Below are positions 1-64,000 of a stretch of DNA of 64,000 nt, one piece after another (within the stretch, counting starts at the first letter, position 1; each line of letters starts with the position of its first letter). The position numbers and the translations under genes are program-made. Origin of the DNA: Siccirubricoccus phaeus (GTDB lineage Bacteria; Pseudomonadota; Alphaproteobacteria; Acetobacterales; Acetobacteraceae); the NCBI RefSeq assembly GCF_008360935.1, contig NZ_SRXO01000004.1, positions 310,001 through 374,000 of the forward strand, given 5' to 3'. The notes beneath the pieces are model-generated. The model had not been told where the DNA came from and ran no database searches. It worked only from the letters and a program-made list of their open reading frames with translations.

Positions 1-1
1 G

Positions 2-556
2 AATTTCCGCGAAATGCGGTATAGGGAGAAGCCCACGCAGGAGGACAGGGGCAATCTCTACCGCACGCCCGAAGGAGCGTGGCGGCTCCACTACGAGCCG
101 CACGAGTTCAAGAACGAGGCCGGAGCCGCGAGCGAGACCTACGATGTCGAGGTGTCGAAGGATCTCTGGGCCCTCATCGAGCTCTACATCTTCAAGGCCC
201 GGCCGATTCTCTTGGAAGGCGACTCAGAACTCGTGTTCGTCAGCAGGACTGGGAAAGCCATGAGCAGGGTCACCCTGTCCGACACGATCTGGATCCTCAC
301 CAGCATGTCCCTGCCGGACATACCGGGCATGCCGGACGTCTTCGGGTTCCGTTCCCACGCCTTCCGGCATCTCGTGGCCACGGCTTGGCTGAAGGCGAAT
401 CCCGAGGACTACCTCACGGTCAAGCACATCCTGCACGACACGCTCGAAACCGTCCTGAAGAACTACGCGCACGACAGGCCGGACGACGGACTGACCCGCT
501 ACAACAATTGGCTCGGGACGCAGCTGAAGCCACCGCAGAATCTGGATGACGCCTGA
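2..556 (+). CDS. tyrosine recombinase, C-terminal part (5' end outside window)
   Basis: This is the C-terminal catalytic part of a phage-type site-specific integrase. The reading frame is open to the left edge, and the first ATG at 14 is preceded by four sense codons without a ribosome site, so the gene almost certainly begins outside the window. The visible catalytic pattern is HAFRH (the H-x-x-R box, around residue 115), then KHILH, then the tyrosine in the NYAH segment near residue 150. The family's N-terminal SAM-like DNA-binding domain is missing from view. It reads toward the convergent P4-type integrase downstream. Whether the whole gene is intact cannot be judged here. Confidence 0.75.
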   Translation, partial: NFREMRYREKPTQEDRGNLYRTPEGAWRLHYEPHEFKNEAGAASETYDVEVSKDLWALIELYIFKARPILLEGDSELVFVSRTGKAMSRVTLSDTIWILTSMSLPDIPGMPDVFGFRSHAFRHLVATAWLKANPEDYLTVKHILHDTLETVLKNYAHDRPDDGLTRYNNWLGTQLKPPQNLDDA

Positions 557-723
557 CGCGCCCCGGATCGCCGGGGCGAGGTCCACGTCGGGCCCGTTGC
601 AGGCGGCGGCCCGGCCGCTCCGGGGCCGCCTCGTCGGTCGCGTCCACCATGCCATGGCTGGCGCCGCGAGGCGGCGCTCCAAGTTCCGCCTTGAGCGATC
701 GACACCGGGTTCTAAGCAGGCGC

Positions 724-2064
724 CTAGGCGGACCGGCGGAGATCCAAGGTTCGCATCCTCGCTCCCGGCGCAGGACAATGGCTGATGGCCAAGCCCAGAA
801 TCCAGTCCTCCCACTTGCGCATGGTCACCCACCTCGCATCGTTCGGGTTGCGGAGCGGGTGGATCTGTATCTCGAGCTCGTCCGGCCTCCCGTAGACCAA
901 GACCGTCATCCGCGGGCCCTGCTCCCGGACGTGGTGCATGATCGCGGCCAGGTCGACGGGCTTGATGCCGAGCCGGGTCGGCCCATACGTCCCGAACGCA
1001 TGCCTGAAGTCGTGCGGGTCGAGCGGATCCAGCGGCTCGGCCACGGGGTGGTAGGAGATGTGGCCGTCGCAGGGGCCGCCCTTTCTCCTAGGCCGGACCT
1101 GGGGGAAGAGCCAGTCGCCGGGCGCCGGGAGGGCGAGCGCCTGCCTCGCCACGTCCGCCGTGGCGGGCGGAAGGGGCACCACGTGGCACCGCTTGGCCTT
1201 AATGTGCTCCGCCGGGATCGCCCAGACCAAGCCGGACTCGAGTTCCCGGAAGTCCTGCCGCCTCGCGGAGATGACCGTCTCGACGCGCTGGACGGTCAGC
1301 AGCATCAGCAGCCCGGCTAGGCGCGACTGGGCGGAGATAGGCGCCGCCTCGAGCCGCCACGGCAGGAGACCGAGCTCCGCCTCGCTCGGCAGGTGCACCC
1401 TCCGCTTCGTGGCCTTGCCGCGCGGCAGCGGCTTTACCCCGGCGATGAGCGAGACGTCGATGCCACTGCCGGTCTGCTCTGCGACCCAGCTCATGCACGC
1501 CTGCAGGATGGACAGGACGTGCCGCGACTGCGCCGGGACGCCACGCTCGTGGACCGCGTTCCGGATTCGTTTGGCGTCCTCCGGGCCAATCTGCCGGACG
1601 AGCTTGCCCTCCAGAGGCTTCAGATCCCCGCTGTGCAGGGCGATGCGGTAGTCCTTGTAGGTCGCGGGCGCCAGGTTCTCCTTGACGTGGACGAGGTATC
1701 TATCCCGCGCCTCCTTCCAGTCCCACCCGTCCCGCGCCCTGTCGTGGTAGCGCTCCGTGAGACCGTCGTTCTCCAACTCGCGCAGCTTCTCTTCGGGATC
1801 GATTCCCCTCCTAATCAGCTTCCACGCCTCGGCGACATTCTCGCGGGCGGTGTCCGGATCCTCCATGACGCTGGCGTCGCCGACCCGCCAGGTCGTCTGC
1901 TTCGGACCGAACCGCGCGCGCAGGCACCAGATGGCCGACGTCTTGCGCACCCTCAGCGACAGTCCCTTGGACTGCTCGTCGCTCAGGGTGAGCTCCCGCT
2001 TGCCGATCTGCGCGACGGCGGCGGCGACGATGCCCTTGGTCAGCTTCTTGCGCTGGGTTTCCAT
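724..2064 (-). CDS. P4-type tyrosine integrase
   Basis: This site-specific tyrosine recombinase of the prophage P4 integrase class should catalyse strand exchange between the element's attachment site and the 3' end of a tRNA gene. The ATG at 2064 was chosen over the upstream one at 2100 because GGAGG lies six bases before it; the product is about 446 residues, normal for the class. The N-terminal region resembles the arm-binding domain. The catalytic core shows Arg in a QRVETV segment, HDFRH (H-x-x-R box), HH in IMHHV, and a candidate nucleophile Tyr in LVYGR near the C-terminus. It starts about 190 bases from the tRNA fragment and reads away from it, the usual geometry for such integrases. 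Confidence 0.85.
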   Translation of the reverse strand: METQRKKLTKGIVAAAVAQIGKRELTLSDEQSKGLSLRVRKTSAIWCLRARFGPKQTTWRVGDASVMEDPDTARENVAEAWKLIRRGIDPEEKLRELENDGLTERYHDRARDGWDWKEARDRYLVHVKENLAPATYKDYRIALHSGDLKPLEGKLVRQIGPEDAKRIRNAVHERGVPAQSRHVLSILQACMSWVAEQTGSGIDVSLIAGVKPLPRGKATKRRVHLPSEAELGLLPWRLEAAPISAQSRLAGLLMLLTVQRVETVISARRQDFRELESGLVWAIPAEHIKAKRCHVVPLPPATADVARQALALPAPGDWLFPQVRPRRKGGPCDGHISYHPVAEPLDPLDPHDFRHAFGTYGPTRLGIKPVDLAAIMHHVREQGPRMTVLVYGRPDELEIQIHPLRNPNDARWVTMRKWEDWILGLAISHCPAPGARMRTLDLRRSA

Positions 2065-2254
2065 GCGGCCTCCTGGGACACCGTGGGCGACATGGGACAC
2101 CAGCGGGACACCAAATTCAATCCTTCCTCAATCCTTTGCGGTAAGGAATCGAACACAAGGAAAGGAGCCGTTTGCCGGGAGTTCTGGGGGGCGCGGCAGT
2201 GCGGCAAGGACAGGCCAGGCAGGGAACAAGGATACAATCAGCGATCGCGAACTC

Positions 2255-2299
2255 ATGGCATTCAAGAGGTCGTCGGTTCGATTCCGATTGGCTCCACCA
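2255..2299 (+). other. tRNA-Ala(GGC) 3' fragment, probable att junction
   Basis: The segment runs from the anticodon loop (ATGGCAT, anticodon GGC) through the 3' anticodon stem TCAAG, variable loop AGGTC, T arm (GTCGG-TTCGATT-CCGAT), acceptor strand TGGCTCC, discriminator A and CCA. The bases before it (GAACTC and leftward) cannot form the D arm or the 5' anticodon stem CTTGA, so this is not a complete tRNA gene. The encoded CCA and the match to alphaproteobacterial tRNA-Ala(GGC) layout are clear. It most likely is the displaced attachment core left by integration. Confidence 0.8.
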
Positions 2300-2437
2300 G
2301 TTCCGCCGCCGGCTTCCGAGTGATCGGGGCCGGCGGTTCTGTTTCTGCCGCAGCCTCAATGCGGCCGCGCCAGGCGACCGGCGGCGCGCTCTGGCCTCTG
2401 CCGCAGGCGAAGCCCCGCCGGGGCCGCACGGCGAGGC

Positions 2438-2473
2438 TAGAGCGGTTTCGCCTCGCGCTCGGCGGACCCGCTC
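2438..2473. repeat. decayed copy of the TAGAGCGGTTTC hairpin element
   Basis: TAGAGCGGTTTCGC at 2438 matches the left arm of the hairpin elements at 7606, 23249 and 49290. Only a short partner CCGCTC at 2468-2473 remains, and the rest of the right arm is not recognisable. It lies between the tRNA fragment and the formate dehydrogenase operon. The remainder of the gap 2300-2535 shows no gene. Confidence 0.5.
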
Positions 2474-2506
2474 CAGCTCCTTGTCCGGCCGCATTTTCCG
2501 GGTCGT

Positions 2507-2522
2507 CCGGCGATTCCGCCGG
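2507..2522 (-). terminator. possible terminator of the formate dehydrogenase operon
   Basis: A perfect hairpin CCGGCG-ATTC-CGCCGG lies 13 bases beyond the stop codon of the alpha subunit gene, in the right place to end that leftward operon. There is no clear U-tract after it, so Rho-independent termination is only a possibility. Confidence 0.35.
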
Positions 2523-2535
2523 AATTGAAAATGCT

Positions 2536-5310
2536 TTAGCCCGAGCCCCCGGCCCCGGCCCCGGCCGGCGTAACCCTGACGGCGCAGAATTTGAACTCCG
2601 GGATCCTGCCGAAGGGGTCGAGCGCCGGGTTGGTCAGCAGATTGGCGGCCGCCTCGGCATAGCAGAAGGGCAGGAACACCATGCCCGCGGGCACATCGCG
2701 ATCGGCGCGGATCCTGAGCTCCACCGCGCCGCGCCGGGTTTCCAGCCGCACCTGCCCGCCCGGCCGCAGCCCCAGCCGGCCCAGCTCCGCCGGCGAGAGC
2801 AGCGCCACCGCCTCCGGCTCCAGCAGGTCCAGCACGTCGGAGCGCCGGGTCATCGAGCCGGTGTGCCAATGCTCCAGCACGCGGCCGGTGGACAGCACCA
2901 TCGGGTAATCCTCGTCCGGCACCTCGGCCGGCGGCGTGACCCGGGCGGGCACCAGCCGCGCCCGGCCGCTGGCGGTGGGGAAGCCGGTGGCGAAGAGGAT
3001 CTCGTTGCCGGGCCGGTCGGGCGCCTCCACCGGGTAGGTCACCGCGCCCTCGCGCTCCAGCCGCTCCCAGGTGATGTGGGCGAGGGAGGGCATGACGGCG
3101 GCCATCTCGGCGAAGATCTCGCGCGGGCCGGCATAATCCCAGCCGAGCCCGAGCCGGCGCGCCATCTCCTGGATGATCCACCAATCCGGCCGCGCCTCGC
3201 CCGGCAGCTTCACCACCGGGCGCGCCATCTGCACGCGCCGGTCGGTGTTGGTGAAGGTGCCGGCCTTTTCGTAGAAGGCCGAGGCGGGCAGCACCACATC
3301 GGCATGGAAGGCGGTCTCGGTGAGGAAGAGATCCTGCACCACCAGGTGCTCCAGCCGCGCCAGCGCCGCGCGCGCATGGTGCAGGTCGGGGTCGGACATG
3401 GCCGGATTCTCGCCCTCGATATACATGCCGTGGATGCTGCCGGCATGGATCGCCTGCATGATCTCCACCACCGTCAGGCCGGGCTGCGGGTCCAGCGCCA
3501 TGCCCCAGTAGCGCTCGAAGGCGGTGCGGATCTCCGGCTGCGCCACCGGCTGGTAATCCGGCAGCACCATCGGGATCAGCCCGGCATCCGAGGCGCCTTG
3601 CACGTTGTTCTGGCCGCGCAGCGGGTGCAGCCCGGTGCCGGGCCGGCCGATCTGCCCGGTGACCAGGGCGAGGGCGATCAGGCAGCGGGCATTGTCGGTG
3701 CCGTGCACATGCTGGCTGATGCCCATGCCCCAGAAGATGATCGCGGCGCGCGCCTTGGCGTAAAGCCGCGCCACGGCGCGCAGCGTGGCAGCGGGAACGC
3801 CGCAGACCGCTTCCATGCGCTCGGGCGGGAAGTCGCGGATGCGCTCGCGCAGCTCGGCGAAGCCCTCGGTGTAGCCGTCGATATACTGCTCGTCGGCGAG
3901 GCCTTCCTCGATGATCGTGTGCAGCATGGCGTTCAGCATCGCCACATCGCTGCCGGGGCGGAAGGCGAGGTTCCAGGTCGCCAGGCGGGAGAGGCTCTGG
4001 CCGCGCGGATCCATCACCACCAGCTTCGCGCCGCGCTGCTTCACCGCGTTCTTGATGAAGCTGGCGGCGACGGGGTGGTTCACCGTCGGGTTGGCGCCGA
4101 TCACCAGGATCACCTCGGCCTCCAGCGCCGCCGCGAAGGGCGCCGTCACCGCGGCGGAGTTCAGCCCCTCCATCAGCGCCGCCACCGAGGAAGCGTGGCA
4201 GAGCCGCGTGCAATGATCGACATTGTTGCTGCCGAAGCCGGTGCGCACCAGCTTCTGGAACAGATAGGCCTCCTCATTCGAGCCCTTGGCGGAGCCGAAG
4301 CCGGCGAGCGCCTGCGGCCCATGCGCCTCGCGCAGACGGCGCAGCCCGCCGGCGGCGGCGTCCAGCGCCTCCTCCCAGCTCGCCTCGCGGAAATGCGTCC
4401 AGGGATTGGCCGGATCGACCTCGTCATCGGCGCGCTTGAGAACGTCCTCGCGGCGGATCAGCGGCCGGGTCAGCCGATGCGGGTGATGGGCATAGCCGAA
4501 GCCGAACCGCCCCTTCACGCAAAGCCGCTGATGGTTGGCCGGGCCATCCCGCCCCTCGGCATGGACGATCCTGTCGTCCTTCACTGCATAGGTGACCTGG
4601 CAGCCGACGCCGCAATAGGGGCAGAGCGAATCCACCTCCCGGTCGGGCCAGATGGTCCGCGTCTGGTTCTCGTCCAGATAGGCAGCGGGCATCAGCGCGC
4701 CGGTAGGGCAGGCCTGCACGCATTCGCCGCAGCCGACGCAGGTGGAGGCGCCCATCGGGTCGTCGAAATCGAACACCACCTTGGCGGCGGCGTTGCGGTG
4801 GGCCATGCCGATGACGTCGTTGACCTGCACCTCGCGGCAGGCGCGGACGCAGAGATTGCATTGGATGCAGGCGTCGAGATTGACCCGCATGGCCGGGTGG
4901 CTGGCGTCCGGCGCCCAGCGCTTAGCCGCCGGGAAGCGGCTCTCCGGCACTGCCATCCGCTCCGCCCAATGCCAGAAGCGGGAAGTGGGATCGTGCGAGG
5001 TCGCGCGCGCCGGCTGGTCGGCGACGAGCAGCTCCATCACCACACGGTGGGCGCGCTGTGCCCGCTCGCTGGCGCTGTGCACCACCATGCCCGCGCGGGG
5101 CTGCCGCATGCAGGAGGCGGCGAGCACCCGCTCCCCCTCGATCTCCACCATGCAGGCACGGCAATTGCCGTCCGGGCGATAGCCGGGTTCCGCAGAATGG
5201 CAGAGATGCGGGATCTCCGTGCCCAGGCGGCGCGCCGCGTCCCAGATGGTCTCGCCGGGCAAGGCCGCCACCGGGACGCCATCCAGCGTGAAGGGGATCG
5301 GCTCGCTCAT
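2536..5310 (-). CDS. fdh1A: NAD-dependent formate dehydrogenase, alpha (catalytic) subunit
   Basis: This subunit oxidises formate to CO2 at a Mo- or W-bis-pterin centre and passes electrons through iron-sulfur clusters to the NAD-reducing beta subunit. The N-terminus carries a 2Fe-2S domain with Cys37, Cys50, Cys53 and Cys67. Two ferredoxin-like 4Fe-4S motifs follow (CIQCNLC and CVGCGEC), then CPYCGVGC, the cluster next to the pterin. The metal-ligand Cys is at about residue 371 in CTRLCHAS, so this is the Cys rather than the selenocysteine form. At 924 residues it is typical of soluble, cytoplasmic FDHs such as Methylorubrum FDH1. Its ATG overlaps the beta-subunit stop (ATGA at 5307-5310), indicating translational coupling. 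Metal choice (W or Mo) cannot be told from sequence. Confidence 0.93.
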   Translation of the reverse strand: MSEPIPFTLDGVPVAALPGETIWDAARRLGTEIPHLCHSAEPGYRPDGNCRACMVEIEGERVLAASCMRQPRAGMVVHSASERAQRAHRVVMELLVADQPARATSHDPTSRFWHWAERMAVPESRFPAAKRWAPDASHPAMRVNLDACIQCNLCVRACREVQVNDVIGMAHRNAAAKVVFDFDDPMGASTCVGCGECVQACPTGALMPAAYLDENQTRTIWPDREVDSLCPYCGVGCQVTYAVKDDRIVHAEGRDGPANHQRLCVKGRFGFGYAHHPHRLTRPLIRREDVLKRADDEVDPANPWTHFREASWEEALDAAAGGLRRLREAHGPQALAGFGSAKGSNEEAYLFQKLVRTGFGSNNVDHCTRLCHASSVAALMEGLNSAAVTAPFAAALEAEVILVIGANPTVNHPVAASFIKNAVKQRGAKLVVMDPRGQSLSRLATWNLAFRPGSDVAMLNAMLHTIIEEGLADEQYIDGYTEGFAELRERIRDFPPERMEAVCGVPAATLRAVARLYAKARAAIIFWGMGISQHVHGTDNARCLIALALVTGQIGRPGTGLHPLRGQNNVQGASDAGLIPMVLPDYQPVAQPEIRTAFERYWGMALDPQPGLTVVEIMQAIHAGSIHGMYIEGENPAMSDPDLHHARAALARLEHLVVQDLFLTETAFHADVVLPASAFYEKAGTFTNTDRRVQMARPVVKLPGEARPDWWIIQEMARRLGLGWDYAGPREIFAEMAAVMPSLAHITWERLEREGAVTYPVEAPDRPGNEILFATGFPTASGRARLVPARVTPPAEVPDEDYPMVLSTGRVLEHWHTGSMTRRSDVLDLLEPEAVALLSPAELGRLGLRPGGQVRLETRRGAVELRIRADRDVPAGMVFLPFCYAEAAANLLTNPALDPFGRIPEFKFCAVRVTPAGAGAGGSG

Positions 5311-7025
5311 CGCCCGTCCTCCTCAGCGGCCACTCCCTCCGGAAAGTGGCGCAGCAGGCTGGTCAGCGGATTGGGCGCCGCCTGGCCGAGGCCGCAGATC
5401 GAGGCGTCGCGCATCACCGCCGCCAGCTCCGCCAGCAGCGCGCCGTCCCAGACCGGGCGTTCCATCAGCAGGCGCGCCTTCTGGGTGCCGAGCCGGCAGG
5501 GCGTGCACTGGCCGCAGCTCTCATCCTCGAAGAAGCGCATCAGGTTCAGCGCGGCGGCGCGCAGATCGTCGCGGTCGGAGAGCACGATCACCGCGGCCGA
5601 GCCGATGAAGCAGCCATGCGGCTCGAGCGTGCCGAAATCCAGCGGCAGATCCGCCAGGCTGGCGGGCAGGATGCCGCCCGAGGCGCCGCCGGGCAGGAAG
5701 GCCGCCAGCCGATGCCCCTCCGCCATGCCGCCGCAGAACTCCTCCACCAGCTCGCGCAGGGTGATCCCGGCCGGGGCCAGCTTCACCCCGGGCTGGCGCA
5801 CCCGGCCGGAGACGGAGAAGGAGCGCAGCCCCTTCCCGCCATGCCGCCCCTGCGCCGCCCACCATTCCGGCCCGCGCTCCAGGATGTCCCGCACCCAATA
5901 CAGCGTCTCGACATTGTTGATCAGCGTCGGCCGGCCGAAGAGGCCACGCTGGAAGGGGTAGGGCGGCTTGTGGCGGGGCAGGCCGCGCTTGCCTTCCAGG
6001 CTTTCCAGCAAAGCGGATTCCTCGCCGCAGATATAGGCGCCCGCGCCGCGCCGCAGATGCAGCCGCGGCCCGCCCGGCGGCAGCTTCGGCAGCTCCCGCC
6101 GCAGGATCTCCCGCGCCAGCGGGTATTCGTCGCGGAGGTAGAGATAGACCTCCTCGGCCGCGACGACATGCGCGGCGATCAGCGTGCCTTCCAGGATGCG
6201 GTGCGGATCGGTGTTGAGGTAGTGCCGGTCCTTGAAGGTGCCGGGCTCGCCCTCATCGGCATTCACCGCCATCAGCCGCGGGCCCGGCTCGCCGCGCACC
6301 GCGCGCCATTTGCGGCCGGTGGGGAAGCCGGCGCCGCCCAGGCCGCGCAGCCCGCTATGCTCCATCGCCGCCAGCACCGCCTCGGCACTGAGCGCGCCGC
6401 TGCGTACCCGTTCCAGCAGGGCGTAGCCGCCGCCGGCGCGGTACTGCGCCGCATCCACATAGGGGGCGAGATGCGGGTGGGTGTCGTCCTGCCGGATCGC
6501 CTGCAGCACGGCCGGCGCCGTCGCCTGGTGCAGGAAGTGATGCCCCACCTCGACCACCGGCGCCTGGTCGCAGAGGCCGAGGCAGGGCGCGCGCAACACC
6601 CTGGCCGCTGGCCCGACCTGCGCCGGCAGCGCAGCCAGCAGCGCCTCCGCGCCATGCATCGCGCAGCTCAGGCTGTCGCAGACGCGCACCGTGAGCGGCG
6701 GCAGCGCCGGCGCCCCCTCCTTCACCACGTCGAAATGCGCGTAGAAGGTCGCGACCTCGTACACCTCGGCCTCCGAGAGCCGCATGGCCTCAGCCAGCGC
6801 CGCCAGCCAGGGGGCCGGGATCTGCCCGAAGCGGTCCTGGATCAGGTGCAGATGCTCGATCAGCAGGTCCCGGCGGCGGGGGCGGTCGCCGAGCAGTGCC
6901 GCCAGCGCCGCCCGCACCTCGGGATCCACCTGCCGGCCCCGCGGCGTCTCCCGGGCGGCGCGGCGGCCGCGGACCGGGCCGGCCTGTTGCGCAGCCCTGG
7001 ACTCCCTCTGCTGCATCGGCGGCAC
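5307..7025 (-). CDS. fdh1B: NAD-dependent formate dehydrogenase, beta subunit (NuoE-NuoF fusion)
   Basis: This is the diaphorase subunit, which transfers electrons from the alpha subunit to NAD+. Residues about 30-165 form a NuoE-like thioredoxin domain with the 2Fe-2S cysteines Cys116, Cys121, Cys148 and Cys152. The remainder is NuoF-like, with the FMN/NADH-binding stretch GLGGAGFPTGRKW, then ADEGEPGTFKDR, and the 4Fe-4S motif ESCGQCTPCRLG near the C-terminus. The fusion and the 572-residue length match the beta subunit of Methylorubrum FDH1; in Fds enzymes these domains are separate proteins. The listed start is a GTG at 7025. An ATG at 7016 is an alternative, and neither has a strong Shine-Dalgarno site. 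It is the first gene of a two-gene operon. No fdhD or delta subunit gene is visible. Confidence 0.92.
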   Translation of the reverse strand: MPPMQQRESRAAQQAGPVRGRRAARETPRGRQVDPEVRAALAALLGDRPRRRDLLIEHLHLIQDRFGQIPAPWLAALAEAMRLSEAEVYEVATFYAHFDVVKEGAPALPPLTVRVCDSLSCAMHGAEALLAALPAQVGPAARVLRAPCLGLCDQAPVVEVGHHFLHQATAPAVLQAIRQDDTHPHLAPYVDAAQYRAGGGYALLERVRSGALSAEAVLAAMEHSGLRGLGGAGFPTGRKWRAVRGEPGPRLMAVNADEGEPGTFKDRHYLNTDPHRILEGTLIAAHVVAAEEVYLYLRDEYPLAREILRRELPKLPPGGPRLHLRRGAGAYICGEESALLESLEGKRGLPRHKPPYPFQRGLFGRPTLINNVETLYWVRDILERGPEWWAAQGRHGGKGLRSFSVSGRVRQPGVKLAPAGITLRELVEEFCGGMAEGHRLAAFLPGGASGGILPASLADLPLDFGTLEPHGCFIGSAAVIVLSDRDDLRAAALNLMRFFEDESCGQCTPCRLGTQKARLLMERPVWDGALLAELAAVMRDASICGLGQAAPNPLTSLLRHFPEGVAAEEDGR

Positions 7026-7347
7026 CGGGGCTAAGCGCTCCCTTCGGGTTGGCGAACCGACGTCGCGGGCCGCGCCCGCCCTGTAGCAGGAACCGTGACG
7101 TTCATTGGCCCGGCCCTCCGATCCTTCTCGTTGGTCCGATCCTACCGGCTGTGCCTTGCCAGGACAGCCCCGATTTCGCCGGCCTCACCGCCTGTTCGTT
7201 GGCGGCCGGCGGCGGCCATGCCCCGCCGCGCCGTAGGCCGGGCCATGGCGCAGGCGCCGCGCCCCGATTGTGCCACCATGCCGTCATGCCCGCGACACAC
7301 CGCCCCGGCAAATGGAGCATGCCGGAACGGGAGAAGAAGAAGCCGTC
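7026..7347. other. intergenic region upstream of formate dehydrogenase
   Basis: These 322 bases separate the divergent formate dehydrogenase operon and the His-rich gene and should contain both promoters. I see no convincing -35/-10 pair, repeat or RNA gene. Confidence 0.4.
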
Positions 7348-7608
7348 ATGCGCCGCATCACCGCCATCATCGCCCTGGGCCTGCTGGTCGCGCTGCCTGC
7401 CTGCGCCCAGCCCTATTACGGGGCGGCGCCTGCGTACCGTGCCTACCGCCCGGCGCCCTACGCGGCCGCGCCGCTCTACTGGGGCGGCGGCGGGCACTAC
7501 CACCATCGCGCGGCGCCACGATACCACCACCATCACGGCAGGCATCACCATGGCTGGCACCGAGGCGGCCACCATCATGGGCGTCACCACCACCACGGCC
7601 GCCATTAG
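7348..7608 (+). CDS. small His-rich lipoprotein
   Basis: This is an 86-residue exported protein. The start at 7348 is preferred over an earlier in-frame ATG (7270) because it begins a classic signal peptide (MRRITAIIALGLL) ending in LPAC, a plausible lipobox that would anchor the mature protein to a membrane. The mature part is first rich in Tyr, Ala and Pro and then, over its last 40 residues, dominated by runs of two to four His with Gly and Arg. Such composition suggests binding of Ni, Zn, Cu or Co, but no named family is recognised. The TAG stop is also the first three bases of a palindromic repeat. The upstream neighbour is a divergent metalloenzyme operon, a possible but unproven link. 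Confidence 0.7.
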   Translation: MRRITAIIALGLLVALPACAQPYYGAAPAYRAYRPAPYAAAPLYWGGGGHYHHRAAPRYHHHHGRHHHGWHRGGHHHGRHHHHGRH

Positions 7609-7710
7609 AGCGGTTTCACGCTGACTGTGCAGCGCGAAACCGCTCTAGCTTATGGATGGTAGAGCAGATTCACGCCTCCGGGCGATGCCGCCCTCCGGCG
7701 ATCTGCTCTA
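7606..7710. repeat. two-hairpin dispersed palindromic element, copy A1
   Basis: Two adjacent hairpins are present. Hairpin 1 (7606-7647) has 12-bp arms TAGAGCGGTTTC/GAAACCGCTCTA. Hairpin 2 (7660-7710) has TAGAGCAGAT and ATCTGCTCTA at its ends with an inner CGCC...GGCG stem. Nearly identical copies are at 49290-49394 and, inverted, at 23186-23290. The first TAG is the stop codon of the His-rich gene. It could act as a bidirectional terminator. The following 7711-7876 holds nothing recognisable. Confidence 0.85.
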
Positions 7711-7876
7711 AGGCTGCGGCCTCTCGGGCGGCCCAGGCACCCGGCCGCGCCCTGGCCCCCCGGTGCTGCGTGGCCTGGTCCGGCGGCCCGTCCGTGGACG
7801 GCCTCTGGCTCCGACGCGGGCCGCGGCCCATAGCCGGGGCCGTCCGCCGCGCGAGAGCCGCGTGGCCGGGCCGAGA

Positions 7877-8887
7877 TCAGTCGGCGGTGATGCCGGTGCT
7901 CCGTATCACCTCGCCCCAGCGGCGGATCTCGGTGGCGATGAAGGCCTCGTAAGCCTCCGGCGTCGTGCCGCCATCCGGCTTCAGGTTCGGCGGATTGCCG
8001 CCCAGCTCGTTGAGCCGTGCGCGATAGGCGGGATCGCGCGTCACCACATCCAGCTCATGGCCCATGCGTTCGATGACGGCGCGCGGCGTGCGCGAGGGTG
8101 CCTGGATGCCGAACCAGCCGGTCGCCTCCGCGTCCTTCACGCCGGCCTCGGCGAAGGTGGGCACGTCCGGCAGGGCATGCGCCCGCTCGGCCGAGGTGAC
8201 GGCGAGCGGCCGCAGCCGGCCGTCGCGGATATGGCCGATGCAGGACGGCATGTTGTCGCAGGCGGCGTCCAGCCGGCCGGCCACCGCCTCCACCAGCATC
8301 GGCCCGGCGCCGCGATAGCCGACATGCACGATCCTGACCCCGGCGCGCAGCTTGAACAGCTCGAACGCCAGGTGACCGGAGCCGCCGCTGCCGGCGCTGC
8401 CGTAATTCAGCGCATCCGGCCGCGCCTTGGCGGCGGCGATCAGCCCGGCCAGGTCCTTGATGGGCGAGGTGGCGGGGACGAACACCACATTCGGCACCCG
8501 GATCAGCAGCGCCACGGCGGCCAGCTCCTCCGGCTTCACCGGCATGCGCTCGCCGAACAGGGTGTAGTTGATGGCGGCGGTGGAAATGGCGTTGACCAGC
8601 ATGGTGTAGCCATCCGGCGCGGCGCGCGCGACCATCTCCGCCGCGATGTTGCCGCTGGCGCCCGGGCGGTTCTCCACCACCACCTGCTGGCCCAGCCGCC
8701 TGCCGACCATCTCCGCCGCCAGCCGGGCAGCGATGTCCGTGGTGCCGGCGGGCGAGAAGGGCACCACGAAGCGGATCGGCCGTGCCGGCCAGGCGGCCTC
8801 CTGCGACCTGGCGCCGCGCATCTGCGCGAACAGCAAGGCCGGGGCCGCAAGGCTGGCAGTCAGCACGCGGCGGCGCGCGAGGCCCAT
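7877..8887 (-). CDS. Bug-family TTT solute receptor
   Basis: This is a periplasmic receptor of the tripartite tricarboxylate transporter class, which captures a carboxylate and hands it to TctA/TctB. ATG at 8887 was chosen because GGAGGA lies eight bases upstream; the longer frame to the right is a shadow of tctA. A twin-arginine-like leader (ARRRVLT) precedes mature residues starting with the usual WPxRPIR segment. VVPFSPAGTTD around residue 45 contains the Asp that caps the bound carboxylate in characterised Bug proteins, and a PGASGNI loop follows. It is the last gene of a leftward Bug-tctB-tctA-Bug operon, 107 bases after tctA, so this TTT system has two receptors. Ligand unknown. Confidence 0.88.
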   Translation of the reverse strand: MGLARRRVLTASLAAPALLFAQMRGARSQEAAWPARPIRFVVPFSPAGTTDIAARLAAEMVGRRLGQQVVVENRPGASGNIAAEMVARAAPDGYTMLVNAISTAAINYTLFGERMPVKPEELAAVALLIRVPNVVFVPATSPIKDLAGLIAAAKARPDALNYGSAGSGGSGHLAFELFKLRAGVRIVHVGYRGAGPMLVEAVAGRLDAACDNMPSCIGHIRDGRLRPLAVTSAERAHALPDVPTFAEAGVKDAEATGWFGIQAPSRTPRAVIERMGHELDVVTRDPAYRARLNELGGNPPNLKPDGGTTPEAYEAFIATEIRRWGEVIRSTGITAD

Positions 8888-8994
8888 GGCGATCTCCTCC
8901 ATATGCCTTTTCCGGCATTGCCGCGCATGATGCCCGCCGGCCCGGGCAACGGCAAGGCGGCGCGGCGAAGGCGTGCCCGCCCTCGGCCGCCGCT

Positions 8995-10482
8995 TCAGGC
9001 CGGCACGACGGCCGGCCGCCGGGGCCAGAGACCCGCGGCGAGGATCACTGCCACCAGCACGGCCAGGCCGAGGGCGAGCGGGCTCTGCACGAAGATGGCC
9101 GGATCCCCGTCCGCGATGGTCAGCGCCTGCCGCACCGAGCGCTCGATGATCGGGCCGAGCACGAAGGCCAGGATGACGATGCCGAGGTCGTAGCCGCGCC
9201 GGCGCAGGAAATAGCCGAGGAAGCCGAAGGCGACGCACAGCGCGACGCCGGAGGCGTCGCCGGTCGAGGAATAGACGCCGACCAGGCAGAGCAGCAGGAT
9301 CACCGGCGAGAGCCAGGCGCGCGGGATCTCCAGCACGCGCACCAGCAGGCCGATCAGCGGCAGGTTCAGCACCAGCAGCATGAGGTTGCCGAGATACATG
9401 CTGGCGATGATCCCCCAGAACAGCTCGGGCTGCCGCTCGATCATCGCCGGCCCCGGGGAGACGCCATGGACCATGAAGGCGTTGAGCAGCACGGCGGTGA
9501 TGGCGTTCGCCGGCAGGCCCATGCAGAGCAGCGGCACGAAGGCGCCCGCCGTGCCGGCATTGTTGGCGCTCTCCGGCCCGGCGACGCCCTCGACGGCGCC
9601 GGTGCCGAACTCCTCCGGCCGCTTCGAGAGCTTGCGTTCCAGCGCGTAGGACAGGAAGGAAGCGAAGACGGCGCCGCCGCCGGGCAGGACGCCGATGAGG
9701 AAGCCGAGCACGGTGCCGCGCGCCACCGGCCCGGCGGAGCGGCGCGCCTCCTGCCGGCTCGGCAGGAAGCCGAGCAGCCTGGCGGGCGGCGCGATGATCT
9801 GCAGCTCCTCCGCCCGCCGCCGCGCCATGAAGAGCAGTTCGGAGACCCCGAACAGGCCGATCGCCAGGGACACGATGTCGATGCCGCCCGAGAGATCGAC
9901 CAGGCCGAAGCTCAGGCGTGGCTCGGCGGTCATCGGGTCCGGCCCGATGCAGCCGAGCGCCAGCCCGAGCCCGGCCATGAGCAGCGCGCGCAGGATGGAG
10001 GTGCCGGAGAAATAGGTGACGGCGCACAGCCCGGCGAGCATCAGCATGGTGTACTCCGCCGGGCCGAAGGCGAAGACCAGCCGGGCCAGCGGCGGAGAGA
10101 GGTAGGAGATGGCGAGCGTGCCCACGGTGCCGGCGAAGAAGGAGCCGATGGCGGCGATCCCGAGCGCCGCGCCGGCCCGTCCCCGCCGGGCCATCATGTA
10201 GCCGTCGAGGCAGGTGACGACCGAGGAGGCCTCGCCCGGGATGCGCATGAGCACGGAGGTCGCGGTGCCGCCATAGGCGACGCCGTAATAGATGCCGCAC
10301 AGCATGATGATGGCCGAGGAGACCTCCATCTTGAACGTCATCGGCAGCAGGATCGCCATGGTGGCGAGCGGCCCGAGCCCCGGCAGGATGCCGATCACCG
10401 TGCCGAGGAAGACGCCCAGGAAGCACCAAAGCAGCTTCGCCGGCGTCAGCACCTGGCCGAAGCCGAGCAGGAGATTCTCCAT
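8995..10482 (-). CDS. tctA: TTT transporter large membrane subunit TctA
   Basis: TctA is the transport channel of the tripartite tricarboxylate system, with about a dozen membrane helices, driven by an ion gradient. The 495-residue length is typical. Diagnostic stretches are the N-terminal GVFLGTVIGILPGLGPL and the second GFLIGVLPGGGAVFASF repeat, which mark the two inverted structural halves, and FGTGAVEGVAGPESANNA, a hallmark of the family. It follows tctB on the same strand, with a palindromic repeat (10497-10601) filling the 116-base gap between them. That arrangement may reduce expression of tctA and the distal receptor relative to the genes before it. Confidence 0.94.
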   Translation of the reverse strand: MENLLLGFGQVLTPAKLLWCFLGVFLGTVIGILPGLGPLATMAILLPMTFKMEVSSAIIMLCGIYYGVAYGGTATSVLMRIPGEASSVVTCLDGYMMARRGRAGAALGIAAIGSFFAGTVGTLAISYLSPPLARLVFAFGPAEYTMLMLAGLCAVTYFSGTSILRALLMAGLGLALGCIGPDPMTAEPRLSFGLVDLSGGIDIVSLAIGLFGVSELLFMARRRAEELQIIAPPARLLGFLPSRQEARRSAGPVARGTVLGFLIGVLPGGGAVFASFLSYALERKLSKRPEEFGTGAVEGVAGPESANNAGTAGAFVPLLCMGLPANAITAVLLNAFMVHGVSPGPAMIERQPELFWGIIASMYLGNLMLLVLNLPLIGLLVRVLEIPRAWLSPVILLLCLVGVYSSTGDASGVALCVAFGFLGYFLRRRGYDLGIVILAFVLGPIIERSVRQALTIADGDPAIFVQSPLALGLAVLVAVILAAGLWPRRPAVVPA

Positions 10483-10496
10483 CGGTCGACGCTCCC

Positions 10497-10601
10497 AGAG
10501 CGTGATCGCTTCAGGTTGCCTTCAACTTGAAGCGTGAATCACGCGACCGAACAATGGGCTAGAGCGGGGCGGGTGAGCGCAGCTCAACCGATCCCGCTCT
10601 A
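10497..10601. repeat. two-hairpin dispersed palindromic element, copy B1
   Basis: This is a second repeat family, with the same 105-base size as copy A1. Hairpin 10560-10601 has ends TAGAGCGGG and CCCGCTCTA. The other hairpin is built on GCGTGATC (10500) and ATCACGC (10538-10544). The same element in reverse order is at 49187-49291. On the minus strand its terminal TAG (10601-10599) is the tctB stop codon. It lies inside an operon, between tctB and tctA. Confidence 0.82.
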
Positions 10602-11078
10602 GCGGAAGATGCGCTGCACCGACTCGTCGAAGGACGAGCGCGGGATGTCCACGTTCAGCGCCAGGCCGAAGAACAGCACGCCGACCGCGGCGCAGCCGAG
10701 GCCGAAGGCGAAGGCCGACCAGGGCCGGCGGCCCTCGCCGAGCCAGGCCATCAGCAGGGCGATGCCGATGGCGGCGGCGGTGAAGCCGAGCCACGCCGCC
10801 GCCGGGACGAGGAAGAGCAGCGCCGCGATCGTGGCGCCGAAGGCCCGCCGGTCGGGCGGCCCTTCATCCTCCTCGCCCGCCTCGCTGCCGCCCAGCGCGG
10901 GCAGCAGGCAGAGCAGCAGGGCGAGCACGGCCACCGCGCCGAGCACGATGCTGGGGAACAGCCCCGGGCCCGGACCCATGAAGCTGTGCAGCTCGAGCTG
11001 CCGGGCCTGGCCGAGGCCGATCAGGGCCAGCAGGAAGACGAGCGCCGGCACGAGCCGCCGCGGAATCATCGGGTGCAT
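10599..11078 (-). CDS. tctB: TTT transporter small membrane subunit TctB
   Basis: TctB is the small membrane partner of TctA, with four predicted helices: LVPALVFLLALIGLG, the LFPSIVLGAVAVLALLLCLLP segment, a central pair rich in Ala/Leu, and a C-terminal helix. The GPGPGLFPSIV turn after helix 1 is characteristic of the family. ATG at 11078 is six bases after GGAGG. The 159-residue length is normal. It lies 28 bases after the Bug receptor gene and ends exactly in the palindromic element, from which it takes its TAG stop. Confidence 0.88.
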   Translation of the reverse strand: MHPMIPRRLVPALVFLLALIGLGQARQLELHSFMGPGPGLFPSIVLGAVAVLALLLCLLPALGGSEAGEEDEGPPDRRAFGATIAALLFLVPAAAWLGFTAAAIGIALLMAWLGEGRRPWSAFAFGLGCAAVGVLFFGLALNVDIPRSSFDESVQRIFR

Positions 11079-11106
11079 GGCTGGGCCTCCTGCCGTTGCT
11101 CTGCGC

Positions 11107-12060
11107 CTACCGCCGCCGCATCCCCGCTTCCTCGAGCGCGGCGGTGATCATCGGCTCCTGCCCCAGCATGTCGGTCCGGATCTGCTCGGGAGTCATCGGG
11201 CGGGGCCAGCCGCCGAGATTGGTGATGGTCGTCTGCGTCTCCGGGTCGGTCGCCGCCTGGGCCAGCGCCGCGCTGAGCTTCTCGCGGATCGCCTCACTGG
11301 TGGCGGTGGGGCAGGCGAGGCCGAGCGGGACGAAATTGGCGGCCTCGTAGCCCATCTCGCGCAGCGTCTTCACCTCCGGGAAGCTCGGCCAGCGGTTGTT
11401 GCAGGCGGAGGCGAGGAAGCGGATCTGGCCGCTGCGGATCAGCGGCGTCATCTCCGGCGGCGACTGCACGACGGCATCGACATGGCCGCCGGCGACCTGC
11501 GCCACGGCTTCGGCCTGGGCGTTGGTCGGCACCCAGTGGAATTTCACGCCGGCGCGGTTGCCGAGCTGGATCATGGCGAGCTGGTTGACGATGACGTTGG
11601 AGCTGCAGGTCACCCGCCGGGTCTTGGCCAGGGCGATCAGCTCCTCGACGGAGCTTGCCGGCCCGCCGGCCTTCATGCCGAGCCCGTAGAGCACCTCGGC
11701 GAAGCCGCCGAGGAAGGCGAAATCCTCGGTCTTGTAGGGGACCGACATGAGCCGCGGCATGAGCAGAAGGGCGGTCATCCCGAGCAGGCCGATCGTGTAG
11801 CCGTCCGGCCGGGCGGAGGCGATCTGCGCGGTCGCGAGCGTCGGGTTGGCGATGTTCCGGACGACCATGGGGACGCCGAGGATGCGGCCCATCGGCGCGA
11901 GCACGCCGCGCAGGGAGACGTCGGCACCGCCCCCCGGCGCCGTGGGCATGATCACGGTGATCTCGCGGTTCGGGAAGGCGTCTGCGGCGGCGGCAAGCCG
12001 CGGCAGGGCCAGCGCGCCACCCGCGGCGGCTGCGCCGAGCAGCAATCTTCTACGCGACAT
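11107..12060 (-). CDS. Bug-family TTT solute receptor (first gene of operon)
   Basis: This 317-residue receptor has a twin-arginine-like export signal (SRRRLLLG) and a processing site after the Ala-rich stretch. IMPTAPGGGADVSLR near residue 38 is the carboxylate-binding loop with its conserved Asp, and ARPDGYTIGLLG follows at the usual place. GGAGG precedes the ATG. As the first gene it should set expression of tctB, tctA and the distal receptor. A palindrome of the type TTTCC-N7-GGAAA lies 325 bases upstream and matches sites beside the iclR gene, suggesting IclR control. Ligand unknown; the IclR link to a D-aminoacylase and a monooxygenase suggests an N-acyl or aromatic/alicyclic acid. Confidence 0.88.
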   Translation of the reverse strand: MSRRRLLLGAAAAGGALALPRLAAAADAFPNREITVIMPTAPGGGADVSLRGVLAPMGRILGVPMVVRNIANPTLATAQIASARPDGYTIGLLGMTALLLMPRLMSVPYKTEDFAFLGGFAEVLYGLGMKAGGPASSVEELIALAKTRRVTCSSNVIVNQLAMIQLGNRAGVKFHWVPTNAQAEAVAQVAGGHVDAVVQSPPEMTPLIRSGQIRFLASACNNRWPSFPEVKTLREMGYEAANFVPLGLACPTATSEAIREKLSAALAQAATDPETQTTITNLGGWPRPMTPEQIRTDMLGQEPMITAALEEAGMRRR

Positions 12061-12385
12061 CGTTTCCTCCGTTCGTTGTTCTTATGCCGGCGAGGCCTGC
12101 CTGCGCTTCCCTGCGATGCGGGAAGGGAGGCCCCTACGCCCGCCGGCTCATCGCCGCCGCGCGGCCTGCCCTGCCGGCGCGATCGACTGCTGCGGGCGGG
12201 CAAGGCGCGCGGCCGGCATCCGTGCGGCATGGCGCGAGGGCGGCGGCGCGGCCACGGGGCGGCGCCGGGTCCGGCGCAAGGCGCCTGGGGCCGGCCAGGC
12301 CATGGCGGCGCGGGCTCGGGCGGGGCCGAGGGGCTTGGACATGCCTTCTCCCTGGGCGGCCGAATTCTTGTCGCCGCCGCTGTTT

Positions 12386-12402
12386 TTTCCCTTTAGAGGA
12401 AA
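12386..12402. promoter_or_regulatory. candidate IclR operator upstream of the TTT operon
   Basis: The inverted repeat TTTCC-CTTTAGA-GGAAA has the same arms and spacing as the site at 13428-13448. It sits in the 434-base stretch 12061-12494 between the convergently reading iclR 3' end and the TTT operon start. No gene is seen in the rest of that stretch. Confidence 0.5.
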
Positions 12403-12494
12403 TTGTGTTCCTTTCAACAGGAGCATGAGAGCGGCGGAAGCGTCAAGCGCCCGCGGCCCGCGCGGCGCGCCGCCCCTGCGCCGCGCCGGCGGCG

Positions 12495-13325
12495 TCAGCG
12501 CGCCAGATGGGCCTTCAGCATCGGCCGCAGCCGCGCCTCGATCTGCGCCGTCGCCGCCCGCATCTCCGCCAGCACCTCGTCCAGCCGGGGCGGCTGCAGC
12601 CGGGTCGAGATGGCGGCGAGGCCGAGCGCCGCGACCGGGTCGCCCGCCGGCCCGCAGATCGGCAGGCCGATGGCGCTGGTCCCCGGGACCAGATCCTGCA
12701 CGATGCTGTAGCCATCCCGGCGCGAGGCGGCGAGCCATTGCCGGATCAGCGCCTCATCGACGCCGGCCCGGGCCCGCCCCGCCCGCTGTTCCGGCAGGCT
12801 CAGCAGGCGCTCGATCTCCGCCTCGTCCCGGATGAAGGCGAGCAAGGCGAGGCTGCCGGCGCCGAGGCCGAAGACGTGGCGGTCGCCCGGCTTCACGATC
12901 CGCACATAGATGGGGTAGGAGCCCTCGATGCGCGACACGCACATCGCCGTGTCGCCGGAGCGGAGCGACAGGTAGACCGTATCCCCCGTCACCTCGCAGA
13001 GATGGTGCATGACGGGGTGCGCCACCTCCGCCACGCCGAAGCGGTTCGCCGCGGCGAAGGCCCAGCCCGCGAGCTGCATGCCAAGGAAGTAGCGGGAATC
13101 CGTCGCCGCCTGCTCGACGAAGCCATGCTCGGCGAGGGCGGCGACGAGCCGGTGCACCGTGGTCTGGCTGAGGCCCGTGGCGCGGACGATGTCCACGAAG
13201 CGCATGCCCGCCTCGCCGGAGGCGGCCAGCGCGTTCAGGATCACCGTCGCCCGCCCGAAGGATTGTTCGAGCCCGCGCTCCCCCGGCGTGAAGCTGCGGC
13301 GTTCCGCCGCGCGCTCTGCGGTCAT
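12495..13325 (-). CDS. IclR-family transcriptional regulator
   Basis: This is a ligand-responsive DNA-binding protein of 276 residues. Residues about 25-85 form the winged helix-turn-helix (FGRATVILNAL ... MRFVDIVRATGLSQTTVHRL). The C-terminal two thirds is the IclR effector domain, with GDTVYLSLRSGDTAMCVSRI and a TSAIGLPICGPAGDPVAALG segment. The start at 13325 begins the recognisable N-terminus; the open frame to the right is antisense to the amidohydrolase gene. It is divergent from the amidohydrolase-monooxygenase pair, and the 219 bases between them carry two TTTCC/GGAAA palindromes. It probably regulates that pair, its own gene and the adjacent TTT operon. Confidence 0.9.
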   Translation of the reverse strand: MTAERAAERRSFTPGERGLEQSFGRATVILNALAASGEAGMRFVDIVRATGLSQTTVHRLVAALAEHGFVEQAATDSRYFLGMQLAGWAFAAANRFGVAEVAHPVMHHLCEVTGDTVYLSLRSGDTAMCVSRIEGSYPIYVRIVKPGDRHVFGLGAGSLALLAFIRDEAEIERLLSLPEQRAGRARAGVDEALIRQWLAASRRDGYSIVQDLVPGTSAIGLPICGPAGDPVAALGLAAISTRLQPPRLDEVLAEMRAATAQIEARLRPMLKAHLAR

Positions 13326-13386
13326 GCTGCGTCTCTCCCGAATGCGGCTGGGGCCGGGGTCAAGCGATGCGGGGCCAGGTGATTGA

Positions 13387-13448
13387 TTGACACGCGGGCG
13401 CCCGTCATGTTTCCCTAAAGGGAAAGAAATTTCCTGATAACGGAAATT
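13387..13448. promoter_or_regulatory. divergent regulatory region with two IclR-type palindromes
   Basis: TTTCCC-TAAA-GGGAAA at 13410-13425 is a perfect 16-bp palindrome. AATTTCC-N7-GGAAATT at 13428-13448 is a second. A TTGACA at 13387-13392 on the plus strand would place the first palindrome over the -10 region of the amidohydrolase promoter, consistent with repression. Local AT content is clearly above the neighbourhood. The binding protein is inferred from adjacency. Confidence 0.6.
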
Positions 13449-13544
13449 CGGACCGGAGACAAGCCGGCTCGCCCGCGGGGCGCGCTGGCACGTCGAAGGC
13501 ACCGGGACATGCGCCACCCGGCGCATGTGTGGGAGGAGGACGGC

Positions 13545-15260
13545 ATGGCACGCGAAGCGGAGCTGATGATCCGGGGCGGCACGATAGCCGATGGGCTTGG
13601 CGGTGCCCCCTATGAGGCCGATGTGGCGATCGGCGGCGGGCGCATTCTCGCGGTCGGCAAATTGGGGCCGGCGCCGCGCGGGGTGGAGGAGATCGACGCG
13701 AAGGGCCTGCTGGTCACGCCGGGCTTCGTCGACATCCACACCCACTATGACGGCCAGGCGACCTGGAGCAACCGGCTCGACTCCTCCTCCTGGCACGGCG
13801 TGACGACCGCGCTGATCGGCAATTGCGGCGTCGGCTTCGCGCCCTGCACGCCGGGGCGGCGCGACATCCTCGTCGCCCTGATGGAGGGCATCGAGGACCT
13901 GCCCGAGATCGTGCTGACCGAGGGACTGCCCTGGACCTGGGAGAGCTTCCCGGAATTCCTCGACGTGCTGGGTGGCCGCCGCTACGACATGGACATCGCT
14001 ACCCAGGTGCCGCACGCGGCGCTGCGCATCCATGTGATGGGCCAGCGCGCCGCGGATCACGAGCAGGCCAACCAGGCCGACCGCGCGGAGATGGCGCGGC
14101 TCGCGGCCGAGGCCATCGCCGCCGGCGCGCTGGGCTTCTCCACCTCCCGCGCCCTGGCGCACAAGACGCTGGACGGCCGCCACACCCCCACCCTGCGCGC
14201 CGCCGAGGAGGAGCTGGCCGATATCGGCCGCGCCATCGGCAGGCTGGGGCGCGGCTGGCTGCAGGTGATCTCGGATTTCGACGAGCCGGGCGAGGAATTC
14301 GCCATGCTCCGCCGCGTCGCCGAGGCGGCCGGCCGGCCGATGACCTTCAGCCTGCTGCAGCGGGAGAAGGTGCCGTGGCTGTGGCGCTTCCTGCTCGACC
14401 GGCTGGAGGAGGCGAATGCCGCCGGCACCCGCATCAGCGGCCAGGTGATGGCACGCCCGATCGGGCTGATGCTGGGCTTCGAGCTGAGCCAGAACCCCTT
14501 CTTCGCCCGGCCGAGCTGGCAGCATGTGGCCAAGTTGCCCTTCGCCGAGCGCCTGGCGGTGCTGCGCAACCCGGAATTCCGCGCCCGCATCATCGCCGAG
14601 AAGACGACCGACCCGGCGATGCTCTACCGCCTGAACACCTGGCACATGCTGTTCCCGCTGGGCGACCCGCCGGACTACGAGCCGTCGCCGGAGCGCAGCC
14701 TCGCCGCCATGGCGGCGCAGCGCGGGGTGGATGTGCAGGAGCTGGCCTATGACCTGATGCTGGAGAAGGACGGGCGCGGCATCCTCAACCGCCCCATCAT
14801 CAACTACGCCGATGGCGACCTGGCCGCGGTGAAGACCATGGTGGAGCATCCCAACACGCTGATGGGCCTCGGCGATGGCGGCGCGCATCTCGGCCTCATC
14901 TGCGATGCCAGCTCCACCACCAGCACGATCACCCATTGGACGCGCGACCGCAGCCGCGGCGAGCGGCTGCCGCTGGGCTTCGTGATCCGGCGGCTGTCGC
15001 ATGACAATGCGCAGGCGCTGGGGCTGCGCGACCGCGGCGCCATCGCCCCGGGGCTCAGGGCTGACATCAACGTCATCGACTACGACCGGCTGCGTGTACG
15101 CCCGCCGGAGCTGGCCTATGATCTGCCGGCGGGCGGCAAGCGGCTGCTGCAGCGCGCGGAGGGCTATGTGGCGACGCTGGTGAACGGCCAGCCGGTCTAT
15201 CGCGAGGGCGAGGCGACGGGCGCGCTGCCAGGGCGCCTGGTGCGCGGCGCCACCGCCTGA
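13545..15260 (+). CDS. amidohydrolase of the D-aminoacylase / N-acyl-D-amino-acid deacylase family
   Basis: This metal-dependent amidohydrolase (571 residues) most likely cleaves an amide such as an N-acyl-D-amino acid or a cyclic ureide. ATG at 13545 follows GGAGGAGG; the in-frame ATG at 13509 lacks a ribosome site. The zinc motif HTH is in GFVDIHTHYDGQ near residue 65, as expected at the end of the first strand of the TIM barrel. Further family marks are ALIGNCGVGFAP, GFSTSRALAHK, and GLGDGGAHLGLICDAS with the C-terminal His/Asp. The product is cytoplasmic, with no signal peptide. A flavin monooxygenase gene follows after 52 bases in the same direction, so the two probably act in one catabolic route under IclR control. 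The exact substrate is not resolvable. Confidence 0.85.
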   Translation: MAREAELMIRGGTIADGLGGAPYEADVAIGGGRILAVGKLGPAPRGVEEIDAKGLLVTPGFVDIHTHYDGQATWSNRLDSSSWHGVTTALIGNCGVGFAPCTPGRRDILVALMEGIEDLPEIVLTEGLPWTWESFPEFLDVLGGRRYDMDIATQVPHAALRIHVMGQRAADHEQANQADRAEMARLAAEAIAAGALGFSTSRALAHKTLDGRHTPTLRAAEEELADIGRAIGRLGRGWLQVISDFDEPGEEFAMLRRVAEAAGRPMTFSLLQREKVPWLWRFLLDRLEEANAAGTRISGQVMARPIGLMLGFELSQNPFFARPSWQHVAKLPFAERLAVLRNPEFRARIIAEKTTDPAMLYRLNTWHMLFPLGDPPDYEPSPERSLAAMAAQRGVDVQELAYDLMLEKDGRGILNRPIINYADGDLAAVKTMVEHPNTLMGLGDGGAHLGLICDASSTTSTITHWTRDRSRGERLPLGFVIRRLSHDNAQALGLRDRGAIAPGLRADINVIDYDRLRVRPPELAYDLPAGGKRLLQRAEGYVATLVNGQPVYREGEATGALPGRLVRGATA

Positions 15261-15312
15261 GGCAAGGCCGGGCGCCGGAGGCCGGCGGCGAAATGACAGC
15301 GGAGGAACCAAG

Positions 15313-16956
15313 ATGACGCAGGATCAGCAGCGCGGCGCCGCGCCGCCGGATGTGGATGTGGTGGTGGTGGGGGCGGGCTTCGCCGGCCTCTACATGCTGT
15401 ACCGCCTGCGCGGCCTCGGCCTGCGTGCCCGCGCCTTCGAGCAGGCCAGCGGCGTGGGCGGCACCTGGTGGTGGAACCGCTACCCCGGCGCCCGCTGCGA
15501 CGTGGAGAGCATGCAGTACTCCTACGGCTTCTCCGACGAGCTGCAGCAGGAATGGAAATGGAGCGAGCGCTTCGCCTCCCAGCCGGAGATCCTGCGCTAC
15601 GCCAACCATGTCGCCGACCGGCTGGACCTGCGGCAATACATCTCCTTCAGCACCCGCGTGCAGGCAGCGAGCTGGGATGAGGCCACCGATCTGTGGACCG
15701 TGCGCACCGACAAGGGCGATGCGGTGCGGGCGCGCCATGTGGTGATGGCCACAGGCTGCCTCTCCACCGCCCGGCTGCCGGAGATCGAGGGCATCGGCAG
15801 CTTCGGCGGCAGGACCTACCACACCGGGCAATGGCCGCATGAGGCGGTGGATTTCACCGGCCAGCGCGTGGCGGTGATCGGCACCGGCTCCTCCGCCATC
15901 CAGGCCATTCCGGTCATCGCGGCGCAGGCGGCGCAGCTCACCGTCTTCCAGCGCACGGCGAATTTCAGCATTCCCTCGCACAACGCCCCGATGGACGAGC
16001 CCTACGAGCAGGAATGGAAGTCGGACTACCCGGCCCGGCGCGCGAAGGCCCGCGCGCAGCACACCGGCATTCTGCGCAACCTGAACGACAAGGGCGCGCT
16101 GGAGGTCTCCGAGGAGGAGCGGCGGGCGGAATACGAGCGGCGCTGGGCGGTGGGCGGCACCGCCTTCATGGTCTCCTTCAACGACCTCGTCCTCAATGAG
16201 GAGTCCAACCGCACCGCCGCCGAATTCGTCCGCAGCAAGATCCGCGAGATCGTCAAGGATGCGCGGACCGCGGAGCTGCTGGCGCCGAAGGACCACCCGA
16301 TCGGCACCAAGCGCATCTGCGCCGATACCGGCTATTACGAGACCTTCAACCGGCCCAACGTCTCGCTGGTGGATCTGCGTTCCAACCCGATCGAGCGGAT
16401 CGTGCCGGAAGGGGTGAAGCTGGCGGATGGCACGGTGCACGCCGTCGACGCCATCGTCTTCGCCACCGGCTTCGACGCGATGACGGGCACGCTGACCAGC
16501 ATGAACATCAGCGGCGTGGGCGGCGAGACGCTGGCGGAGAAATGGGCGGCCGGGCCGCGCACCTATCTCGGCCTATGCAGCGCGGGCTTCCCCAACCTCT
16601 TCATGATCACCGGCCCGGGCAGCCCCTCCGTGCTCAGCAACATGATCGTGTCCATCGAGCAGCATGTGGACTGGATCGCGCAATGCCTGGCGGAGCTGCG
16701 GCAGAAGGGGCTGACGCGCATCGAGGCGGAGCGCGAGGCCGAGGACAAATGGGTGGAGCACAACAATGAGGTGGCCCACCGCACCCTCTATCCGCGCGCC
16801 GGCTCCTGGTACATGGGCGCCAATGTGAAGGGCAAGCCGCGGGTCTTCATGCCCTATATCGGCGGCGTCGGCACCTACCGGAAGATCTGCGACGAGGTGG
16901 CGGCGGAGTCCTATCGCGGCTTCCGCCTCGGCGAGCCTGCCGCCGTGCCGGCCTGA
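15313..16956 (+). CDS. Baeyer-Villiger flavin monooxygenase (cyclohexanone monooxygenase type)
   Basis: This NADPH- and FAD-dependent monooxygenase should insert oxygen next to a ketone to give an ester or lactone. The FAD Rossmann motif GAGFAGLYMLYRL is near residue 15, followed by GVGGTWWWNRYPGARCD, typical of type I BVMOs. The BVMO fingerprint F-x-G-x-x-x-H-x-x-x-W is intact in FGGRTYHTGQW near residue 165. The second nucleotide-binding motif VIGTGSSAIQ lies near 190, and FATGFDAMTG is near 385. The length (547) fits cyclohexanone and phenylacetone monooxygenases. GGAGG precedes the ATG. It follows the amidohydrolase in a likely operon. Cytoplasmic; substrate unknown. Confidence 0.92.
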   Translation: MTQDQQRGAAPPDVDVVVVGAGFAGLYMLYRLRGLGLRARAFEQASGVGGTWWWNRYPGARCDVESMQYSYGFSDELQQEWKWSERFASQPEILRYANHVADRLDLRQYISFSTRVQAASWDEATDLWTVRTDKGDAVRARHVVMATGCLSTARLPEIEGIGSFGGRTYHTGQWPHEAVDFTGQRVAVIGTGSSAIQAIPVIAAQAAQLTVFQRTANFSIPSHNAPMDEPYEQEWKSDYPARRAKARAQHTGILRNLNDKGALEVSEEERRAEYERRWAVGGTAFMVSFNDLVLNEESNRTAAEFVRSKIREIVKDARTAELLAPKDHPIGTKRICADTGYYETFNRPNVSLVDLRSNPIERIVPEGVKLADGTVHAVDAIVFATGFDAMTGTLTSMNISGVGGETLAEKWAAGPRTYLGLCSAGFPNLFMITGPGSPSVLSNMIVSIEQHVDWIAQCLAELRQKGLTRIEAEREAEDKWVEHNNEVAHRTLYPRAGSWYMGANVKGKPRVFMPYIGGVGTYRKICDEVAAESYRGFRLGEPAAVPA

Positions 16957-17312
16957 CGGGAGCGGTGCGCGGATGCGCCCGGGCTGAGGCACAGGTGGTG
17001 ACGCCGGCCCATGGCCACTCGGCCGCCGGGGGCGCTCCCCTGCCCGGCGCGGGAAGCGCCGTGCCGCGGCCGGGCGGTCCCGGCGTGCTGGCGTCAGCGC
17101 CGGAGAGGCAGATCGATGTCATGGCTTCGGGCACCCTGCGGCCCGCGCCGCCGGGCGCTGCCGCCGGCGCATGACACAACGCCATCGGGCCGCCGTCGCC
17201 TCCGGCGTGCCGATCCGGCCGGCTGGCAGGGCCATGCGCGCCCTGCCGGGCCGGCTGCTGCGGGGAGGGAGGCCGGCCATGGCCTGATCGCCATCGCCAA
17301 GGGGAGGAAAAA
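16957..17312. other. intergenic region without recognised features
   Basis: These 356 GC-rich bases lie between the monooxygenase gene and the orphan receptor gene. No gene, palindrome or promoter stands out except the ribosome site GGGGAGG just before 17313. Confidence 0.4.
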
Positions 17313-18320
17313 ATGCCAAGCAAGATTGCCAGGCCGCCCGGGGCCGGGCGTCGCGGCCTGCTGGCCGCGGCGGGGCTCGCCGCACTCGCCAGGCCGGCGC
17401 TGGCGCAGCAGGGCTTTCCCGACCGGCCGGTGCGCTTCGTGGTGCCCAGCTCGGCAGGGTCGGGCGTCGATCTCCTGACCCGCGTGCTGGCCGATTGCAT
17501 GGCCCGGCAAAGCGGCCGCGCCTTCCTGGTGGACAACCGGCCCGGCGCGGCCTCGGCGATCGGCACCCAGCACGTCGCCCGGCAGCCGGCGGATGGCTAC
17601 ACGCTGCTCTATGGCGGCCCGAACATCACCATCCTGCAGGTGATGAACAGCAGCTTCGCGCGCGAGATCGACGTCCGCACGGCCTTCGCGCCGATCACCA
17701 TCGCCGCCTCCGGCCCCTATGTCTTCGTGGTGAACAATGAGCTGCCGGTGCGGACGGTGCCCGAACTCATCGCCTGGCTGCATGCCAATCCCGGCCGCGG
17801 CAATTACGCGACCACGGGCATCGGCGCGACCATGCATCTGATGTCCGAGCTGTTCCGGCAATTGGCCGGCAACCCCGCCGTCACCATGGTGCCGTACCGG
17901 AGCGACGGCCCGGCCGTGCAGGCGGTGGCGAGCGGCGAGGTGCAATACGCCATCGCCGTCTCCGGCACCGCCAAGCCGCTCGTCGATTCCGGCCTGGTCC
18001 GGGCCCTGGCGGTCACCGGCCCGCGGCGCATGGCAGGGCTGCCGGAGGTGCCGACCATCACCGAGGTTGGCGTGATCACGGAGTTCGATATCGTCGCCTG
18101 GCTCGGCTATTTCGCCCCGGCGGGCACGCCGCCCGAGCGCGTCGCCTGGGTGCAGCGGGCGATCGCCCTGGCGCTGTACGATGAGGGCGTGCAGGCGCGG
18201 CTCGCCGATCTCGGCTTCGCGCCGGTCGGGTCGGAGCCGGCGGCGCTCCGCGCCGTGGTTGAGCGCGACGTGGCGCTGTGGACCCGGGTCGCCAAGGCGG
18301 CCGGGCTGAGTCCCTTGTGA
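17313..18320 (+). CDS. orphan Bug-family TTT solute receptor
   Basis: This 335-residue periplasmic receptor has a leader with RRGLLAAAGLAALARPALAQ and likely cleavage after ALAQ. The carboxylate loop is VVPSSAGSGVDLLTR, somewhat divergent from the usual Pro/Gly pattern but with the key Asp retained, and QPADGYTLLYGG follows. No tctA or tctB gene is adjacent, so it must use membrane subunits encoded elsewhere, a common situation in genomes rich in Bug receptors. It may be co-transcribed with the BVMO gene, although the 356-base gap argues for its own promoter. A convergent MarR gene ends 24 bases downstream. Confidence 0.87.
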   Translation: MPSKIARPPGAGRRGLLAAAGLAALARPALAQQGFPDRPVRFVVPSSAGSGVDLLTRVLADCMARQSGRAFLVDNRPGAASAIGTQHVARQPADGYTLLYGGPNITILQVMNSSFAREIDVRTAFAPITIAASGPYVFVVNNELPVRTVPELIAWLHANPGRGNYATTGIGATMHLMSELFRQLAGNPAVTMVPYRSDGPAVQAVASGEVQYAIAVSGTAKPLVDSGLVRALAVTGPRRMAGLPEVPTITEVGVITEFDIVAWLGYFAPAGTPPERVAWVQRAIALALYDEGVQARLADLGFAPVGSEPAALRAVVERDVALWTRVAKAAGLSPL

Positions 18321-18344
18321 GGCCTGCCTGCCGCCCGGGCGGCG

Positions 18345-18791
18345 CTACTCGCTGATCTTCTGCAGGAGGAATTCGAGGGCGAACCGCTCGGCGGGATTCA
18401 GGTTCTTCAGCGTCTCCTCGGTGATGCGGCGCGCCTGCGGGATGGCCGCTTCCAGCGTGGCCGCCCCCATGGTGGTGAGCCACATGATGACCTTGCGGCC
18501 ATCGTCGCTGCTCCGGCTCATCTGGATCAGGCCGCGGGCTTCCAGCCGCTCCACCACGCCGCGGATGGTCGCCTGGTCCACCGCCGTCGCCCGGACCAGA
18601 TCCGCCTGCGAGCATTCGCCGTGGTCGCGCAGGGTGCAGAGCGTGGTGAACTGGGCCGGCGTCAGGCTGAGCGGCGCGAGGAGGTCCGAGAAGATGGCGA
18701 GGTGCCGCTGGCTCGCCTTCCGGATGAGAAAGCCGATCTGCTTGGTGACGTCGTAGGTGGTGTCATCCGCCTTGAAGACCGGTTGGTCCAT
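18345..18791 (-). CDS. MarR-family transcriptional regulator
   Basis: This is a dimeric winged-helix repressor of about 148 residues. ATG at 18791 follows GGAGG; the longer frame to 18848 has no ribosome site. The core shows LTPAQFTTLCTLRD, then the recognition region CSQADLVRATAVDQATIRGVVERLEARGLI, followed by the wing with SSDDGRKVIMWLT. These are standard MarR features. It is divergent from the flavin monooxygenase/ABC transporter cluster starting at 19108, with about 315 bases between them containing a small palindrome CGAAA-A-TTTCG (18971-18981). Control of that cluster is the natural inference. Confidence 0.88.
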   Translation of the reverse strand: MDQPVFKADDTTYDVTKQIGFLIRKASQRHLAIFSDLLAPLSLTPAQFTTLCTLRDHGECSQADLVRATAVDQATIRGVVERLEARGLIQMSRSSDDGRKVIMWLTTMGAATLEAAIPQARRITEETLKNLNPAERFALEFLLQKISE

Positions 18792-19107
18792 CAGAGCCTG
18801 CCTCCCGCACCAGCCATCCACCAAGCACATGAGGCCGGGCCGTGCCAAGTGCCTGTCCGACCGAGTCGCGCCGGATGCGGGCCACGGGGCTGCCCGGGCG
18901 GGAAAGAGCGCCCACGCTCGACATGAACAGCGCCTAAACTGCGCAAGGTGCCTGCCTATTCACCACCACTCGAAAATTTCGCGCTAAAATTCCGTATTCC
19001 GACCTCGCAAGGACGCAGGATTGTCGTTGCGGGGATAAGCGCCTGCGCTGCAATCTCCCCTCTGGGGCGGCCGAGACCGTCGGATGCCGGACAGGAGCGA
19101 GCCCGCT

Positions 19108-20415
19108 GTGCAGAGCCGTCGCCAGATGCACCTGATCGCCTATTCGAAGACGGGGCCGACGGCGCGGCATGTCGGCGGCTGGCGCCACCCGGAATCGACG
19201 CTGGACGATTTCCTCCGGCCGTCGCGCTATGCCCAGTATGCGAGGACGCTGGAGGACGCGAAATTCGACGGCTGCTTCTTCGCGGACCTGATCGGCATCT
19301 ACGACATCTATGGCGGCAGCTACGAGACCTATATCCGCAATGGCGGCCAGATCAGCTACCTGGACCCGATGGTGGTGCTGCCCGTCATGGCCGAGGCGAC
19401 GCGCCATCTCGGCCTCGGCATCACCCTTTCGACCACCTTCCACAACCCCTATCACCTGGCCCGCTGGCTCGGCTCGCTGGACGTGCTGAGCGGCGGGCGG
19501 GCGGCCTGGAACATCGTGACCTCCGCGGCCGAGCTCGAGGCCCGGAACGTGGGCGGCGAGCTGCCGCCGCGGGAGGAGCGGTACGACCGGGCGGATGAGG
19601 TGCTGGAGGCCTGCTGTGCGCTCTGGAACAGCTGGGACGCGGACGCCTTCGTCCTGGACAAGGAGAAGGGCGTCTTCGCCGACCCCCGGAAGGTGCATTA
19701 CGTGGATTACGAGGGGCGGTGGGTGCGCACGCGCGGCCCGCTGCCCACCCCCCGCAGCCCGCAGGGGCGGCCCGTCCTCATGCAGGCCGGCAGCTCCGAC
19801 CGGGGGCGGGATTTCGCGGCGCGCTGGGCGGAGGCGATCTTCACCGACCAGCCCAGCCTCGAGGCGCTCCGCGCCTTCTATGACGACATCAAGGGCCGCA
19901 TGGTCGGGCAGGGCCGCCGGCCGGAGGATTGCGCCATCCTGAACGCCGCCACCTTCGTCATCGGCGAGACGGAATCGATCGCCCGCGAGCGCGCCGAGTA
20001 TCTGCGGAGCCTGATCAACCCCGAGACCTGGGCCGCCCGCGTTTCTGGCAGCCTCGGCGCGGATGTGCGCCAGGTGGAGGATGAGGCGGCGCTGGCGAAC
20101 CTCCAGGGCACGCAGGGCATCCAGGGCGCCACCGACCGGATCCTGCTGACCGTCAAGGACAAGGGCCTCTCCTTCCGCGAGGCCGCCAAGGCGGAGAGCA
20201 ACAACGAGATCGTTGGCACGCCGGGCCAGATCGCGGACCATCTGCAGCATGTCTTCGAATCCGGTGCCTGCGACGGCTTCATCGTGGCCCCCACCTACTT
20301 CCCGGGCATGATCGAGCAATTCTGCCGCTCGGTCGTCCCCGAATTGCAACGGCGTGGGATCTTCCGGCGGGACTATACGGGCCGGACCCTGCGCGAGAAC
20401 CTGCTGCCCGCCTGA
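19108..20415 (+). CDS. NtaA/SnaA/DszA-family flavin-dependent monooxygenase
   Basis: This bacterial-luciferase-like monooxygenase uses FMNH2 from a separate reductase to oxidise organic N or S compounds. A GTG at 19108, ten bases after AGGAG, is the likelier start; an ATG at 19084 has no ribosome site. Family marks are HLIAYSKTGPTARHVGGWRHP at the N-terminus, FFADLIGIYD, LGLGITLSTTFHNPYHLAR, the highly typical LSGGRAAWNIVTS near residue 140, PVLMQAGSSDRGRDFAA, and the C-terminal RRGIFRRDYTGRTLRENL. The product is cytoplasmic and about 435 residues. It is followed directly by an amino-acid-type ABC importer, so the substrate is probably an imported amino-acid derivative. The flavin reductase partner is not in the window. 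Confidence 0.9.
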   Translation: MQSRRQMHLIAYSKTGPTARHVGGWRHPESTLDDFLRPSRYAQYARTLEDAKFDGCFFADLIGIYDIYGGSYETYIRNGGQISYLDPMVVLPVMAEATRHLGLGITLSTTFHNPYHLARWLGSLDVLSGGRAAWNIVTSAAELEARNVGGELPPREERYDRADEVLEACCALWNSWDADAFVLDKEKGVFADPRKVHYVDYEGRWVRTRGPLPTPRSPQGRPVLMQAGSSDRGRDFAARWAEAIFTDQPSLEALRAFYDDIKGRMVGQGRRPEDCAILNAATFVIGETESIARERAEYLRSLINPETWAARVSGSLGADVRQVEDEAALANLQGTQGIQGATDRILLTVKDKGLSFREAAKAESNNEIVGTPGQIADHLQHVFESGACDGFIVAPTYFPGMIEQFCRSVVPELQRRGIFRRDYTGRTLRENLLPA

Positions 20416-20470
20416 GGCCGCCGTCATCCGTCGTGGGCCCCAAGCGCCCACCCTCAAGGAAGGACATCGT

Positions 20471-21346
20471 ATGAGCGTCTCGCGTCGGCTTATTTACCGC
20501 CTGCTCGGCGGCCTGGCGGCCCTGGCCCTCCTTGCCGGCGTACCGGTCAAGGCGCAGACGGTCGCCGTCTCCGAGGCTGCGCGGGCGGCGCTCCCGGAGC
20601 GCGTGCGGCAGGAGGGCGTCCTCCGCATCGCGACGTCGCTGCAATGGGCGCCCTTTGCCTACCGCTCGGAGCGGGACGAGCCCGTCGGGATCGACATCAG
20701 CCTGGCCCGGCTGCTGGCGGCGAAGCTGGGGCTGCAGCCGAGCATCGACGACATGAAATTCCCCACCATCATCACCGGCGTCACCTCCGGCCGCTACCAT
20801 ATCGGGGTGAACCAGCTCTCCATGACGCCGGAACGTCTCGCAGCGGTGGACATGGTGCCGTATTTCAGCACGACCAGCGTCGTGCTCGTGCGCCGCGGCA
20901 AGACGATCGGCGATCTCGGCAATCTCTGCGGCATGACCTTCGTGGTCACCCAGGGCAGCGTGCAGATCCGCCAGCTCAACCAGATGAGCGAGGCCTGCAA
21001 GGGGCGCGGCCAGGCCGAGATCGTGCAGCAGCTCTACCCGAGCAGCGCGGACACGCTGCTGGCGCTGTCCAACGGGCGGGGCGACGCCTTCCTCACGGCC
21101 GCGCCGCAGGGCGTCTACATCTCCCGCATCAACTCCCGCGTCGCCCTGATCCCGGGCGACGTGCCGGATACCGAGCGCTTCCCGGCCGGCATCATGGTGG
21201 AAAAGGGCAACGCCGCCATGCGGCGTGCCGTCGCTCTCGCCCTGGCCAGCGCCATCGAGGACGGGTCCTACCGGAAGATCCTGGAGGAATACGGCGTGGC
21301 GAGTGCCGCGGTCAGCGCCGAGACCGTCATGCAGTCGGCCAACTGA
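20471..21346 (+). CDS. polar amino-acid-type ABC transporter, periplasmic binding protein
   Basis: This family-3 extracellular solute-binding protein has 291 residues. The start at 20471 follows AAGGA and begins a Sec signal peptide (RRLIYRLLGGLAALALLAG) with cleavage near VKAQ; the longer frame is a shadow. The mature protein shows GVLRIATSLQWAPFAYR, PVGIDISLARLLAAKLG, a YHIGVNQLSMTPER segment in the position of the usual D-x-x-x-x-x-x-x-x-T-x-x-R ligand motif, and a GRGDAFLT stretch. The Asp-x-x-Arg pair that binds the amino-acid group is partly altered (MTPERLAAVD), so the ligand may not be a standard amino acid. It sits first in the SBP-permease-ATPase order, between two NtaA-type monooxygenases. 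Confidence 0.88.
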   Translation: MSVSRRLIYRLLGGLAALALLAGVPVKAQTVAVSEAARAALPERVRQEGVLRIATSLQWAPFAYRSERDEPVGIDISLARLLAAKLGLQPSIDDMKFPTIITGVTSGRYHIGVNQLSMTPERLAAVDMVPYFSTTSVVLVRRGKTIGDLGNLCGMTFVVTQGSVQIRQLNQMSEACKGRGQAEIVQQLYPSSADTLLALSNGRGDAFLTAAPQGVYISRINSRVALIPGDVPDTERFPAGIMVEKGNAAMRRAVALALASAIEDGSYRKILEEYGVASAAVSAETVMQSAN

Positions 21347-21392
21347 GTGGCAAGCTTCGGCCTGAGATGATTCGGTTGCTGTGGGAGGCCGC

Positions 21393-22295
21393 ATGAGCCT
21401 GCATCTGGCGAGGAAAAGGACGGGCTGGCCGGATGCGGCCCTCGGCGCCGCCGAGGTCATGGATCCGCCCCGCACATGGCGGTGGGTGGGCGTCGCGGTC
21501 GTGGCGGTCGGGTTGGCCTGGATCCTCTACCAGCTCCTGACCAATCCCGGATTCCAATGGGACATCGTCTTCCGCTACATGCTCGACCCGACGGTGCTGC
21601 GCGGGGTCGCCATGACGATCCAGCTTACCGTGCTGGTCATGGTCATCGGCATCGCCGTCGGCATCGTGGTGGCGCTTATGCGCATGTCGGGCGACCCGCT
21701 GCTCATCGCCTGCGCCCACGCCTTCGTCTGGTTCTTCCGCGGCACGCCGGTGCTCGTCCAGCTCGTCTTCTGGTACAATCTCGGCGCCCTGTTTCCCGAT
21801 ATCGGGCTCGGCATCCCGTTCGGCGGGCCGAAATTCCTCGAAATCCCCGCGACCGTTGCCATCTCCTCCTTCACCGCCGCCATGCTCGGCCTCGGCCTGA
21901 ACGAGGGCGCCTATATGGCGGAGATCATCCGGGCCGGCCTGCTCTCGGTCGATCATGGCCAGACGGAGGCCTCGAAGGCCCTGGGGCACAGCCCGGCCCA
22001 GACCTTCCGGGTCATCGTGCTGCCGCAGGCGATGAAGGCCATCGTCCCGCCCACCGGCAACCAGCTCATCGGCATGCTGAAATACACCTCGATCGCGAGC
22101 GTGGTGGCGCTGCACGAGCTGATGCATTCGGTGGAGACGATCTACAGCCGGACCTACGAAACCATGCCGCTGCTGATCGTGGCGGCGCTCTGGTACCTCA
22201 TCATGGTCAGCATCCTCTCCCTCCTGCAGTCCCTCATCGAGCGGCACTATATGCGGGGCTGGCGGGCCGACGCCCATGCCTCGGCCCAGCCCTGA
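21393..22295 (+). CDS. polar amino-acid-type ABC transporter permease
   Basis: This is the inner-membrane permease of the HisMQ/GlnP class. ATG at 21393 follows GGAGG and was preferred to the in-frame ATG at 21381. About five helices are visible, including WVGVAVVAVGLAWILYQL, the TIQLTVLVMVIGIAVGIVVAL helix and LLIVAALWYLIMVSIL. The segment VWFFRGTPVLVQLVFWYN is the family signature, and the EAA loop that contacts the ATPase is in EASKALGHSPAQTFRVIVLP. It is about 70 residues longer at the N-terminus than minimal HisM proteins. Only one permease gene is present, so it likely forms a homodimer. Confidence 0.92.
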   Translation: MSLHLARKRTGWPDAALGAAEVMDPPRTWRWVGVAVVAVGLAWILYQLLTNPGFQWDIVFRYMLDPTVLRGVAMTIQLTVLVMVIGIAVGIVVALMRMSGDPLLIACAHAFVWFFRGTPVLVQLVFWYNLGALFPDIGLGIPFGGPKFLEIPATVAISSFTAAMLGLGLNEGAYMAEIIRAGLLSVDHGQTEASKALGHSPAQTFRVIVLPQAMKAIVPPTGNQLIGMLKYTSIASVVALHELMHSVETIYSRTYETMPLLIVAALWYLIMVSILSLLQSLIERHYMRGWRADAHASAQP

Positions 22296-22323
22296 GCCGC
22301 CGGTGCCGCAAGGAGCATCCGCC

Positions 22324-23121
22324 ATGACCCGCGCCCCGCAGGCCGAGGAGCAGCCGCTGGTCCGCATTTCCCAGGTATGGAAGAAGCGTGGCGCCAACAT
22401 CGTGCTCCGGGGCGTCGATCTCGATGTCCATCGCGGCAAGGTCGTCTGCCTGCTCGGCCCGTCCGGCGCGGGCAAGAGCACGCTGCTCCGCTGCATCAAC
22501 GCGATCGAGCTGCCCGACCGCGGCACGATCCATGTGGACGGCCAGGCCGTCGGCGTCCGCGAGACGCCCGGCGGCAATATCCGCCTCCGCGAGCGGGCGG
22601 TGAGCCGCCAGCGGGCGGCGATCGGCATGGTGTTCCAGGGCTTCAACCTGTTCCCGCACATGTCGGTGCTGGACAACATCATCGACGCGCCGGTGCGGGT
22701 TCGCGGAGAGAGCCGGGCCGCGGCCACGGTGCGGGCGCAGGAGCTGCTCGAGCGGGTGGGCCTGGCCGCCAAGGCGCGGGCCTATCCGCGGCATCTCTCG
22801 GGCGGCCAGCAGCAGCGGATCGCGATCGCCCGGGCGCTGGCGATGCAGCCGAAGCTTATGCTGTTCGACGAGCCGACCTCGGCGCTCGATCCGCATCTGA
22901 CGGATGAGGTGCTGGACGTCATGAAGGGCCTGGCCCTGGGCGGCATGACGATGATCGTCGTCACCCATGAGATCGGCTTCGCCCGGCAGGTGGCGGATAC
23001 CGTCGCCATCATGACCGATGGCGTGATCATCGAATGCGGGCCGGGGCGGGAGGTCCTCAGCGTGCCGCGGGACCCGCGGACCCGCAAATTCCTCGCCAAA
23101 TCCCTGGCGGAAGCGGCCTAG
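22324..23121 (+). CDS. polar amino-acid-type ABC transporter ATP-binding protein
   Basis: This 265-residue ATPase energises the importer. Walker A GPSGAGKST is at residues 45-53, the Q-loop is near VFQGFNLFPHM, the signature LSGGQQQR starts near 158, Walker B LMLFDEP is near 178-184, and the switch His is in VTHE. This order and length match GlnQ/HisP proteins. ATG at 22324 follows AAGGAG; an earlier ATG at 22276 would overlap the permease. The TAG stop (23119-23121) is the first part of an 8-base inverted repeat arm of the palindromic block downstream, which probably terminates the operon. Confidence 0.94.
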   Translation: MTRAPQAEEQPLVRISQVWKKRGANIVLRGVDLDVHRGKVVCLLGPSGAGKSTLLRCINAIELPDRGTIHVDGQAVGVRETPGGNIRLRERAVSRQRAAIGMVFQGFNLFPHMSVLDNIIDAPVRVRGESRAAATVRAQELLERVGLAAKARAYPRHLSGGQQQRIAIARALAMQPKLMLFDEPTSALDPHLTDEVLDVMKGLALGGMTMIVVTHEIGFARQVADTVAIMTDGVIIECGPGREVLSVPRDPRTRKFLAKSLAEAA

Positions 23122-23290
23122 TGTCCTGCCCGCGAAGTTCGCCGGATTTCCAGCGAACGGAGCGGACAAGCAGGCCACTGGACACTAGAGCAGATCGCCG
23201 GAGGGCGGCATCGCCCGGAGGCGTGAATCTGCTCTACAATCCATAAGCTAGAGCGGTTTCGCGCTGCACGGTCAGCGTGAAACCGCTCTA
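23119..23290. repeat. palindromic block: hairpin plus inverted two-hairpin element, copy A2
   Basis: The first hairpin, 23119-23187, has arms TAGTGTCC and GGACACTA. It abuts an inverted copy of the 105-base element: TAGAGCAGAT...ATCTGCTCTA-type hairpin at 23186-23236, then TAGAGCGGTTTC...GAAACCGCTCTA at 23249-23290. The block fills most of the gap between the ABC ATPase gene and the next monooxygenase gene, and its first TAG is the ATPase stop codon. Confidence 0.85.
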
Positions 23291-23350
23291 GCCCGCCGGC
23301 GTGGGTTTGCCGCCGGCGCATGGATATCGGGGTTCGATCGGAGTGGCGCT

Positions 23351-24673
23351 ATGAGGAAGATGCACCTTGGCTCCCTGTCGCACGGCGTCGGCGGCCATGT
23401 CGCGGGCTGGCGCATGCCGGGCGCCGAGACGGAGAAGGAGCGCTTCGAGAAGGTCGCCCAGGCGGTGAAGACGGCGGAGCGCGGCAAGTTCGACTTCGTG
23501 TTCTTCGCCGATGCGGTCAACACCGGCGCCGACGCCGCGCCGGGCTTCATCGTGCGGTTCGAGCCGCTGACGCTGCTCGGCGCGCTTTCCGTGGCCACCA
23601 GCCGGATCGGGCTCGTGGCGACGGTCTCGACGACCTATTCGGAGCCTTACAACGTTGCGCGCGCCTTCGCCTCGCTGGACCATCTCAGCGGCGGGCGGAT
23701 CGGCTGGAATGTCGTCACCGGCTCCAGCCCGGACGCGGCCGCCAATTTCTCGCGGGAGAAGCATCCTCCCCATGCCGAGCGGTATGCGATGGCGGAGGAA
23801 TATATCCAGGTCGTGAAGGGGCTGTGGGACAGTTGGGAGGATGATGCGGCGGTGGCCGACAAGGCCACCGGCGTGTTCATGGATGCGTCCAAGCTTCACG
23901 TCCTGAACCACGCCGGGACCTACTACACGGTCAAGGGGCCGCTGAACGCCAGCCGCCCGCCGCAGGGCTATCCGGTGATCTTCCAGGCAGGCGCCTCGGA
24001 TCGCGGGCTGGAACTTGCCGGTGCGACGGCCGAGGTCGTCTTCGCGTCGCAGTGGTTCAAGGAGGATGCGATCGCCTTCTGCAACAGGCTACGCGATCAG
24101 GCCGAGGCGGCCGGCCGGCCGCGCGATGCCATCCGTATCCTGCTGGGCGTCTCCACGATCATCGGCGAGACCCGGGAGGAGGCGCAGGACATCATCGCCC
24201 GATTGGGCGCCATGGTCGATCCGGTCGCCGCCATGCGCGTCCTCTCGGACCGGCTGGGTGCGGATATGAGCCAGTTCGACATCGACGGGCCGGTGCCGGA
24301 CCTGCCCCCATCCACCATGATGCAGGGGCATGCGCGCGTGCTGCAGGCCGTCGCCCGGCGGTTCAACCTGACCATCCGGCAGTTGCGCGACTATGCGGCG
24401 GTGAGTTCCGGGCATCGCGTCCTGGCGGGGACGGCGAGGGATGTGGCGGACGATCTGCAGGATTGGTTCGAAAGCGGCGCCTGCGACGGATTTGCGATCA
24501 TGACGCCCTTCTCGCCGCAGCCCTTCGAGCGCTTCGTCGATCAGGTCGTCCCGATCCTGCAGCAGCGCGGCCTGTACCGCAGCGATTATGCCGGGACGAC
24601 CTTGCGGGAGCATCTTCTCCTGCCCCGGCCGGCGCATCCCGCGACCCGCAAGGCGGTGTCGTCCGCAGCCTAG
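23351..24673 (+). CDS. NtaA/SnaA/DszA-family flavin-dependent monooxygenase
   Basis: This is a second luciferase-like monooxygenase (440 residues), related to those at 19108 and 24717. Recognisable stretches are LGSLSHGVGGHVAGWRMP, FVFFADAVNTG, the signature LSGGRIGWNVVTG near residue 118, PVIFQAGASDRGLELA, and the C-terminal QQRGLYRSDYAGTTLREHL. FMNH2 must come from a reductase encoded elsewhere. It reads with the ABC importer, but a large palindromic block separates them, so it may be transcribed independently. The TAG stop lies in TAGAGCGGT, the start of a degenerate hairpin-element arm. It ends 43 bases from the convergent monooxygenase gene. Confidence 0.9.
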   Translation: MRKMHLGSLSHGVGGHVAGWRMPGAETEKERFEKVAQAVKTAERGKFDFVFFADAVNTGADAAPGFIVRFEPLTLLGALSVATSRIGLVATVSTTYSEPYNVARAFASLDHLSGGRIGWNVVTGSSPDAAANFSREKHPPHAERYAMAEEYIQVVKGLWDSWEDDAAVADKATGVFMDASKLHVLNHAGTYYTVKGPLNASRPPQGYPVIFQAGASDRGLELAGATAEVVFASQWFKEDAIAFCNRLRDQAEAAGRPRDAIRILLGVSTIIGETREEAQDIIARLGAMVDPVAAMRVLSDRLGADMSQFDIDGPVPDLPPSTMMQGHARVLQAVARRFNLTIRQLRDYAAVSSGHRVLAGTARDVADDLQDWFESGACDGFAIMTPFSPQPFERFVDQVVPILQQRGLYRSDYAGTTLREHLLLPRPAHPATRKAVSSAA

Positions 24674-24716
24674 AGCGGTCTTCCGGCCGCCGCCGTCCTC
24701 GCTGCGTGGCGGCTGG

Positions 24717-26045
24717 CTACTGCGCGGCCGCGCCGACGCCCCGGTGGCTGCCGGGCCGTGGCAGGCCGAGATTCTCCCGCAGGGTCGTGCCCTCATAGGC
24801 GGTGCGGTACAGGCCGCGCTGCTGCAGGATGGGGATGACCTGGTCGACGAAGGCGTCGAACTGCCCGGGGAACCATGGCGGCAGCACGACGAAGCCATCC
24901 GCCGCGCCGGTCAGGAACCACTCCTCCATGATGTCGGCGATGCGCGTCGGCGAGCCGTAGATCACCCAATGGCCGCGCGCCGCCGCCACCAGATTGTACA
25001 GGTCGCGCAGCGTCATGTTGTCCCGCCGCGCGGCGGACATCAGGGTCTGCGCGAAGGCATGCGACATGTCGGTGGGCGGCAGCTCCGGCACCGGGCCGTC
25101 CAGCGGATAGCCGGACAGATCATGGCCGATGCGGGCGGAGACAAGCGCCAGCGCATTCTCCGCATCCAGGAAGCCCTGCAGTTGGTCCAGCAGCGCCTTC
25201 GCCGCCGCATCGGATTCGGCGATGAAGGGCATGACGCCGGGCAGCAGATGGCAATGCTCCGGCTGGCGGCCGAAGCGGGGCAGCAGCGCCTTGAAGCCGG
25301 CATAGTGCCGCCTGGCCTCCACCAGATCCTGCACCACGGTGAACACCACATCGGCGGTGCGCGCCGCGAAATTCTGCCCGGCCGCCGAGGCGCCGGCCTG
25401 GATGATGACCGGATGCCCCGAGGGGCAGCGGGACATGTTCAGCGGGCCCTTCACCTGGAAATACCGCCCGACATGGTCCAGCGTCCGGACCTTGGCGGGA
25501 TCGACGAAGAGGCCGGTTTCCCGGTTGCGCGGCAGCGCATCGTCCTCCCAGCAATCCCACAGCCCCTTGACGACATCGACGAATTCCTCGGCGATCTCGT
25601 AGCGGTGGTCATGTTCCGGATGCCCGGCCCGGCTGAAATTCGCCGCCGCGGCGGCGGCGGAGCTGGTGACTGCATTCCAGGCCGCCCGGCCCTGGCTGAG
25701 ATGATCCAGCGAGGCGAAGGCGCGCGCCGTGGTGAAGGGATCCGAATAGGTGGTGGACATGGTGCCGCCGAGGCCGAGATGCCGCGTCGTCACTGCCAGC
25801 GCGGCGAGCAGCGTCGTCGGCTCCAGCCGCGCCACGAAGGAGGGGTGGTCGCCCTTGACCTTGGTCGCCAGCCCGTCGGAGACGAAGAGCAGATCGAACA
25901 GCCCGCGCTCCGCGGTCGCGGCGATGTTCTGCATGACGGCGAGGCTCTCGCCATTGTCGCTGGCCCCCGGAAGCCGCCAGCCGGCGATATGATTGCCGGT
26001 GCCCTGCACGAACACTGCGAAGCGCATGCAACGCGATCGGGACAT
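24717..26045 (-). CDS. NtaA/SnaA/DszA-family flavin-dependent monooxygenase
   Basis: This is the third monooxygenase of the family (442 residues). AGGAG lies eight bases before ATG 26045. Marks are MRFAVFVQGTGNHIAGWRLP, LLFVSDGLATK, LGLGGTMSTTYSDPFTTAR, LSQGRAAWNAVTSS (the signature has Gln where the paralogues have Gly), PVIIQAGASAAGQNFAA, and the C-terminal LQQRGLYRTAYEGTTLRENLG. The enzyme would oxidise a small N- or S-containing organic compound with reduced flavin. It lies 108 bases after a Bug receptor gene on the same strand and may be the last gene of the leftward operon that starts at 31550. Confidence 0.9.
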   Translation of the reverse strand: MSRSRCMRFAVFVQGTGNHIAGWRLPGASDNGESLAVMQNIAATAERGLFDLLFVSDGLATKVKGDHPSFVARLEPTTLLAALAVTTRHLGLGGTMSTTYSDPFTTARAFASLDHLSQGRAAWNAVTSSAAAAAANFSRAGHPEHDHRYEIAEEFVDVVKGLWDCWEDDALPRNRETGLFVDPAKVRTLDHVGRYFQVKGPLNMSRCPSGHPVIIQAGASAAGQNFAARTADVVFTVVQDLVEARRHYAGFKALLPRFGRQPEHCHLLPGVMPFIAESDAAAKALLDQLQGFLDAENALALVSARIGHDLSGYPLDGPVPELPPTDMSHAFAQTLMSAARRDNMTLRDLYNLVAAARGHWVIYGSPTRIADIMEEWFLTGAADGFVVLPPWFPGQFDAFVDQVIPILQQRGLYRTAYEGTTLRENLGLPRPGSHRGVGAAAQ

Positions 26046-26153
26046 GAGGGTCTCCTCGGGTCGGAGAGGATTGCTGGGCGGGCTGCGCTTCTCTCCGCAC
26101 GCAGCCCCTCGATGATGGACCGGCGCCGGGGGGCGGCGGCGCTGCGGCCTGGC

Positions 26154-27128
26154 CTAATCCTGCTGCGCTTTCGCCTGCCGCGCCAGCTCCGCCCAGCGCG
26201 GCACCTCATCCCGGACCAGACGGGTGAAGGCGGGGGTATCCATGGCCACATATTGCGTGCTGGTGCGCGCGAAGCGGGAAGCGACGACGGGATCGCCGCG
26301 CCGGCGGGCCAGCGCCTCCGCCGCCCGCTGCACCACCTCCGCCGGCAGTCCCGCGGGGCCGAACAGCCCGTTCCAGGTTTCCAGCTCGAAGCCGGGCAGG
26401 CCGGCCTCGGCAATGGTCGGCACCTCCGGCAGCTCCGGCAGGCGATGGCGGCCGCTGGCGCCGATGAGCAGAACGTCCGGGCTGCGGTTGAAGGCGACGA
26501 CATCCGCGGGGTTGGAGAACAGCACCGGGATGCGTCCCGCCACCACCTCCGCCATGGCGGCCGGCCCGCCGCGGAAGGGGATATGCGTGCCGCCAGTGCC
26601 GGCGCGCGAGAGGAACAGCTCCGTGGCCAGATGCTGCACGCTGCCGACGCCGCCGGAGGCATAGGGCATGCCGCCATCCTCCGCCTTGAAGCGGGCGATC
26701 AGCTCCGGGATGGTCTTCACGCTAAGGCTGCGGCTGACCGCCATGATCAGCGGGTTGGTGGCGACCAGGCTGATCGGCGTCAGATCCGCGACCGTGTCCA
26801 CCGGCGGGTGGTTCCGCATCACCGCCGGGGCGATGGCGACATTGGCGACCGAGGCGAACAGCAGGGTGTAGCCATCCGGCGCGGCACGCGCGGCCGCTTC
26901 CATGGCGATGTACCCGCCGGCGCCGCCGCGATTGTCGACGATGACCTGCACGCCATAGGCTTCGCTGAGGATCTCCGCCGTCAGCCGCGCCAGCGTGTCC
27001 GTATTGCCGCCGGGCGGGTAGGTGACGATCAGTCGCACCGGGCGCTCCGGCCAGGCGGCGAAGCCCGGCGCAGATTGCAGCAGCAGCGCCAGGGCTGCCC
27101 AGGCAGCCAGCAGCAAGGAACGCATCAT
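26154..27128 (-). CDS. orphan Bug-family TTT solute receptor
   Basis: This periplasmic receptor of about 324 residues has a Sec-type signal (MMRSLLLAAWAALALLLQS) cleaved near GFAA. ATG at 27128 begins this signal; the frame extends to an ATG at 27143. The carboxylate loop is IVTYPPGGNTDTLAR, followed by ARAAPDGYTLLFA. No TctAB pair is in this operon. The pair at 35052-37001, under the same predicted operator, may serve it. It lies 37 bases after the LLM-class oxidoreductase gene in the leftward unit that contains the first opine-dehydrogenase/M24/enolase triad. Confidence 0.87.
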   Translation of the reverse strand: MMRSLLLAAWAALALLLQSAPGFAAWPERPVRLIVTYPPGGNTDTLARLTAEILSEAYGVQVIVDNRGGAGGYIAMEAAARAAPDGYTLLFASVANVAIAPAVMRNHPPVDTVADLTPISLVATNPLIMAVSRSLSVKTIPELIARFKAEDGGMPYASGGVGSVQHLATELFLSRAGTGGTHIPFRGGPAAMAEVVAGRIPVLFSNPADVVAFNRSPDVLLIGASGRHRLPELPEVPTIAEAGLPGFELETWNGLFGPAGLPAEVVQRAAEALARRRGDPVVASRFARTSTQYVAMDTPAFTRLVRDEVPRWAELARQAKAQQD

Positions 27129-27165
27129 CACCCCCGCCTTCATCCCCGATGTCGCACCGGGCCGC

Positions 27166-28158
27166 TCACCCGGCGAACTCGCGGAGCATAGGCAAGATCA
27201 GGGCCAGACCGGCCGCGCCGCCAATCGCGGAAATCACCGGCTCCTCGAGGCCGGCCTCGATATAGGCCTGCAGCCGGCGGCTGCATTCCGCCGGCGTCCC
27301 GGCCACCGCGAAGGCCTCGACGGCCTCGTCCGGAATCAGCGCGGTCGCCGCCGCCAGGTCGCGGCGCGCCACGGCGGCGATGACCGCCTCCTGATCCACC
27401 GGAATGCCGGAGCGCCGGACATTCTCGGCGAGGAATTTGTTGCGCATGACGAAGGCCAGCTTCGGCCGCACCGCATCCATGGCGGCCCGGCTGCTCTCCT
27501 GCACGCTGCAGAAAAGGTAGCCGGCGCGGCGGAAACCCGCCGCATCGCGCCCGGCGCGCGTCGCGGCCTCGGCGCAGATCGCCAGGGAGTCGCGGACGGA
27601 ATCGAGCGACAGCGCGGCCGAGAGCACCACGCCGTCGGCGATGCGCCCGGTCAGCCGCAGCATGTCCGGGCCGGTGGCGGCGATGTAGATCGGCGGCTTC
27701 TGCCGCGGCGTGAAGGCCATGCGGGCGCCGGCCAGCCGGACATGCGCGCCCTCCATATGCACCGCCTCGCCCGTCCAGAGTCGGCGCAGCGCCTCGACAT
27801 ATTCCCGCATCAGCGGGATGGGCTTCTCCAGCGCCTTGCCGGATTCGGCGAGGAAGAGCGGGTTGCCGACGCCGAGCGCAATCGCTGCCCGTCCGGGCGC
27901 CAGCTCGTCCAGCGTCGCCATTTCCATGGCCACCGGCATCGGGTGCCAGAGATAGGGGCTGATGGCCGTCGGCACGAGCATCGGCCCCGGCGCCGCCATG
28001 GCGAAGGCCATGCAGCTGCCGCAGGCGCTGCGATAGCCCAAATGCTCCGCCATCCACAGGCTCTGCGCGCCGGCGGCGACTGCCTGCTGCGCCATGGCGA
28101 TGGCTTCCTGGGTGCTGACGAAGCCGTCGAAAGCGAGGCCGATCCGCGCTGCCATCAT
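27166..28158 (-). CDS. LLM-class flavin- or F420-dependent oxidoreductase
   Basis: This is a luciferase-like TIM-barrel oxidoreductase (about 330 residues) of a branch different from the NtaA-type genes nearby. Features are RIGLAFDGFVSTQEAI, SLWMAEHLGYRSACGSC, a LDELAPGRAAIALGVGNP segment that forms the usual flavin-contact strand, PPIYIAATGPDMLRLTGRIADGVVLS, and a C-terminal GTPAECSRRLQAYIEAG. The last is typical of F420/FMN-dependent members, which often act as reductases or dehydrogenases. ATG at 28158 follows AGGGA, ten bases from the enolase stop. Its role in the pathway is not known; cofactor choice between FMN and F420 cannot be read from sequence. Confidence 0.85.
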   Translation of the reverse strand: MMAARIGLAFDGFVSTQEAIAMAQQAVAAGAQSLWMAEHLGYRSACGSCMAFAMAAPGPMLVPTAISPYLWHPMPVAMEMATLDELAPGRAAIALGVGNPLFLAESGKALEKPIPLMREYVEALRRLWTGEAVHMEGAHVRLAGARMAFTPRQKPPIYIAATGPDMLRLTGRIADGVVLSAALSLDSVRDSLAICAEAATRAGRDAAGFRRAGYLFCSVQESSRAAMDAVRPKLAFVMRNKFLAENVRRSGIPVDQEAVIAAVARRDLAAATALIPDEAVEAFAVAGTPAECSRRLQAYIEAGLEEPVISAIGGAAGLALILPMLREFAG

Positions 28159-28168
28159 CGTTCCCTGT

Positions 28169-29326
28169 TCATGCCACGCTGTAGCGTTCGAGCTTCGCCT
28201 CATTCACCTCGATGCCGAGGCCGGGGCCGTCCGGCACCAGCATATGGCCGTCGCGATAGACGAAGGGCTCCTCGATGATGTCGTCGAGGTATTTGTGCCC
28301 GGCGATCCGGGTGCGCACGACCTCGGCGGTGGAGGTAACGGGGATGGTGCCGGGCAGGGTGATGATCGCGCTCGAGGCGGCGAGGTGCAGGTTGGCGGCA
28401 TTGCCGATGCCCATCTCGCCCGAGCCGTTGATGTCGCAGGCGAGGCCCGCGGCTTCCGCCACCGCCAGCAGCTTCTTCGACTTCAGCAGCCCGCCCGGCT
28501 TGGTGTAGTAGACCGAGAGCATCTCCGCCGCCTGGTGCTGGACGATCCGCAGCACGTCATGCGCGGTCCAGGCGCTTTCATCCGCCATGATCGGCACCTC
28601 GGTGTTCTGCGCCACCCGCGCCATGTTCTCCAGCCCCTCGCAGGGCTGTTCCATGTACCAGATGTTCTCGCCCTGCATGACCCGCGTGACCTGCAGGGCC
28701 TCCTTCCAGCTCCGGTAGCCCTGATTGGCATCGACCCTGAGCTTCACCGTGGGGCCGAGCTCCGCGCGCAGTCGGCGGACCAGCTCGATGTCGCGGGCCG
28801 CGTCGATGCCGACCTTCACCTTCAGCGTGGTGATGCCCTCATCCACCACCTGCTTCGCTTCGGCGATGGCGGTGTCGATCTCCATCAGGCCCAGGCTGTG
28901 CGCCAGCGCCACCTCCCGCCGGTACAGCCCGCCGAGCAATTGATAGACCGGGATGCCGTAAAGCTTGCCCACCGCATCATGCAGCGCCACATCGACGGCT
29001 GCCTTGGCGTAAGGATAGCCGCGGACGAATCTGTCCATCTTGGCGTGCAGCACTTCGATCTGCCGGGGATCCTCGCCGATCAGCAGCGGGGCCAGCAATT
29101 CCTCGATGACGAGCTTCGTGGTCTGCGGCGCCTCGCCATAGCGGCTGCCGAATTCGCCGCCCCAATCCTTCAGCACCTGGGCCTCCCCCCAGCCCACCGT
29201 GCCATCCTCCAGCACCAGCTTCAGGACGGTGTAGCCATACCCCACCGGCGCGTAATTGCCCGCCCAGGTATGGGGCCGGCGCATCGGCAGGGCGATGCGC
29301 CAGCTCCGCAGCGAAGCGATCTTCAT
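28169..29326 (-). CDS. enolase-superfamily enzyme, muconate-cycloisomerase subgroup (triad A)
   Basis: This 385-residue enzyme abstracts a proton alpha to a carboxylate, as in epimerases, cycloisomerases and dehydratases. The active-site set of the MLE subgroup is complete: Lys169 and Lys171 (K-x-K in TLKVKVG), metal ligands Asp199 (DANQGY), Glu226 (EQP) and Asp249 (ADES), and Lys276 (YTKPGGL) on the opposite face. The N-terminal capping domain has GWGEAQVLKDWGGEFG. Lysines on both faces suit 1,1-proton transfer (racemase/epimerase). It overlaps the M24 gene by four bases (ATGA). A paralogue with the same residues is at 38276. Substrate unknown; neighbours suggest an N-substituted amino acid. 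Confidence 0.9.
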   Translation of the reverse strand: MKIASLRSWRIALPMRRPHTWAGNYAPVGYGYTVLKLVLEDGTVGWGEAQVLKDWGGEFGSRYGEAPQTTKLVIEELLAPLLIGEDPRQIEVLHAKMDRFVRGYPYAKAAVDVALHDAVGKLYGIPVYQLLGGLYRREVALAHSLGLMEIDTAIAEAKQVVDEGITTLKVKVGIDAARDIELVRRLRAELGPTVKLRVDANQGYRSWKEALQVTRVMQGENIWYMEQPCEGLENMARVAQNTEVPIMADESAWTAHDVLRIVQHQAAEMLSVYYTKPGGLLKSKKLLAVAEAAGLACDINGSGEMGIGNAANLHLAASSAIITLPGTIPVTSTAEVVRTRIAGHKYLDDIIEEPFVYRDGHMLVPDGPGLGIEVNEAKLERYSVA

Positions 29327-30447
29327 GCGCCGATCTCGATCAACCGGTCGTTCGGGGAGAGCAGGCCGGTGATCGGCTCGAAGCCGGTTTCGGTGATGAG
29401 GTACATATCTTCCACATGGAAGCCCATGCGGCCGGGGATCATGTAGAGTGGCTCCATCGTCATGGTGACGTTGGGCTGCAGCAGGATCTGCCGCGTATCG
29501 GTGATGTAGGGTTCCTCATGGATGGTCTGGCCGATGCCATGGCCAAGGAATTTCAGCGTCGGCTCGATATTCCGCGTGCGGAGGTAGTCCACATAGGCAC
29601 GGTAGAGATCCGGCACGGGCGTGCCCGGCCGCAGCATCGCTTTGCAGAGGTCGCGGGCGCCGATCATCACCTCCCAGATGCGCCGCTGCTCGTCGGTCGG
29701 CTTGCCGACCACCGCGGTGCGGGTGACGTTGGAGCGGTACCCGCCCATATCGCCCAGGATTTCCAGCCGGAGCACGTCGTCGACCTCGATGAGCTTGGCG
29801 GTCGGGCTGCAATTGACGATGCCGCTGCGGATGCCCGATCCGACCTGGCATTTGAGGCCGTCGCAGCCGCCTTCCACCATGCGGCTGGCGACCATCTGGC
29901 TGACGGCCTTCTCCGTCATGCCGGGGCGGATCTCCGCCAGCACCTCGCCGGCGATGCGGTCGGTCAGCTCGCCGACGCGACGGAGAATGGCGATCTCCTC
30001 CGCCGTCTTGACCATGCGCGTGGTGAAGTAGAGGTCGCGGCAATGTTCGAAGCGCGCCTTCGGCAGCCTCTCGCGCAGCCGGATGAAGTCCTGTGCCGGC
30101 ATGTAGTCCAGCTCGATGCCGATGCACCCCTCGGCGGCGCCGGCCTCCGTCAGGATATCCGCCAGCAGGTCGGCCGGATCCTCGGTGAACTGGTTGTAGG
30201 GGCGGATGTCGCTGAAGCGGGAACGCTGCCGCGCCAGGTTCTCCTCGACATTGACCACCACCTGCACTGCTTTGCTGTCGCCGGCCAGCACGGAGATGGT
30301 CCGGCGAAAGCGGTTGCTGAGCTGGCTCGGCACCTGGAAGCCGGCGGTGTAGGTGACGTTGTCCGGCGAGAAGGCGACCAGCGCGTCGAAGCCGGCGGCG
30401 CCAGCGGCGCGCCGCAGCTTGGTGAAAACCTCGTGCTCGGCAGCCAT
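29323..30447 (-). CDS. M24-family creatinase-like protein with altered metal ligands (triad A)
   Basis: This protein has the pita-bread fold of aminopeptidase P/prolidase/creatinase (about 374 residues). The N-terminal domain includes FSPDNVTYTAGFQVPSQ. In metallopeptidases of the family two Asp, one His and two Glu bind metals. Here the first Asp position is Glu229 (RLEILG) and the second, eleven residues on, is Asn240 (YRSNVTRT), while His303 (GHGIG), Glu332 (MEPLY) and Glu346 (HVEDMY) remain. Creatinase is a known metal-free member with the same kind of losses, so a hydrolase acting on a C-N bond is more likely than a peptidase. ATG at 30447 overlaps the opine-dehydrogenase stop (TGATG) and follows GGAGG. 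A paralogue is at 37035. Confidence 0.87.
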   Translation of the reverse strand: MAAEHEVFTKLRRAAGAAGFDALVAFSPDNVTYTAGFQVPSQLSNRFRRTISVLAGDSKAVQVVVNVEENLARQRSRFSDIRPYNQFTEDPADLLADILTEAGAAEGCIGIELDYMPAQDFIRLRERLPKARFEHCRDLYFTTRMVKTAEEIAILRRVGELTDRIAGEVLAEIRPGMTEKAVSQMVASRMVEGGCDGLKCQVGSGIRSGIVNCSPTAKLIEVDDVLRLEILGDMGGYRSNVTRTAVVGKPTDEQRRIWEVMIGARDLCKAMLRPGTPVPDLYRAYVDYLRTRNIEPTLKFLGHGIGQTIHEEPYITDTRQILLQPNVTMTMEPLYMIPGRMGFHVEDMYLITETGFEPITGLLSPNDRLIEIGA

Positions 30448-31550
30448 CACGCCCCCTCCTCGACCAAATGCCGCAGCGCCTGTGGCGTCATGCCGGCAAT
30501 GCCCAATTTCTCCAGGGTCAGCCCGGCGCTGAGAAAATCGACGTCCAGCGAGAGGCTGGCGAGATGGATCAGCGCATCCATGGTCGGCGTCTTCACGCCG
30601 GCCACCTGGCCCAGCGCCGCCATCGGCACCAGGCCGGTGCCGACATCCTCATGGATGTAGCGATCGTCCAAGGAGGCAGGCGATTTGATGGTGGCGTTCG
30701 GCGCGCTCTCACGGCAGGCGCGGGCGATGTCGCCGCTGGCATAGGCCTCCGCCGTCGTCGCGCCGAATTCGTAGAAGGTCTGGAGGAAGGAGATCGCCGG
30801 GACCTGCAGCGCCGCGGCCACCGCCATGCGCTCCGCGTCAATCGCTGCCGTCACCCGTGCCACGGCGGGCGTGATGCCTTCCCGGTAGAACAGGAAATCG
30901 CCGCCCGTCGCCTCGATCCAGCCGGCATTCATCAACATCCCCGGCGGGTGGAACACCGCGTTGACGTTGCCGAGCGCGGATTCCAGCGCCGAGCTGGCCG
31001 CCTGGATGTCCGGGTAGAGCGGCTGCACCAAAGCGAAGAGCTCCGCGGTGCGGGTGGCCGGCAGGGCGGCGAAGCGCAGCTTCCTTGCATAGCTGTAGAT
31101 GCCGACCTTCGCCGGGCCTTCCATGCGTGAGATGTAGGTCAGGGAGACAGTCTCGCAGAGCGCCAGCTTGCCCCGATAGCCGGCGAGGCGGAGCTCGTTC
31201 AGGAAATGCAGCCCGCCGCCGGTATGGCCGGGGTTCAGCATGACCGGCACGCTGCCGTCCAGCAGCGGCGCCAGCGCCCGGGCGTAGTGGCTATGCGCCA
31301 CGGAGGGCACGACGAGCATGATGAGGTCGGCACCGCTGATCGCTTCGGCCAGGTCGGTGGTCATCGCCTCCGGCGTGACGAAGCCTGCCTGGACGCCATG
31401 CGCCTCGATGCCGCCGCGCGCCCGCAGCGGCGCCAGCCGCGCCGTGCTGCGGGCATGGAGCCGGACGCGGAAGCCGCGCAGCATCAGATCGGCCGCCGCG
31501 GCGCAGCCGCCATGGCCGGCGCCGAGCACGGCAACGCAGCGCACCGGCAT
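30447..31550 (-). CDS. opine dehydrogenase-family NAD(P)-dependent oxidoreductase (triad A)
   Basis: This enzyme belongs to the octopine/nopaline/N-(1-carboxyethyl)norvaline dehydrogenase family, which reversibly forms or splits N-carboxyalkyl amino acids into an amino acid and a 2-oxo acid. The Rossmann motif VAVLGAGHGGCAAAADL opens the protein. The helical C-terminal domain has VNAVFHPPGMLMNAG, carrying the conserved catalytic His, and DDRYIHEDVGTGLVP, carrying the conserved Arg and Asp. ATG at 31550 starts the Rossmann strand; the longer frame runs into the regulatory region. It is the first gene of the leftward unit and is divergent from its paralogue at 31918. The direction (catabolic or biosynthetic) is inferred from the transport and GntR context. 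Confidence 0.87.
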   Translation of the reverse strand: MPVRCVAVLGAGHGGCAAAADLMLRGFRVRLHARSTARLAPLRARGGIEAHGVQAGFVTPEAMTTDLAEAISGADLIMLVVPSVAHSHYARALAPLLDGSVPVMLNPGHTGGGLHFLNELRLAGYRGKLALCETVSLTYISRMEGPAKVGIYSYARKLRFAALPATRTAELFALVQPLYPDIQAASSALESALGNVNAVFHPPGMLMNAGWIEATGGDFLFYREGITPAVARVTAAIDAERMAVAAALQVPAISFLQTFYEFGATTAEAYASGDIARACRESAPNATIKSPASLDDRYIHEDVGTGLVPMAALGQVAGVKTPTMDALIHLASLSLDVDFLSAGLTLEKLGIAGMTPQALRHLVEEGA

Positions 31551-31637
31551 CACCCGCGCCCCTGCGAAATTTGTCGCGCCGCGGGGGCGATGGGAGTCGT
31601 CCTTACAGGCCGCATGCGCTCGTACCCTCGCCCTTGC

Positions 31638-31647
31638 AGTGATCACA
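31638..31647. promoter_or_regulatory. candidate GntR operator, site 1
   Basis: AGTGATCACA matches the palindrome TGTGATCACA at nine of ten positions. It is 88 bases upstream of the leftward opine-dehydrogenase gene (start 31550) in the 367-base divergent region 31551-31917, which otherwise has no gene. Its partner site is at 31859. Confidence 0.55.
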
Positions 31648-31858
31648 GTGCGCGCAAGCTTCGGGCCCGGATGCCATCGGTGTCAACCACCGAATATTGC
31701 CGCCGTCCTGCCCCGCCACAGCGAGGAAAGCCAGGGAGTTCTGCCTGAACTGCGCACTTTTCGCCCGGCTTCATGCACCAAGAACAGGCAGATCAGGCGC
31801 CGCGAGCATTAAAGTCGGATCGGCCAGCCTTCTGATGTCTTGCCGATCTGCCATCCAC

Positions 31859-31868
31859 TGTGATCACA
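31859..31868. promoter_or_regulatory. candidate GntR operator, site 2
   Basis: This is a perfect TGTGATCACA palindrome, 50 bases before the TTG start of the rightward opine-dehydrogenase gene. The same ten bases occur at 40962 and 41787, next to the GntR gene. Confidence 0.65.
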
Positions 31869-31917
31869 TCAAACCGCCCTCCCGGCTCTGCCGGGCCAGC
31901 GGCGCAGGAGACAGCCC

Positions 31918-33033
31918 TTGGCCGCTTCCATCAGCAGCATCGCGATCATCGGCGCCGGCCATGGCGGCTGCGCCGCGGCGGCCGATCTGACGCGCCGCGG
32001 CTTTGCGGTGCGGCTCTATGGCCGCAGCGCCAGCACCATCGCGCCGATCCAGGCAGCGGGCGGAATCACCCTGGGCGGCAGCCTCGGCGAGGGCTTCGTG
32101 CCGCTGCCCTGCGTCACCAGCGACGCCGCCGCCGCGATGGCGGGCGCCGAGCTGATCCTGATGATGGGGCCGACCCATGCGCATGCGGCGATGGCGGAGA
32201 CCATCGCGCCGCATCTGCACGCCGGGCAGGTGCTGCTCGCCGCGCCAGGGCATACGGTGCTGCTGATCCCGGGCGTGCTGCGGCGCCATGGCAAGGCCGC
32301 CGTGCCCTTCTGCGACACCGCCACCCTGCCCTATATCGCGCGCAAATCCGGCCCGGCCGCGGTGCAGGTGACGCAGGCCGCGCGCCGCCTGCCCTTCGCC
32401 GCCTTTCCCGGCCGGCGCACCGCGGAACTGGCCGAGCGGCTGCAGCCGGTCTTTCCCGCCCTTGCGCCGCACCGGCATCTGCTGGAGACGGTCTTCCCCT
32501 ACACCAACGCCATCCACCACCCGCCGGCGACGCTCTGCAATGCCGGGCGGATCGAGGCCACGGGCGGCGACTACTGCCACTATTACGATGGCATCTCCCC
32601 CGCGGTCGGCCGCATCATCGACCGGCTGGACCGGGAGCGCTGCGCGATCGGCGCCGCCTTCGGCATCGAGGTGCTGCCCTTCGTCGAGCATTTCCACCGC
32701 ATCGGCTACACCACCGCAGCGGCGCGCGACAGCGGCCTCGCCTATGAGGCCTTCCACCAGAGCGAGCCGGATCGCTGGATCCGTGCGCCCGCCAGCCTCG
32801 ACCATCGCTTCCTCGATGAGGACATCCCCTATGGGCTGGTCCTGCTCGCGGCGCTGGCGGGGCTTAGCGGCGTCGCCGCGCCGACGGTCGAGCATCTCAT
32901 CCATCTCGGCTGCCTGGCGACGGGCAAGGATTACCGTGCCCAGGGCCTCAGCCTCGAACGGATCGGCCTCGCCGGGCTGGATGCGGCGGCGGCGGTGCGG
33001 CTGCTGGAGGAGGGCTACGCCGATGCCGCCTAG
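31918..33033 (+). CDS. opine dehydrogenase-family NAD(P)-dependent oxidoreductase (triad B)
   Basis: This paralogue of the 30447-31550 product has 371 residues and a probable TTG start (GGAG seven bases before). The Rossmann motif is IAIIGAGHGGCAAAADL, almost the same as in the neighbour. The catalytic His is in TNAIHHPPATLCNAG, and the conserved Arg/Asp pair is in DHRFLDEDIPYGLV. An SxxPA-type linker and the IEATGGDYCHYYDGI segment, which resembles IEATGGDFLFYREGI in the other copy, show common descent. It heads a rightward unit with two Bug receptors and TctBA, so the compound imported by that transporter is a good candidate for its substrate. Confidence 0.87.
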   Translation: MAASISSIAIIGAGHGGCAAAADLTRRGFAVRLYGRSASTIAPIQAAGGITLGGSLGEGFVPLPCVTSDAAAAMAGAELILMMGPTHAHAAMAETIAPHLHAGQVLLAAPGHTVLLIPGVLRRHGKAAVPFCDTATLPYIARKSGPAAVQVTQAARRLPFAAFPGRRTAELAERLQPVFPALAPHRHLLETVFPYTNAIHHPPATLCNAGRIEATGGDYCHYYDGISPAVGRIIDRLDRERCAIGAAFGIEVLPFVEHFHRIGYTTAAARDSGLAYEAFHQSEPDRWIRAPASLDHRFLDEDIPYGLVLLAALAGLSGVAAPTVEHLIHLGCLATGKDYRAQGLSLERIGLAGLDAAAAVRLLEEGYADAA

Positions 33034-33073
33034 CGATACGGGCCCCGCCATCATCGACCGAAGGAGAGACGGC

Positions 33074-34042
33074 ATGCACAGGCGAACCCTGCTCGGCGCG
33101 ACGGCAATGCTTGCGCTGCCTCGGCTGGCGCGCGCGGCCAGCTTCCCCGACGGGCCGATCACGCTGATCGTCGCCTGGCCGGCCGGCGGCGGCAGCGATG
33201 TCAGCATGCGCCTGGTGGCCGAGGCCGCCAGCAAGCGCCTCGGCGTGCCGGTGGTGGTGGAGAACCGTCCCGGCGCCGCCGGCACCATCGGCCATCGCGC
33301 CATCGCTGCGGCCCGCCCGGATGGCCAGACCATCGGCATGGTGTCGCAGGACGCCATCAGCGCGCAGTACGGCAATGCCAATGCGCCGGCGATGAGCGAG
33401 TTCGAGCCGCTCGCCTTCTTCGGGGAGGAGCCGGGCGCGCTGCAGGTGCACCCTTCGACGGGCATCACCACCCTGGCCCAGTATATCGAGCGCGCCAAGG
33501 CCAACCCCGGCAAGATTCGCAATGGCGGCAATCCGGCGCCCGGCGCCTCCTACCTCTACATGGCCTATTACGAGCGCAAGCTCGGCATCCGCGTCACCAA
33601 GGTGAGCTATGCCGGCTATGCGCCCACCGTCACCGCGCTACTCTCGGGCGAGGTGGATTCCGCCAGCGTGCCGGTGCCGGATGTCGTCGAGTACCACAAG
33701 GAAGGGCGGCTGAAGCTGCTCGCCGTCGCGGGCGAGGAGCGGCATTTCATGGCGCCCGACGTGCCGACCTTCCGCGAGCTCGGCCATGACGTGGTGATCG
33801 GCGGCTGGCGCAGCCTCGCCGCGCCCGTCGGCGTCCCGGCGGATCGGCTGGCGGTGCTGCGGCGCGAATTGTTCGCCGCCTTCCGGGATCCGGAACTGCA
33901 GGCCAAGGCGCGGCAGGCCGGCTTCGTCATGTCGCCCGGCGACGCGGCCCGCACCGCCGCCGCCTGGGCCGAGTCCGATACGGGCGTCTACCCGATCCTG
34001 GATGAGCTCGGCCTGGTGAAGGCGCGCCGCAAGCAGGGCTGA
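33074..34042 (+). CDS. Bug-family TTT solute receptor (tandem copy 1)
   Basis: This 322-residue receptor has a short leader MHRRTLLGATAMLALPRLARA. AAGGAGAG precedes the ATG at 33074; the longer upstream frame is antisense or overlaps the preceding gene. The carboxylate loop is IVAWPAGGGSDVSMR, followed by VVENRPGAAGTIGHRA. It closely resembles the next gene product through most of its length (for example RLVAEAASK, GHRAIA, VSYAGYAPTVTALL), so the two arose by tandem duplication. It lies 40 bases after the opine-dehydrogenase gene and should serve the TctBA pair downstream. Confidence 0.9.
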   Translation: MHRRTLLGATAMLALPRLARAASFPDGPITLIVAWPAGGGSDVSMRLVAEAASKRLGVPVVVENRPGAAGTIGHRAIAAARPDGQTIGMVSQDAISAQYGNANAPAMSEFEPLAFFGEEPGALQVHPSTGITTLAQYIERAKANPGKIRNGGNPAPGASYLYMAYYERKLGIRVTKVSYAGYAPTVTALLSGEVDSASVPVPDVVEYHKEGRLKLLAVAGEERHFMAPDVPTFRELGHDVVIGGWRSLAAPVGVPADRLAVLRRELFAAFRDPELQAKARQAGFVMSPGDAARTAAAWAESDTGVYPILDELGLVKARRKQG

Positions 34043-34074
34043 CCGCTGGCGCAACCCGAGGAGAGAGACCCGAC

Positions 34075-35037
34075 ATGCTGCGACGCAATCTGCTGATCCT
34101 CGGCACCGGCCTGCTGGCGGCGCCGCGTGTGCACGCGCAAGCCTTTCCCTCCGCGCCGATGACGCTGATCTGCGCCTGGCCGCCGGGCGGCGGCAGCGAC
34201 ATCGCCATGCGCCTCGTCGCAGAGGCTGCCAGCAAGAAGTTCGGCGTGCCGGTGGTGGTGGACAACCGGCCGGGCGCGGCCGGCGCCATCGGCCATCGCG
34301 CCATCGCCACGGCGCGGCCGGATGGCTACACCTTCGGCATGTTCTCCACGGCCGGCGTCGCCGCGCCCTATCTGAACGCCAACGCCAACACCATCGATGA
34401 GCTGGAGCCGCTGGCCTTCTTCGGCTCCGACCCCAGCGCCTTGCAGGCAAGCACGGCGAGCGGCATCGCCTCGCTGCAGGATTTCGTCACCCGCGCCCGC
34501 GCCAATCCGGGCAAGATCAAGAACGGCAACGACCAGCCGGGCGGCGCCTCCTTCCTCGCGGTCGCCAGCTACGAGAAGCTGATGAATTTCCGCATCCAGA
34601 AAGTGCCCTATGCCGGCTATGCGCCGACGGTGACGGCGCTGCTGGCCGGCGAGGTGGACAGCGCCACCGTCGCCATCCCCGACACCATCGAGTATCACCG
34701 CCAGGGCAAGCTGAAGATCCTCGGCGTGTCCTCGGCCGAACGGCATTTCATGGCGCCGGAGATCCCGACCTTCAAGGAACAGGGCTTCGATGTCGAGGTC
34801 GGTTCCTGGCGCTGCATCGCCGGGCCGAAGGGGATGCCGGAGGATCGGCTGCGGACCTTGCGGAGCGGGCTGCTCGACGCCATGCGCGACCCGGACTTCC
34901 TGGCGAAGGCCCGCCAGGCCGGCTTCACCACCCAGCCGGGCGACGCCGCGACGACGCTGGCGCGCTGGCGGGCGGATGACCAGCTTCTCTACACGATCCT
35001 GGACGAGGCGGGGCTGGTGAAGGCGCGCAAGCGCTGA
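34075..35037 (+). CDS. Bug-family TTT solute receptor (tandem copy 2)
   Basis: This is the second of two tandem receptors (320 residues), with leader MLRRNLLILGTGLLAAPRVHA and loop ICAWPPGGGSDIAMR. Compared with copy 1, the early loop differs (AWPP against AWPA) and QDAISAQYGNANA is replaced by STAGVAAPYLNANA in the region that lines the ligand cleft, so the pair may bind different but related acids. GAGGAGAG lies before the ATG. It is followed by tctB after 14 bases, making it the receptor closest to the membrane genes. Confidence 0.9.
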   Translation: MLRRNLLILGTGLLAAPRVHAQAFPSAPMTLICAWPPGGGSDIAMRLVAEAASKKFGVPVVVDNRPGAAGAIGHRAIATARPDGYTFGMFSTAGVAAPYLNANANTIDELEPLAFFGSDPSALQASTASGIASLQDFVTRARANPGKIKNGNDQPGGASFLAVASYEKLMNFRIQKVPYAGYAPTVTALLAGEVDSATVAIPDTIEYHRQGKLKILGVSSAERHFMAPEIPTFKEQGFDVEVGSWRCIAGPKGMPEDRLRTLRSGLLDAMRDPDFLAKARQAGFTTQPGDAATTLARWRADDQLLYTILDEAGLVKARKR

Positions 35038-35051
35038 GCCGGGCCGTCGCC

Positions 35052-35495
35052 GTGCCCCAGCTCAACCGGGATCTGCTGACCGGGCTACTCTTCATCGCGA
35101 TCGGTGGCCTCGGCCTCTGGCTCGGCGCCTCACTGGAGGCGGGCACGGTCGGCGAAATGCAGGCGGGCTACTATCCCCGCCTGGTCTGCCTGCTGATGGT
35201 CGCGCTCGGCTCGCTCGTGGCGCTGCTCGGCCTGCTGCGGCAGGGCGAGCTGCCGGAGCGCTGGCATTGGTGGCCGCTGCTCATGGTGGCGGTGGCGCCC
35301 CTTGCCTTCGCCCTGCTGTTCGACAGCGCCGGCTTTGCATTGACGCTGGCCGCCGTCGCGCTGCTGGCGAGCCTCGCCGGGCGCATGCTCAACCCCTGGC
35401 GCATGCTGGTGCTGGCCGTCGTGCTGGTGGCCATGAATATCGGCCTCTTCGTCTTCGTGCTGGGCCTCCCACTTCGACTCTGGCCGCGGATCTGA
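35052..35495 (+). CDS. tctB: TTT transporter small membrane subunit TctB
   Basis: This 147-residue protein has four predicted helices: LTGLLFIAIGGLGLWLG, LVCLLMVALGSLVALLGLL, WWPLLMVAVAPLAFALLF with the following helix, and MLVLAVVLVAMNIGLFVFVLG. The GEMQAGYYPRLV turn after the first helix corresponds to the G-x-G-x-x-P motif of TctB proteins. The start is a GTG at 35052. It is joined to tctA by a three-base gap, so the two are translated together. Compared with the other TctB (10599) it is shorter and clearly not a recent duplicate. Confidence 0.85.
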   Translation: MPQLNRDLLTGLLFIAIGGLGLWLGASLEAGTVGEMQAGYYPRLVCLLMVALGSLVALLGLLRQGELPERWHWWPLLMVAVAPLAFALLFDSAGFALTLAAVALLASLAGRMLNPWRMLVLAVVLVAMNIGLFVFVLGLPLRLWPRI

Positions 35496-35498
35496 GCC

Positions 35499-37001
35499 AT
35501 GCAGGACCTTCTCGGCAATCTGGCGATGGGCTTCGGCGTGGCGCTCAGCCTGCAGAATATCGGCCTCTGCTTCATCGGCTGCGCGCTCGGCACCGCCATC
35601 GGCGTGCTGCCCGGCATCGGTCCGCTGCCGACGGTGGCGCTGCTGCTGCCCTTCACTTTCAGCCTGGACCCGACCGGCGCGCTCATCATGCTGGCCGGCG
35701 TCTTCTATGGCGCGCAATATGGCGGCTCGACCACCGCGATCCTGGCGCGGCTGCCGGGCGAGACCTCCTCGGTCGTCACCTGCCTGGATGGCTATGCCAT
35801 GGCCCTGAAGGGCCAGGCCGGCACGGCGCTGGCGCTGGCCGCCATCGGTTCGCTGCTCGCCGGCATGGTGACGACGCTGCTGATCGCCGCCGCCGGGCCG
35901 CCGCTGGCGGATATCGCCCTGCTCTTCCACTCGGCGGATTATGTCTCCGTCATGGTGCTCGGCCTGATCTCCGCCGTGGTGATGGCGCATGGCTCGGTGC
36001 TGAAGGCGCTGCTGATGATCCTGCTCGGCCTGCTGCTGGGCTCGGTCGGCACCGATGTGGCGACGGGCGAGTACCGCTTCACCCTCGGCCTCGACATGCT
36101 GGCGGACGGCATCGGCTTCGTGCCGATCTCGATGGGCTTGTTCGGCCTGGCCGAGATCATGATCAATTTGGAGAATCGCGGCGGCCGCGGGGTGATCGCG
36201 AAGGCGGTGGGCAGCCTCTGGCCGCCGCTCGCCGTGCTGCGGCAGGCATTGCCTGCCATGCTGCGCGGCACCGCCATCGGCGCGGGTTTCGGCATCATGC
36301 CCGGTGGCGGGCCGACCATCGCCTCCTTCTCCGCCTACAGCCTGGAGAAGAAGATGGCGGCGCAGCCGGCCCGCTTCGGCCATGGCGCGGTGGAAGGCGT
36401 GGCCGCGCCGGAGGCCGCCAACAACGCTGCGACGCAATCCTGCTTCATCCCCATGCTCTGCCTCGGCATCCCGCCGAATGCGCTGATGGCGCTGATGGTC
36501 GGCGCGATGATGGTGCATGGCATCCAGCCCGGCCCCAGCATCATCACCAAGCAGCCGGAGCTGTTCTGGGGCATGATCGCCAGCATGGCGGTCGGCAACA
36601 TCATCCTGGTGATCCTGAACCTGCCGCTGATCGGGATCTGGGTACGGCTGCTGCAGGTGCCCTATGCCTATCTGTTCCCCGCCATCATCGTCTTCTGCGC
36701 CGTCGGCACCTACACCGTGGACAACAGCACGGGCGACGTGGTGCTGATGGCCGTCTTCGGCGTGCTGGGCTACGTCTTCCGCAAGCTGGATTGCGAGCCG
36801 GCGCCGCTGATGCTGGGGCTGGTGCTGGGGCCGCTGTTGGAAGAGAATTTCCGCCGCGCCATGGTGCTCGCGGATGGCGATGTCACGATCTTCGTCACCC
36901 GCCCGATCAGCCTCGGCTTCCTGCTCGCCGCGGCCGCGCTATTGGCGGCGGTGCTGCTGCCGAGCATCCGCCGGGGGCGGCAGGAGGCGTTCCGGGAGTA
37001 G
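35499..37001 (+). CDS. tctA: TTT transporter large membrane subunit TctA
   Basis: This 500-residue channel subunit has the two LPG motifs, GTAIGVLPGIGPLPTVALL near the N-terminus and GFGIMPGGGPTIASFSAY in the middle, each opening one structural half. FGHGAVEGVAAPEAANNAATQ is the family's most conserved segment, and GLPGETSSVV-type and QPELFWGMIASM stretches are also present. It is the last gene of the rightward unit (opine dehydrogenase-Bug-Bug-TctB-TctA) and ends 33 bases from the convergent M24 gene. With the TctA at 8995 the window has two complete TTT membrane pairs for six receptors. Confidence 0.94.
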   Translation: MQDLLGNLAMGFGVALSLQNIGLCFIGCALGTAIGVLPGIGPLPTVALLLPFTFSLDPTGALIMLAGVFYGAQYGGSTTAILARLPGETSSVVTCLDGYAMALKGQAGTALALAAIGSLLAGMVTTLLIAAAGPPLADIALLFHSADYVSVMVLGLISAVVMAHGSVLKALLMILLGLLLGSVGTDVATGEYRFTLGLDMLADGIGFVPISMGLFGLAEIMINLENRGGRGVIAKAVGSLWPPLAVLRQALPAMLRGTAIGAGFGIMPGGGPTIASFSAYSLEKKMAAQPARFGHGAVEGVAAPEAANNAATQSCFIPMLCLGIPPNALMALMVGAMMVHGIQPGPSIITKQPELFWGMIASMAVGNIILVILNLPLIGIWVRLLQVPYAYLFPAIIVFCAVGTYTVDNSTGDVVLMAVFGVLGYVFRKLDCEPAPLMLGLVLGPLLEENFRRAMVLADGDVTIFVTRPISLGFLLAAAALLAAVLLPSIRRGRQEAFRE

Positions 37002-37034
37002 CGCGGGGGGAGCGTCCGAGGCGCCCCGCCGCCG

Positions 37035-38171
37035 TCAGCGGATGACCAGCAGCTTGTCCGTATCGGCGTAGTCGGAGAGCAGCACGGCGCCGGTCTCGGT
37101 CACCAGCAGCATGTCCTTGTTCTGCATGCCATAGCCATAACCGGTGCGATAGCAAAGCGGCTCGAAGCCCAGCACCATCCCGGCTTCCAGCCGCGCATCC
37201 TCGCCCGGCCGGCCGAGGATGGGCGTGACGCCGAGATAGGGGTCCTCATGCAGGTGCAGCCCGATGCCGTGGCCGACGAAGGAGATCGGCGGCAGGTTCA
37301 TCTCGGCCAGTTTGGCGATGAAGGCGTCGTAGATCGCCCGGCAGCTCGCGCCCGGCTTCACCATGTCGAGGATGCCGTATTTGCATTCGACCAGATGCTG
37401 CCAGATGCGCTCCGCCATGGGCGGCGCTTCCTGCACCACCGCCGTGCGGCAGACGCCCGCCTGGTAGCCGCCGATCACGGAGAAGATCTCAACCCGGCAG
37501 ACATCCCCCCGCTGCAATTGCCGCTCGGTCGGCCCGACATTCGGCAATTGGCTGCGCTCGCCGGTGGCCACGATCATCAGCTTGAAATGCTCGGCGCCCA
37601 GCTCATAGACCTTGCGCGTCAGATGCGCGGCGATGTCCATCTCGGTATCGCCGACCTGGACGGCGGCAAGCGCGTCGGTGATGGCCTGGTCGGCGATGCG
37701 CGACAGCCGGCGCAGCAGCGCCTGCTCCTCCGGCGTCTTACGCTGCCGCAGCCTAGCGAGGATGCCCTCGCAGGCGCTGAAACGTGCCTGCGGCAGCGCC
37801 GCCTGCAGCCGCAGGAAATCGCCGGCCGGCAGGTAGTCCAACTCGATGCCGATCCGGCTGGCCGCAAGGCCCAATTCGCGGAGCTGCGCCGCCAGCACCT
37901 GCATCGGGTCGTCGGAGAATTCGGCCCAGATCCGCGCCGGCACATTGGGCGCCTGGCGGGCGATGGTGCTGGCCTCCATATCCACGCCGAACAGCGCCAC
38001 GCTGCCGGACGCGCTGACGATCGCCATGGCGTGACGATGCCGGATCAGCGGCTGCGAGGGCACCACGAAGCCGGTGACATAGGCGAAATTCTCGGGTGAG
38101 CAGGAGATCATGGCATCCAGCCCGGACGCGGCCATGGCTGTGGCCTGACGCTGCACGATATCGTCCCGCAT
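37035..38171 (-). CDS. M24-family creatinase-like protein lacking three metal ligands (triad B)
   Basis: This 378-residue paralogue of the 29323 product shares SPENFAYVTGFVVPSQ and IGIELDYLPAGDF with it. The metal site is even more degraded: the two Asp positions are Glu228 (CRVEIF) and Gly239 (YQAGVCRT), and the last Glu is Lys352 (MQNKDMLL). His301 (GHGIG) and Glu337 (GFEPLC) remain. This makes a classical two-metal aminopeptidase mechanism very unlikely and favours a creatinase-like hydrolase or another C-N bond reaction. It is the last gene of the leftward unit that begins with the dipicolinate-synthase-like gene; a 104-base gap separates it from the enolase gene. Confidence 0.87.
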   Translation of the reverse strand: MRDDIVQRQATAMAASGLDAMISCSPENFAYVTGFVVPSQPLIRHRHAMAIVSASGSVALFGVDMEASTIARQAPNVPARIWAEFSDDPMQVLAAQLRELGLAASRIGIELDYLPAGDFLRLQAALPQARFSACEGILARLRQRKTPEEQALLRRLSRIADQAITDALAAVQVGDTEMDIAAHLTRKVYELGAEHFKLMIVATGERSQLPNVGPTERQLQRGDVCRVEIFSVIGGYQAGVCRTAVVQEAPPMAERIWQHLVECKYGILDMVKPGASCRAIYDAFIAKLAEMNLPPISFVGHGIGLHLHEDPYLGVTPILGRPGEDARLEAGMVLGFEPLCYRTGYGYGMQNKDMLLVTETGAVLLSDYADTDKLLVIR

Positions 38172-38275
38172 GCTGTCTCCCTCGGAGTGCGATCGCCGCA
38201 GGTGGGTTCACCGGCGGCGTGAACAAGCAAGAAGGCCAGAGCGGGACCGGAAGGCAGGACACGCTCCGGCGGCGG

Positions 38276-39442
38276 TCACTCGCTGACGCGATAGGTCTCG
38301 ATCTTCTTGAGATCCGCCTCGATGCCCATGCCCGGCCCCGTCGGCACCAAGATCGCGCCATCCTCCAGCGTCATCGGCGCGGCGATCAGGTCGTCGCGGT
38401 AATAGATGCCCCCGACCTGCCCGCGCTGCTGCGCCGCCGGCGTGGAGACCGGCACCACGCAGGACAGGGTCACCGCCGGCGCGGCCGCAGCGAGCTGGAT
38501 ATTCGCCAGATTGCCGATGCCCGTCTCGACCGAGCCATTGACGTTGCAGATGATGCCCGCGGCGCGGCAGACCGCGGCCACTTCCATGGCGCGCAGCAGC
38601 CCGCCCGGCTTGGTCGTGTAGATGGAGACGATCTGCGCCGCCCGGTGCTCGATGATCTGCACCACGTCATGCGCGTTCCAGGCGGATTCATCCGCCATCA
38701 CCGGCGTGTCGATGGCGCGCGCCACCTCGGCCAGGCGCTCGATGCCCATGACCGGCTGCTCGGCATAGATCAGGCGCTGCTCCTCCATCTGGCGGATGGT
38801 GCGGATCGCCTCGCCCGGCGTGCGGTAGCCTTCATTGGCATCGACGCAGAGATCCACCTCCGGCCCGACCGCGGCGCGGATCTGCCGCACCATCTCGACA
38901 TCGCGCTTGGGGTCCACGCCGACCTTGATCTTGATGGTGCGGATGCCCTCGGCCGCGACCTGCGCCACTTCCTCGACCGCTTGCGGAATCGGGATCAGGC
39001 CGATGGAATGGGTCACCGGGATGCGGGTGCGGCTCCGCCCGCCGAGCAGCAGGTGCACCGGCACGCCCAGCCAGCGGCCGGTGAGGTCGTAGAAGGCGAA
39101 ATCCACAGCGCCCTTAGCGTAGGGATAGCCCTTGATGACCGCATCCATCCGCGCATGCAGCGTCGCCGCGTCGCCCAGCTCCACCCCCAGCACGGCGGGC
39201 GCCAGATAGCGCTCGATGACCGTGCGGGTGATCAGCGGAGATTCGCCGAAATAGCGGCCGAATTCGCCGCCCCAATCCTTCAGCGCCGGCGCCTCGCCCC
39301 AGCCCACCCGGCCGGCATCGTCGGTCATCTTCACCAGCACGTAGCGGCCGATCGGCTCGGTCAGCCCGGTCCATTTATGCTCGCGCCGCGTCGGGAGCTG
39401 GATGAGGATCGTCTCGATGGTGGTGATGACAGGCACGCGCAA
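38276..39442 (-). CDS. enolase-superfamily enzyme, muconate-cycloisomerase subgroup (triad B)
   Basis: This 388-residue paralogue of the 28169 product has the complete active-site set: Lys171 and Lys173 (TIKIKVG), Asp201 (DANEGY), Glu228 (EQP), Asp251 (ADES) and Lys278 (TTKPGGL). The lid domain contains GWGEAPALKDWGGEFG, nearly the same as in the other copy, so the two enzymes probably act on similar skeletons. ATG at 39442 starts 27 bases after the VOC gene stop. It is cytoplasmic and requires Mg2+. As in triad A, an M24 protein gene follows it, though here the opine-dehydrogenase partner lies in a separate divergent unit. Confidence 0.9.
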   Translation of the reverse strand: MRVPVITTIETILIQLPTRREHKWTGLTEPIGRYVLVKMTDDAGRVGWGEAPALKDWGGEFGRYFGESPLITRTVIERYLAPAVLGVELGDAATLHARMDAVIKGYPYAKGAVDFAFYDLTGRWLGVPVHLLLGGRSRTRIPVTHSIGLIPIPQAVEEVAQVAAEGIRTIKIKVGVDPKRDVEMVRQIRAAVGPEVDLCVDANEGYRTPGEAIRTIRQMEEQRLIYAEQPVMGIERLAEVARAIDTPVMADESAWNAHDVVQIIEHRAAQIVSIYTTKPGGLLRAMEVAAVCRAAGIICNVNGSVETGIGNLANIQLAAAAPAVTLSCVVPVSTPAAQQRGQVGGIYYRDDLIAAPMTLEDGAILVPTGPGMGIEADLKKIETYRVSE

Positions 39443-39469
39443 CTTCCCCGTGGCTGAGACTGGATTGGG

Positions 39470-39841
39470 CTAGGCGGCCAGGCCCGGCTGATACAGCTCG
39501 ACCTTCGTGCCGTCCGGATCCTCGACATAGATCGTCAGCCCATAGGGGCCGTCATGCAGGTCCTGGAAGAACGGCACGCCCGCCGCGCGCAGCGCATCGC
39601 GCAGCCGACGGACATCCGCCACCTCGAAGGCGATGTGGTCGAGCTGGCGATGCCCTGCCTCGCGCCCCGCGATCAGGGCAATGCCCTGGCGGAAGGCGGT
39701 GAAGGGCCGGCCATCCTGCAACGGCTTGGCCGGGCGGATGACGAAGCCCAGGCGGTCCACGTAGAAGGCCGTGGAGCGCGCCATGTCGCTGACCATCAGC
39801 AGCAGATGGCCGAAGCCGACCACCCCGGGCGCCGCGTCCAT
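39470..39841 (-). CDS. VOC-superfamily protein (glyoxalase/extradiol dioxygenase fold)
   Basis: This is a single-module vicinal-oxygen-chelate protein of 123 residues. GFGHLLLMVSDMARSTAFYVDRLGF is the first beta-alpha-beta-beta-beta repeat with a candidate metal His at residue 12. The second repeat has LDHIAFEVADVRRLRDAL with another His, and YVEDPDGTKVELYQ with the terminal Glu ligand. A His-His-Glu set is consistent with a metal-dependent glyoxalase, isomerase or dioxygenase. It starts one base after the tautomerase stop region, so it is translationally linked. The exact reaction is unknown. Confidence 0.83.
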   Translation of the reverse strand: MDAAPGVVGFGHLLLMVSDMARSTAFYVDRLGFVIRPAKPLQDGRPFTAFRQGIALIAGREAGHRQLDHIAFEVADVRRLRDALRAAGVPFFQDLHDGPYGLTIYVEDPDGTKVELYQPGLAA

Positions 39842-39842
39842 C

Positions 39843-40037
39843 TCAGCCTTCCTTCTGGTCGATGCCGAGCACGCCGGCGCGGCCCCAACTGTCCTTCGGC
39901 GTGTCGTGGATCACCACATGCAGGTGGTCCGGCTTGCAGGCGGCGTACTCCACCATGGCGTCGGTGATGGCGCGCACCAGCTTGCGCTTCTGCTCCACCG
40001 TGCGGCCTTCCCACATCTCCACGATCACGAACGGCAT
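39843..40037 (-). CDS. 4-oxalocrotonate tautomerase-family enzyme
   Basis: This 64-residue tautomerase begins Met-Pro, so Pro1 becomes the catalytic base after Met removal. MPFVIVEMWEGRTVEQKRK resembles the classical first strand and helix of the family, and residues 36-45 (PDHLHVVIHD) form the second strand with VVIHDTPKDSWG following. Members interconvert enol and keto forms of 2-oxo acids in aromatic-ring and heteroaromatic-ring breakdown, or dehalogenate or hydrate related acids. It lies between the dipicolinate-synthase-like and VOC genes with gaps of three and one bases, which indicates a shared pathway. Confidence 0.88.
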   Translation of the reverse strand: MPFVIVEMWEGRTVEQKRKLVRAITDAMVEYAACKPDHLHVVIHDTPKDSWGRAGVLGIDQKEG

Positions 40038-40040
40038 GGC

Positions 40041-40934
40041 TCAAGCCCTTCCCCCGTAAAGCGCCTCGATCCGGCGGCGAATGCCGCTCCACTGGCTGCG
40101 GCCGACGGTCACCGGCGCCCGGCTGCCAAGCCCGCGCGCCCAGACGGCCCGCAGGCCGCGCGCTGCCGCCGCCTCCCGGTCGATGCCGCCGGGCGGCGCG
40201 GCCAGATCCACCAGCAGCGCCTGCTGCGGCAGCAGGGCCAGCTCCGCCGCGCCGAGCACGCGCGAGGGAATGGAGGAGATGACGATGTCGGTCCCCGGCA
40301 GGATCTCGGGCAGCGCCGCGAATTCCTGCGGCTCGGCGCCGGCCGCATAGGCTTCGGCGCGCTGCACCGGGTTGCGCGCCACCACCTGCACCCGCGCGCC
40401 GAGCGCGACCAGCGTCCGGCAGGCCAGCCCGCCGATGGTGCCATGCCCCAGCATGGCGATGCGGGCGCGGTGGATGGTGATATCGGTGTTCTCGATGATG
40501 ACGCGCAGCATTCCCTCCACGATGGCGGGGCCGCGCAGCAGCATCAGGTCCTTGTCCCACTCATATTCGTGCAGGGCGAGGCCGAGCGCCGCCGCATGCG
40601 CCTTCAGCCCGGCATCCGCCCAGCCGAGGATGATGTGCCCCGGGCGGCGCATGCCTTCGAGCATGGCGCGGGAGGGAATGATCCGCTCCGCGCATTGCGG
40701 GGCGAAGAGCGCGCCATCCGGCGCGATGCCGGGGATGGGGAAGAGCGCCAGATCCGCCCCCGCCAGCGCCGCCGCCGCGCTGTCGCAGCGTTGCACGCCG
40801 GGGATGCCGGCTTCCGGCCAGGGGAAGCCGAAACCCCGCACCGTGGCGCCCGTTGCCGCGGCGCAGCGGGCGATTTCCTGTTCCCGCCGGTCGCCAGCGA
40901 CGATGGCGACGGTCAATGCGTTCCAGTCCACCAT
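40041..40934 (-). CDS. dipicolinate synthase subunit A (DpaA/SpoVFA)-like NAD(P)-binding protein
   Basis: The protein (297 residues) aligns by eye along its whole length with Bacillus SpoVFA. The N-terminal part has TVAIVAGDRREQEIARC. Then come GPAIVEGMLRVIIENTDITIH, the Rossmann motif IAMLGHGTIGGLACRTLVALG, ISSIPSRVLG, and LVDLAAPPGGID. Dipicolinate synthase makes dipicolinate from a dihydrodipicolinate-type intermediate in spore formers and needs subunit B, which is absent here; no spore genes are present. It may instead act on a related cyclic imino acid in catabolism. The start is ATG at 40934 or the next GTG, close behind GGAGG. It heads a five-gene leftward unit, with a GntR-type operator 28 bases upstream. 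Confidence 0.8.
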   Translation of the reverse strand: MVDWNALTVAIVAGDRREQEIARCAAATGATVRGFGFPWPEAGIPGVQRCDSAAAALAGADLALFPIPGIAPDGALFAPQCAERIIPSRAMLEGMRRPGHIILGWADAGLKAHAAALGLALHEYEWDKDLMLLRGPAIVEGMLRVIIENTDITIHRARIAMLGHGTIGGLACRTLVALGARVQVVARNPVQRAEAYAAGAEPQEFAALPEILPGTDIVISSIPSRVLGAAELALLPQQALLVDLAAPPGGIDREAAAARGLRAVWARGLGSRAPVTVGRSQWSGIRRRIEALYGGRA

Positions 40935-40961
40935 GCCTCCGCACCGCTGGCGGCGCCATGG

Positions 40962-40987
40962 TGTGATCACAGCAAAGGGACTGTCAA
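40962..40987 (-). promoter_or_regulatory. candidate promoter with GntR operator, site 3
   Basis: On the minus strand, TTGACA (40987-40982) is followed after ten bases by the perfect palindrome TGTGATCACA (40971-40962), which would cover the -10 region of the promoter for the dipicolinate-synthase-like operon. The same spacing (nine bases) is found at 41772-41796. The -35 overlaps the last codons of the GntR gene. Confidence 0.6.
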
Positions 40988-41727
40988 GCCTTTGGCAGCC
41001 GGCGGTCGTGCGCCTCCGCCCGGGCCGCGGCGAAATGCGGCGTCACCAGCAGCGCCTCGGCGGTCTTGTTGATGTCCCGCTCGATGGCCTGCCGCGCCGC
41101 CGCCGGGTCGCCATCGCGCAGCGCCTGCAGCAGCTCAACATGGTGGACGCCGTCCCAATGCGCCCCGGCGGTGGAGCTGAAGGCGAGATGCATGAAGGGC
41201 CCCGCCTGCAGCCACAGCCCCTGGATGATCGGCATGAGCACGGTCGAATGCGCCGCCTCGTAGAGGGTGAAGTGGAAGCGCTGGTTCATCGCCAGGCTGC
41301 GCCGCATGTCGCCGCTTTCGAAGGCGCGGCGCGAGGAATGGTGGATCTTCTCGATGGCGCTGATCTGCTTGAGGGTGATGGCGCGGCACGCCGCCTCGGT
41401 GGCCATCCCCTCCAGCGCGCGCCGCACCCCGAGCAGCTCCACCAGCCGGTCGCGCGTCATGCGCGGCACCTGCATGATGCGGTTGGGCAGGATTTCCAGC
41501 GCGCCCTCCACGATGAGACAGCGCACCGCCTGGCGCACCGGCATGGGGCTGACGCCGAGATCGGCGGCGAGGTTGCGCAGCGTCAGCACCTGGCCCGGCA
41601 GGAAGACGCCGCTCATGAAGCGGTCGCGCAGCTCCCGATAGACCTGTTCCTCCACGCTGCCCACCGGCGTTGGCGGGCCGGCGGGGGCTTCCTTCCGCGC
41701 GACCGGCGCGGTCGCGGATCGGGTCAC
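40984..41727 (-). CDS. GntR-family regulator with FCD domain
   Basis: This is a DNA-binding regulator of about 247 residues. The GTG at 41727, five bases after GGAGAG, was chosen as start because the upstream frame crosses the promoter region. The winged helix is at about residues 20-85 (EEQVYRELRDRFMSGVFLPG, then LRNLAADLGVSPMPVRQAVRCL). The C-terminal helical FCD domain follows, with LLGVRRALEGMATEAAC, MNQRFHFTLYEAA and a DGVHHVELLQALRDGD segment containing the conserved His residues that usually bind a metal and a carboxylate ligand. It is divergent from the Mo-hydroxylase genes and upstream of the dipicolinate-synthase-like operon. TGTGATCACA palindromes flank it on both sides, so it is the natural candidate to control the 24717-45490 gene set and itself. 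Confidence 0.9.
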   Translation of the reverse strand: MTRSATAPVARKEAPAGPPTPVGSVEEQVYRELRDRFMSGVFLPGQVLTLRNLAADLGVSPMPVRQAVRCLIVEGALEILPNRIMQVPRMTRDRLVELLGVRRALEGMATEAACRAITLKQISAIEKIHHSSRRAFESGDMRRSLAMNQRFHFTLYEAAHSTVLMPIIQGLWLQAGPFMHLAFSSTAGAHWDGVHHVELLQALRDGDPAAARQAIERDINKTAEALLVTPHFAAARAEAHDRRLPKA

Positions 41728-41771
41728 GCGGTCTCTCCATCGCAGCCGGGCATTGCAGGCAGGATTCCGTG

Positions 41772-41796
41772 TTGACAGGCTCTCACTGTGATCACA
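41772..41796 (+). promoter_or_regulatory. candidate promoter with GntR operator, site 4
   Basis: TTGACA at 41772-41777 is followed after nine bases by the perfect palindrome TGTGATCACA (41787-41796), in front of the rightward Mo-hydroxylase genes and behind the divergent GntR gene. A clear -10 hexamer is not seen. The remaining divergent region 41728-41909 has no other feature. Confidence 0.6.
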
Positions 41797-41909
41797 CTCT
41801 TTCTTCGGTGCCGTGACAAGGCGGCACCTTATCCGGAGGAGCCTGGGCGTGCATCCCGGACATCCACGCGCATCGCGCGGCACCATGCCCGGCCCGGGCC
41901 TCTAGGGGC

Positions 41910-42737
41910 ATGGGGCGCTACTGGCGGCCGCAACATCTGGCCGAGGCGCTGAACATACTGGGCGAGGCCGCGCCGGTGGTGCTGGCCGGCGGCACCTGGC
42001 TGGCGCGGGATGGCGGCCTGCCGGGCCCCGACGCGGCGTTGCTGGACATTTCCGCTGTCGCCGAGTTGCAGGGCATCGCGCAGCAGGATGGCAGATGGCG
42101 GATCGGCGCTGCCACCACCTGGTCAACGCTGCTGCAGGCGAAGGTGCCGCCCTTTCTCGCCGGGCTGCGGCAGGCGGGCGCGATGCTGGGCAGCCCGCAG
42201 ATCCGCCGGCAGGGCACCATCGGCGGCAATCTCCTCGCCCGCTTTCCCGCCGCCGATGGCGTTCCGGCGCTGCTGTGCCTCGACGCCTCGCTGGAATTCG
42301 CCAGCGTCGCGGGCGCACGGCGCGTACCGCTCCAGGCCATGCTGGCCGGCGCGATGCCGCGGCAGGATGAGCTGCTCACCGCCATCCTGCTGCCCGCACC
42401 GGCGGGCGGCCAGCGCAGCGACTTCCTGAAGCACGGCTATCGCCGCGCCATGGCCGTCGCGGTGGCCTCCGCCGCCATCCGGCTGGATATCGCCGGCGGC
42501 ACGGTCCGCGGCGCCCGCATCGCCCTGGGCGGCTGCCTGTCGCTGCCGCAGCGACTGCCGGGGCTGGAGGCCGCGTTGTTCGGCCAGCCGGTACAAGCCC
42601 TGGCCGCCTCGATCGGGCCAGAGGCGCTGACCGGCCTGCCCTTCCTCGAGGACGGCCTGGCGCCCGCCGCCTATCGGCAATCGGCGGCGCTGGTGCTGCT
42701 GCGCCGCCTCCTGGCGCAGGCGGAGCAGGCGGCATGA
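41910..42737 (+). CDS. molybdenum hydroxylase FAD subunit (CoxM/CutM type)
   Basis: This 275-residue FAD-binding subunit of the xanthine dehydrogenase family transfers electrons from the iron-sulfur clusters to an acceptor. The first FAD motif is AAPVVLAGGTWLARDGG (the AGGT-type loop) and the second is QIRRQGTIGGNLLAR (the TIGGN loop), at the expected spacing of about 75 residues. The C-terminal CO-dehydrogenase flavoprotein domain follows, with YRRAMAVAVASAAIRL. It overlaps the next gene by four bases (ATGA), so both are co-translated. It lies under the site-4 operator. Confidence 0.9.
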   Translation: MGRYWRPQHLAEALNILGEAAPVVLAGGTWLARDGGLPGPDAALLDISAVAELQGIAQQDGRWRIGAATTWSTLLQAKVPPFLAGLRQAGAMLGSPQIRRQGTIGGNLLARFPAADGVPALLCLDASLEFASVAGARRVPLQAMLAGAMPRQDELLTAILLPAPAGGQRSDFLKHGYRRAMAVAVASAAIRLDIAGGTVRGARIALGGCLSLPQRLPGLEAALFGQPVQALAASIGPEALTGLPFLEDGLAPAAYRQSAALVLLRRLLAQAEQAA

Positions 42738-45490
42738 CCCCGACGCAATTCATCCTGAACGGCCAGCCCGTGCAGTCGGGCGCCGCGCCGGCGACCCGCC
42801 TCGTCACCGTGCTGCGCGATGAATTCGGCCTCAAGGGCACGAAGCAGGGCTGCGCCGAGGGCGATTGCGGCATCTGCACCGTGCTGGTGGATGGCGCGCC
42901 GCTCTGCGCCTGCCTGGTGCCGCTGGGTCGGGTGGCGGGGACCACGATACGCACGGTGGAAGGGCTGGCGCCGGCAGGCGTCGCATCGCCGCTGCAGGAC
43001 TCCTTCCGCCGGCACGACGCCGCGCAATGCGGCTTCTGCACCGCCGGCATGCTCATGGCCGCCAGCGCGCTGCTGGAGTCCACGCCGCAACCCACCGCCG
43101 AGGACGCCCGCGCCGCGCTGTCCGGCGTGCTCTGCCGCTGCACCGGCTACCAGGCCATCATCGAGGCGGTCGTCAACGCCCATGCCCCGCCTTCCGCCGG
43201 CCCGGCCGGGCCGGTCTTCGGCAGCCGGGCGCCGCGGGTGGACAGCGAACGCAAGGTCAGCGGCGGCGAAGGCTACGGCGCCGATGGCATCCCCGCCGAC
43301 GCCCTCTGGGTCCGCCTGATCCGCTCCCCGCATCACCGCGCTCGGCTGGAGCTCGGCGACCTCGCGCCAATCCTGCGGGCGCATCCGGGGCTGGTGCGTA
43401 TCTTCACCGGGCACGACTTCCCCAACAACGCGCATGGCTACACCCCCAGCAGCTACGACCAGCCGGCGCTGGCGACGGCGTGCGTGCGCCATTTCGGCGA
43501 GCCGGTGCTGGCGCTGGTCGGCCCGCGCGAGGTCATCGCCGCGGTCCCCGAAGCCTCGCTGCCCCTCCGCTACATCCCGGAAGCGCCGGTCTTCGGCGTC
43601 GCCGCGGCGCAGGCCCCTGGCGCGCCGCGCGTACAACAGCACCGCGCCGACAATCTGCTGATCCAGAGCGGCGTGACGAGCGGCGACCCCGACGCCGCCT
43701 TCGCCACCTGCCACGCCATCGCCGAGGGCCAGTTCGAGACCCCCTTCGTCGAGCACGCCTATATGGAGCCCGAGGCCGGCTGGGCGCGGCGGGTCGGCGA
43801 CCGGCTGGAGATCCATGTCACCACCCAAGGCCCCTACCATGTGCAGCGGCTGGTCTCGCACCTCCTGGACCTGCCGCCGGAGCGGGTGCGCGTGCTGCCC
43901 ACCGCGGTAGGCGGCGGCTTCGGCGGCAAATTCGACATGTCGGTGCACCCGGTCATCGCCCTGGCGGCCTGGACGCTGAACCGCCCGGTCGCCTGCGTCT
44001 TCGAACGGCGGGAGAGCATGGCCGCCTCCACCAAGCGGCACCCGGCCAGCATCACCGCCCGGCTGGGCGCGGATGCCGAGGGCCGGCTGGTCGCCGCGGC
44101 GGTCACGACGGAGCTCGACACCGGCGCCTATACCAGCGCCGGCCCCACCGTGGCGATCCGGGTGCCCATCCATGCCGCGGGCCCCTACCTTGTGCCGCAG
44201 CAGCGCAACATGGCGCGGGCCTGGTTCACCAATGTCACGCCGGCCGGCGGCTTCCGCGGCTTCGGCATCCCCCAGGTCGCGATCGCACATGAGGCGCTGA
44301 TGGATGACCTCGCCGCCCGCCTCGGGCTGGACCGCTGGGAGATCCGCCGGCGCAACGCGCTGGCCGTCGGCGATGTCACCTGCACCGGCCAGCGCCTCAC
44401 GCATTCAGCCGGGCTCGGCGCCTGCCTGGATGCGCTGAAGCCGCGCTGGGAGGGCTGGCTGGCCGAATGCGCCGCCTGGAATGCGCAACCGGGGCCGCGG
44501 CGGCGCGGCGTGGGCATCGGCTGCATGTGGTATGGCATCGGCGCGACCTCGCAGGCCAACCCCTCCACCATGCGCCTCGGCCTCGGCCCCGATGGCGCGC
44601 TCACCCTCTACAGCGGGGTGGTGGAGCTGGGCCAGGGCGGCAGCACCGCGATGGTGCAGATCGCCGCCGAGGCGCTCGGCCTGCCCATGGCGGCCATCCG
44701 CCTGGTCATGGGCGACACCGACCGCACGCTGGATGCCGGCAAGACTTCGGCCTCCCGCCAGACCTTCATCTCCGGCCGCGCCACGGCCGAGGCCTGCGCC
44801 GCGCTGCGGCGGCAGCTCTGCCGCCTGACCAATGCGGGGCCGGAGGCGGCCATCGCCTTCGACGGCGCCCGGGTGCGGGTGAGCGAGGCGGGGCGGGAGC
44901 AGGTGCTGGAGCTCGCCGCCCTGCCGCCGCTGCCGGGCGGCGAGGTGCTGGTCGCCGAGGGACATTTCGATCCGCCGGCCGGCATGCTGGACGCGAGCGG
45001 CCAGGGCAGCCCCTACGCCACCTATGCCTTCGGCGCGCAATTGGCGCTGGTGGAGGTGGACCGGGAGCTGGGCAGCGTCCAGGTGCTGAAGATGGCCGCC
45101 GCGCATGATGTCGGCCGCGCCGTCAACCCCGCCATGGTGGAGGGGCAGATCCGCGGCGGCATCGCCCAGGGCCTCGGCTTCGCCCTGCTGGAGGAGTACC
45201 GGCCGGGGGAGACCGACAATCTGCACGACTACCTGCTGCCCACCGCCCTGGACGTGCCGGAGATCGAGTGCCTGCTGATCGAGGATCCGGAGCCGCTCGG
45301 CCCCTTCGGCGCCAAGGGGGTGGGCGAGCCGGCCCTGGTGCCGACCGCCGCCGCCATCCTCGGCGCCATCCGCCACGCCTCTGGCTTCCGGGCGGATCGG
45401 GTGCCGGTGCTGCCGCACCGGCTGCGGTCGGGCCTGGAGCGTGCCGCGCATGTGGCCCGGAACGCGCAGGAGGGAGGTTCAGGAAAATAG
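42734..45490 (+). CDS. molybdenum hydroxylase, fused 2Fe-2S and Mo-binding subunit
   Basis: This 918-residue fusion carries residues 1-165 with two 2Fe-2S clusters (GCAEGDCGIC for the plant-type cluster; CGFCTAG and CRCTGY for the second) joined to a full molybdopterin-cytosine-dinucleotide domain. In most xanthine-dehydrogenase-family enzymes with a separate FAD subunit these are two proteins; Desulfovibrio aldehyde oxidoreductase shows the same fusion but lacks a FAD subunit. Mo-domain marks are VGGGFGGKFD, a GGFRGFGIPQ loop, ELGQGG and the catalytic Glu in GAKGVGEPA near residue 864. Such enzymes hydroxylate aldehydes or the carbon next to a ring nitrogen. The operon context suggests an N-heterocyclic or related substrate. 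No MCD-loading chaperone gene is adjacent. Confidence 0.9.
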   Translation: MTPTQFILNGQPVQSGAAPATRLVTVLRDEFGLKGTKQGCAEGDCGICTVLVDGAPLCACLVPLGRVAGTTIRTVEGLAPAGVASPLQDSFRRHDAAQCGFCTAGMLMAASALLESTPQPTAEDARAALSGVLCRCTGYQAIIEAVVNAHAPPSAGPAGPVFGSRAPRVDSERKVSGGEGYGADGIPADALWVRLIRSPHHRARLELGDLAPILRAHPGLVRIFTGHDFPNNAHGYTPSSYDQPALATACVRHFGEPVLALVGPREVIAAVPEASLPLRYIPEAPVFGVAAAQAPGAPRVQQHRADNLLIQSGVTSGDPDAAFATCHAIAEGQFETPFVEHAYMEPEAGWARRVGDRLEIHVTTQGPYHVQRLVSHLLDLPPERVRVLPTAVGGGFGGKFDMSVHPVIALAAWTLNRPVACVFERRESMAASTKRHPASITARLGADAEGRLVAAAVTTELDTGAYTSAGPTVAIRVPIHAAGPYLVPQQRNMARAWFTNVTPAGGFRGFGIPQVAIAHEALMDDLAARLGLDRWEIRRRNALAVGDVTCTGQRLTHSAGLGACLDALKPRWEGWLAECAAWNAQPGPRRRGVGIGCMWYGIGATSQANPSTMRLGLGPDGALTLYSGVVELGQGGSTAMVQIAAEALGLPMAAIRLVMGDTDRTLDAGKTSASRQTFISGRATAEACAALRRQLCRLTNAGPEAAIAFDGARVRVSEAGREQVLELAALPPLPGGEVLVAEGHFDPPAGMLDASGQGSPYATYAFGAQLALVEVDRELGSVQVLKMAAAHDVGRAVNPAMVEGQIRGGIAQGLGFALLEEYRPGETDNLHDYLLPTALDVPEIECLLIEDPEPLGPFGAKGVGEPALVPTAAAILGAIRHASGFRADRVPVLPHRLRSGLERAAHVARNAQEGGSGK

Positions 45491-45598
45491 GGGCTCGGAC
45501 GGAACGCCGACGAGAATGGGCGCCGCCATCCTTGCCCTCTACGCGCGGGCGATCTCCGAACGCTCCCGGTCACGAGCCCGGTGCATACGGCGTGCCCT

Positions 45599-46714
45599 TC
45601 ATCGCTGCCGGCGCGGATCGCGCGGCAGCCGGGCCAGCACGGCGGCAAGCGCCGATTGCGACCGCACCCCGATCTTGTCGAATGCCGCGCGCAGATGCGA
45701 CCGGCCGGTGGAATGGGCGACGCCTGCCTCCCCGGCGGCGGCCCGGAGGGGGAGGCCGCGCGCAATGGCCGCGGCGATCCTGGCCTCGGCCGGCGTCAGG
45801 TCGAACACCTCGCGCAGCGCGGCGGGATCCGGCCCGGTTTCGGGATCGGTCAGCATAAGGAGAACGGCCGGCCGGGGCAGGCCGATCTCGTCCACCGGCA
45901 GCGCCGGCGCGGGGGCGAGGACCGCAAGGCAGGGCAGGCCCTCGCCCGCCGGGCAGCGCAGCGCGATGCGGCCGCGCGGGCCGTCGCCCAAGGGTGCGCC
46001 GGCGACCAGCCGCAGGGCCTCGCGGAGCCTGGCCTGGTCCGCCGGATGGCACGCCAGCAGCCGGCGGTCGCGCAGGGTGAGGCGGTCGCCCCGGCGGAGC
46101 ATCGCCTCCGCCGCGGCATTGGCGAGCAGCAGCCGGCCCTCGGCATCGGTCAGCATGGTCGGCCCTTCGGCGGTGCCGAGCAGCGCTGTCCAGCTCTGCG
46201 TCGCCGCGCGGGAGAAATGGCAGGCGAGGTCGAGGGCACGCAGGAGGGGCCCGGTGGCCGCGGCGATGGCGGCGATCCGCCGGTCGACGTCCTCCGCGCC
46301 GCGCTTCTCGAAGGAGAAGGCGTAGCCTCCGCTGATGGCGTCGGTCCAGGCGCCGTAGACGAGGGCGACCTGCTCCTCGATCCGTTGCGGCAGCAAGATG
46401 TCGGCGTGGAATTCCGTGCCGCGCAGCCTCTCGCCAACGACGCGCATCGTAGGGATGATCTCGCCCGGGCGGCGGTGCCCGAGCAGGGCCGACAACGGAT
46501 TGACCTGGTAACGCTCGAGGTAAAGCCGCGTGAGCCCGGGATCGAGCCCGGCGACATGCATGAGGCTGTCTTCCGGCACCGGCGCCATGCGGTGCAGCAG
46601 CATGCCGCTCGCGCCCATATGCCTGGCGACCCTGGCCAGGGCGGCGGGCCAGAGCGCGGCGTCAAGGGCCGCGGCGTGCAGCAGCTCCAGATCCGGTGGT
46701 GGGAGGTTGGGCAA
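45599..46714 (-). CDS. LuxR-type helix-turn-helix regulator
   Basis: This is a regulator of about 371 residues with a probable TTG start at 46714, seven bases after GGAGG; longer frames overlap the MFS gene. The C-terminal DNA-binding domain is FDLTPAEARIAAAIARGLPL followed by AHSTGRSHLRAAFDKIGVRSQSALA, a recognisable GerE-type helix-turn-helix. The middle part (MLTDAEGRLLLANAAAEAMLRRGD and downstream) has PAS-like character, so an unknown signal is probably sensed there. The usual LuxR acyl-homoserine-lactone residues are not evident. It lies convergent to the Mo-hydroxylase genes and downstream of an MFS gene on the same strand, which it may regulate. Confidence 0.8.
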   Translation of the reverse strand: MPNLPPPDLELLHAAALDAALWPAALARVARHMGASGMLLHRMAPVPEDSLMHVAGLDPGLTRLYLERYQVNPLSALLGHRRPGEIIPTMRVVGERLRGTEFHADILLPQRIEEQVALVYGAWTDAISGGYAFSFEKRGAEDVDRRIAAIAAATGPLLRALDLACHFSRAATQSWTALLGTAEGPTMLTDAEGRLLLANAAAEAMLRRGDRLTLRDRRLLACHPADQARLREALRLVAGAPLGDGPRGRIALRCPAGEGLPCLAVLAPAPALPVDEIGLPRPAVLLMLTDPETGPDPAALREVFDLTPAEARIAAAIARGLPLRAAAGEAGVAHSTGRSHLRAAFDKIGVRSQSALAAVLARLPRDPRRQR

Positions 46715-46754
46715 TTCTGTCCCTCCGCGCCTTAGCGACCACTCTCCATGCCCT

Positions 46755-48002
46755 TCACATCGCCCGGCGCATGCGGGCCAGGGCCAGCGTTCCGAGGAGG
46801 CCGAGCACGGCCACCACGGCGAGCGGCACCGCATGCCCCGCCATCGCCGCCATGGCGAAGGCAAGCCCCGGCGGCGCGGCCAGCAGCGCCACCCCCCGGC
46901 TGGTGTAGAGCGCCCCCATCACGCCCCCGAGCCGGCCCAGGCCGAAGCTGTCCGCGACATAGGCCGGCAGCAAGGCCACCAGCCCGCCTTGCAGCGCGCC
47001 GAAGCCGAGGGCGAAGACGCGCAGCCCCGCCTCATCCCGGGCCAGCGCCCAGAGAAGCATGCTCGCTGACATGCCGGCGCAGCAAGCAAGGAATACGGCC
47101 CGCCGCCCCAGGGCGTCAGCCAGCGCCGCCAGCACGAAGCGCCCCAGCACGGTGCCGATGCCGATCAGCCCCAGCAGCATCAGCGCCTGACGGTGGCCGA
47201 GGCCGAGATCCTGCGCGGTTCCGACCAGGCTCGCCTGCGGCAGCACGGCCGGCACGCCGAGCAACAGCACGCCGACATAGGCCAGGGCGAAATCCCGGAG
47301 GCGCGGGCGCGGCGAGGCCTGTTGCCGCCCTGCGGCGGACGGCACGGGCGGCGAGGTCAGCAGCAGCGCCCCGCCCACGCCGACCGCCGCGGCGAGGGCG
47401 CCGGAGACCATGAAGGCCGTACGCCAATCGCCCCAATCGGCGAGGAGCGCCGCCATCGGCGGCACGAGGGCCGTACCCAGCCCGACGCCGCTGACGGCGA
47501 TGCCGGAGGCGAGCCCGCGATGCAGGAGGAAGCACCGCTGCACCGCCGTCATGGCCGGCACATAGGCGCAGCCGGTGCCGATGCCGGTCAGCAGCCCGTA
47601 TCCGAGATATACGCCGGAGAGGTCCCTTGCCGCCGCGGCCGTGGCCAGCCCGGCGCCGACCAGCATCATGCCGAGGCCGGCAAGCATGCGCGTATCCAGC
47701 CGGTCCGCGAGCGGGCCGCTCACGGCGCTGACGAGGAAGCAGCTCCCGCCGCTCAGCGCATAGATCAGCGTCACGGAGGCCGGGTCGGCCGAGAAGGCGT
47801 GCCGGATCTCCTCGGCGAAGGCGGCGTAGGAATAGATGGCGCCGAAGCCCACCATCAGCACCAGAAAGGCCCCCGCCACCACGCCGGGGCCGCCATGCTC
47901 CGGCTCCGGAACAAGGGAGCCGAGGAGGCGCCGGCCGGCGCCGGGGCCGGCAAGGTGCCGAGGGACGGGGCGCGGCGCCTGCGAGGCCGGCGCCGCCGTC
48001 AC
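46755..48002 (-). CDS. MFS transporter (oxalate/monocarboxylate-like)
   Basis: This is a major-facilitator secondary transporter with about 12 helices. Helix 1 is GAFLVLMVGFGAIYSYAAFAEE, and the segment SAVSGPLADRLDTRML is the MFS motif A loop after helix 2. GIGTGCAYVPAMTAVQRCF and the following SGIAVSGVGLGTALVPP resemble OxlT/MCT-like carriers, suggesting a monocarboxylate or dicarboxylate substrate. The start is uncertain: a GTG at 48002 gives about 415 residues, while the open frame continues to 48146 with a low-complexity Pro/Arg-rich stretch that looks non-coding. The next gene on this strand (LuxR-type) begins 40 bases after the stop. Confidence 0.83.
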   Translation of the reverse strand: MTAAPASQAPRPVPRHLAGPGAGRRLLGSLVPEPEHGGPGVVAGAFLVLMVGFGAIYSYAAFAEEIRHAFSADPASVTLIYALSGGSCFLVSAVSGPLADRLDTRMLAGLGMMLVGAGLATAAAARDLSGVYLGYGLLTGIGTGCAYVPAMTAVQRCFLLHRGLASGIAVSGVGLGTALVPPMAALLADWGDWRTAFMVSGALAAAVGVGGALLLTSPPVPSAAGRQQASPRPRLRDFALAYVGVLLLGVPAVLPQASLVGTAQDLGLGHRQALMLLGLIGIGTVLGRFVLAALADALGRRAVFLACCAGMSASMLLWALARDEAGLRVFALGFGALQGGLVALLPAYVADSFGLGRLGGVMGALYTSRGVALLAAPPGLAFAMAAMAGHAVPLAVVAVLGLLGTLALARMRRAM

Positions 48003-48132
48003 GCCCTTGGCGCCGCCGCCCGGATGGTGCGGGTGGGACGGTCCGGCACCGTATTCCGGCCGGCCCGTCCGCCCGCCATCCGGCCGCCGCGCGCGGCGGC
48101 CCGGCGCAGGGCCTCGCGGGCGCGGCGGCGCG

Positions 48133-48891
48133 TCATCTCGCGGCATGGGGGAGGGGCGGCATCAGCCGCGCCGCGAACCAGTCCGCGAGGGCCTCGGCGG
48201 CGCGCAAGGTCGCGGCGGGATCGGCCGCCGCGGGAATGCGTCCCGGGCCGGCGGGGTCGGGCAGCAGCAGGCCGGCGCCGGGCCAGGTCACGCCCTGCGC
48301 ATCCCAGCCATGGGCGGCGCCGGGCAGCAGAAGCAGCGTGACGCGGGGCTGGCCGGCGATCCCGTCGCAGGCCTCGGCCTCTGCGGCGGCCTGGATCAGC
48401 AGCGCGTCGCCCTGCCCGGGCGGGGCGAGGGAGAGGCAGCGCGGATAGAGCGCGGCAACGGGCTGCCCCTCCGTGGCGAGCAGCGCCGCGCGGCCGCCCA
48501 GGCCGAAGCCGGCGAGCCCGATGCGCGCCTCGGCGAAGCCGGACTGCCGGGCCCAGCGCAGCGATGCGGCGGCGGCCTCGGCCGACGCTGCGGGGTCGGG
48601 CGATGGCGGTGCGGTCTCCTCGCCGTCCCCGACGCCGAGGACCAGGGTGGCAATGCCGCGGGCGAGCAGGCTGTCCGCATAGGGGTCGGCACGGCCATCT
48701 TCGCCAAGGGCGTCGGGCAGAAGGATCACCAGCGAGGCTTCCAGACGCCTCTCCGGCCGGACCAGGCGGGCCAGGCCGGCAGGAGGCGGCAGAAGGACCA
48801 CCTCTGCCGGGCGCTCGGCCGCAGGCTCGGACCGGGCCGGCGACGGGGCCAGAAGCAGGGCAAGCAGGGCGAGGGTTGAAGCGCGCGGCAT
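48133..48891 (-). CDS. exported alpha/beta-hydrolase-like protein without the nucleophile
   Basis: This 252-residue protein resembles dienelactone hydrolase or acyl-peptidase folds. ATG at 48891 follows AGGAG and opens a Sec signal (RASTLALLALLLAPSPARS), so it acts in the periplasm. The nucleophile elbow, normally G-x-S/C-x-G, reads IGLAGFGLGGRAAL, with Gly (codon GGC) where Ser or Cys should be. The C-terminal GAAHGWD has the expected His. It is thus probably inactive as a hydrolase or has taken another role; a one-base AGC-to-GGC change would explain it. The MFS gene downstream (start uncertain) is close behind on the same strand, so they may share a transcript. Confidence 0.7.
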   Translation of the reverse strand: MPRASTLALLALLLAPSPARSEPAAERPAEVVLLPPPAGLARLVRPERRLEASLVILLPDALGEDGRADPYADSLLARGIATLVLGVGDGEETAPPSPDPAASAEAAAASLRWARQSGFAEARIGLAGFGLGGRAALLATEGQPVAALYPRCLSLAPPGQGDALLIQAAAEAEACDGIAGQPRVTLLLLPGAAHGWDAQGVTWPGAGLLLPDPAGPGRIPAAADPAATLRAAEALADWFAARLMPPLPHAAR

Positions 48892-49186
48892 GGCTGACTC
48901 CTGTCGCGGCGCGTCTCGGCGCGCGGCATTGAGCACGTGCGGCATTGGCCAGTCGGCCGAGTTACGCAGGTCGCAGCGCGTGCCGCATCCCCCGATCGGG
49001 GGAGATGCGTGGCGAAGGACGCAGGCGAGGCGGCGATCGGGCCGGCACGGGCGACCGCGCGGCCACGCCACCTGCAGGCATGGCGGCCCGGCGGGCCTGC
49101 CACGGGTCCGGAAGGGGGAAGCAGGGCGCTTCCCCCGGTCGTGCGGAGGAACAGCGCGGAGTCGCAGCGCCGCCCGGAGCGCTCGC
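48892..49186. other. intergenic region without recognised gene
   Basis: Only the probable promoter of the exported hydrolase-like gene would be expected here. No convincing promoter, hairpin or open frame with family similarity is seen; the palindromic elements start at 49187. Confidence 0.35.
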
Positions 49187-49291
49187 TAGAGCGGGATCGG
49201 TTGAGCTGCGCTCACCCGCCCCGCTCTAGCTCATTGTTCGGTCGCGTGATTCACGGTTTCGGGCGATTCGACCTCAACCGATCACGCTCTA
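49187..49291. repeat. two-hairpin dispersed palindromic element, copy B2
   Basis: Hairpin 49187-49228 has ends TAGAGCGGG and CCCGCTCTA separated by a loop containing ATCGGTTGAGC. A second hairpin is built on GCGTGAT (49244-49250) and ATCACGC (49281-49287). It is the inverted counterpart of 10497-10601, and it abuts copy A3, sharing the TA of CTCTAGAGC at the join. Confidence 0.82.
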
Positions 49292-49394
49292 GAGCGGTTT
49301 CACGCTGACTGTGCAGCGCGAAACCGCTCTAGCTTATGGATTGTAGAGCAGCTTCACGCCTCCGGGCGATGCCGCCCTCCGGCGATCTGCTCTA
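49290..49394. repeat. two-hairpin dispersed palindromic element, copy A3
   Basis: Hairpins are at 49290-49331 (TAGAGCGGTTTC/GAAACCGCTCTA) and 49344-49394 (TAGAGCAG...CTGCTCTA). It is nearly identical to 7606-7710, including the internal CTGACTGTGCAGCG loop and the GCTTATGGAT linker. The following 49395-49525 holds only the leader of the dioxygenase gene. Confidence 0.85.
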
Positions 49395-49525
49395 GCCGGT
49401 TTGTGTCGCGGCTGCGTGAACGGAGCCGCGGCGCATCCTCCCCGGGTGGCGGCTTCGTCAACCCCGGCACGCCAGCAGATGCGAATCGCTCGCAACCCTA
49501 GCCGAGCGGTGCTACCAGCCTGCCC

Positions 49526-50290
49526 ATGGATGGCAGCTTCGACAGGGCCGCCTTTGCCCGCGATGGCTTCGGCATCGTGCGTGGGGCCGTCCCCGGATCG
49601 CTCCTGGGCATGTTGCGGAATGCCGTGCAGCGGGTGCAGGACACCGTGCCCTCATTGCCATCCCATCTGCGGGAGCGCCTGACCTTCGAGCGGGATCTCC
49701 CGGCCGGGCGGCGCGGCGGCATCGCGGCGTCCGAGGTGGGCGATGCGATCTTCATCCTCGGCGACCCCGTTGCCTTCGACGCCGTGTTCTGGGAGGTCCT
49801 GCGCCAGCCGGCGCTCATCTCGGCCGCGCAGGCGGCCATCGGCGTGCCGGAGGTGATGGCCCATTTCATGAACGTCACCATCAAGCATCCCCACTTCGGC
49901 CGCAGCATCGGCTGGCACCGGGACTACCCGAACGGCTACGCCATGCCCGCCGGCCCGTGCTTCGTGCGCGTCATGCTCTGCCTCGACGGGATGTCCGAGG
50001 CCGGAGGTGCGACGACAATCATCCCCGGCTCCCATCGCCTGGACGATGCCGCGGCGGCGGACCACCGCCCGTCCAGGGGCTGGCAGCCGGCGGAAGGCGC
50101 TGCCGTAAAGGTCTGCTGCGAACCCGGGGACATGGTGCTCATCCATCCGAAGGTGCTGCATGGCGGCGGCATGAACACCTCCTCCTCCCCGCGTCGGAAC
50201 ATCGTCATGCAGATCGGGGATGCCGCCATGCCGCTGTGGAGCGTGCCACAGCAGGAAGCGGTCGCAGGCCACAGGCTGGTCGCCAATTGA
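49526..50290 (+). CDS. phytanoyl-CoA dioxygenase (PhyH)-family protein
   Basis: This Fe(II)/2-oxoglutarate-dependent oxygenase has 254 residues. The metal triad is visible: His131 and Asp133 (GWHRDYP) and His212 (HPKVLHGG). The 2-oxoglutarate-binding Arg is in the SPRRNIV segment near 223-224. TTIIPGSHRLDD is the strongly conserved strand of the family. Members hydroxylate fatty acyl-CoA, ectoine, small alkaloids or antibiotics; nothing here fixes the substrate. It stands alone, preceded by two palindromic elements and followed by convergent genes. No strong ribosome site precedes ATG 49526. Confidence 0.85.
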   Translation: MDGSFDRAAFARDGFGIVRGAVPGSLLGMLRNAVQRVQDTVPSLPSHLRERLTFERDLPAGRRGGIAASEVGDAIFILGDPVAFDAVFWEVLRQPALISAAQAAIGVPEVMAHFMNVTIKHPHFGRSIGWHRDYPNGYAMPAGPCFVRVMLCLDGMSEAGGATTIIPGSHRLDDAAAADHRPSRGWQPAEGAAVKVCCEPGDMVLIHPKVLHGGGMNTSSSPRRNIVMQIGDAAMPLWSVPQQEAVAGHRLVAN

Positions 50291-50608
50291 GGCGCGCCGG
50301 AAGTCCGGCTGAGGCGGCCCGACCGGCCTTCGGGGCCAGGATCGGCGCCGGTGCGTCCTGCTGCCCGGGCGCGTGAACGCCGCCGGCCGGGGAGAAACCG
50401 GGACGGGTGGCCGAGGCGTTCGTCGACGAGCCGGACCTCGCCGAACCCGGTTGCGCCCGCGCGGTCCCGGCCATGAACCGGCGACGCTCCCGGCGCGGGC
50501 TCGACCGGTCAGCGAACCGGTCCGTTGGCATGACGCGCAGCCTCGGGCCTATCTGGCGGCGGCGAGGCGGCTGGCGCCGCCGGCGGCGGATGGTCGGGGC
50601 TGGCGGTT
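50291..50608. other. convergent intergenic region without recognised features
   Basis: These 318 GC-rich bases lie between the ends of the PhyH-family gene and the MFS gene. No gene, RNA or strong hairpin is seen. Confidence 0.4.
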
Positions 50609-51799
50609 TCAGCGCCGGGCCGGGACGGCCTCGGGCGCGGGTATCGGCCGGATCGCCAGCAGGCAGCCCAGCGCCACCAGCGCCAGCACCCCCGCCGCGC
50701 CGAGGAAATGCGCCGCCGGCCAATTCGCCACCACCGGCGCCGCCAGGGTGGGAGCCAGGGCCTGGCTCACCAGGATGGGCAGGGCGAGCTTTCCCATCAG
50801 CACCGGGTAGCCGCGCGGGCCGAACAGGGCCAGGGGCACCGCGCCGCGGCTGATGGTGAGGATGCCGTTGCTGGCGCCGTAGAGCATGACGAAGGGCACG
50901 GCCATCAGCGGCCCGGCCAGCACCAGCAGCAGCGCGCCCAGCGGCAGCAGCACCCCGCCCAGCCGCGCCACCACCAGCGGATGCGCCCCGCGCCCGGCGG
51001 TGAATTCCAGCAGCCGCCCGCCGACCTGGGAGGGGCCCTGCAAGGCGGCCGCCGCCACCGCCGCGCCGAGCGAGAGGCCCAGCCCGCCCAGCAGGCTCAG
51101 CAGATGGACGGAGAGGGCGCCGGAGATCACCGAGCGCAGGGTGAAGAACATCGCCAGCAGCAGGACGCTGCGCCGCACCCAGGCAAGGGGCGGGGGTGGC
51201 GGCTCGGCCGCCTGCGGGCCGCCTGCCGCCTCCGCCGGCGTCGCCGCGCGCGGCAGCAGGGCGTAGAGCGGCAGGGCGATGAGCAGATTGGCCACGGCAT
51301 AGGCCAGGCAGGTGCCGCGCCAGCCGAGCAGCGGCAGCAGGGCGGTGGAGAGCGGCCAGCCGATGGTGCTGGCGAAGCCGGCGAAGAGGGTGACGACGGT
51401 GATCGGCCGCCGCGCCCCCCGGCCGAACAGCACGCCGAGGGTGGCGAAGGCCGCCTCGTACAGCCCCGCCGACATGCCGAGGCCGAGCACCAGCCAGCCG
51501 GTCACCCAGCCCCAGAGCCCCGGCAGCAGCCCGAGCAAGGCCAGGCCGAGGGCGATGACCAGGGAGGAGAGCATCAGCACCGGCCGGCCGCCCCGCCCCT
51601 CGATGGCCCGCCCCACCCGTGGCGCGGCGAGGCCCGCCAGCAGCAGCGCGGCGGAGAAGGCGCCATAGACCAGCGCCGGCTCCGCTTGGAGGTCCTGCAC
51701 CACCGCCGGCGCCACCACGGCCGGCAGGTAGTAGCTGGTGGCCCAGGCCAGCGTCTGGGCGGTGCCGAGGAGGAGCGCGGCGCGCGATTGGGGCGTCAT
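50609..51799 (-). CDS. MFS transporter
   Basis: This major-facilitator protein has about 396 residues and 12 predicted helices. ATG at 51799 opens helix 1 (ALLLGTAQTLAWATSYYLPAVVAP); the frame to 51919 is Pro/Arg-rich and unlikely to be coding. The loop between helices 2 and 3 has VGRAIEGRGGRPVLML, a form of motif A, and FGPRGYPVLMGKLALP lies between later helices. The GAQT-type start and the Y-Y-L-P segment are shared with bacterial drug and sugar exporters, but the substrate is not clear. It could be regulated by the AraC-type gene upstream on the same strand. Confidence 0.8.
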   Translation of the reverse strand: MTPQSRAALLLGTAQTLAWATSYYLPAVVAPAVVQDLQAEPALVYGAFSAALLLAGLAAPRVGRAIEGRGGRPVLMLSSLVIALGLALLGLLPGLWGWVTGWLVLGLGMSAGLYEAAFATLGVLFGRGARRPITVVTLFAGFASTIGWPLSTALLPLLGWRGTCLAYAVANLLIALPLYALLPRAATPAEAAGGPQAAEPPPPPLAWVRRSVLLLAMFFTLRSVISGALSVHLLSLLGGLGLSLGAAVAAAALQGPSQVGGRLLEFTAGRGAHPLVVARLGGVLLPLGALLLVLAGPLMAVPFVMLYGASNGILTISRGAVPLALFGPRGYPVLMGKLALPILVSQALAPTLAAPVVANWPAAHFLGAAGVLALVALGCLLAIRPIPAPEAVPARR

Positions 51800-51974
51800 T
51801 GCCGTGGAGTCTCGCCCGGCCCGCCCGTACCGCCAAGCGGATGGTGGGCTTAGTCGTCGGCCAGACTCGCACCGGGGGCCGGGGCGGGGGCGCTGCCGGC
51901 GAGGGGGCCGTACCGCCAATGGGCGGGGGGCAGCGCCCGTGGCAGCGCCCCCTGGCAGCGCCCCCTGGCGGGGC

Positions 51975-52808
51975 TTACCGGGACGAACCCCGCGCCCTTT
52001 CCCCCGGCGTCACCCCAAAGGCCGCCCGGTAGGCCGCCCCGAAGGCCGAGGCGCTGGCATACCCCACCGCGGCCGCCGCCCGGGCCGGCGCCACCCCCTG
52101 CGCCAGCAGCGCCGCCGCCTCCGCCAGGCGGAGCAATTGCCGCCACCGGCCGAAGCTCATCCCCGTCTCCCGCCGGAACAGCCGCGTCAGAGTGCGGGCG
52201 CTGGCGCCGCATGCCGCCGCCCAATCCTCGATGGTCAGCGGCCGGGCCGGTTCCGCCTGCAGCGCCGCCGCCAGCCGCTGCAGCCGGGCATCCCGCACCG
52301 CCGGCACGCCCAGCGGCAGGGTGGCGGCGCGCGCCACCTCGTCCCGGATCAGCGCCGCCAGATGGCCGCCGCGCCCGGCCTCGTCCCATTCCAGCGGCTC
52401 GGCGCAGGCGGCCAGGATCAGCTCCCGCAATAGCGGCGAGACGGCCAGCACCGCCACCCCCGGCGGGCCGGCGGCCGCCGCATCGGCGCGGAAGAAGATG
52501 GAGCGCATGGCGACCCGGCCCGCCGTCGCCGTGGTGTGCGCCACGCCCGCCGGCACCCACAGCGCCCGCCCTGGCGGCACCACGAAGCTGGCCGCATCGG
52601 TCGCGATGCGCATGACGCCGCGCGTCGCGTAGAGGAGCTGGGCGCGCTCATGGGTATGGCGCGGCACCGTCTCGGCCTCTGCGTAGTCCCGGGTGAAGGC
52701 GGCGAGGGGCCGGTCCACCGCCTCCTGCGGCAGGTTGCGCCCCGGGGCCGAGGCTTGGGCGGCCGGGGATTGACCGGTTCTCGACAGGGTTTGGCCAGCC
52801 ATCGTCAT
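51975..52808 (-). CDS. AraC-family transcriptional regulator
   Basis: This 277-residue regulator has an N-terminal cupin sensor (PRHTHERAQLLYATRGVMRIAT, then GRALWVPAGVAHTT), a type often seen in repressors or activators of efflux genes. The C-terminal pair of helix-turn-helix motifs is at about residues 185-275: TIEDWAAACGASARTLTRLF with ETGMSFGRWRQLLRL, then AAAAVGYASASAFGAAYRAAFGVTP. It is divergent from the MFS gene at 52855, only 46 bases away, which is the most likely target. It lies 175 bases upstream of another MFS gene on its own strand. Confidence 0.9.
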   Translation of the reverse strand: MTMAGQTLSRTGQSPAAQASAPGRNLPQEAVDRPLAAFTRDYAEAETVPRHTHERAQLLYATRGVMRIATDAASFVVPPGRALWVPAGVAHTTATAGRVAMRSIFFRADAAAAGPPGVAVLAVSPLLRELILAACAEPLEWDEAGRGGHLAALIRDEVARAATLPLGVPAVRDARLQRLAAALQAEPARPLTIEDWAAACGASARTLTRLFRRETGMSFGRWRQLLRLAEAAALLAQGVAPARAAAAVGYASASAFGAAYRAAFGVTPGERARGSSR

Positions 52809-52854
52809 CCGGCCATACTAGGCTTGCCGCCCGCCAGCCAAAACCGGAAACGCC

Positions 52855-54087
52855 ATGTCGGACCACGCCACGCGCCAGATCGTTTTCATCAACGCGGCGC
52901 ATGTCATCACCCATTACGTGCTGCTGATCCTCGCCACCGCCGTGCTGGGGATGGTGCAGCAATCGCCCGAGGCCTTCGGGGAGGTGTATGGGCCGGTGCT
53001 GGCGCTCGGCACCGGGATGTTCGTCGCCTATGGCCTCGGGGCGCTGCCGATGGGGCATCTGGCGGCGAAATTCGGCGCCCGCGCCATGATGGCGGCCTTC
53101 TTCATCGGCACCGGCGCCTGCCTGCTCTGGGCAGCGATGGCCAGCAGCCCCTGGATGCTGGCGGTCTCGCTGACGCTGATGGGCGGGTTCGCGGCCATCT
53201 ATCACCCCATCGGCACCGCCATGCTGGTGGAGGCGGCGACCGGGAAGCGGCTCGGCCGCTCGGTCGGCATCAACGGCGCCTTCGGCAATATGGGCGTGGC
53301 GCTGGCGCCGGTGGTCACCGCCTTCCTTGCCGCCCGGCTGGGCTGGCACTGGGCCTTCGGCGTGCCGGGGGCCATCAGCATCGCCCTCGGCCTGCTTTAC
53401 CTGCGGGAGCCGGCCTTCGACGCGGCCAAGGCGGGGGGGACGAAGAAGCCCTTCCCGGTCATCCCGCCCGCCCTGGTGCGCCGCGCCGTGGTGGTGCTGC
53501 TCTCCATCGCCGCCGTCTCCGGCCTGGTGTTCAACGCCTTCGCCCTGCTGCTGCCGAAGCTGATGGAGGAGCGGCTGGCGAATTCCCCGGATCTGCTGCC
53601 GGTGGTCGGCATGCTGGCCTTCCTGGCGACGCTGTGCGGCGGGCTGACGCAGTTCACGGTGGGCCAGATGATCGACCGCTTCACCCTGAAGCAGGTCTTC
53701 CTGCCGCTGGCGATCCTTCTGGCCCCGTGCCTGGCGCTGCTGGCCTTCGCCCCCGGCTGGGCGGTGCTGCCTCTGTCGGCGCTGGTGGCCGCCGCCATCT
53801 TCGGTCAGGTGACGGTGAACGAGACGATGACCGCCCGCTATGTGGCGCCGGCGCTGCGGGTGAAATTGTATTCGGTCCGCTTCACCATCGGCTTCCTCGG
53901 CGCGGCCGCCGCCTCGCCCCTGGTTGGTTTCCTGCATGCCTCGACGGGCGGCCTGGTCGTCCCCCTGCTGCTTCTGGCCCTGGCCGGCGTGGTGACGCTG
54001 GTTTGTGCCCTGTTCTTCCCCAACCGCCCGGAGGAGCTGGCTCCCGAGCGCTGGGCCGCGCTGGGGGCGCCCGCCGCGGCGGAGTGA
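52855..54087 (+). CDS. MFS transporter
   Basis: This 410-residue, 12-helix major-facilitator carrier has motif A in GALPMGHLAAKFGARAMM after helix 2. GGFAAIYHPIGTAMLVEAAT, with the conserved H-P-x-G, is reminiscent of fosmidomycin-resistance-type exporters. GRSVGINGAFGNMGVALAPV and GWHWAFGVPGAISIALGLLY follow in order. The C-terminal half shows the related loop GQMIDRFTLKQVFLPL. Divergent transcription from an AraC-type gene suggests inducible efflux. The role as an exporter is inference. Confidence 0.85.
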   Translation: MSDHATRQIVFINAAHVITHYVLLILATAVLGMVQQSPEAFGEVYGPVLALGTGMFVAYGLGALPMGHLAAKFGARAMMAAFFIGTGACLLWAAMASSPWMLAVSLTLMGGFAAIYHPIGTAMLVEAATGKRLGRSVGINGAFGNMGVALAPVVTAFLAARLGWHWAFGVPGAISIALGLLYLREPAFDAAKAGGTKKPFPVIPPALVRRAVVVLLSIAAVSGLVFNAFALLLPKLMEERLANSPDLLPVVGMLAFLATLCGGLTQFTVGQMIDRFTLKQVFLPLAILLAPCLALLAFAPGWAVLPLSALVAAAIFGQVTVNETMTARYVAPALRVKLYSVRFTIGFLGAAAASPLVGFLHASTGGLVVPLLLLALAGVVTLVCALFFPNRPEELAPERWAALGAPAAAE

Positions 54088-54126
54088 TGTCCCGGCTTCA
54101 GGTCCGCGGAATTAAACGCGTGGTTT

Positions 54127-54176
54127 CCAAAGGCCCTTCGGCCTTTGGTGGGGGAGCTTGCGGGGGCAAAGCCCCC
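54127..54176. terminator. two consecutive hairpins after the MFS gene
   Basis: CCAAAGGC-CCTTCG-GCCTTTGG (54127-54148) is a perfect 8-bp stem. GGGGGC-AAA-GCCCCC (54162-54176) follows. They lie between the MFS gene and the ATP synthase operon and could terminate MFS transcription. There is no U-tract, and they may belong to a repeat family not seen elsewhere in this window. Confidence 0.45.
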
Positions 54177-54229
54177 TCAAACCTTGCTTTCCGCCATCTG
54201 TTGCGCTGCATGGCCACCACGTGGCTTGC

Positions 54230-54258
54230 TTGACACTTAACGGGAGGCGCCTTACCAG
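54230..54258 (+). promoter_or_regulatory. possible promoter of the ATP synthase F0 operon
   Basis: TTGACA at 54230-54235 is a perfect -35. The region at 54252-54258 (TTACCAG) is a weak -10 at 16-17 bases. It lies about 42 bases before the atpI start codon, with no other candidate in the gap 54088-54299. Confidence 0.35.
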
Positions 54259-54299
54259 CCGCATGCCTTCCGGCGGAGCACCGCAGGGGGAGCATAGGG

Positions 54300-54596
54300 G
54301 TGGTTGAGCGCGACGGCTTCGAGCAACGTCTCCGGGATGCCCGGGCCCGCCAGGGTCTGGACCGCACGAAGGAGAGCGGGCAGGCGGGGCTGCCGACCGG
54401 GTCCTGGGGGATCGGGTTCCGCGCGGGCGTGGAGGTGGTGTCGGCCCTGGCGGTCGGCGTCGTTGCCGGCCTGCTGCTGGATCGCTGGCTCGGGACCAAG
54501 CCCTGGCTCTTCCTTCTGTTCTTCGTCCTGGGCTCGGCGGCCGGGGTGCTGAACGTCTATCGGTTGTTCACCCCGCGCGGTCGCCGGAAGGGCTGA
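54300..54596 (+). CDS. atpI: ATP synthase protein I (AtpI)
   Basis: This small membrane protein is encoded first in the F0 operon and helps assemble the c-ring. The 98 residues begin with a charged, cytoplasmic segment (GFEQRLRDARARQGLDR), followed by two hydrophobic helices, VEVVSALAVGVVAGLLLDRWLG and LFLLFFVLGSAAGVLNVYRL, the standard layout of the AtpI/Q family in alphaproteobacteria. The start is a GTG at 54300 after GGGG-rich bases. atpB follows after 26 bases. Confidence 0.85.
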   Translation: MVERDGFEQRLRDARARQGLDRTKESGQAGLPTGSWGIGFRAGVEVVSALAVGVVAGLLLDRWLGTKPWLFLLFFVLGSAAGVLNVYRLFTPRGRRKG

Positions 54597-54622
54597 GTCG
54601 TTCGTCGCCGGGAGAGGCTGCC

Positions 54623-55378
54623 GTGGCTGCTGAGGGAAAGGCCATCGATGCGCTGAGCCAGTTCGAGCTGGCGCCGGTGCTGGGCATTGTCGGCGACTCG
54701 GTCGGCTTCACCCAGTCCAACGCGCATATGCTGCTGGCGGTCGTGCTGATCACCGCGCTGATGGTCTATGGCATGGCGCAGCGGGCCGTCATCCCGGGCC
54801 GGCTGCAGGCGCTGGCGGAATCGGCCTATGAGTTCGTCCATGGGCTGGTGACGGAGCAGGTGGGCGAGGAGGGGCGGAAATTCTTCCCCTTCGTCTTCTC
54901 GCTCTTCATGTTCGTGCTGTTCGGCAATCTGCTCGGCCTGCTGCCCTACGCCTTCACCTTCACCAGCCATATCGCCGTCACCTTCGGCCTGGCCTTCGTG
55001 GTCTTCGTGCTGATCACGGTGGTGGCGCTGGCGATCCACGGCACCAAGTTCTTCGGCTACTTCTTCCCGGAAGGCGCGCCGATCTGGCTGGCGCCGATCA
55101 TCGTGCCGGTCGAGATCGTTTCCTACCTCTCGCGGCCGATCAGCCTCTCCATTCGTCTCTTTGCCAACATGGTGGCGGGGCACGTGATGCTGAAGGTGTT
55201 CGCCACCTTCATCCTGCTGATCGGCGGGCTCGGCGTCATCGGCCCCTTCGTGGCGGTGCTGCCGCTCGCTATCAACGTCGCCCTGGTGGGGTTCGAATTG
55301 CTGGTGGCCTTTCTGCAGGCCTATGTGTTCGCCATCCTCACCTGCATCTACCTGCACGACGCCGTGCACCTGCACTGA
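54623..55378 (+). CDS. atpB: ATP synthase F0 subunit a
   Basis: Subunit a provides the two proton half-channels next to the c-ring. The 251 residues include the essential Arg in LSIRLFANMVAGH and the partner segment SRPISLS before it. The N-terminal part (SQFELAPVLGI) and the helix-rich LFMFVLFGNLLGLLPYAFT are characteristic. Translation starts at a GTG (54623) preceded by GGGAGAGG. The C-terminal AYVFAILTCIYLHDAVHLH is the family's last helix. Inner membrane; second gene of the F0 operon. Confidence 0.96.
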   Translation: MAAEGKAIDALSQFELAPVLGIVGDSVGFTQSNAHMLLAVVLITALMVYGMAQRAVIPGRLQALAESAYEFVHGLVTEQVGEEGRKFFPFVFSLFMFVLFGNLLGLLPYAFTFTSHIAVTFGLAFVVFVLITVVALAIHGTKFFGYFFPEGAPIWLAPIIVPVEIVSYLSRPISLSIRLFANMVAGHVMLKVFATFILLIGGLGVIGPFVAVLPLAINVALVGFELLVAFLQAYVFAILTCIYLHDAVHLH

Positions 55379-55420
55379 GCGGTCTGTAGAAACCTCCAAC
55401 AGGAACGGAAGGATTTTCCC

Positions 55421-55645
55421 ATGGAAGTGGCTGCCGCGAAGGCCCTCGGAGCCGGCATCGCCGTTATCGCCCTGTTCGGCGTCGGCCTCGGCATCGGCAA
55501 CATCTTCTCCTCGCTGATCAACAGCGTGGCCCGCAACCCGGGCGCCCGCGACGCCGTCTTCCCGATCGGCATTCTGGGCTTCGCGCTGACGGAAGCGGTG
55601 GCGCTGTTCGCGCTGCTGATCGCCTTCCTCATCCTGTTCGCCTGA
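55421..55645 (+). CDS. atpE: ATP synthase F0 subunit c
   Basis: This 74-residue hairpin protein forms the rotating ring. Helix 1 is [20 protein letters not shown], with the Gly-rich packing motif. The polar loop is ARNPGARD (R-x-P form). Helix 2 carries the proton-binding Glu58 in [10 protein letters not shown]. No sodium-site signature is apparent, so it is taken as a proton type. ATG follows an AACGGAAGG ribosome site. High expression relative to neighbours is expected because many copies are needed. Confidence 0.96.
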
Positions 55646-55721
55646 GATCGCGGCGGGCGCGGCGCGGCACGACCGCCGCCCCGCCCCGCCCCGCATCCCA
55701 CCGGGCGATAGGAGATTTCGC

Positions 55722-56330
55722 GTGACGCCTCGGATTCTCATCGTCGCATCCCTGTTCGGGCTTGCCCTGCCCGCGCTGGCGCTTGCGGCCACGACCGGCG
55801 AGGTGCCGGTGGAGGGGATGCCGCAGCTTGCCTTCGGCCATCCCGAACAGGGCCGCTTCCTGGTGGCCAATGTCGTCTGGCTGTTCATCCTCTTCGGCCT
55901 GCTCTACGTCCTGATGGCGAACTACGCGCTGCCGCGCGTGGCCAGCGTGCTGGCGGAGCGGCAGGCGCGGATCGAGGCGGATCTGGAGCAGGCGCAGGCG
56001 GCGAAGCAGCGGGCGGATGCCGCGCTGGCGGAGCACCAGGCGGCCACCGCCCGCGCCCGCGCCGAAGCGCAGGCGGCCATCGCCACCGCGACGCAGCAGG
56101 CCCAGGCCGAGACGACGGTCCGGGAGGAGGCGCTGAACGCCCGCCTCGCCGCGCAGATCGATGCGGCTGAGCAGCGCATCGCCACCTCCCGCGACGCGGC
56201 CATGGGCGCGTTGAGGACGGTGGCCGCCGACGCCGCGGAAGCGCTGGTGGCGCGGTTGACCGGCAGCACCGACCGCGCGGCGGTGGAACGGGCGGTGGGC
56301 ACCGAACTCGCGGCGCGGGGGCAGGCCTGA
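55722..56330 (+). CDS. atpF': ATP synthase F0 subunit b'
   Basis: This is one of the two different b-type stalk subunits found in photosynthetic and many alphaproteobacterial enzymes. The 202 residues start at a GTG (55722), with an N-terminal hydrophobic segment (LIVASLFGLALPALALA) that may be a signal or first helix, then the membrane anchor FLVANVVWLFILFGLLYVLM and a long Ala/Glu/Gln-rich coiled coil to the C-terminus. Its stop overlaps the ATG of the next gene (TGATG at 56328), so b and b' are translated in step to form the heterodimer. Confidence 0.92.
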   Translation: MTPRILIVASLFGLALPALALAATTGEVPVEGMPQLAFGHPEQGRFLVANVVWLFILFGLLYVLMANYALPRVASVLAERQARIEADLEQAQAAKQRADAALAEHQAATARARAEAQAAIATATQQAQAETTVREEALNARLAAQIDAAEQRIATSRDAAMGALRTVAADAAEALVARLTGSTDRAAVERAVGTELAARGQA

Positions 56331-56833
56331 TGCACCATTACGAGCATTTCTGGCTCGACCCGAAATTCTGGGTCGGCGTCAGCTTCGTGGTCTTCCTGGT
56401 GCTGTTCGGCCGCAAGGCCTGGGCCGCGGCGGCGTCCATGCTGGATGCCAAGGCGGCGCGGGTGCGGGCGGAGCTGGCCGAGGCGGCGCGGCTGCGCGGC
56501 GAGGCCGAGGCGATGCTGAAGCAGGCGGAGGCCGACCGCGCCGCGGCGCTGGCGGAAGCCGAGCAGATGCTGAGCCGGGCCCGGGGCGAGGCCAAGCGCC
56601 TGGCGGAGAACGCCGCGGCCGAGGCGGAAGCGGCGGCAAAGCGGCGGGAACGCATGGCGATGGACCGCATCGCCGCGGCCGAGGCCGGGGCGCTGGCCGA
56701 GGTGCGCAACGCGGCGGCCGAAGTGGCCGCGGCGGCGGCGCGGACCGTGATCGCCGAGCGGATGGATGCCACCGCCGATGCGGCGCTGATCGACCGGGCC
56801 GTGGCGGATCTGCCGCGGGCGCTGCGGGCTTAA
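56330..56833 (+). CDS. atpF: ATP synthase F0 subunit b
   Basis: This is the second stalk subunit (167 residues). It has one N-terminal membrane helix (FWVGVSFVVFLVLFGRKAW) and then a charged, Ala-rich coiled coil that reaches F1; VRAELAEAARLRGEAEAML shows the heptad-like pattern. The F1 genes (atpHAGDC) are not adjacent, as is usual for alphaproteobacteria where F0 and F1 operons are separate. It is the last gene of the operon; a GC-rich hairpin follows. Confidence 0.93.
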   Translation: MHHYEHFWLDPKFWVGVSFVVFLVLFGRKAWAAAASMLDAKAARVRAELAEAARLRGEAEAMLKQAEADRAAALAEAEQMLSRARGEAKRLAENAAAEAEAAAKRRERMAMDRIAAAEAGALAEVRNAAAEVAAAAARTVIAERMDATADAALIDRAVADLPRALRA

Positions 56834-56834
56834 T

Positions 56835-56865
56835 CCCCCGACGGCGCTTCGCGCCGCCGCGGGGG
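56835..56865 (+). terminator. probable terminator of the ATP synthase F0 operon
   Basis: The inner stem CGGCGC-TTC-GCGCCG (56842-56856) is enclosed by an outer CCCCCG/CGGGGG stem (56835-56840 with 56860-56865), directly after the atpF stop. There is no U-tract. The rest of the gap to 57100 shows only the leader of the next gene. Confidence 0.55.
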
Positions 56866-57100
56866 CGGGTCTCGCCCCGGGCGGGCGCCGCGCGTCGCCA
56901 TGGGGTCTTGCCAGGCTCAAGCGATGCCGGACCCGCGCAGCTTGCCGCGGCAAGCCGCGCGGCAGGGGACCGGCGGCCGGGGTTGTGCCGCCGGACATCG
57001 CCGCCCGGTGACCGGTCTCGCTCCGCTACGCGCGCCTCGGCTTTGCGCCTCTGTGCTGCCGGGCTAGAATCCCAGGGTTTCGCTGGGAGAGACCCTGACG

Positions 57101-58675
57101 ATGCGTCGCTTCGCGCTGGCCACCGCCCTGCTCTGCGGCTCGGTCCTCACCGCCCAGGCCCAGACCTTCCGCTGGGCCAATGACGGCGATGTCAACTCCA
57201 TGGACCCCTATACGCGGCAGGAAACCTTCCTGCTTTCCTTCGGGTCCAATTTCTACGAGCCCTTGGTGCGGCGGAACCGGCAGATGGAGCCGGAGCCGGC
57301 CCTGGCCGAGCGCTGGGAGCAGCCCTCCCCCACCGTGTGGCGCTTCCACCTGCGCCGCGGCGTGAAGTTCACGGACGGCACGCCCTTCACCGCCGATGAC
57401 GTGGTGTTCAGCGCCCAGCGCGTCCGCGCCCAGGGCTCCAACCTCCAATCCGTGCTGGCGACGGTGAAGGAGGTCCGCAAGATCGACGACCACACGGTGG
57501 AGTTCGAAACCAGCGTCCCGGACCCCATCCTGATCCAGGAGATCACCAATTGGGGCATGTTCTCCCGCGTCTGGGCGGAGAAGAACAACGCGACCCGCCC
57601 GACCGACCTGACGACGCGCGAGGAGAATTTCGCCACCCGCAACGCCATGGGCACCGGCCCCTTCCGCCTGGTGCTGCGGGAGCCGGACCGGCGCACCGTC
57701 ATCGAGCGCAACCCGGATTGGTGGGACAAGCCGGAGCACAACATCCAGCGGGCGGAACTCAACATCATCGCCAATGACGCGACGCGGGTCGCCGCGCTGC
57801 TCTCCGGCGAGGTGGATTTCGTCTACACCGTGCCGCCGCAGGATGTGGACCGCATCGGCCGCACCCAGGGCGTCCGCATCATCCAGGGGCCGGAGCTGCG
57901 CACCATCTATCTGGGCATGGACCAGATGCGGCCGCAGCTCCTGAAATCGGACGTGCAGGGGAAGAACCCCTTCCAGGATGTGCGGGTGCGCCGCGCCATG
58001 CTGCTGGCGATCGACGTCAACGCCATCCAGCGCACCGTCATGCGCGGCCAGTCCCGCCCCAGCAACCTGATCTACGGCCCAGGGGTGAACGGCTTCCAGG
58101 AGGCCGACGACGTGCGCCCGCCGATCGATCTCGCGGCGGCGCGCCGGCTGCTGACGGAGGCCGGCTACCCGAACGGCTTCGGCGTGACGATGGACTGCCC
58201 GAACGACCGCTACGTGAATGACGAGGCGATCTGCACGGCCGTCGTCGCCATGCTGGCGCGCATCAACATCCGCGTGACGCTGAATGCGCAGACCCGCGCC
58301 CGCTACTTCGCCGAGATCAACGCGCCGCGCTACAACACCAGCTTCTACCTGCTGGGCTGGACCCCGACGACGAGCGACGCGCACAACGCCTTCTTCAGCC
58401 TCGCCGGTTCCCGCAACGGTGCCCGCGGCGTGTTCAACAATGGCGGCTATTCCAACCCGCAGCTCGACACGCTGATCGACCGGATGGCGGTGGAGACCGA
58501 CGCGGCGAAGCGGCAGCAGATCATCAGCGAGGCCGCTCGGGTGCTGCGGGAGGATGTCGGCTACATCCCGCTGCACCAGCAGCAGATCGTCTGGGCGGCG
58601 CGGAACGGGGTGGAGGTGCCGCAGACGGCGGACAACTACATCCAGCTCCGCTGGGTGCGCGTGCCGGCGCGCTGA
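57101..58675 (+). CDS. ABC transporter family-5 substrate-binding protein (peptide/opine type)
   Basis: This 524-residue periplasmic receptor is of the DppA/OppA class. The signal peptide MRRFALATALLCGSVLTAQAQ is cleaved near AQA. TFRWANDGDVNSMDPY opens the mature part. WRFHLRRGVKFTDGTPFTADDVVFS is the diagnostic segment near residue 90, and NPFQDVRVRRAMLLAIDV lies in the middle. Permease and ATPase genes are not next to it, so it is either an orphan receptor or served elsewhere. ATG 57101 is preceded by GGGAGAG. Ligands of the family include peptides, opines and nickel complexes; none is indicated. Confidence 0.9.
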   Translation: MRRFALATALLCGSVLTAQAQTFRWANDGDVNSMDPYTRQETFLLSFGSNFYEPLVRRNRQMEPEPALAERWEQPSPTVWRFHLRRGVKFTDGTPFTADDVVFSAQRVRAQGSNLQSVLATVKEVRKIDDHTVEFETSVPDPILIQEITNWGMFSRVWAEKNNATRPTDLTTREENFATRNAMGTGPFRLVLREPDRRTVIERNPDWWDKPEHNIQRAELNIIANDATRVAALLSGEVDFVYTVPPQDVDRIGRTQGVRIIQGPELRTIYLGMDQMRPQLLKSDVQGKNPFQDVRVRRAMLLAIDVNAIQRTVMRGQSRPSNLIYGPGVNGFQEADDVRPPIDLAAARRLLTEAGYPNGFGVTMDCPNDRYVNDEAICTAVVAMLARINIRVTLNAQTRARYFAEINAPRYNTSFYLLGWTPTTSDAHNAFFSLAGSRNGARGVFNNGGYSNPQLDTLIDRMAVETDAAKRQQIISEAARVLREDVGYIPLHQQQIVWAARNGVEVPQTADNYIQLRWVRVPAR

Positions 58676-58880
58676 GCGGAAGGGGTTGGGCGCATTGCGC
58701 CCAACGCGCCAGGGGAAAGGGGCTGCATCCCGGTTCCGCCGGGGCGCAGGCCGGGCCTCTCGATCCCCCCGCCTGCGGGGAGGCCGGAAGGGGGGATGTA
58801 CGGCGCCGGGCCCGCACGCGCCGCCGGTCACGATACCCCCACCCCGACCCTCCCCCGCAGCGCGGGAGAGGGAGCGAGGC

Positions 58881-59963
58881 TCAGGCGCGTTCCGCCAGCG
58901 CCAGGAAATTGGCGCTGCTGTCCTCCGCCACGCGGAACCAGCTCTGCGTATCCCGGCGGAACTTGTCCCAATGCGCATGCACGCGCTTGAAGCGCGGATT
59001 GCCGTCGCCGATTTCCGCATAGGTTTCCTGCGTCGCCTTGTGGCAGGCCATCAGGATCTCCCGCGAATAGGGGCGTAGCTTCGCGCCGCCCGCCACCAGG
59101 CGCCGCAGCGCCGCGACGTTCAGCGCGTCGTAGCGGCCGATGGACCAGACATTCGTCTCCCCCACCACCGCTTCCAGCACCTGCTGGTAGGCCTTCGGCA
59201 GCGCCTCCCAGGATTTCGTGTTGATGAGGATGTCGCCCTCGGAGCAGGGCTCCCACCAGCCCGGGTAGTAGTAGTATTGCGCGACGCGGTGGAAGCCGAG
59301 CTTCTCATCGTCATGCGGCCCCACCCATTCGGCGCCGTCGATGACGCCGCGCTCCAGCGCCGGGTAGATGTCGGTCGCGCCAAGCTGCTGGGCGACGACG
59401 CCGAGCTTCTGCAGCACCATCCCGCCGGTGCCGCCGATGCGGAATTTCAGCCCCTGCAGATCGGCGGCGGTGCGCAGCTCCTTGCGGAACCAGCCGCCCA
59501 TCTGGGCGCCGGTGTTGTTGGAGGGGAGCGCGACCACGCCCTGGTCCCGGTACACCTCTTCCATCACCTCGCGCCCGCCGCCTTGCTGGATCCAGGCCAG
59601 GTGCTGGCGGGCATTCATGCCGAAGGGCATTTCCGTGCCGAACCCCATCGAGGGGTCCTTGCCGATGTAGTAATAGGCGGCGGTGTGGCCGCATTCGACA
59701 TTGCCGCCCCCCACCGCATCCAGCACCTGCAGCGCCGGCACCAATTCGCCGGCGGCGAAGATGCGGATCTGGAAGGCGCCCCCGGTCAGCTCCGCCACGC
59801 GGCGCGAGAGCAGCTCGGCCACGCCCCAGAGCACATCGGTGGATTTCGGGAAGCTGCTCGCCAGGCGCCACATCACCTGGGGCTGGGCGGAGGCAAGCTT
59901 GGGGGTGGCGAGCGCAGTGCCGGCCGCCCCCGCGGCCAGCAGGCCGCGACGGTTCATGGACAT
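58881..59963 (-). CDS. TRAP transporter solute receptor, DctP family
   Basis: This 360-residue receptor for a TRAP secondary transporter belongs to the TakP-like branch that binds 2-oxo acids or lactate. The twin-arginine-like leader SMNRRGLLAAGAAGTALA is followed by QPQVMWRLASSFPKSTDVLWG, typical for the branch. LKFRIGGTGGMVLQKLG contains the Arg that binds the ligand carboxylate, and WVGPHDDEKLGFH and YYYYPGWWEPC are further marks of the Ca2+/ligand region. DctQ and DctM genes are not adjacent. It is convergent to the family-5 receptor gene, with about 200 bases between them. Confidence 0.9.
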   Translation of the reverse strand: MSMNRRGLLAAGAAGTALATPKLASAQPQVMWRLASSFPKSTDVLWGVAELLSRRVAELTGGAFQIRIFAAGELVPALQVLDAVGGGNVECGHTAAYYYIGKDPSMGFGTEMPFGMNARQHLAWIQQGGGREVMEEVYRDQGVVALPSNNTGAQMGGWFRKELRTAADLQGLKFRIGGTGGMVLQKLGVVAQQLGATDIYPALERGVIDGAEWVGPHDDEKLGFHRVAQYYYYPGWWEPCSEGDILINTKSWEALPKAYQQVLEAVVGETNVWSIGRYDALNVAALRRLVAGGAKLRPYSREILMACHKATQETYAEIGDGNPRFKRVHAHWDKFRRDTQSWFRVAEDSSANFLALAERA

Positions 59964-60102
59964 TCGAACTCCCTGTCATTCCCGGCCGCCCTTCTGGTCG
60001 GGGCAGCCTGGGAGGGAGGCTAGAGCAAATGTCAGCGAAAAGGGAACGACGATCCCGGCTGGCGGGCCTGGATGAAAACTTGTTAACCAGGCCGCGACCG
60101 AC

Positions 60103-60441
60103 TCAGGCCATGCCGGGGTTGGCGGCGCGGCACAGCGCCGCGAAGCCGTCCGAGATGAATTCCGGCCGCTTGTAGAAGCCCTTGATCCAGCTCGCCAGCA
60201 TGCAGAGCTCCTCCAGCCGCAGGATCTCGTCCAGGGTCCCGTCCGGGAAATGGATGCCGAAGCTGGTGTGGATGAGGCCCAGCATCTCCTCCACCTGCTC
60301 GATGGAGAGGCCCAGCTCGGTCTCGAGCTGGGCGTGGCGGGTGAGCCGGGCTTCCTCGATGCCGTATTCGTCGCGGATCGCCTTCACGATCCAGCGGAAC
60401 ATGGTCATCCAGTTCTTCACCTCGTCGATCGGTCTGGCCAT
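60103..60441 (-). CDS. small protein with acyl-carrier-like fold (DUF1493-like)
   Basis: This 112-residue protein resembles proteins annotated as DUF1493, which look like acyl carrier proteins. ELGLSIEQVEEMLGLIHTSF corresponds to helix 2 of a carrier, but the phosphopantetheine motif D-S-L is not present (LGLS only), so activity as a holo carrier is doubtful. The C-terminal part is LCMLASWIKGFYKRPEF. It lies downstream of a TRAP receptor gene with a separate promoter region. Function unknown; the family assignment is by eye and uncertain. Confidence 0.55.
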   Translation of the reverse strand: MARPIDEVKNWMTMFRWIVKAIRDEYGIEEARLTRHAQLETELGLSIEQVEEMLGLIHTSFGIHFPDGTLDEILRLEELCMLASWIKGFYKRPEFISDGFAALCRAANPGMA

Positions 60442-60600
60442 GCCGGTTCCAGGAGGCGGCCGGCCCCGGGGCGAAGGCTCCTGCCCTCGGGCCCGGCGGC
60501 GGCCGCCACGGGGGTGACGGAGGGCCGCCGTCTTGGCCGCAGCCCGGCCTTGCTAGCCGGCCAAGTTGAAGAAAGCGTTGAAGGGCGGGCAAAGCCGGGC

Positions 60601-60840
60601 GCCGGCGCCGTGCGGGGAAGGCAGCCCTGCCCGCCGGGCCGGCACTGCCGGACGGCCCCGCCCGTGTCGTGTCGGAAAGGCAGCCGTGTCCGGCCCAGCC
60701 GAGGCCGCCGGACGGCCCCGCCCGTGCCGTGTGGGGAAAGTCAGCCTTGCCCGCCCGGCCGACGCTGCCGAACGACCCGCTCGCACCGTGCAGGAAAGGC
60801 AGCCTTGCCTGGCCGACCGGCATCGCCAGGCGGCCCGCCC
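60601..60840. repeat. four imperfect 60-bp tandem repeats
   Basis: The block consists of four consecutive units with an exact or near-exact 60-base period. Each has a GTG(C/T)..GGAAAGGCAGCC core followed by GCCGGACGGCCCCGCC-like sequence; the first three units align without gaps and the fourth with a one-base shift. The period is 20 codons, so several frames stay open across it, none with a convincing start. It lies in the 437-base gap between the carrier-like gene and the GGDEF-EAL gene, where no other feature is seen. Confidence 0.8.
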
Positions 60841-60878
60841 CGTACCGGTGAGGCGCCCGCCCCCCCCCGCCCGCCAGC

Positions 60879-63077
60879 TCAGCGCGCCGGCAGGATGGGC
60901 GGCGGCTGGGGCCCCGCCATGGGCTGCGGCAGGCCCAGCAGATAGCCCTGCAGCTCGCCGCAACCGGCCTCCACCAGGCAGCGGCGCTGCGCCTCGGTCT
61001 CCACCCCCTCCGCCGTGGTGGCGATGCCGAGGCGGCCGCACAGCTCGACGATCCCCTGCAGCACGGCCAGCTCCCGCGGCTCGGTCGCGACCTCCCGCAC
61101 GAAGCTCTGGTCGATCTTCACCCGGTCGAAGGGGAAGAGGCGGAGATCGGCAAGCTGCGTCGCGCCGGTGCCGAAATCGTCGATCGCCAGCTTCACGCCG
61201 AGCGCATGCAGCTCCCGCAGGCTGGCGACGCTGTCCCGGCCATGCGCCAGGGCGCCGCGCTCGCTCAGCTCCAGCTCCAGCCGCGCCGGGGCCAGGCCGC
61301 TGCCCTGCAGCGCCGCCGCCACCTCGGCAGCGAAGCCCGGATGGCGGAGCTGGTCGGGCGAGACATTCACCGCGACCCGCAGCCGTGGATTGCCCCAGCC
61401 CACCGCGTCCAGGCAGGCCTTGTGCAGCACATAGGCGCCAAGCGGGAAGATGAAGCCGGTGCCCTCCGCCGCGCCGATGAAGCGCTGCGGGGAGAGGATG
61501 CCATGGCCCGGGCGATGCCAGCGCAGCAGCGCCTCATAGCCGGTCAGCACGCCGCTCTGCGCGGCGAAGACCGGCTGGTAGTGCAGCACGAATTGATCGG
61601 CGGCCAGCGCATCCCGCATGGTGCTGGCCAGGTCGGCATCCCGCCCCATCCGCGGGTCGTACAGGGCAACGCTGCCACGGCCGCGCCGCTTCGCCTCGGC
61701 CAGGGCAAGCTCGGCGGCGTCCAGCAGGAATTCCAGCGGCTGCTCCGCCTGGGCGATGGCGATGCCGGCGGCGGCGCCGCTGGCGACGCGGTGCGGCCCG
61801 ATCTGGTAGGCGGCGCCGAGGGATTGCACCAGCCTGCCGGCCAGGCCGGCCGCCATGGCTTCCGGGTCCGCCCCGGTACCCTCCGGCCCGCCGGGCAGCA
61901 GCAGGGCGAATTGATCGCCGCCCAGCCGCGCGAGCAGATCCCCCGGGCGCAGGGAGCGGGCGAGCCGCCCCGCCGCGGCGCGCAGCAGCGCATCCCCGGC
62001 CGGGCGGCCGAGGCTTTCATTCACCTGCCGGAAGCGGGAGAGGTCGAGGAGGATGAGGGCGGCGCCGAGGCCGGCCTCGCGCAGCAGCGCTTCCGCCCGG
62101 GCGGTGAAATGCTGCCGGTTGGGCAGCTCGGTCAGCGGCTCGTGCGTTGCCAGGTATTCGATGCGGGCGCGGTCCCGGGCGCGGTCCTGTTCCAGCGCCT
62201 TGGCGGGGGAGAGGTCGTGGAGGAAGACCGCCATGCCGCCCCCCGCCGCCGGGTGAGGCTGCAGCCAGAGGCAGGTGCCGCCGGGCAGCCAGGCTTCGGT
62301 GCCCGGCACGTTCTGGCCGCCCATTGCGTTGGCGCAGAGGGCGGCGAAGGCGCCTTCCTGGTCCTGCGGGAAGCTGGTGCGGAAATCCGTGCCTTCCGCC
62401 AGGGGCTCGCCGAGGAGGGTGGCGGCGCGCCGGTTGGCATGGGCGATGCGCCAATCCGGCCCGACCAGCACCACGCCTTCCGAGGTGCCGTCCAGCACCA
62501 CGGCAAGCCGCGCCGCCGCCATCTCCGCCGCCTGCCGGGCGGCGAGCAGCTCCTGCTCCTGCCGGCGATGCCCGCTAGCGTCGCAGAAGGTGGCGCGCAG
62601 CAGGGCGGGCTGGCCGCCCTGCCGGGTGCCGCGGAACCAGGCCAGCACCGGCAGGTGGTCGCCCCCCGGGCGGAGCAATTCCAGGGAGAGGGCCGGCACT
62701 TCCCCCTGCGACGGCAGGTCGGCCAGGAGTTGCCGATCCAGTACGGCGCGGCTGGCGGGGCTCAGCGCCTCTCGCAGGGGGAGGCCGGGCCGGGCTTTTT
62801 CCGGCCCGACCCAGCGGTGAAAGGTGCGGTTGGCCCAGAGGATGACGCCTTCCGGGCCGAGGGTCAGGCAGGCGAAGGGCAGGTCGTCGAAGAATTCCTC
62901 CGCGTCCCGGGCATCGGAGGGGGTGGCCGGCGCCGGTTCGGGCCGAGGGATCATCTGCGCCATGCGGCCCGGGCCGGGTCGGGGCGGGGGGAAGCGGGTG
63001 GGGCTGGCGGGGGGCGCAGGGCGCGGATCGGCCTTCGTCCTGTTGGGGGCTGTCGCACCATCGCGGTCAGTTCTCAT
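60879..63077 (-). CDS. PAS-PAS-GGDEF-EAL protein, probable c-di-GMP phosphodiesterase
   Basis: This 732-residue cytoplasmic signalling protein has two PAS-like sensor domains (about residues 65-115 and 195-290), a GGDEF domain (about 310-470) and an EAL domain (about 485-720). The GGDEF signature reads RLGGDQFALL, with Gln in place of the metal-binding Glu, so cyclase activity is probably lost. The EAL domain keeps EALLRW, NVSPDQL, ELSERG, IDDFGTG, KIDQSF and AEGVET, so hydrolysis of c-di-GMP is expected. The start is uncertain: ATGs at 62963 and 62954 would remove a Pro-rich N-terminus and lie closer to the first PAS domain. The gene stands alone, reading away from the AT-rich block. Confidence 0.88.
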   Translation of the reverse strand: MRTDRDGATAPNRTKADPRPAPPASPTRFPPPRPGPGRMAQMIPRPEPAPATPSDARDAEEFFDDLPFACLTLGPEGVILWANRTFHRWVGPEKARPGLPLREALSPASRAVLDRQLLADLPSQGEVPALSLELLRPGGDHLPVLAWFRGTRQGGQPALLRATFCDASGHRRQEQELLAARQAAEMAAARLAVVLDGTSEGVVLVGPDWRIAHANRRAATLLGEPLAEGTDFRTSFPQDQEGAFAALCANAMGGQNVPGTEAWLPGGTCLWLQPHPAAGGGMAVFLHDLSPAKALEQDRARDRARIEYLATHEPLTELPNRQHFTARAEALLREAGLGAALILLDLSRFRQVNESLGRPAGDALLRAAAGRLARSLRPGDLLARLGGDQFALLLPGGPEGTGADPEAMAAGLAGRLVQSLGAAYQIGPHRVASGAAAGIAIAQAEQPLEFLLDAAELALAEAKRRGRGSVALYDPRMGRDADLASTMRDALAADQFVLHYQPVFAAQSGVLTGYEALLRWHRPGHGILSPQRFIGAAEGTGFIFPLGAYVLHKACLDAVGWGNPRLRVAVNVSPDQLRHPGFAAEVAAALQGSGLAPARLELELSERGALAHGRDSVASLRELHALGVKLAIDDFGTGATQLADLRLFPFDRVKIDQSFVREVATEPRELAVLQGIVELCGRLGIATTAEGVETEAQRRCLVEAGCGELQGYLLGLPQPMAGPQPPPILPAR

Positions 63078-63620
63078 CCCGAGGGGGCGTCACAAGTGGA
63101 GACGGGGCGGCTCGCCGCGTCCGCGCGCGGAATTACATCTAACGATTTAACGACCTCTCGGGTAGGTAAATTTAAAGTTGTGGCGCCGCCCATGTCCACC
63201 ACCGTTATTCCGTGCGAGTAATTCTTTATACTTTGTCGCGTACATTGTGTTACTTGTAGCACAGATTATAGAAGAAAACCAGCTAGGATGAACGGAGTGT
63301 GGCATTCTCGCAGGCTGATGCGCCAGCGAATAATGTATATTCATGGCCGCCGAAGTTTTGCCAATACGAAACGAAAAGCCGCAGCAGGCCGCGACGCGGT
63401 CGGCAGGGCCGGGGAGAGGGTGCCTTGGCTGGGGAAGAAAGCGGGCGGGCGGCCGCCCTCGCCTGTCCGGGCAAGCGGTCCCGGCCGGGCGTCGCCCTCC
63501 CGCGGCATGATTTCCGCGCCGAGCTTTGCCGGCCTGGCTAAGACACCGTGGCGCGCGATCGCCGGCGCGCCTGGCCCGCACAGGGCGTGCGAGCCCGCCC
63601 GGCGTTCCGCGGCCCGGCCC
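63078..63620. other. intergenic region with AT-rich block (about 63130-63370)
   Basis: These 543 bases are without a supported gene. The part from 63130 to 63370 is conspicuously rich in A and T against the GC-rich surroundings. On the minus strand TTGGCA (63364-63359) and TATACA (63339-63334) could form a weak promoter with a long, 19-base spacer for the GGDEF-EAL gene. Small open frames here show no family similarity. Confidence 0.45.
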
Positions 63621-64000
63621 TCAGCGCAGCGGCAGGGCGTAGATCAGCCCGCCCTGGGTCCACAGCTTGTTCGGCCCGCGCGGCAGGTCCACCGGAGTGT
63701 TCGGGCCGAAGGAGCGGTCATAGATCTCGCCGTAATTCCCCAGCGCCCGGACCATGTTGTAGGCCCAGGCGCGGTCCAGCTTCAGCGCCTCCCCCAGCTC
63801 CGGCGTCACGCCCAGCAGGCGGCGGGTGTTGGGGTTCACGCTGGTGCGGCGCTGCTCCTCGGCATTGGCCTGGGTGACGCCCTGCTCCTCCGCCTCGATC
63901 AGCGCCGTGGTCACCCAGCGCACCACGTCGAACCATTGCGGGTCGTCGCGGCGGATATAGGCGCCGTAGGGCTCCTTGCTGAAGCGCTCCGGCAGCACCA
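63621..64000 (-). CDS. aapJ: general L-amino-acid ABC transporter receptor AapJ, C-terminal part
   Basis: Only the last 125 or so residues are in the window; the gene continues beyond the right edge. The sequence KEPYGAYIRRDDPQWFDVVRW and the final GNYGEIYDRSFG with PRGPNKLWTQGGLIYALPLR are characteristic of AapJ/BztA, the periplasmic receptor of the general L-amino-acid importer of alphaproteobacteria. The frame is open up to the edge, and the first Met-like codon there is not the start. The aapQMP genes would be expected elsewhere, since the 3' side here is a non-coding region. Confidence 0.88.
   Translation of the reverse strand, partial: VLPERFSKEPYGAYIRRDDPQWFDVVRWVTTALIEAEEQGVTQANAEEQRRTSVNPNTRRLLGVTPELGEALKLDRAWAYNMVRALGNYGEIYDRSFGPNTPVDLPRGPNKLWTQGGLIYALPLR

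Follow-up and report, generated by a model that had tools for sequence, protein, structure and literature searches.

We consider it fairly likely that the genes around 27166-45490 of the window (the whole 64,000-nucleotide stretch of Siccirubricoccus phaeus DNA analysed here) form an F420-linked catabolic regulon, which is controlled by one GntR/FCD regulator at the predicted operator TGTGATCACA and acts on C-N bonds. The block, about 18 neighbouring genes with 27166-45490 as their conserved core, probably imports and breaks down a nitrogen-containing acid. It appears to be tied to F420 (reviewed in PMC8498797), a link that was absent from an earlier sequence-only reading of this DNA. The features are as follows.

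26154..27143, minus strand: Bug1, Bug/TctC solute-binding protein (Pfam TctC, 172 bits)
27166..28158, minus strand: LLM_mer, predicted Mer-like F420-type oxidoreductase (best PDB match, fold, ODH1 neighbourhood)
28169..29326, minus strand: ENO1, MLE-type enolase-superfamily enzyme (MR_MLE; K-x-K, D-E-D and opposite Lys kept)
29323..30450, minus strand: M24_1, creatinase/prolidase-fold protein (M24 and Creatinase_N; E, N, H, E, E at metal-ligand positions)
30447..31553, minus strand: ODH1, opine-dehydrogenase family (PF02317, 147 bits; nearest solved relative CENDH, 1bg6)
31638..31647, unstranded: operator-like AGTGATCACA before ODH1, one mismatch (pattern match)
31859..31868, unstranded: predicted operator TGTGATCACA before ODH2 (exact match)
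31918..33033, plus strand: ODH2, second opine-dehydrogenase-family gene (PF02317, 133 bits)
33074..34042, plus strand: Bug2 solute-binding protein (from 59% identity to Bug3, not Pfam)
34075..35037, plus strand: Bug3 solute-binding protein (Pfam TctC, 167 bits)
35052..35495, plus strand: TctB-like small membrane subunit (from its place between Bug3 and TctA, not Pfam; 68-70% in collinear loci)
35499..37001, plus strand: TctA transporter subunit (Pfam TctA, 492 bits; 89% in collinear loci)
37035..38171, minus strand: M24_2, creatinase/prolidase-fold protein (M24 and Creatinase_N; E, G, H, E, K at metal-ligand positions)
38276..39442, minus strand: ENO2, MLE-type enolase-superfamily enzyme (MR_MLE; catalytic set kept)
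39470..39841, minus strand: VOC-fold protein (Pfam)
39843..40037, minus strand: 4-oxalocrotonate-tautomerase-like protein (begins Met-Pro)
40041..40934, minus strand: DpaA-like dehydrogenase, start inferred (DpaA_N, 65 bits; PDB 2rir, E 2e-30)
40962..40971, unstranded: predicted operator TGTGATCACA before the DpaA-like unit (exact match)
40984..41727, minus strand: GntR/FCD regulator, start inferred (FCD 86 bits, GntR 52 bits)
41787..41796, unstranded: predicted operator TGTGATCACA between gntR and the coxM-like gene (exact match)
41910..42737, plus strand: CoxM-like FAD subunit of Mo hydroxylase (Pfam)
42734..45490, plus strand: MoH, fused [2Fe-2S]-Mo hydroxylase (Pfam; PDB aldehyde oxidoreductase 1dgj, 1e-103)

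Families were assigned with Pfam and NCBIfam, and Pfam covered 15 of the 18 block genes (all except Bug2, TctB and the tautomerase). The two opine dehydrogenases, two M24 proteins and two MLE-type enolases sit where the sequence-only reading had placed them, and the Tct/Bug uptake genes, DpaA homologue, tautomerase, VOC protein, Mo hydroxylase and GntR regulator that it listed are present as well. The paralogues share 43% (ODH), 35% (M24) and 48% (enolase) identity and have thus diverged far, again as it had claimed. Judging from operators at, or within, the 5' ends of the longest open reading frames, we infer that the likely starts are 31553 for ODH1, ~40934 for the DpaA-like gene and ~41727 for GntR. 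The flavin monooxygenases of that reading fared differently: the product of gene 27166 is Mer-like and of F420 type instead, and 24717, which had been counted in the set, lies outside the conserved block, as does a further NtaA-type luciferase-family gene at 23351. Gene 24717 passes the subfamily cut-off of the NtaA/DmoA-family monooxygenases of the NTA/EDTA type (532 vs 279.7 bits), but neither it nor the ABC/LLM genes at 19084-24673 have counterparts at this place in G017, L045 or L046, and all of them were rejected as block members.

That a single GntR regulon is present, as had been predicted, is supported by the distribution of the operator pattern. Palindromic sites precede all four predicted transcription units (three exact, one with one mismatch). 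The exact pattern has three copies in the whole 6.55-Mb genome, each of them before a unit of the block, and its reversed control pattern has one; with up to one mismatch there are four sites in the window vs 0.62 expected, a count reached in 0 of 100 shuffles. Matching sites were observed in G017, L045 and L046, and L051 has two between gntR and M24_2. The palindrome is conserved at the predicted regulated promoters and rare elsewhere in the genome. Rieske oxygenases adjoin the operator in sister genomes. In G017, a TonB receptor adjoins one operator. The exact operator was absent from the scanned loci of marine-type genomes (a label based on names in sequence records, for example FRAM and TMED, and on likeness to them rather than on habitat), none was found in G103, and neither of two operators in G109 is near its locus; thus the control by the GntR regulator is lineage-limited.

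The co-occurrence of the three enzyme families with TctBA and this regulator, which the sequence-only reading had proposed to look for in other genomes, was found in part. The block at 27166-45490 with TctBA and GntR is collinear at 57-92% identity in G017, one genome from another genus, and in two metagenome-assembled genomes (L045 and L046) the match runs from gntR as far as LLM_mer, at the start of the stretches compared. G017 retains both diverged sets, L045 and L046 retain them within those stretches, and more distant genomes keep part of them. The Bug gene at the Bug1 place in G017 and L046 is not the Bug1 orthologue, because its best match is Bug2 (49%). The proposed triad of opine dehydrogenase, M24 protein and enolase stood less well as a unit: of 15 ODH1 loci, 13 have an M24 gene within 10 kb but only 6 an enolase gene. 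These loci lack full independence, since one genus contributes three of them and another six are much alike. A tighter association than the triad is that of ODH1 with its constant neighbour LLM_mer, at 15 of the 15 loci.

The distribution of the families among 14 bearer genomes (the genome of L048 left out) also divides the block. The bearers were picked by a match to ODH1 or ODH2, so ODH1 in 14/14 is by construction, and since up to five candidates per genome were scored in searches of overlapping samples, the distributions are lower bounds. M24_1 and ENO1 were found in the same 7 genomes at least, and the triads are therefore modular; their joint absence from the other 7 suggests an accessory branch. 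The sequence-only reading had proposed that the triads may handle two stereoisomers or two related substrates. M24_2 and ENO2 are distributed differently (at least 13/14 and 11/14). In five marine-type genomes a MoH relative (51-57%) adjoins ENO2, and this pair is unlinked from ODH1. In L072 the large subunit of a Mo enzyme is encoded beside M24_2; it scores as 4-hydroxybenzoyl-CoA reductase alpha and was rejected as MoH orthologue. The differing distributions and the unlinked ENO2-MoH pair are what one would expect of two separate pathways that share only a regulator, A (ODH1, M24_1, ENO1, LLM_mer) and B (DpaA-like protein, tautomerase, VOC protein, ENO2, M24_2, MoH). However, M24_2 is found no more than 10 kb from ODH1 both where module A is present and where it is absent, and the same operator precedes all four units in the window; we regard such a division as rather unlikely.

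The F420 link of the favoured catabolic regulon comes from LLM_mer and its neighbourhood. Its best PDB match is F420-dependent methylene-tetrahydromethanopterin reductase (Mer; 3e-37), and the eight best structural matches of its AF2 model (pLDDT 90) are all F420-dependent Mer with TM 0.88-0.91, whereas flavin monooxygenases reach 0.67-0.76 among the best 50 matches listed; the modelled fold is thus nearer to Mer within that list, and gene 27166 appears to encode a Mer-like F420 enzyme rather than a flavin monooxygenase. LLM_mer differs from Mer in scoring below both NCBIfam Mer equivalog cut-offs (161.1 bits against 276 and 150.2 against 348.7) and in residing in Alphaproteobacteria beside opine dehydrogenases. 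It was not seen at any of 18 other opine-dehydrogenase-family loci, in contrast to its presence at every ODH1 locus examined. Genes of the cofC/cofD/cofE/fno-type/cofGH set adjoin ODH1 in 6/6 marine-type loci. In G104 (Afifellaceae), an operator lies ~130 bases before cofE-cofD-cofC-cofGH; the reversed control pattern also has one copy there, and the site may be chance. No operator was found before the cof genes of G017 and G100.

An ordinary FMN-linked catabolic island, in which LLM_mer is a flavin enzyme and F420 genes are merely common in these lineages, would fit the scores below the Mer cut-offs and several features of the cof genes. CofE was found in 12 of 13 bearers searched (the exception being G101) and in G369, vs 13 of 58 other relatives, which are an unmatched control for the marine-type bearers; it also occurs in same-genus genomes without the locus, and G001 and G002 have cofE and no opine dehydrogenase. 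In the window genome, cofE-cofD-cofC is present (L074) but unlinked from the block and without the exact operator, and the 19.9-kb stretch L074 gave no match to cofGH or fno. Against the FMN island stand the Mer-like fold, the cof genes beside ODH1 in all six marine-type loci and the operator before the cof operon of G104, and we consider it unlikely.

The two opine dehydrogenases are the only PF02317 matches in the whole genome. Both exceed the Octopine_DH cut-off of 30 bits (147 bits for 30447, 133 for 31918) and have the C-terminal helical domain. Outside G000 and G017, 18 of 20 PF02317 matches were examined (G016:C277 and G037 left out). In a tree built without L037 and L041, the latter having no match to the window's ODHs, ODH1 and ODH2 form clades of 15 rows (support 100/99) and 12 rows (97/92), each of which holds both Acetobacteraceae and marine-type rows. 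The His of the HPP motif, which is the active-site His of opine dehydrogenases, is aligned in 44/44 rows of the family. ODH1 resembles CENDH (N-(1-D-carboxyethyl)-L-norvaline dehydrogenase, PDB 1bg6) and octopine dehydrogenases, with a near end-to-end alignment to 1bg6 (E 7e-61) and this His kept. After beta-2, 1bg6 has acidic residues whereas ODH1 has HARS, seemingly NADP-type residues, and therefore cofactor use may differ. To our knowledge, there is no comparable operon context for CENDH. Opine catabolism of the Ti-plasmid type uses the flavin opine oxidases OoxAB/NoxAB; the block differs in that no such family was found in the 15 of 18 genes scanned with Pfam. A biosynthetic regulon, in which the ODHs condense a building block imported by Tct/Bug proteins into an opine-like metallophore or osmolyte, would suit the reductive action of well-known opine dehydrogenases, the putative NADP-type residues and the TonB receptor in G017, but it is very unlikely, as the uptake proteins, Mo hydroxylase, tautomerase, M24 hydrolases and operator-adjacent Rieske oxygenases of sister genomes point to breakdown and no nicotianamine-synthase-like or efflux family was found among the 15 of 18 genes scanned with Pfam.

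For a catabolic regulon, the M24 proteins are candidates for C-N bond hydrolysis. Neither has the M24 metallopeptidase ligand set D, D, H, E, E: with the non-orthologous rows L027 and L084 excluded, 8/8 M24_1 orthologues have E, N, H, E, E at these positions, and 13/13 M24_2 orthologues have E, G, H, E, K. As E and N are also able to bind metal, M24_1 may not be metal-free. All ectoine hydrolase, DMSP-lyase and peptidase equivalogs were rejected for the M24 genes as below cut-off; for the NCBIfam DoeA/EutD ectoine hydrolase model the pair scored 68.5 and 87.3 of 613 bits. M24_2 has the same fold as creatinase and ectoine hydrolase EutD/DoeA: its PDB matches include 1chm (E 9e-20) and 6twk (2e-12), and with its model (pLDDT 79; residues 297-322 under 50) Foldseek gave TM 0.75-0.78 for EutD/creatinase and mostly 0.65-0.76 for prolidases and related peptidases, which does not decide between them. 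The M24 pair is unlike EutD/DoeA in lying far below the DoeA cut-off and, for M24_2, in that prolidases score better by sequence. Creatinase probably works without metal. The relevant part of PMC4108388 leaves unsettled whether creatinase is metal-free.

The enolases keep KxK, the metal ligands D-E-D and the opposite Lys in 17 of 18 rows (without the L025 ENO1, which is split over two stretches), the exception, L044, being a 31% relative. Both scored below the muconate cycloisomerase TIGR02534 cut-off (241.8 and 235.8 of 334.95 bits), and the DpaA-like protein below the NCBIfam cut-offs for dipicolinate synthase subunit A (170.4 bits against 319.65 and 180.3 against 261).

One possible course of the catabolism is that the Tct/Bug proteins import a nitrogen-containing carboxylate, which would be oxidised by the fused Mo hydroxylase and, in sister genomes, also by the operator-adjacent Rieske oxygenases. 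The M24 proteins, with their changed metal-ligand set, may hydrolyse a C-N bond metal-free like creatinase or ectoine hydrolase, and the enolases may shift an alpha-proton and thereby racemise or cyclo-isomerise. ODH1 and ODH2 would oxidise a secondary amine, and the resulting imine would break down to an amino acid plus a 2-oxo acid. Hydride transfer by the Mer-like enzyme would take place between F420 and the carbon of either a C=N or an N-CH2 group, and a Fno-type protein in marine-type loci would link F420 to NADP. We suggest more tentatively, as a possibility we somewhat doubt, that this is an undescribed F420-dependent pathway for amine/opine-like carboxylates, in which paired ODHs and a bacterial Mer-like F420 enzyme share the same C-N bond chemistry, with two metal-free M24 families assisting, all under common regulation. 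The sequence-only reading knew of no described pathway of this kind, and our literature searches likewise gave none (the broadest query was sampled in part); the literature on homarine catabolism gave no lead for the block.

In PMC6946804, SAR202 is described as having expanded luciferase-like (flavin/F420) and enolase-superfamily paralogues, for which an action on recalcitrant dissolved organic matter is proposed; the words "opine" and "octopine" are absent from its main text. The block shares these superfamilies with the SAR202 expansions, but those, as described there, are expanded paralogue families whereas the block is a defined regulon. It would supply an operon context for luciferase-like and enolase paralogues of the kind that PMC6946804 proposes to act against resistant dissolved organic matter. 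The block genes seem to recur in distantly related bacteria, and the operator is a handle for finding the inducer. F420 use in this bacterial group is poorly understood, and the regulon defined here seems to link this cofactor with a set of catabolic genes; if this is true, F420 gains a definite, co-regulated catabolic role in Alphaproteobacteria.

The window lies on a contig of 398 kb in a genome of 6.55 Mb and has a G+C content of 71%. The gene families listed in the sequence-only reading were all found in the window by Pfam and NCBIfam profiles. The block itself comprises 18 genes; Pfam scans covered 15 of them and an NCBIfam scan the tautomerase, while Bug2 is assigned by its likeness to Bug3 and TctB by its position. 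Gene spacings predict four transcription units in it:

Unit 1: opine-dehydrogenase-family gene ODH1, M24_1, enolase ENO1 and the Mer-like gene LLM_mer, then Bug1 (gaps −4, −4 and −35, the last with the long LLM_mer start)
Unit 2: ODH2, Bug2, Bug3, TctB and TctA
Unit 3: DpaA-like gene, tautomerase, VOC, ENO2 and M24_2
Unit 4: gntR, divergent from coxM and MoH, the fused Mo hydroxylase

A gene of the opine-dehydrogenase family (PF02317) was found in 19 of 100 genomes, namely the window genome and 99 relatives, and we fetched both stretches of G017, an Acetobacteraceae genome of another genus, together with 18 of the 20 other matches. Among the fetched relatives only G017 kept the block gene for gene, from MoH to LLM_mer, at 57–92% identity. 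Because a profile search detected no PF02317 gene in two genomes of the window's own genus, the distribution of the block is patchy. LLM0, LLM_NtaA and the ABC genes were rejected as block members, being absent from the matching place in G017. Window positions 19084–26045 look like a separate catabolic cluster, in which three NtaA-type luciferase-family genes (19084, 23351 and 24717) flank a polar amino-acid ABC importer.

Scanning named contigs turned up at least 15 loci. L057 and L058 are remote, and the others, at least 13, hold a gene of ODH1 or ODH2 type together with partner genes. L045 and L046, whose genomes were assigned to the genus of G017 by identical contig positions, are collinear with the window from gntR to LLM_mer, where both stretches start. 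Portions of the block in other gene orders were seen in L047–L051 and L056, and the order ODH1-ODH2-LLM with M24_2 close by in L052–L055 and L059, which we call marine-type, our own label drawn from record names. L059 belongs to a metagenome-assembled genome (MAG) labelled Flavobacteriales, yet its locus is very like the alphaproteobacterial ones; this MAG is probably mislabelled or misbinned. In L056, from a Xanthobacteraceae MAG, a Rieske oxygenase gene (LigXa_C, 530–1993) lies near ENO1-ODH2. ODH1 relatives occurred in at least 4 of 385 genomes of the class, at least 4 of 395 of the order and at least 1 of 398 of the phylum, the last being the window's own genome.

A palindromic site, TGTGATCACA, has three exact copies in the window genome, at window positions 31859, 40962 and 41787 (reversed control, one copy), and the variant AGTGATCACA at 31638 makes a fourth site in the window. 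Shuffled windows held 0.62 sites on average and never reached four in 100 trials. The putative operator precedes all four units, and G017 has four sites at matching places. Three matching sites were found in L045, with a further exact one at 14530 after LLM_mer, and three sites in L046, both stretches ending inside gntR; L051 has two sites between gntR and M24_2. Genome-wide, exact copies numbered 5 in G017, 6 in G100, 4 in G101, 3 in G104, 2 in G109, 1 in G001 and none in G002 or G103, with one copy of the reversed control in G104 and none in the other seven. Exact copies are absent from the marine-type loci, and both G109 copies lie on contigs other than that of the locus; together with the lack of copies in G103, this speaks against control by this regulator in every lineage.

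Several extra copies in sister genomes adjoin oxygenase or uptake genes. The extra G017 site (L090) has genes for a Rieske oxygenase, an ABC permease and a TonB receptor beside it; one in G100 (L092) adjoins a ring-hydroxylating oxygenase, a flavin reductase and a hydroxyacid dehydrogenase, and another (L091) a Bug gene. L093 of G101 has a gene equal in length to the L090 Rieske gene. Two of these oxygenases are candidates for first steps of the pathway:

L090, 4106–5374: Rieske-type oxygenase beside an extra operator copy
L092, 5985–7148: Rieske-type oxygenase beside an extra operator copy

The gene set is conserved and, judged from sequence, the block is a real, conserved regulon of known families, whose sites would be bound by its own GntR. 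Every reaction and substrate in the proposed pathway is a predicted one, and our literature search found no paper describing such a family combination.

Fourteen bearer genomes, selected by an ODH match (G000, G017, G100–G110 and G369), were compared for the paralogues, with M24 and enolase types assigned by identity together with the ENO2 neighbourhoods and the ODH tree. ODH2 was seen in 12 (not in G102 or G104), M24_2 in 13 (not in G109) and ENO2 in 11 (not in G104, G109 or G110), whereas M24_1 and ENO1 types occurred in an identical seven (G000, G017, G100, G101, G103, G104 and G109); these absences are weak because most of the genomes are drafts. In the ODH tree, 15 ODH1 rows formed one clade (support 100/99) and 12 ODH2 rows another (97/92), under a midpoint root, with the fork uniting the two clades unsettled and long branches flagged. 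Each clade includes Acetobacteraceae and marine-type members, and the split is therefore probably older than these lineages.

The surroundings of ENO2 were compared in seven genomes outside Acetobacteraceae. In five marine-type genomes (L079–L083, of which L080 is fragmented) ENO2 is divergent from an MoH relative (51–57%) and a CoxM subunit; G102 has a 32% MoH-type gene beside ENO2, and the stretch around ENO2 in G103 has no MoH gene. By these neighbourhoods the Mo hydroxylase is a genuine member of the system. Downstream of ENO2 in L082 lie genes for an extradiol-type VOC protein and a lactonase-like MBL protein, and SDR genes come after these. Adjoining M24_2 in marine-type L072 (12182–14524), a Mo-enzyme large subunit passes the cut-off for 4-hydroxybenzoyl-CoA reductase alpha (1132 vs 994.55 bits); M24_2 neighbours in L068 and L070 are similar to it.

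Residues of the M24 proteins were read against a prolidase alignment and across orthologues, and in both families the metal-ligand positions carry fixed substitutions. Only two of the five ligands remain in M24_2, and M24_1 retains H, E and E with E and N at the two Asp positions, a pattern compatible with, though no proof of, metal-free hydrolases. The full enolase catalytic set is kept in 17 of 18 rows, and the HPP His in both ODH1 and ODH2. After beta-2, ODH1 has HARS and ODH2 YGRS (YSQD in marine-type ODH2), whereas the CENDH structure 1bg6 has acidic residues there; HARS and YGRS suggest NADP(H) as a possible cofactor.

LLM_mer is closest to the F420-dependent Mer by sequence, with scores below the NCBIfam Mer equivalog cut-offs, and by fold (model pLDDT 90, TM 0.88–0.91), flavin monooxygenases reaching TM 0.67–0.76 among the matches listed. 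It occurs at all 15 ODH1 loci (the window, L025/L026, L045–L055, L059 and L069, which are not independent of each other; in L050 it is 9.3 kb from ODH1) and is missing from all 18 loci that carry other members of the opine-dehydrogenase family, several of them short contigs. Within 10 kb, an M24 gene was found at 13 of the 15 ODH1 loci vs 1 of the 18 others, and an enolase gene at 6 of 15 vs 1 of 18.

The marine-type loci were searched with queries from L054, and in six of six, the fragmented L052 included, cofC, cofD, cofE, an fno-type gene and cofGH directly adjoin ODH1 and are divergent from it. In G104 (Afifellaceae) the extra TGTGATCACA overlaps the stop codon of the upstream gene and lies about 130 bases before cofE-cofD-cofC-cofGH (L097, 5061–5198). 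In the window genome cofE, cofD and cofC are clustered (L074), with no cofGH or fno within that 19.9-kb stretch. cofE was found in 12 of 13 bearers searched (missing in G101), also in G369 (L069), and in 13 of 58 other relatives, a sample not matched to the bearers. The locus is linked to F420 in some lineages, and the pathway itself may use this cofactor. The F420 link is the new point of the regulon.
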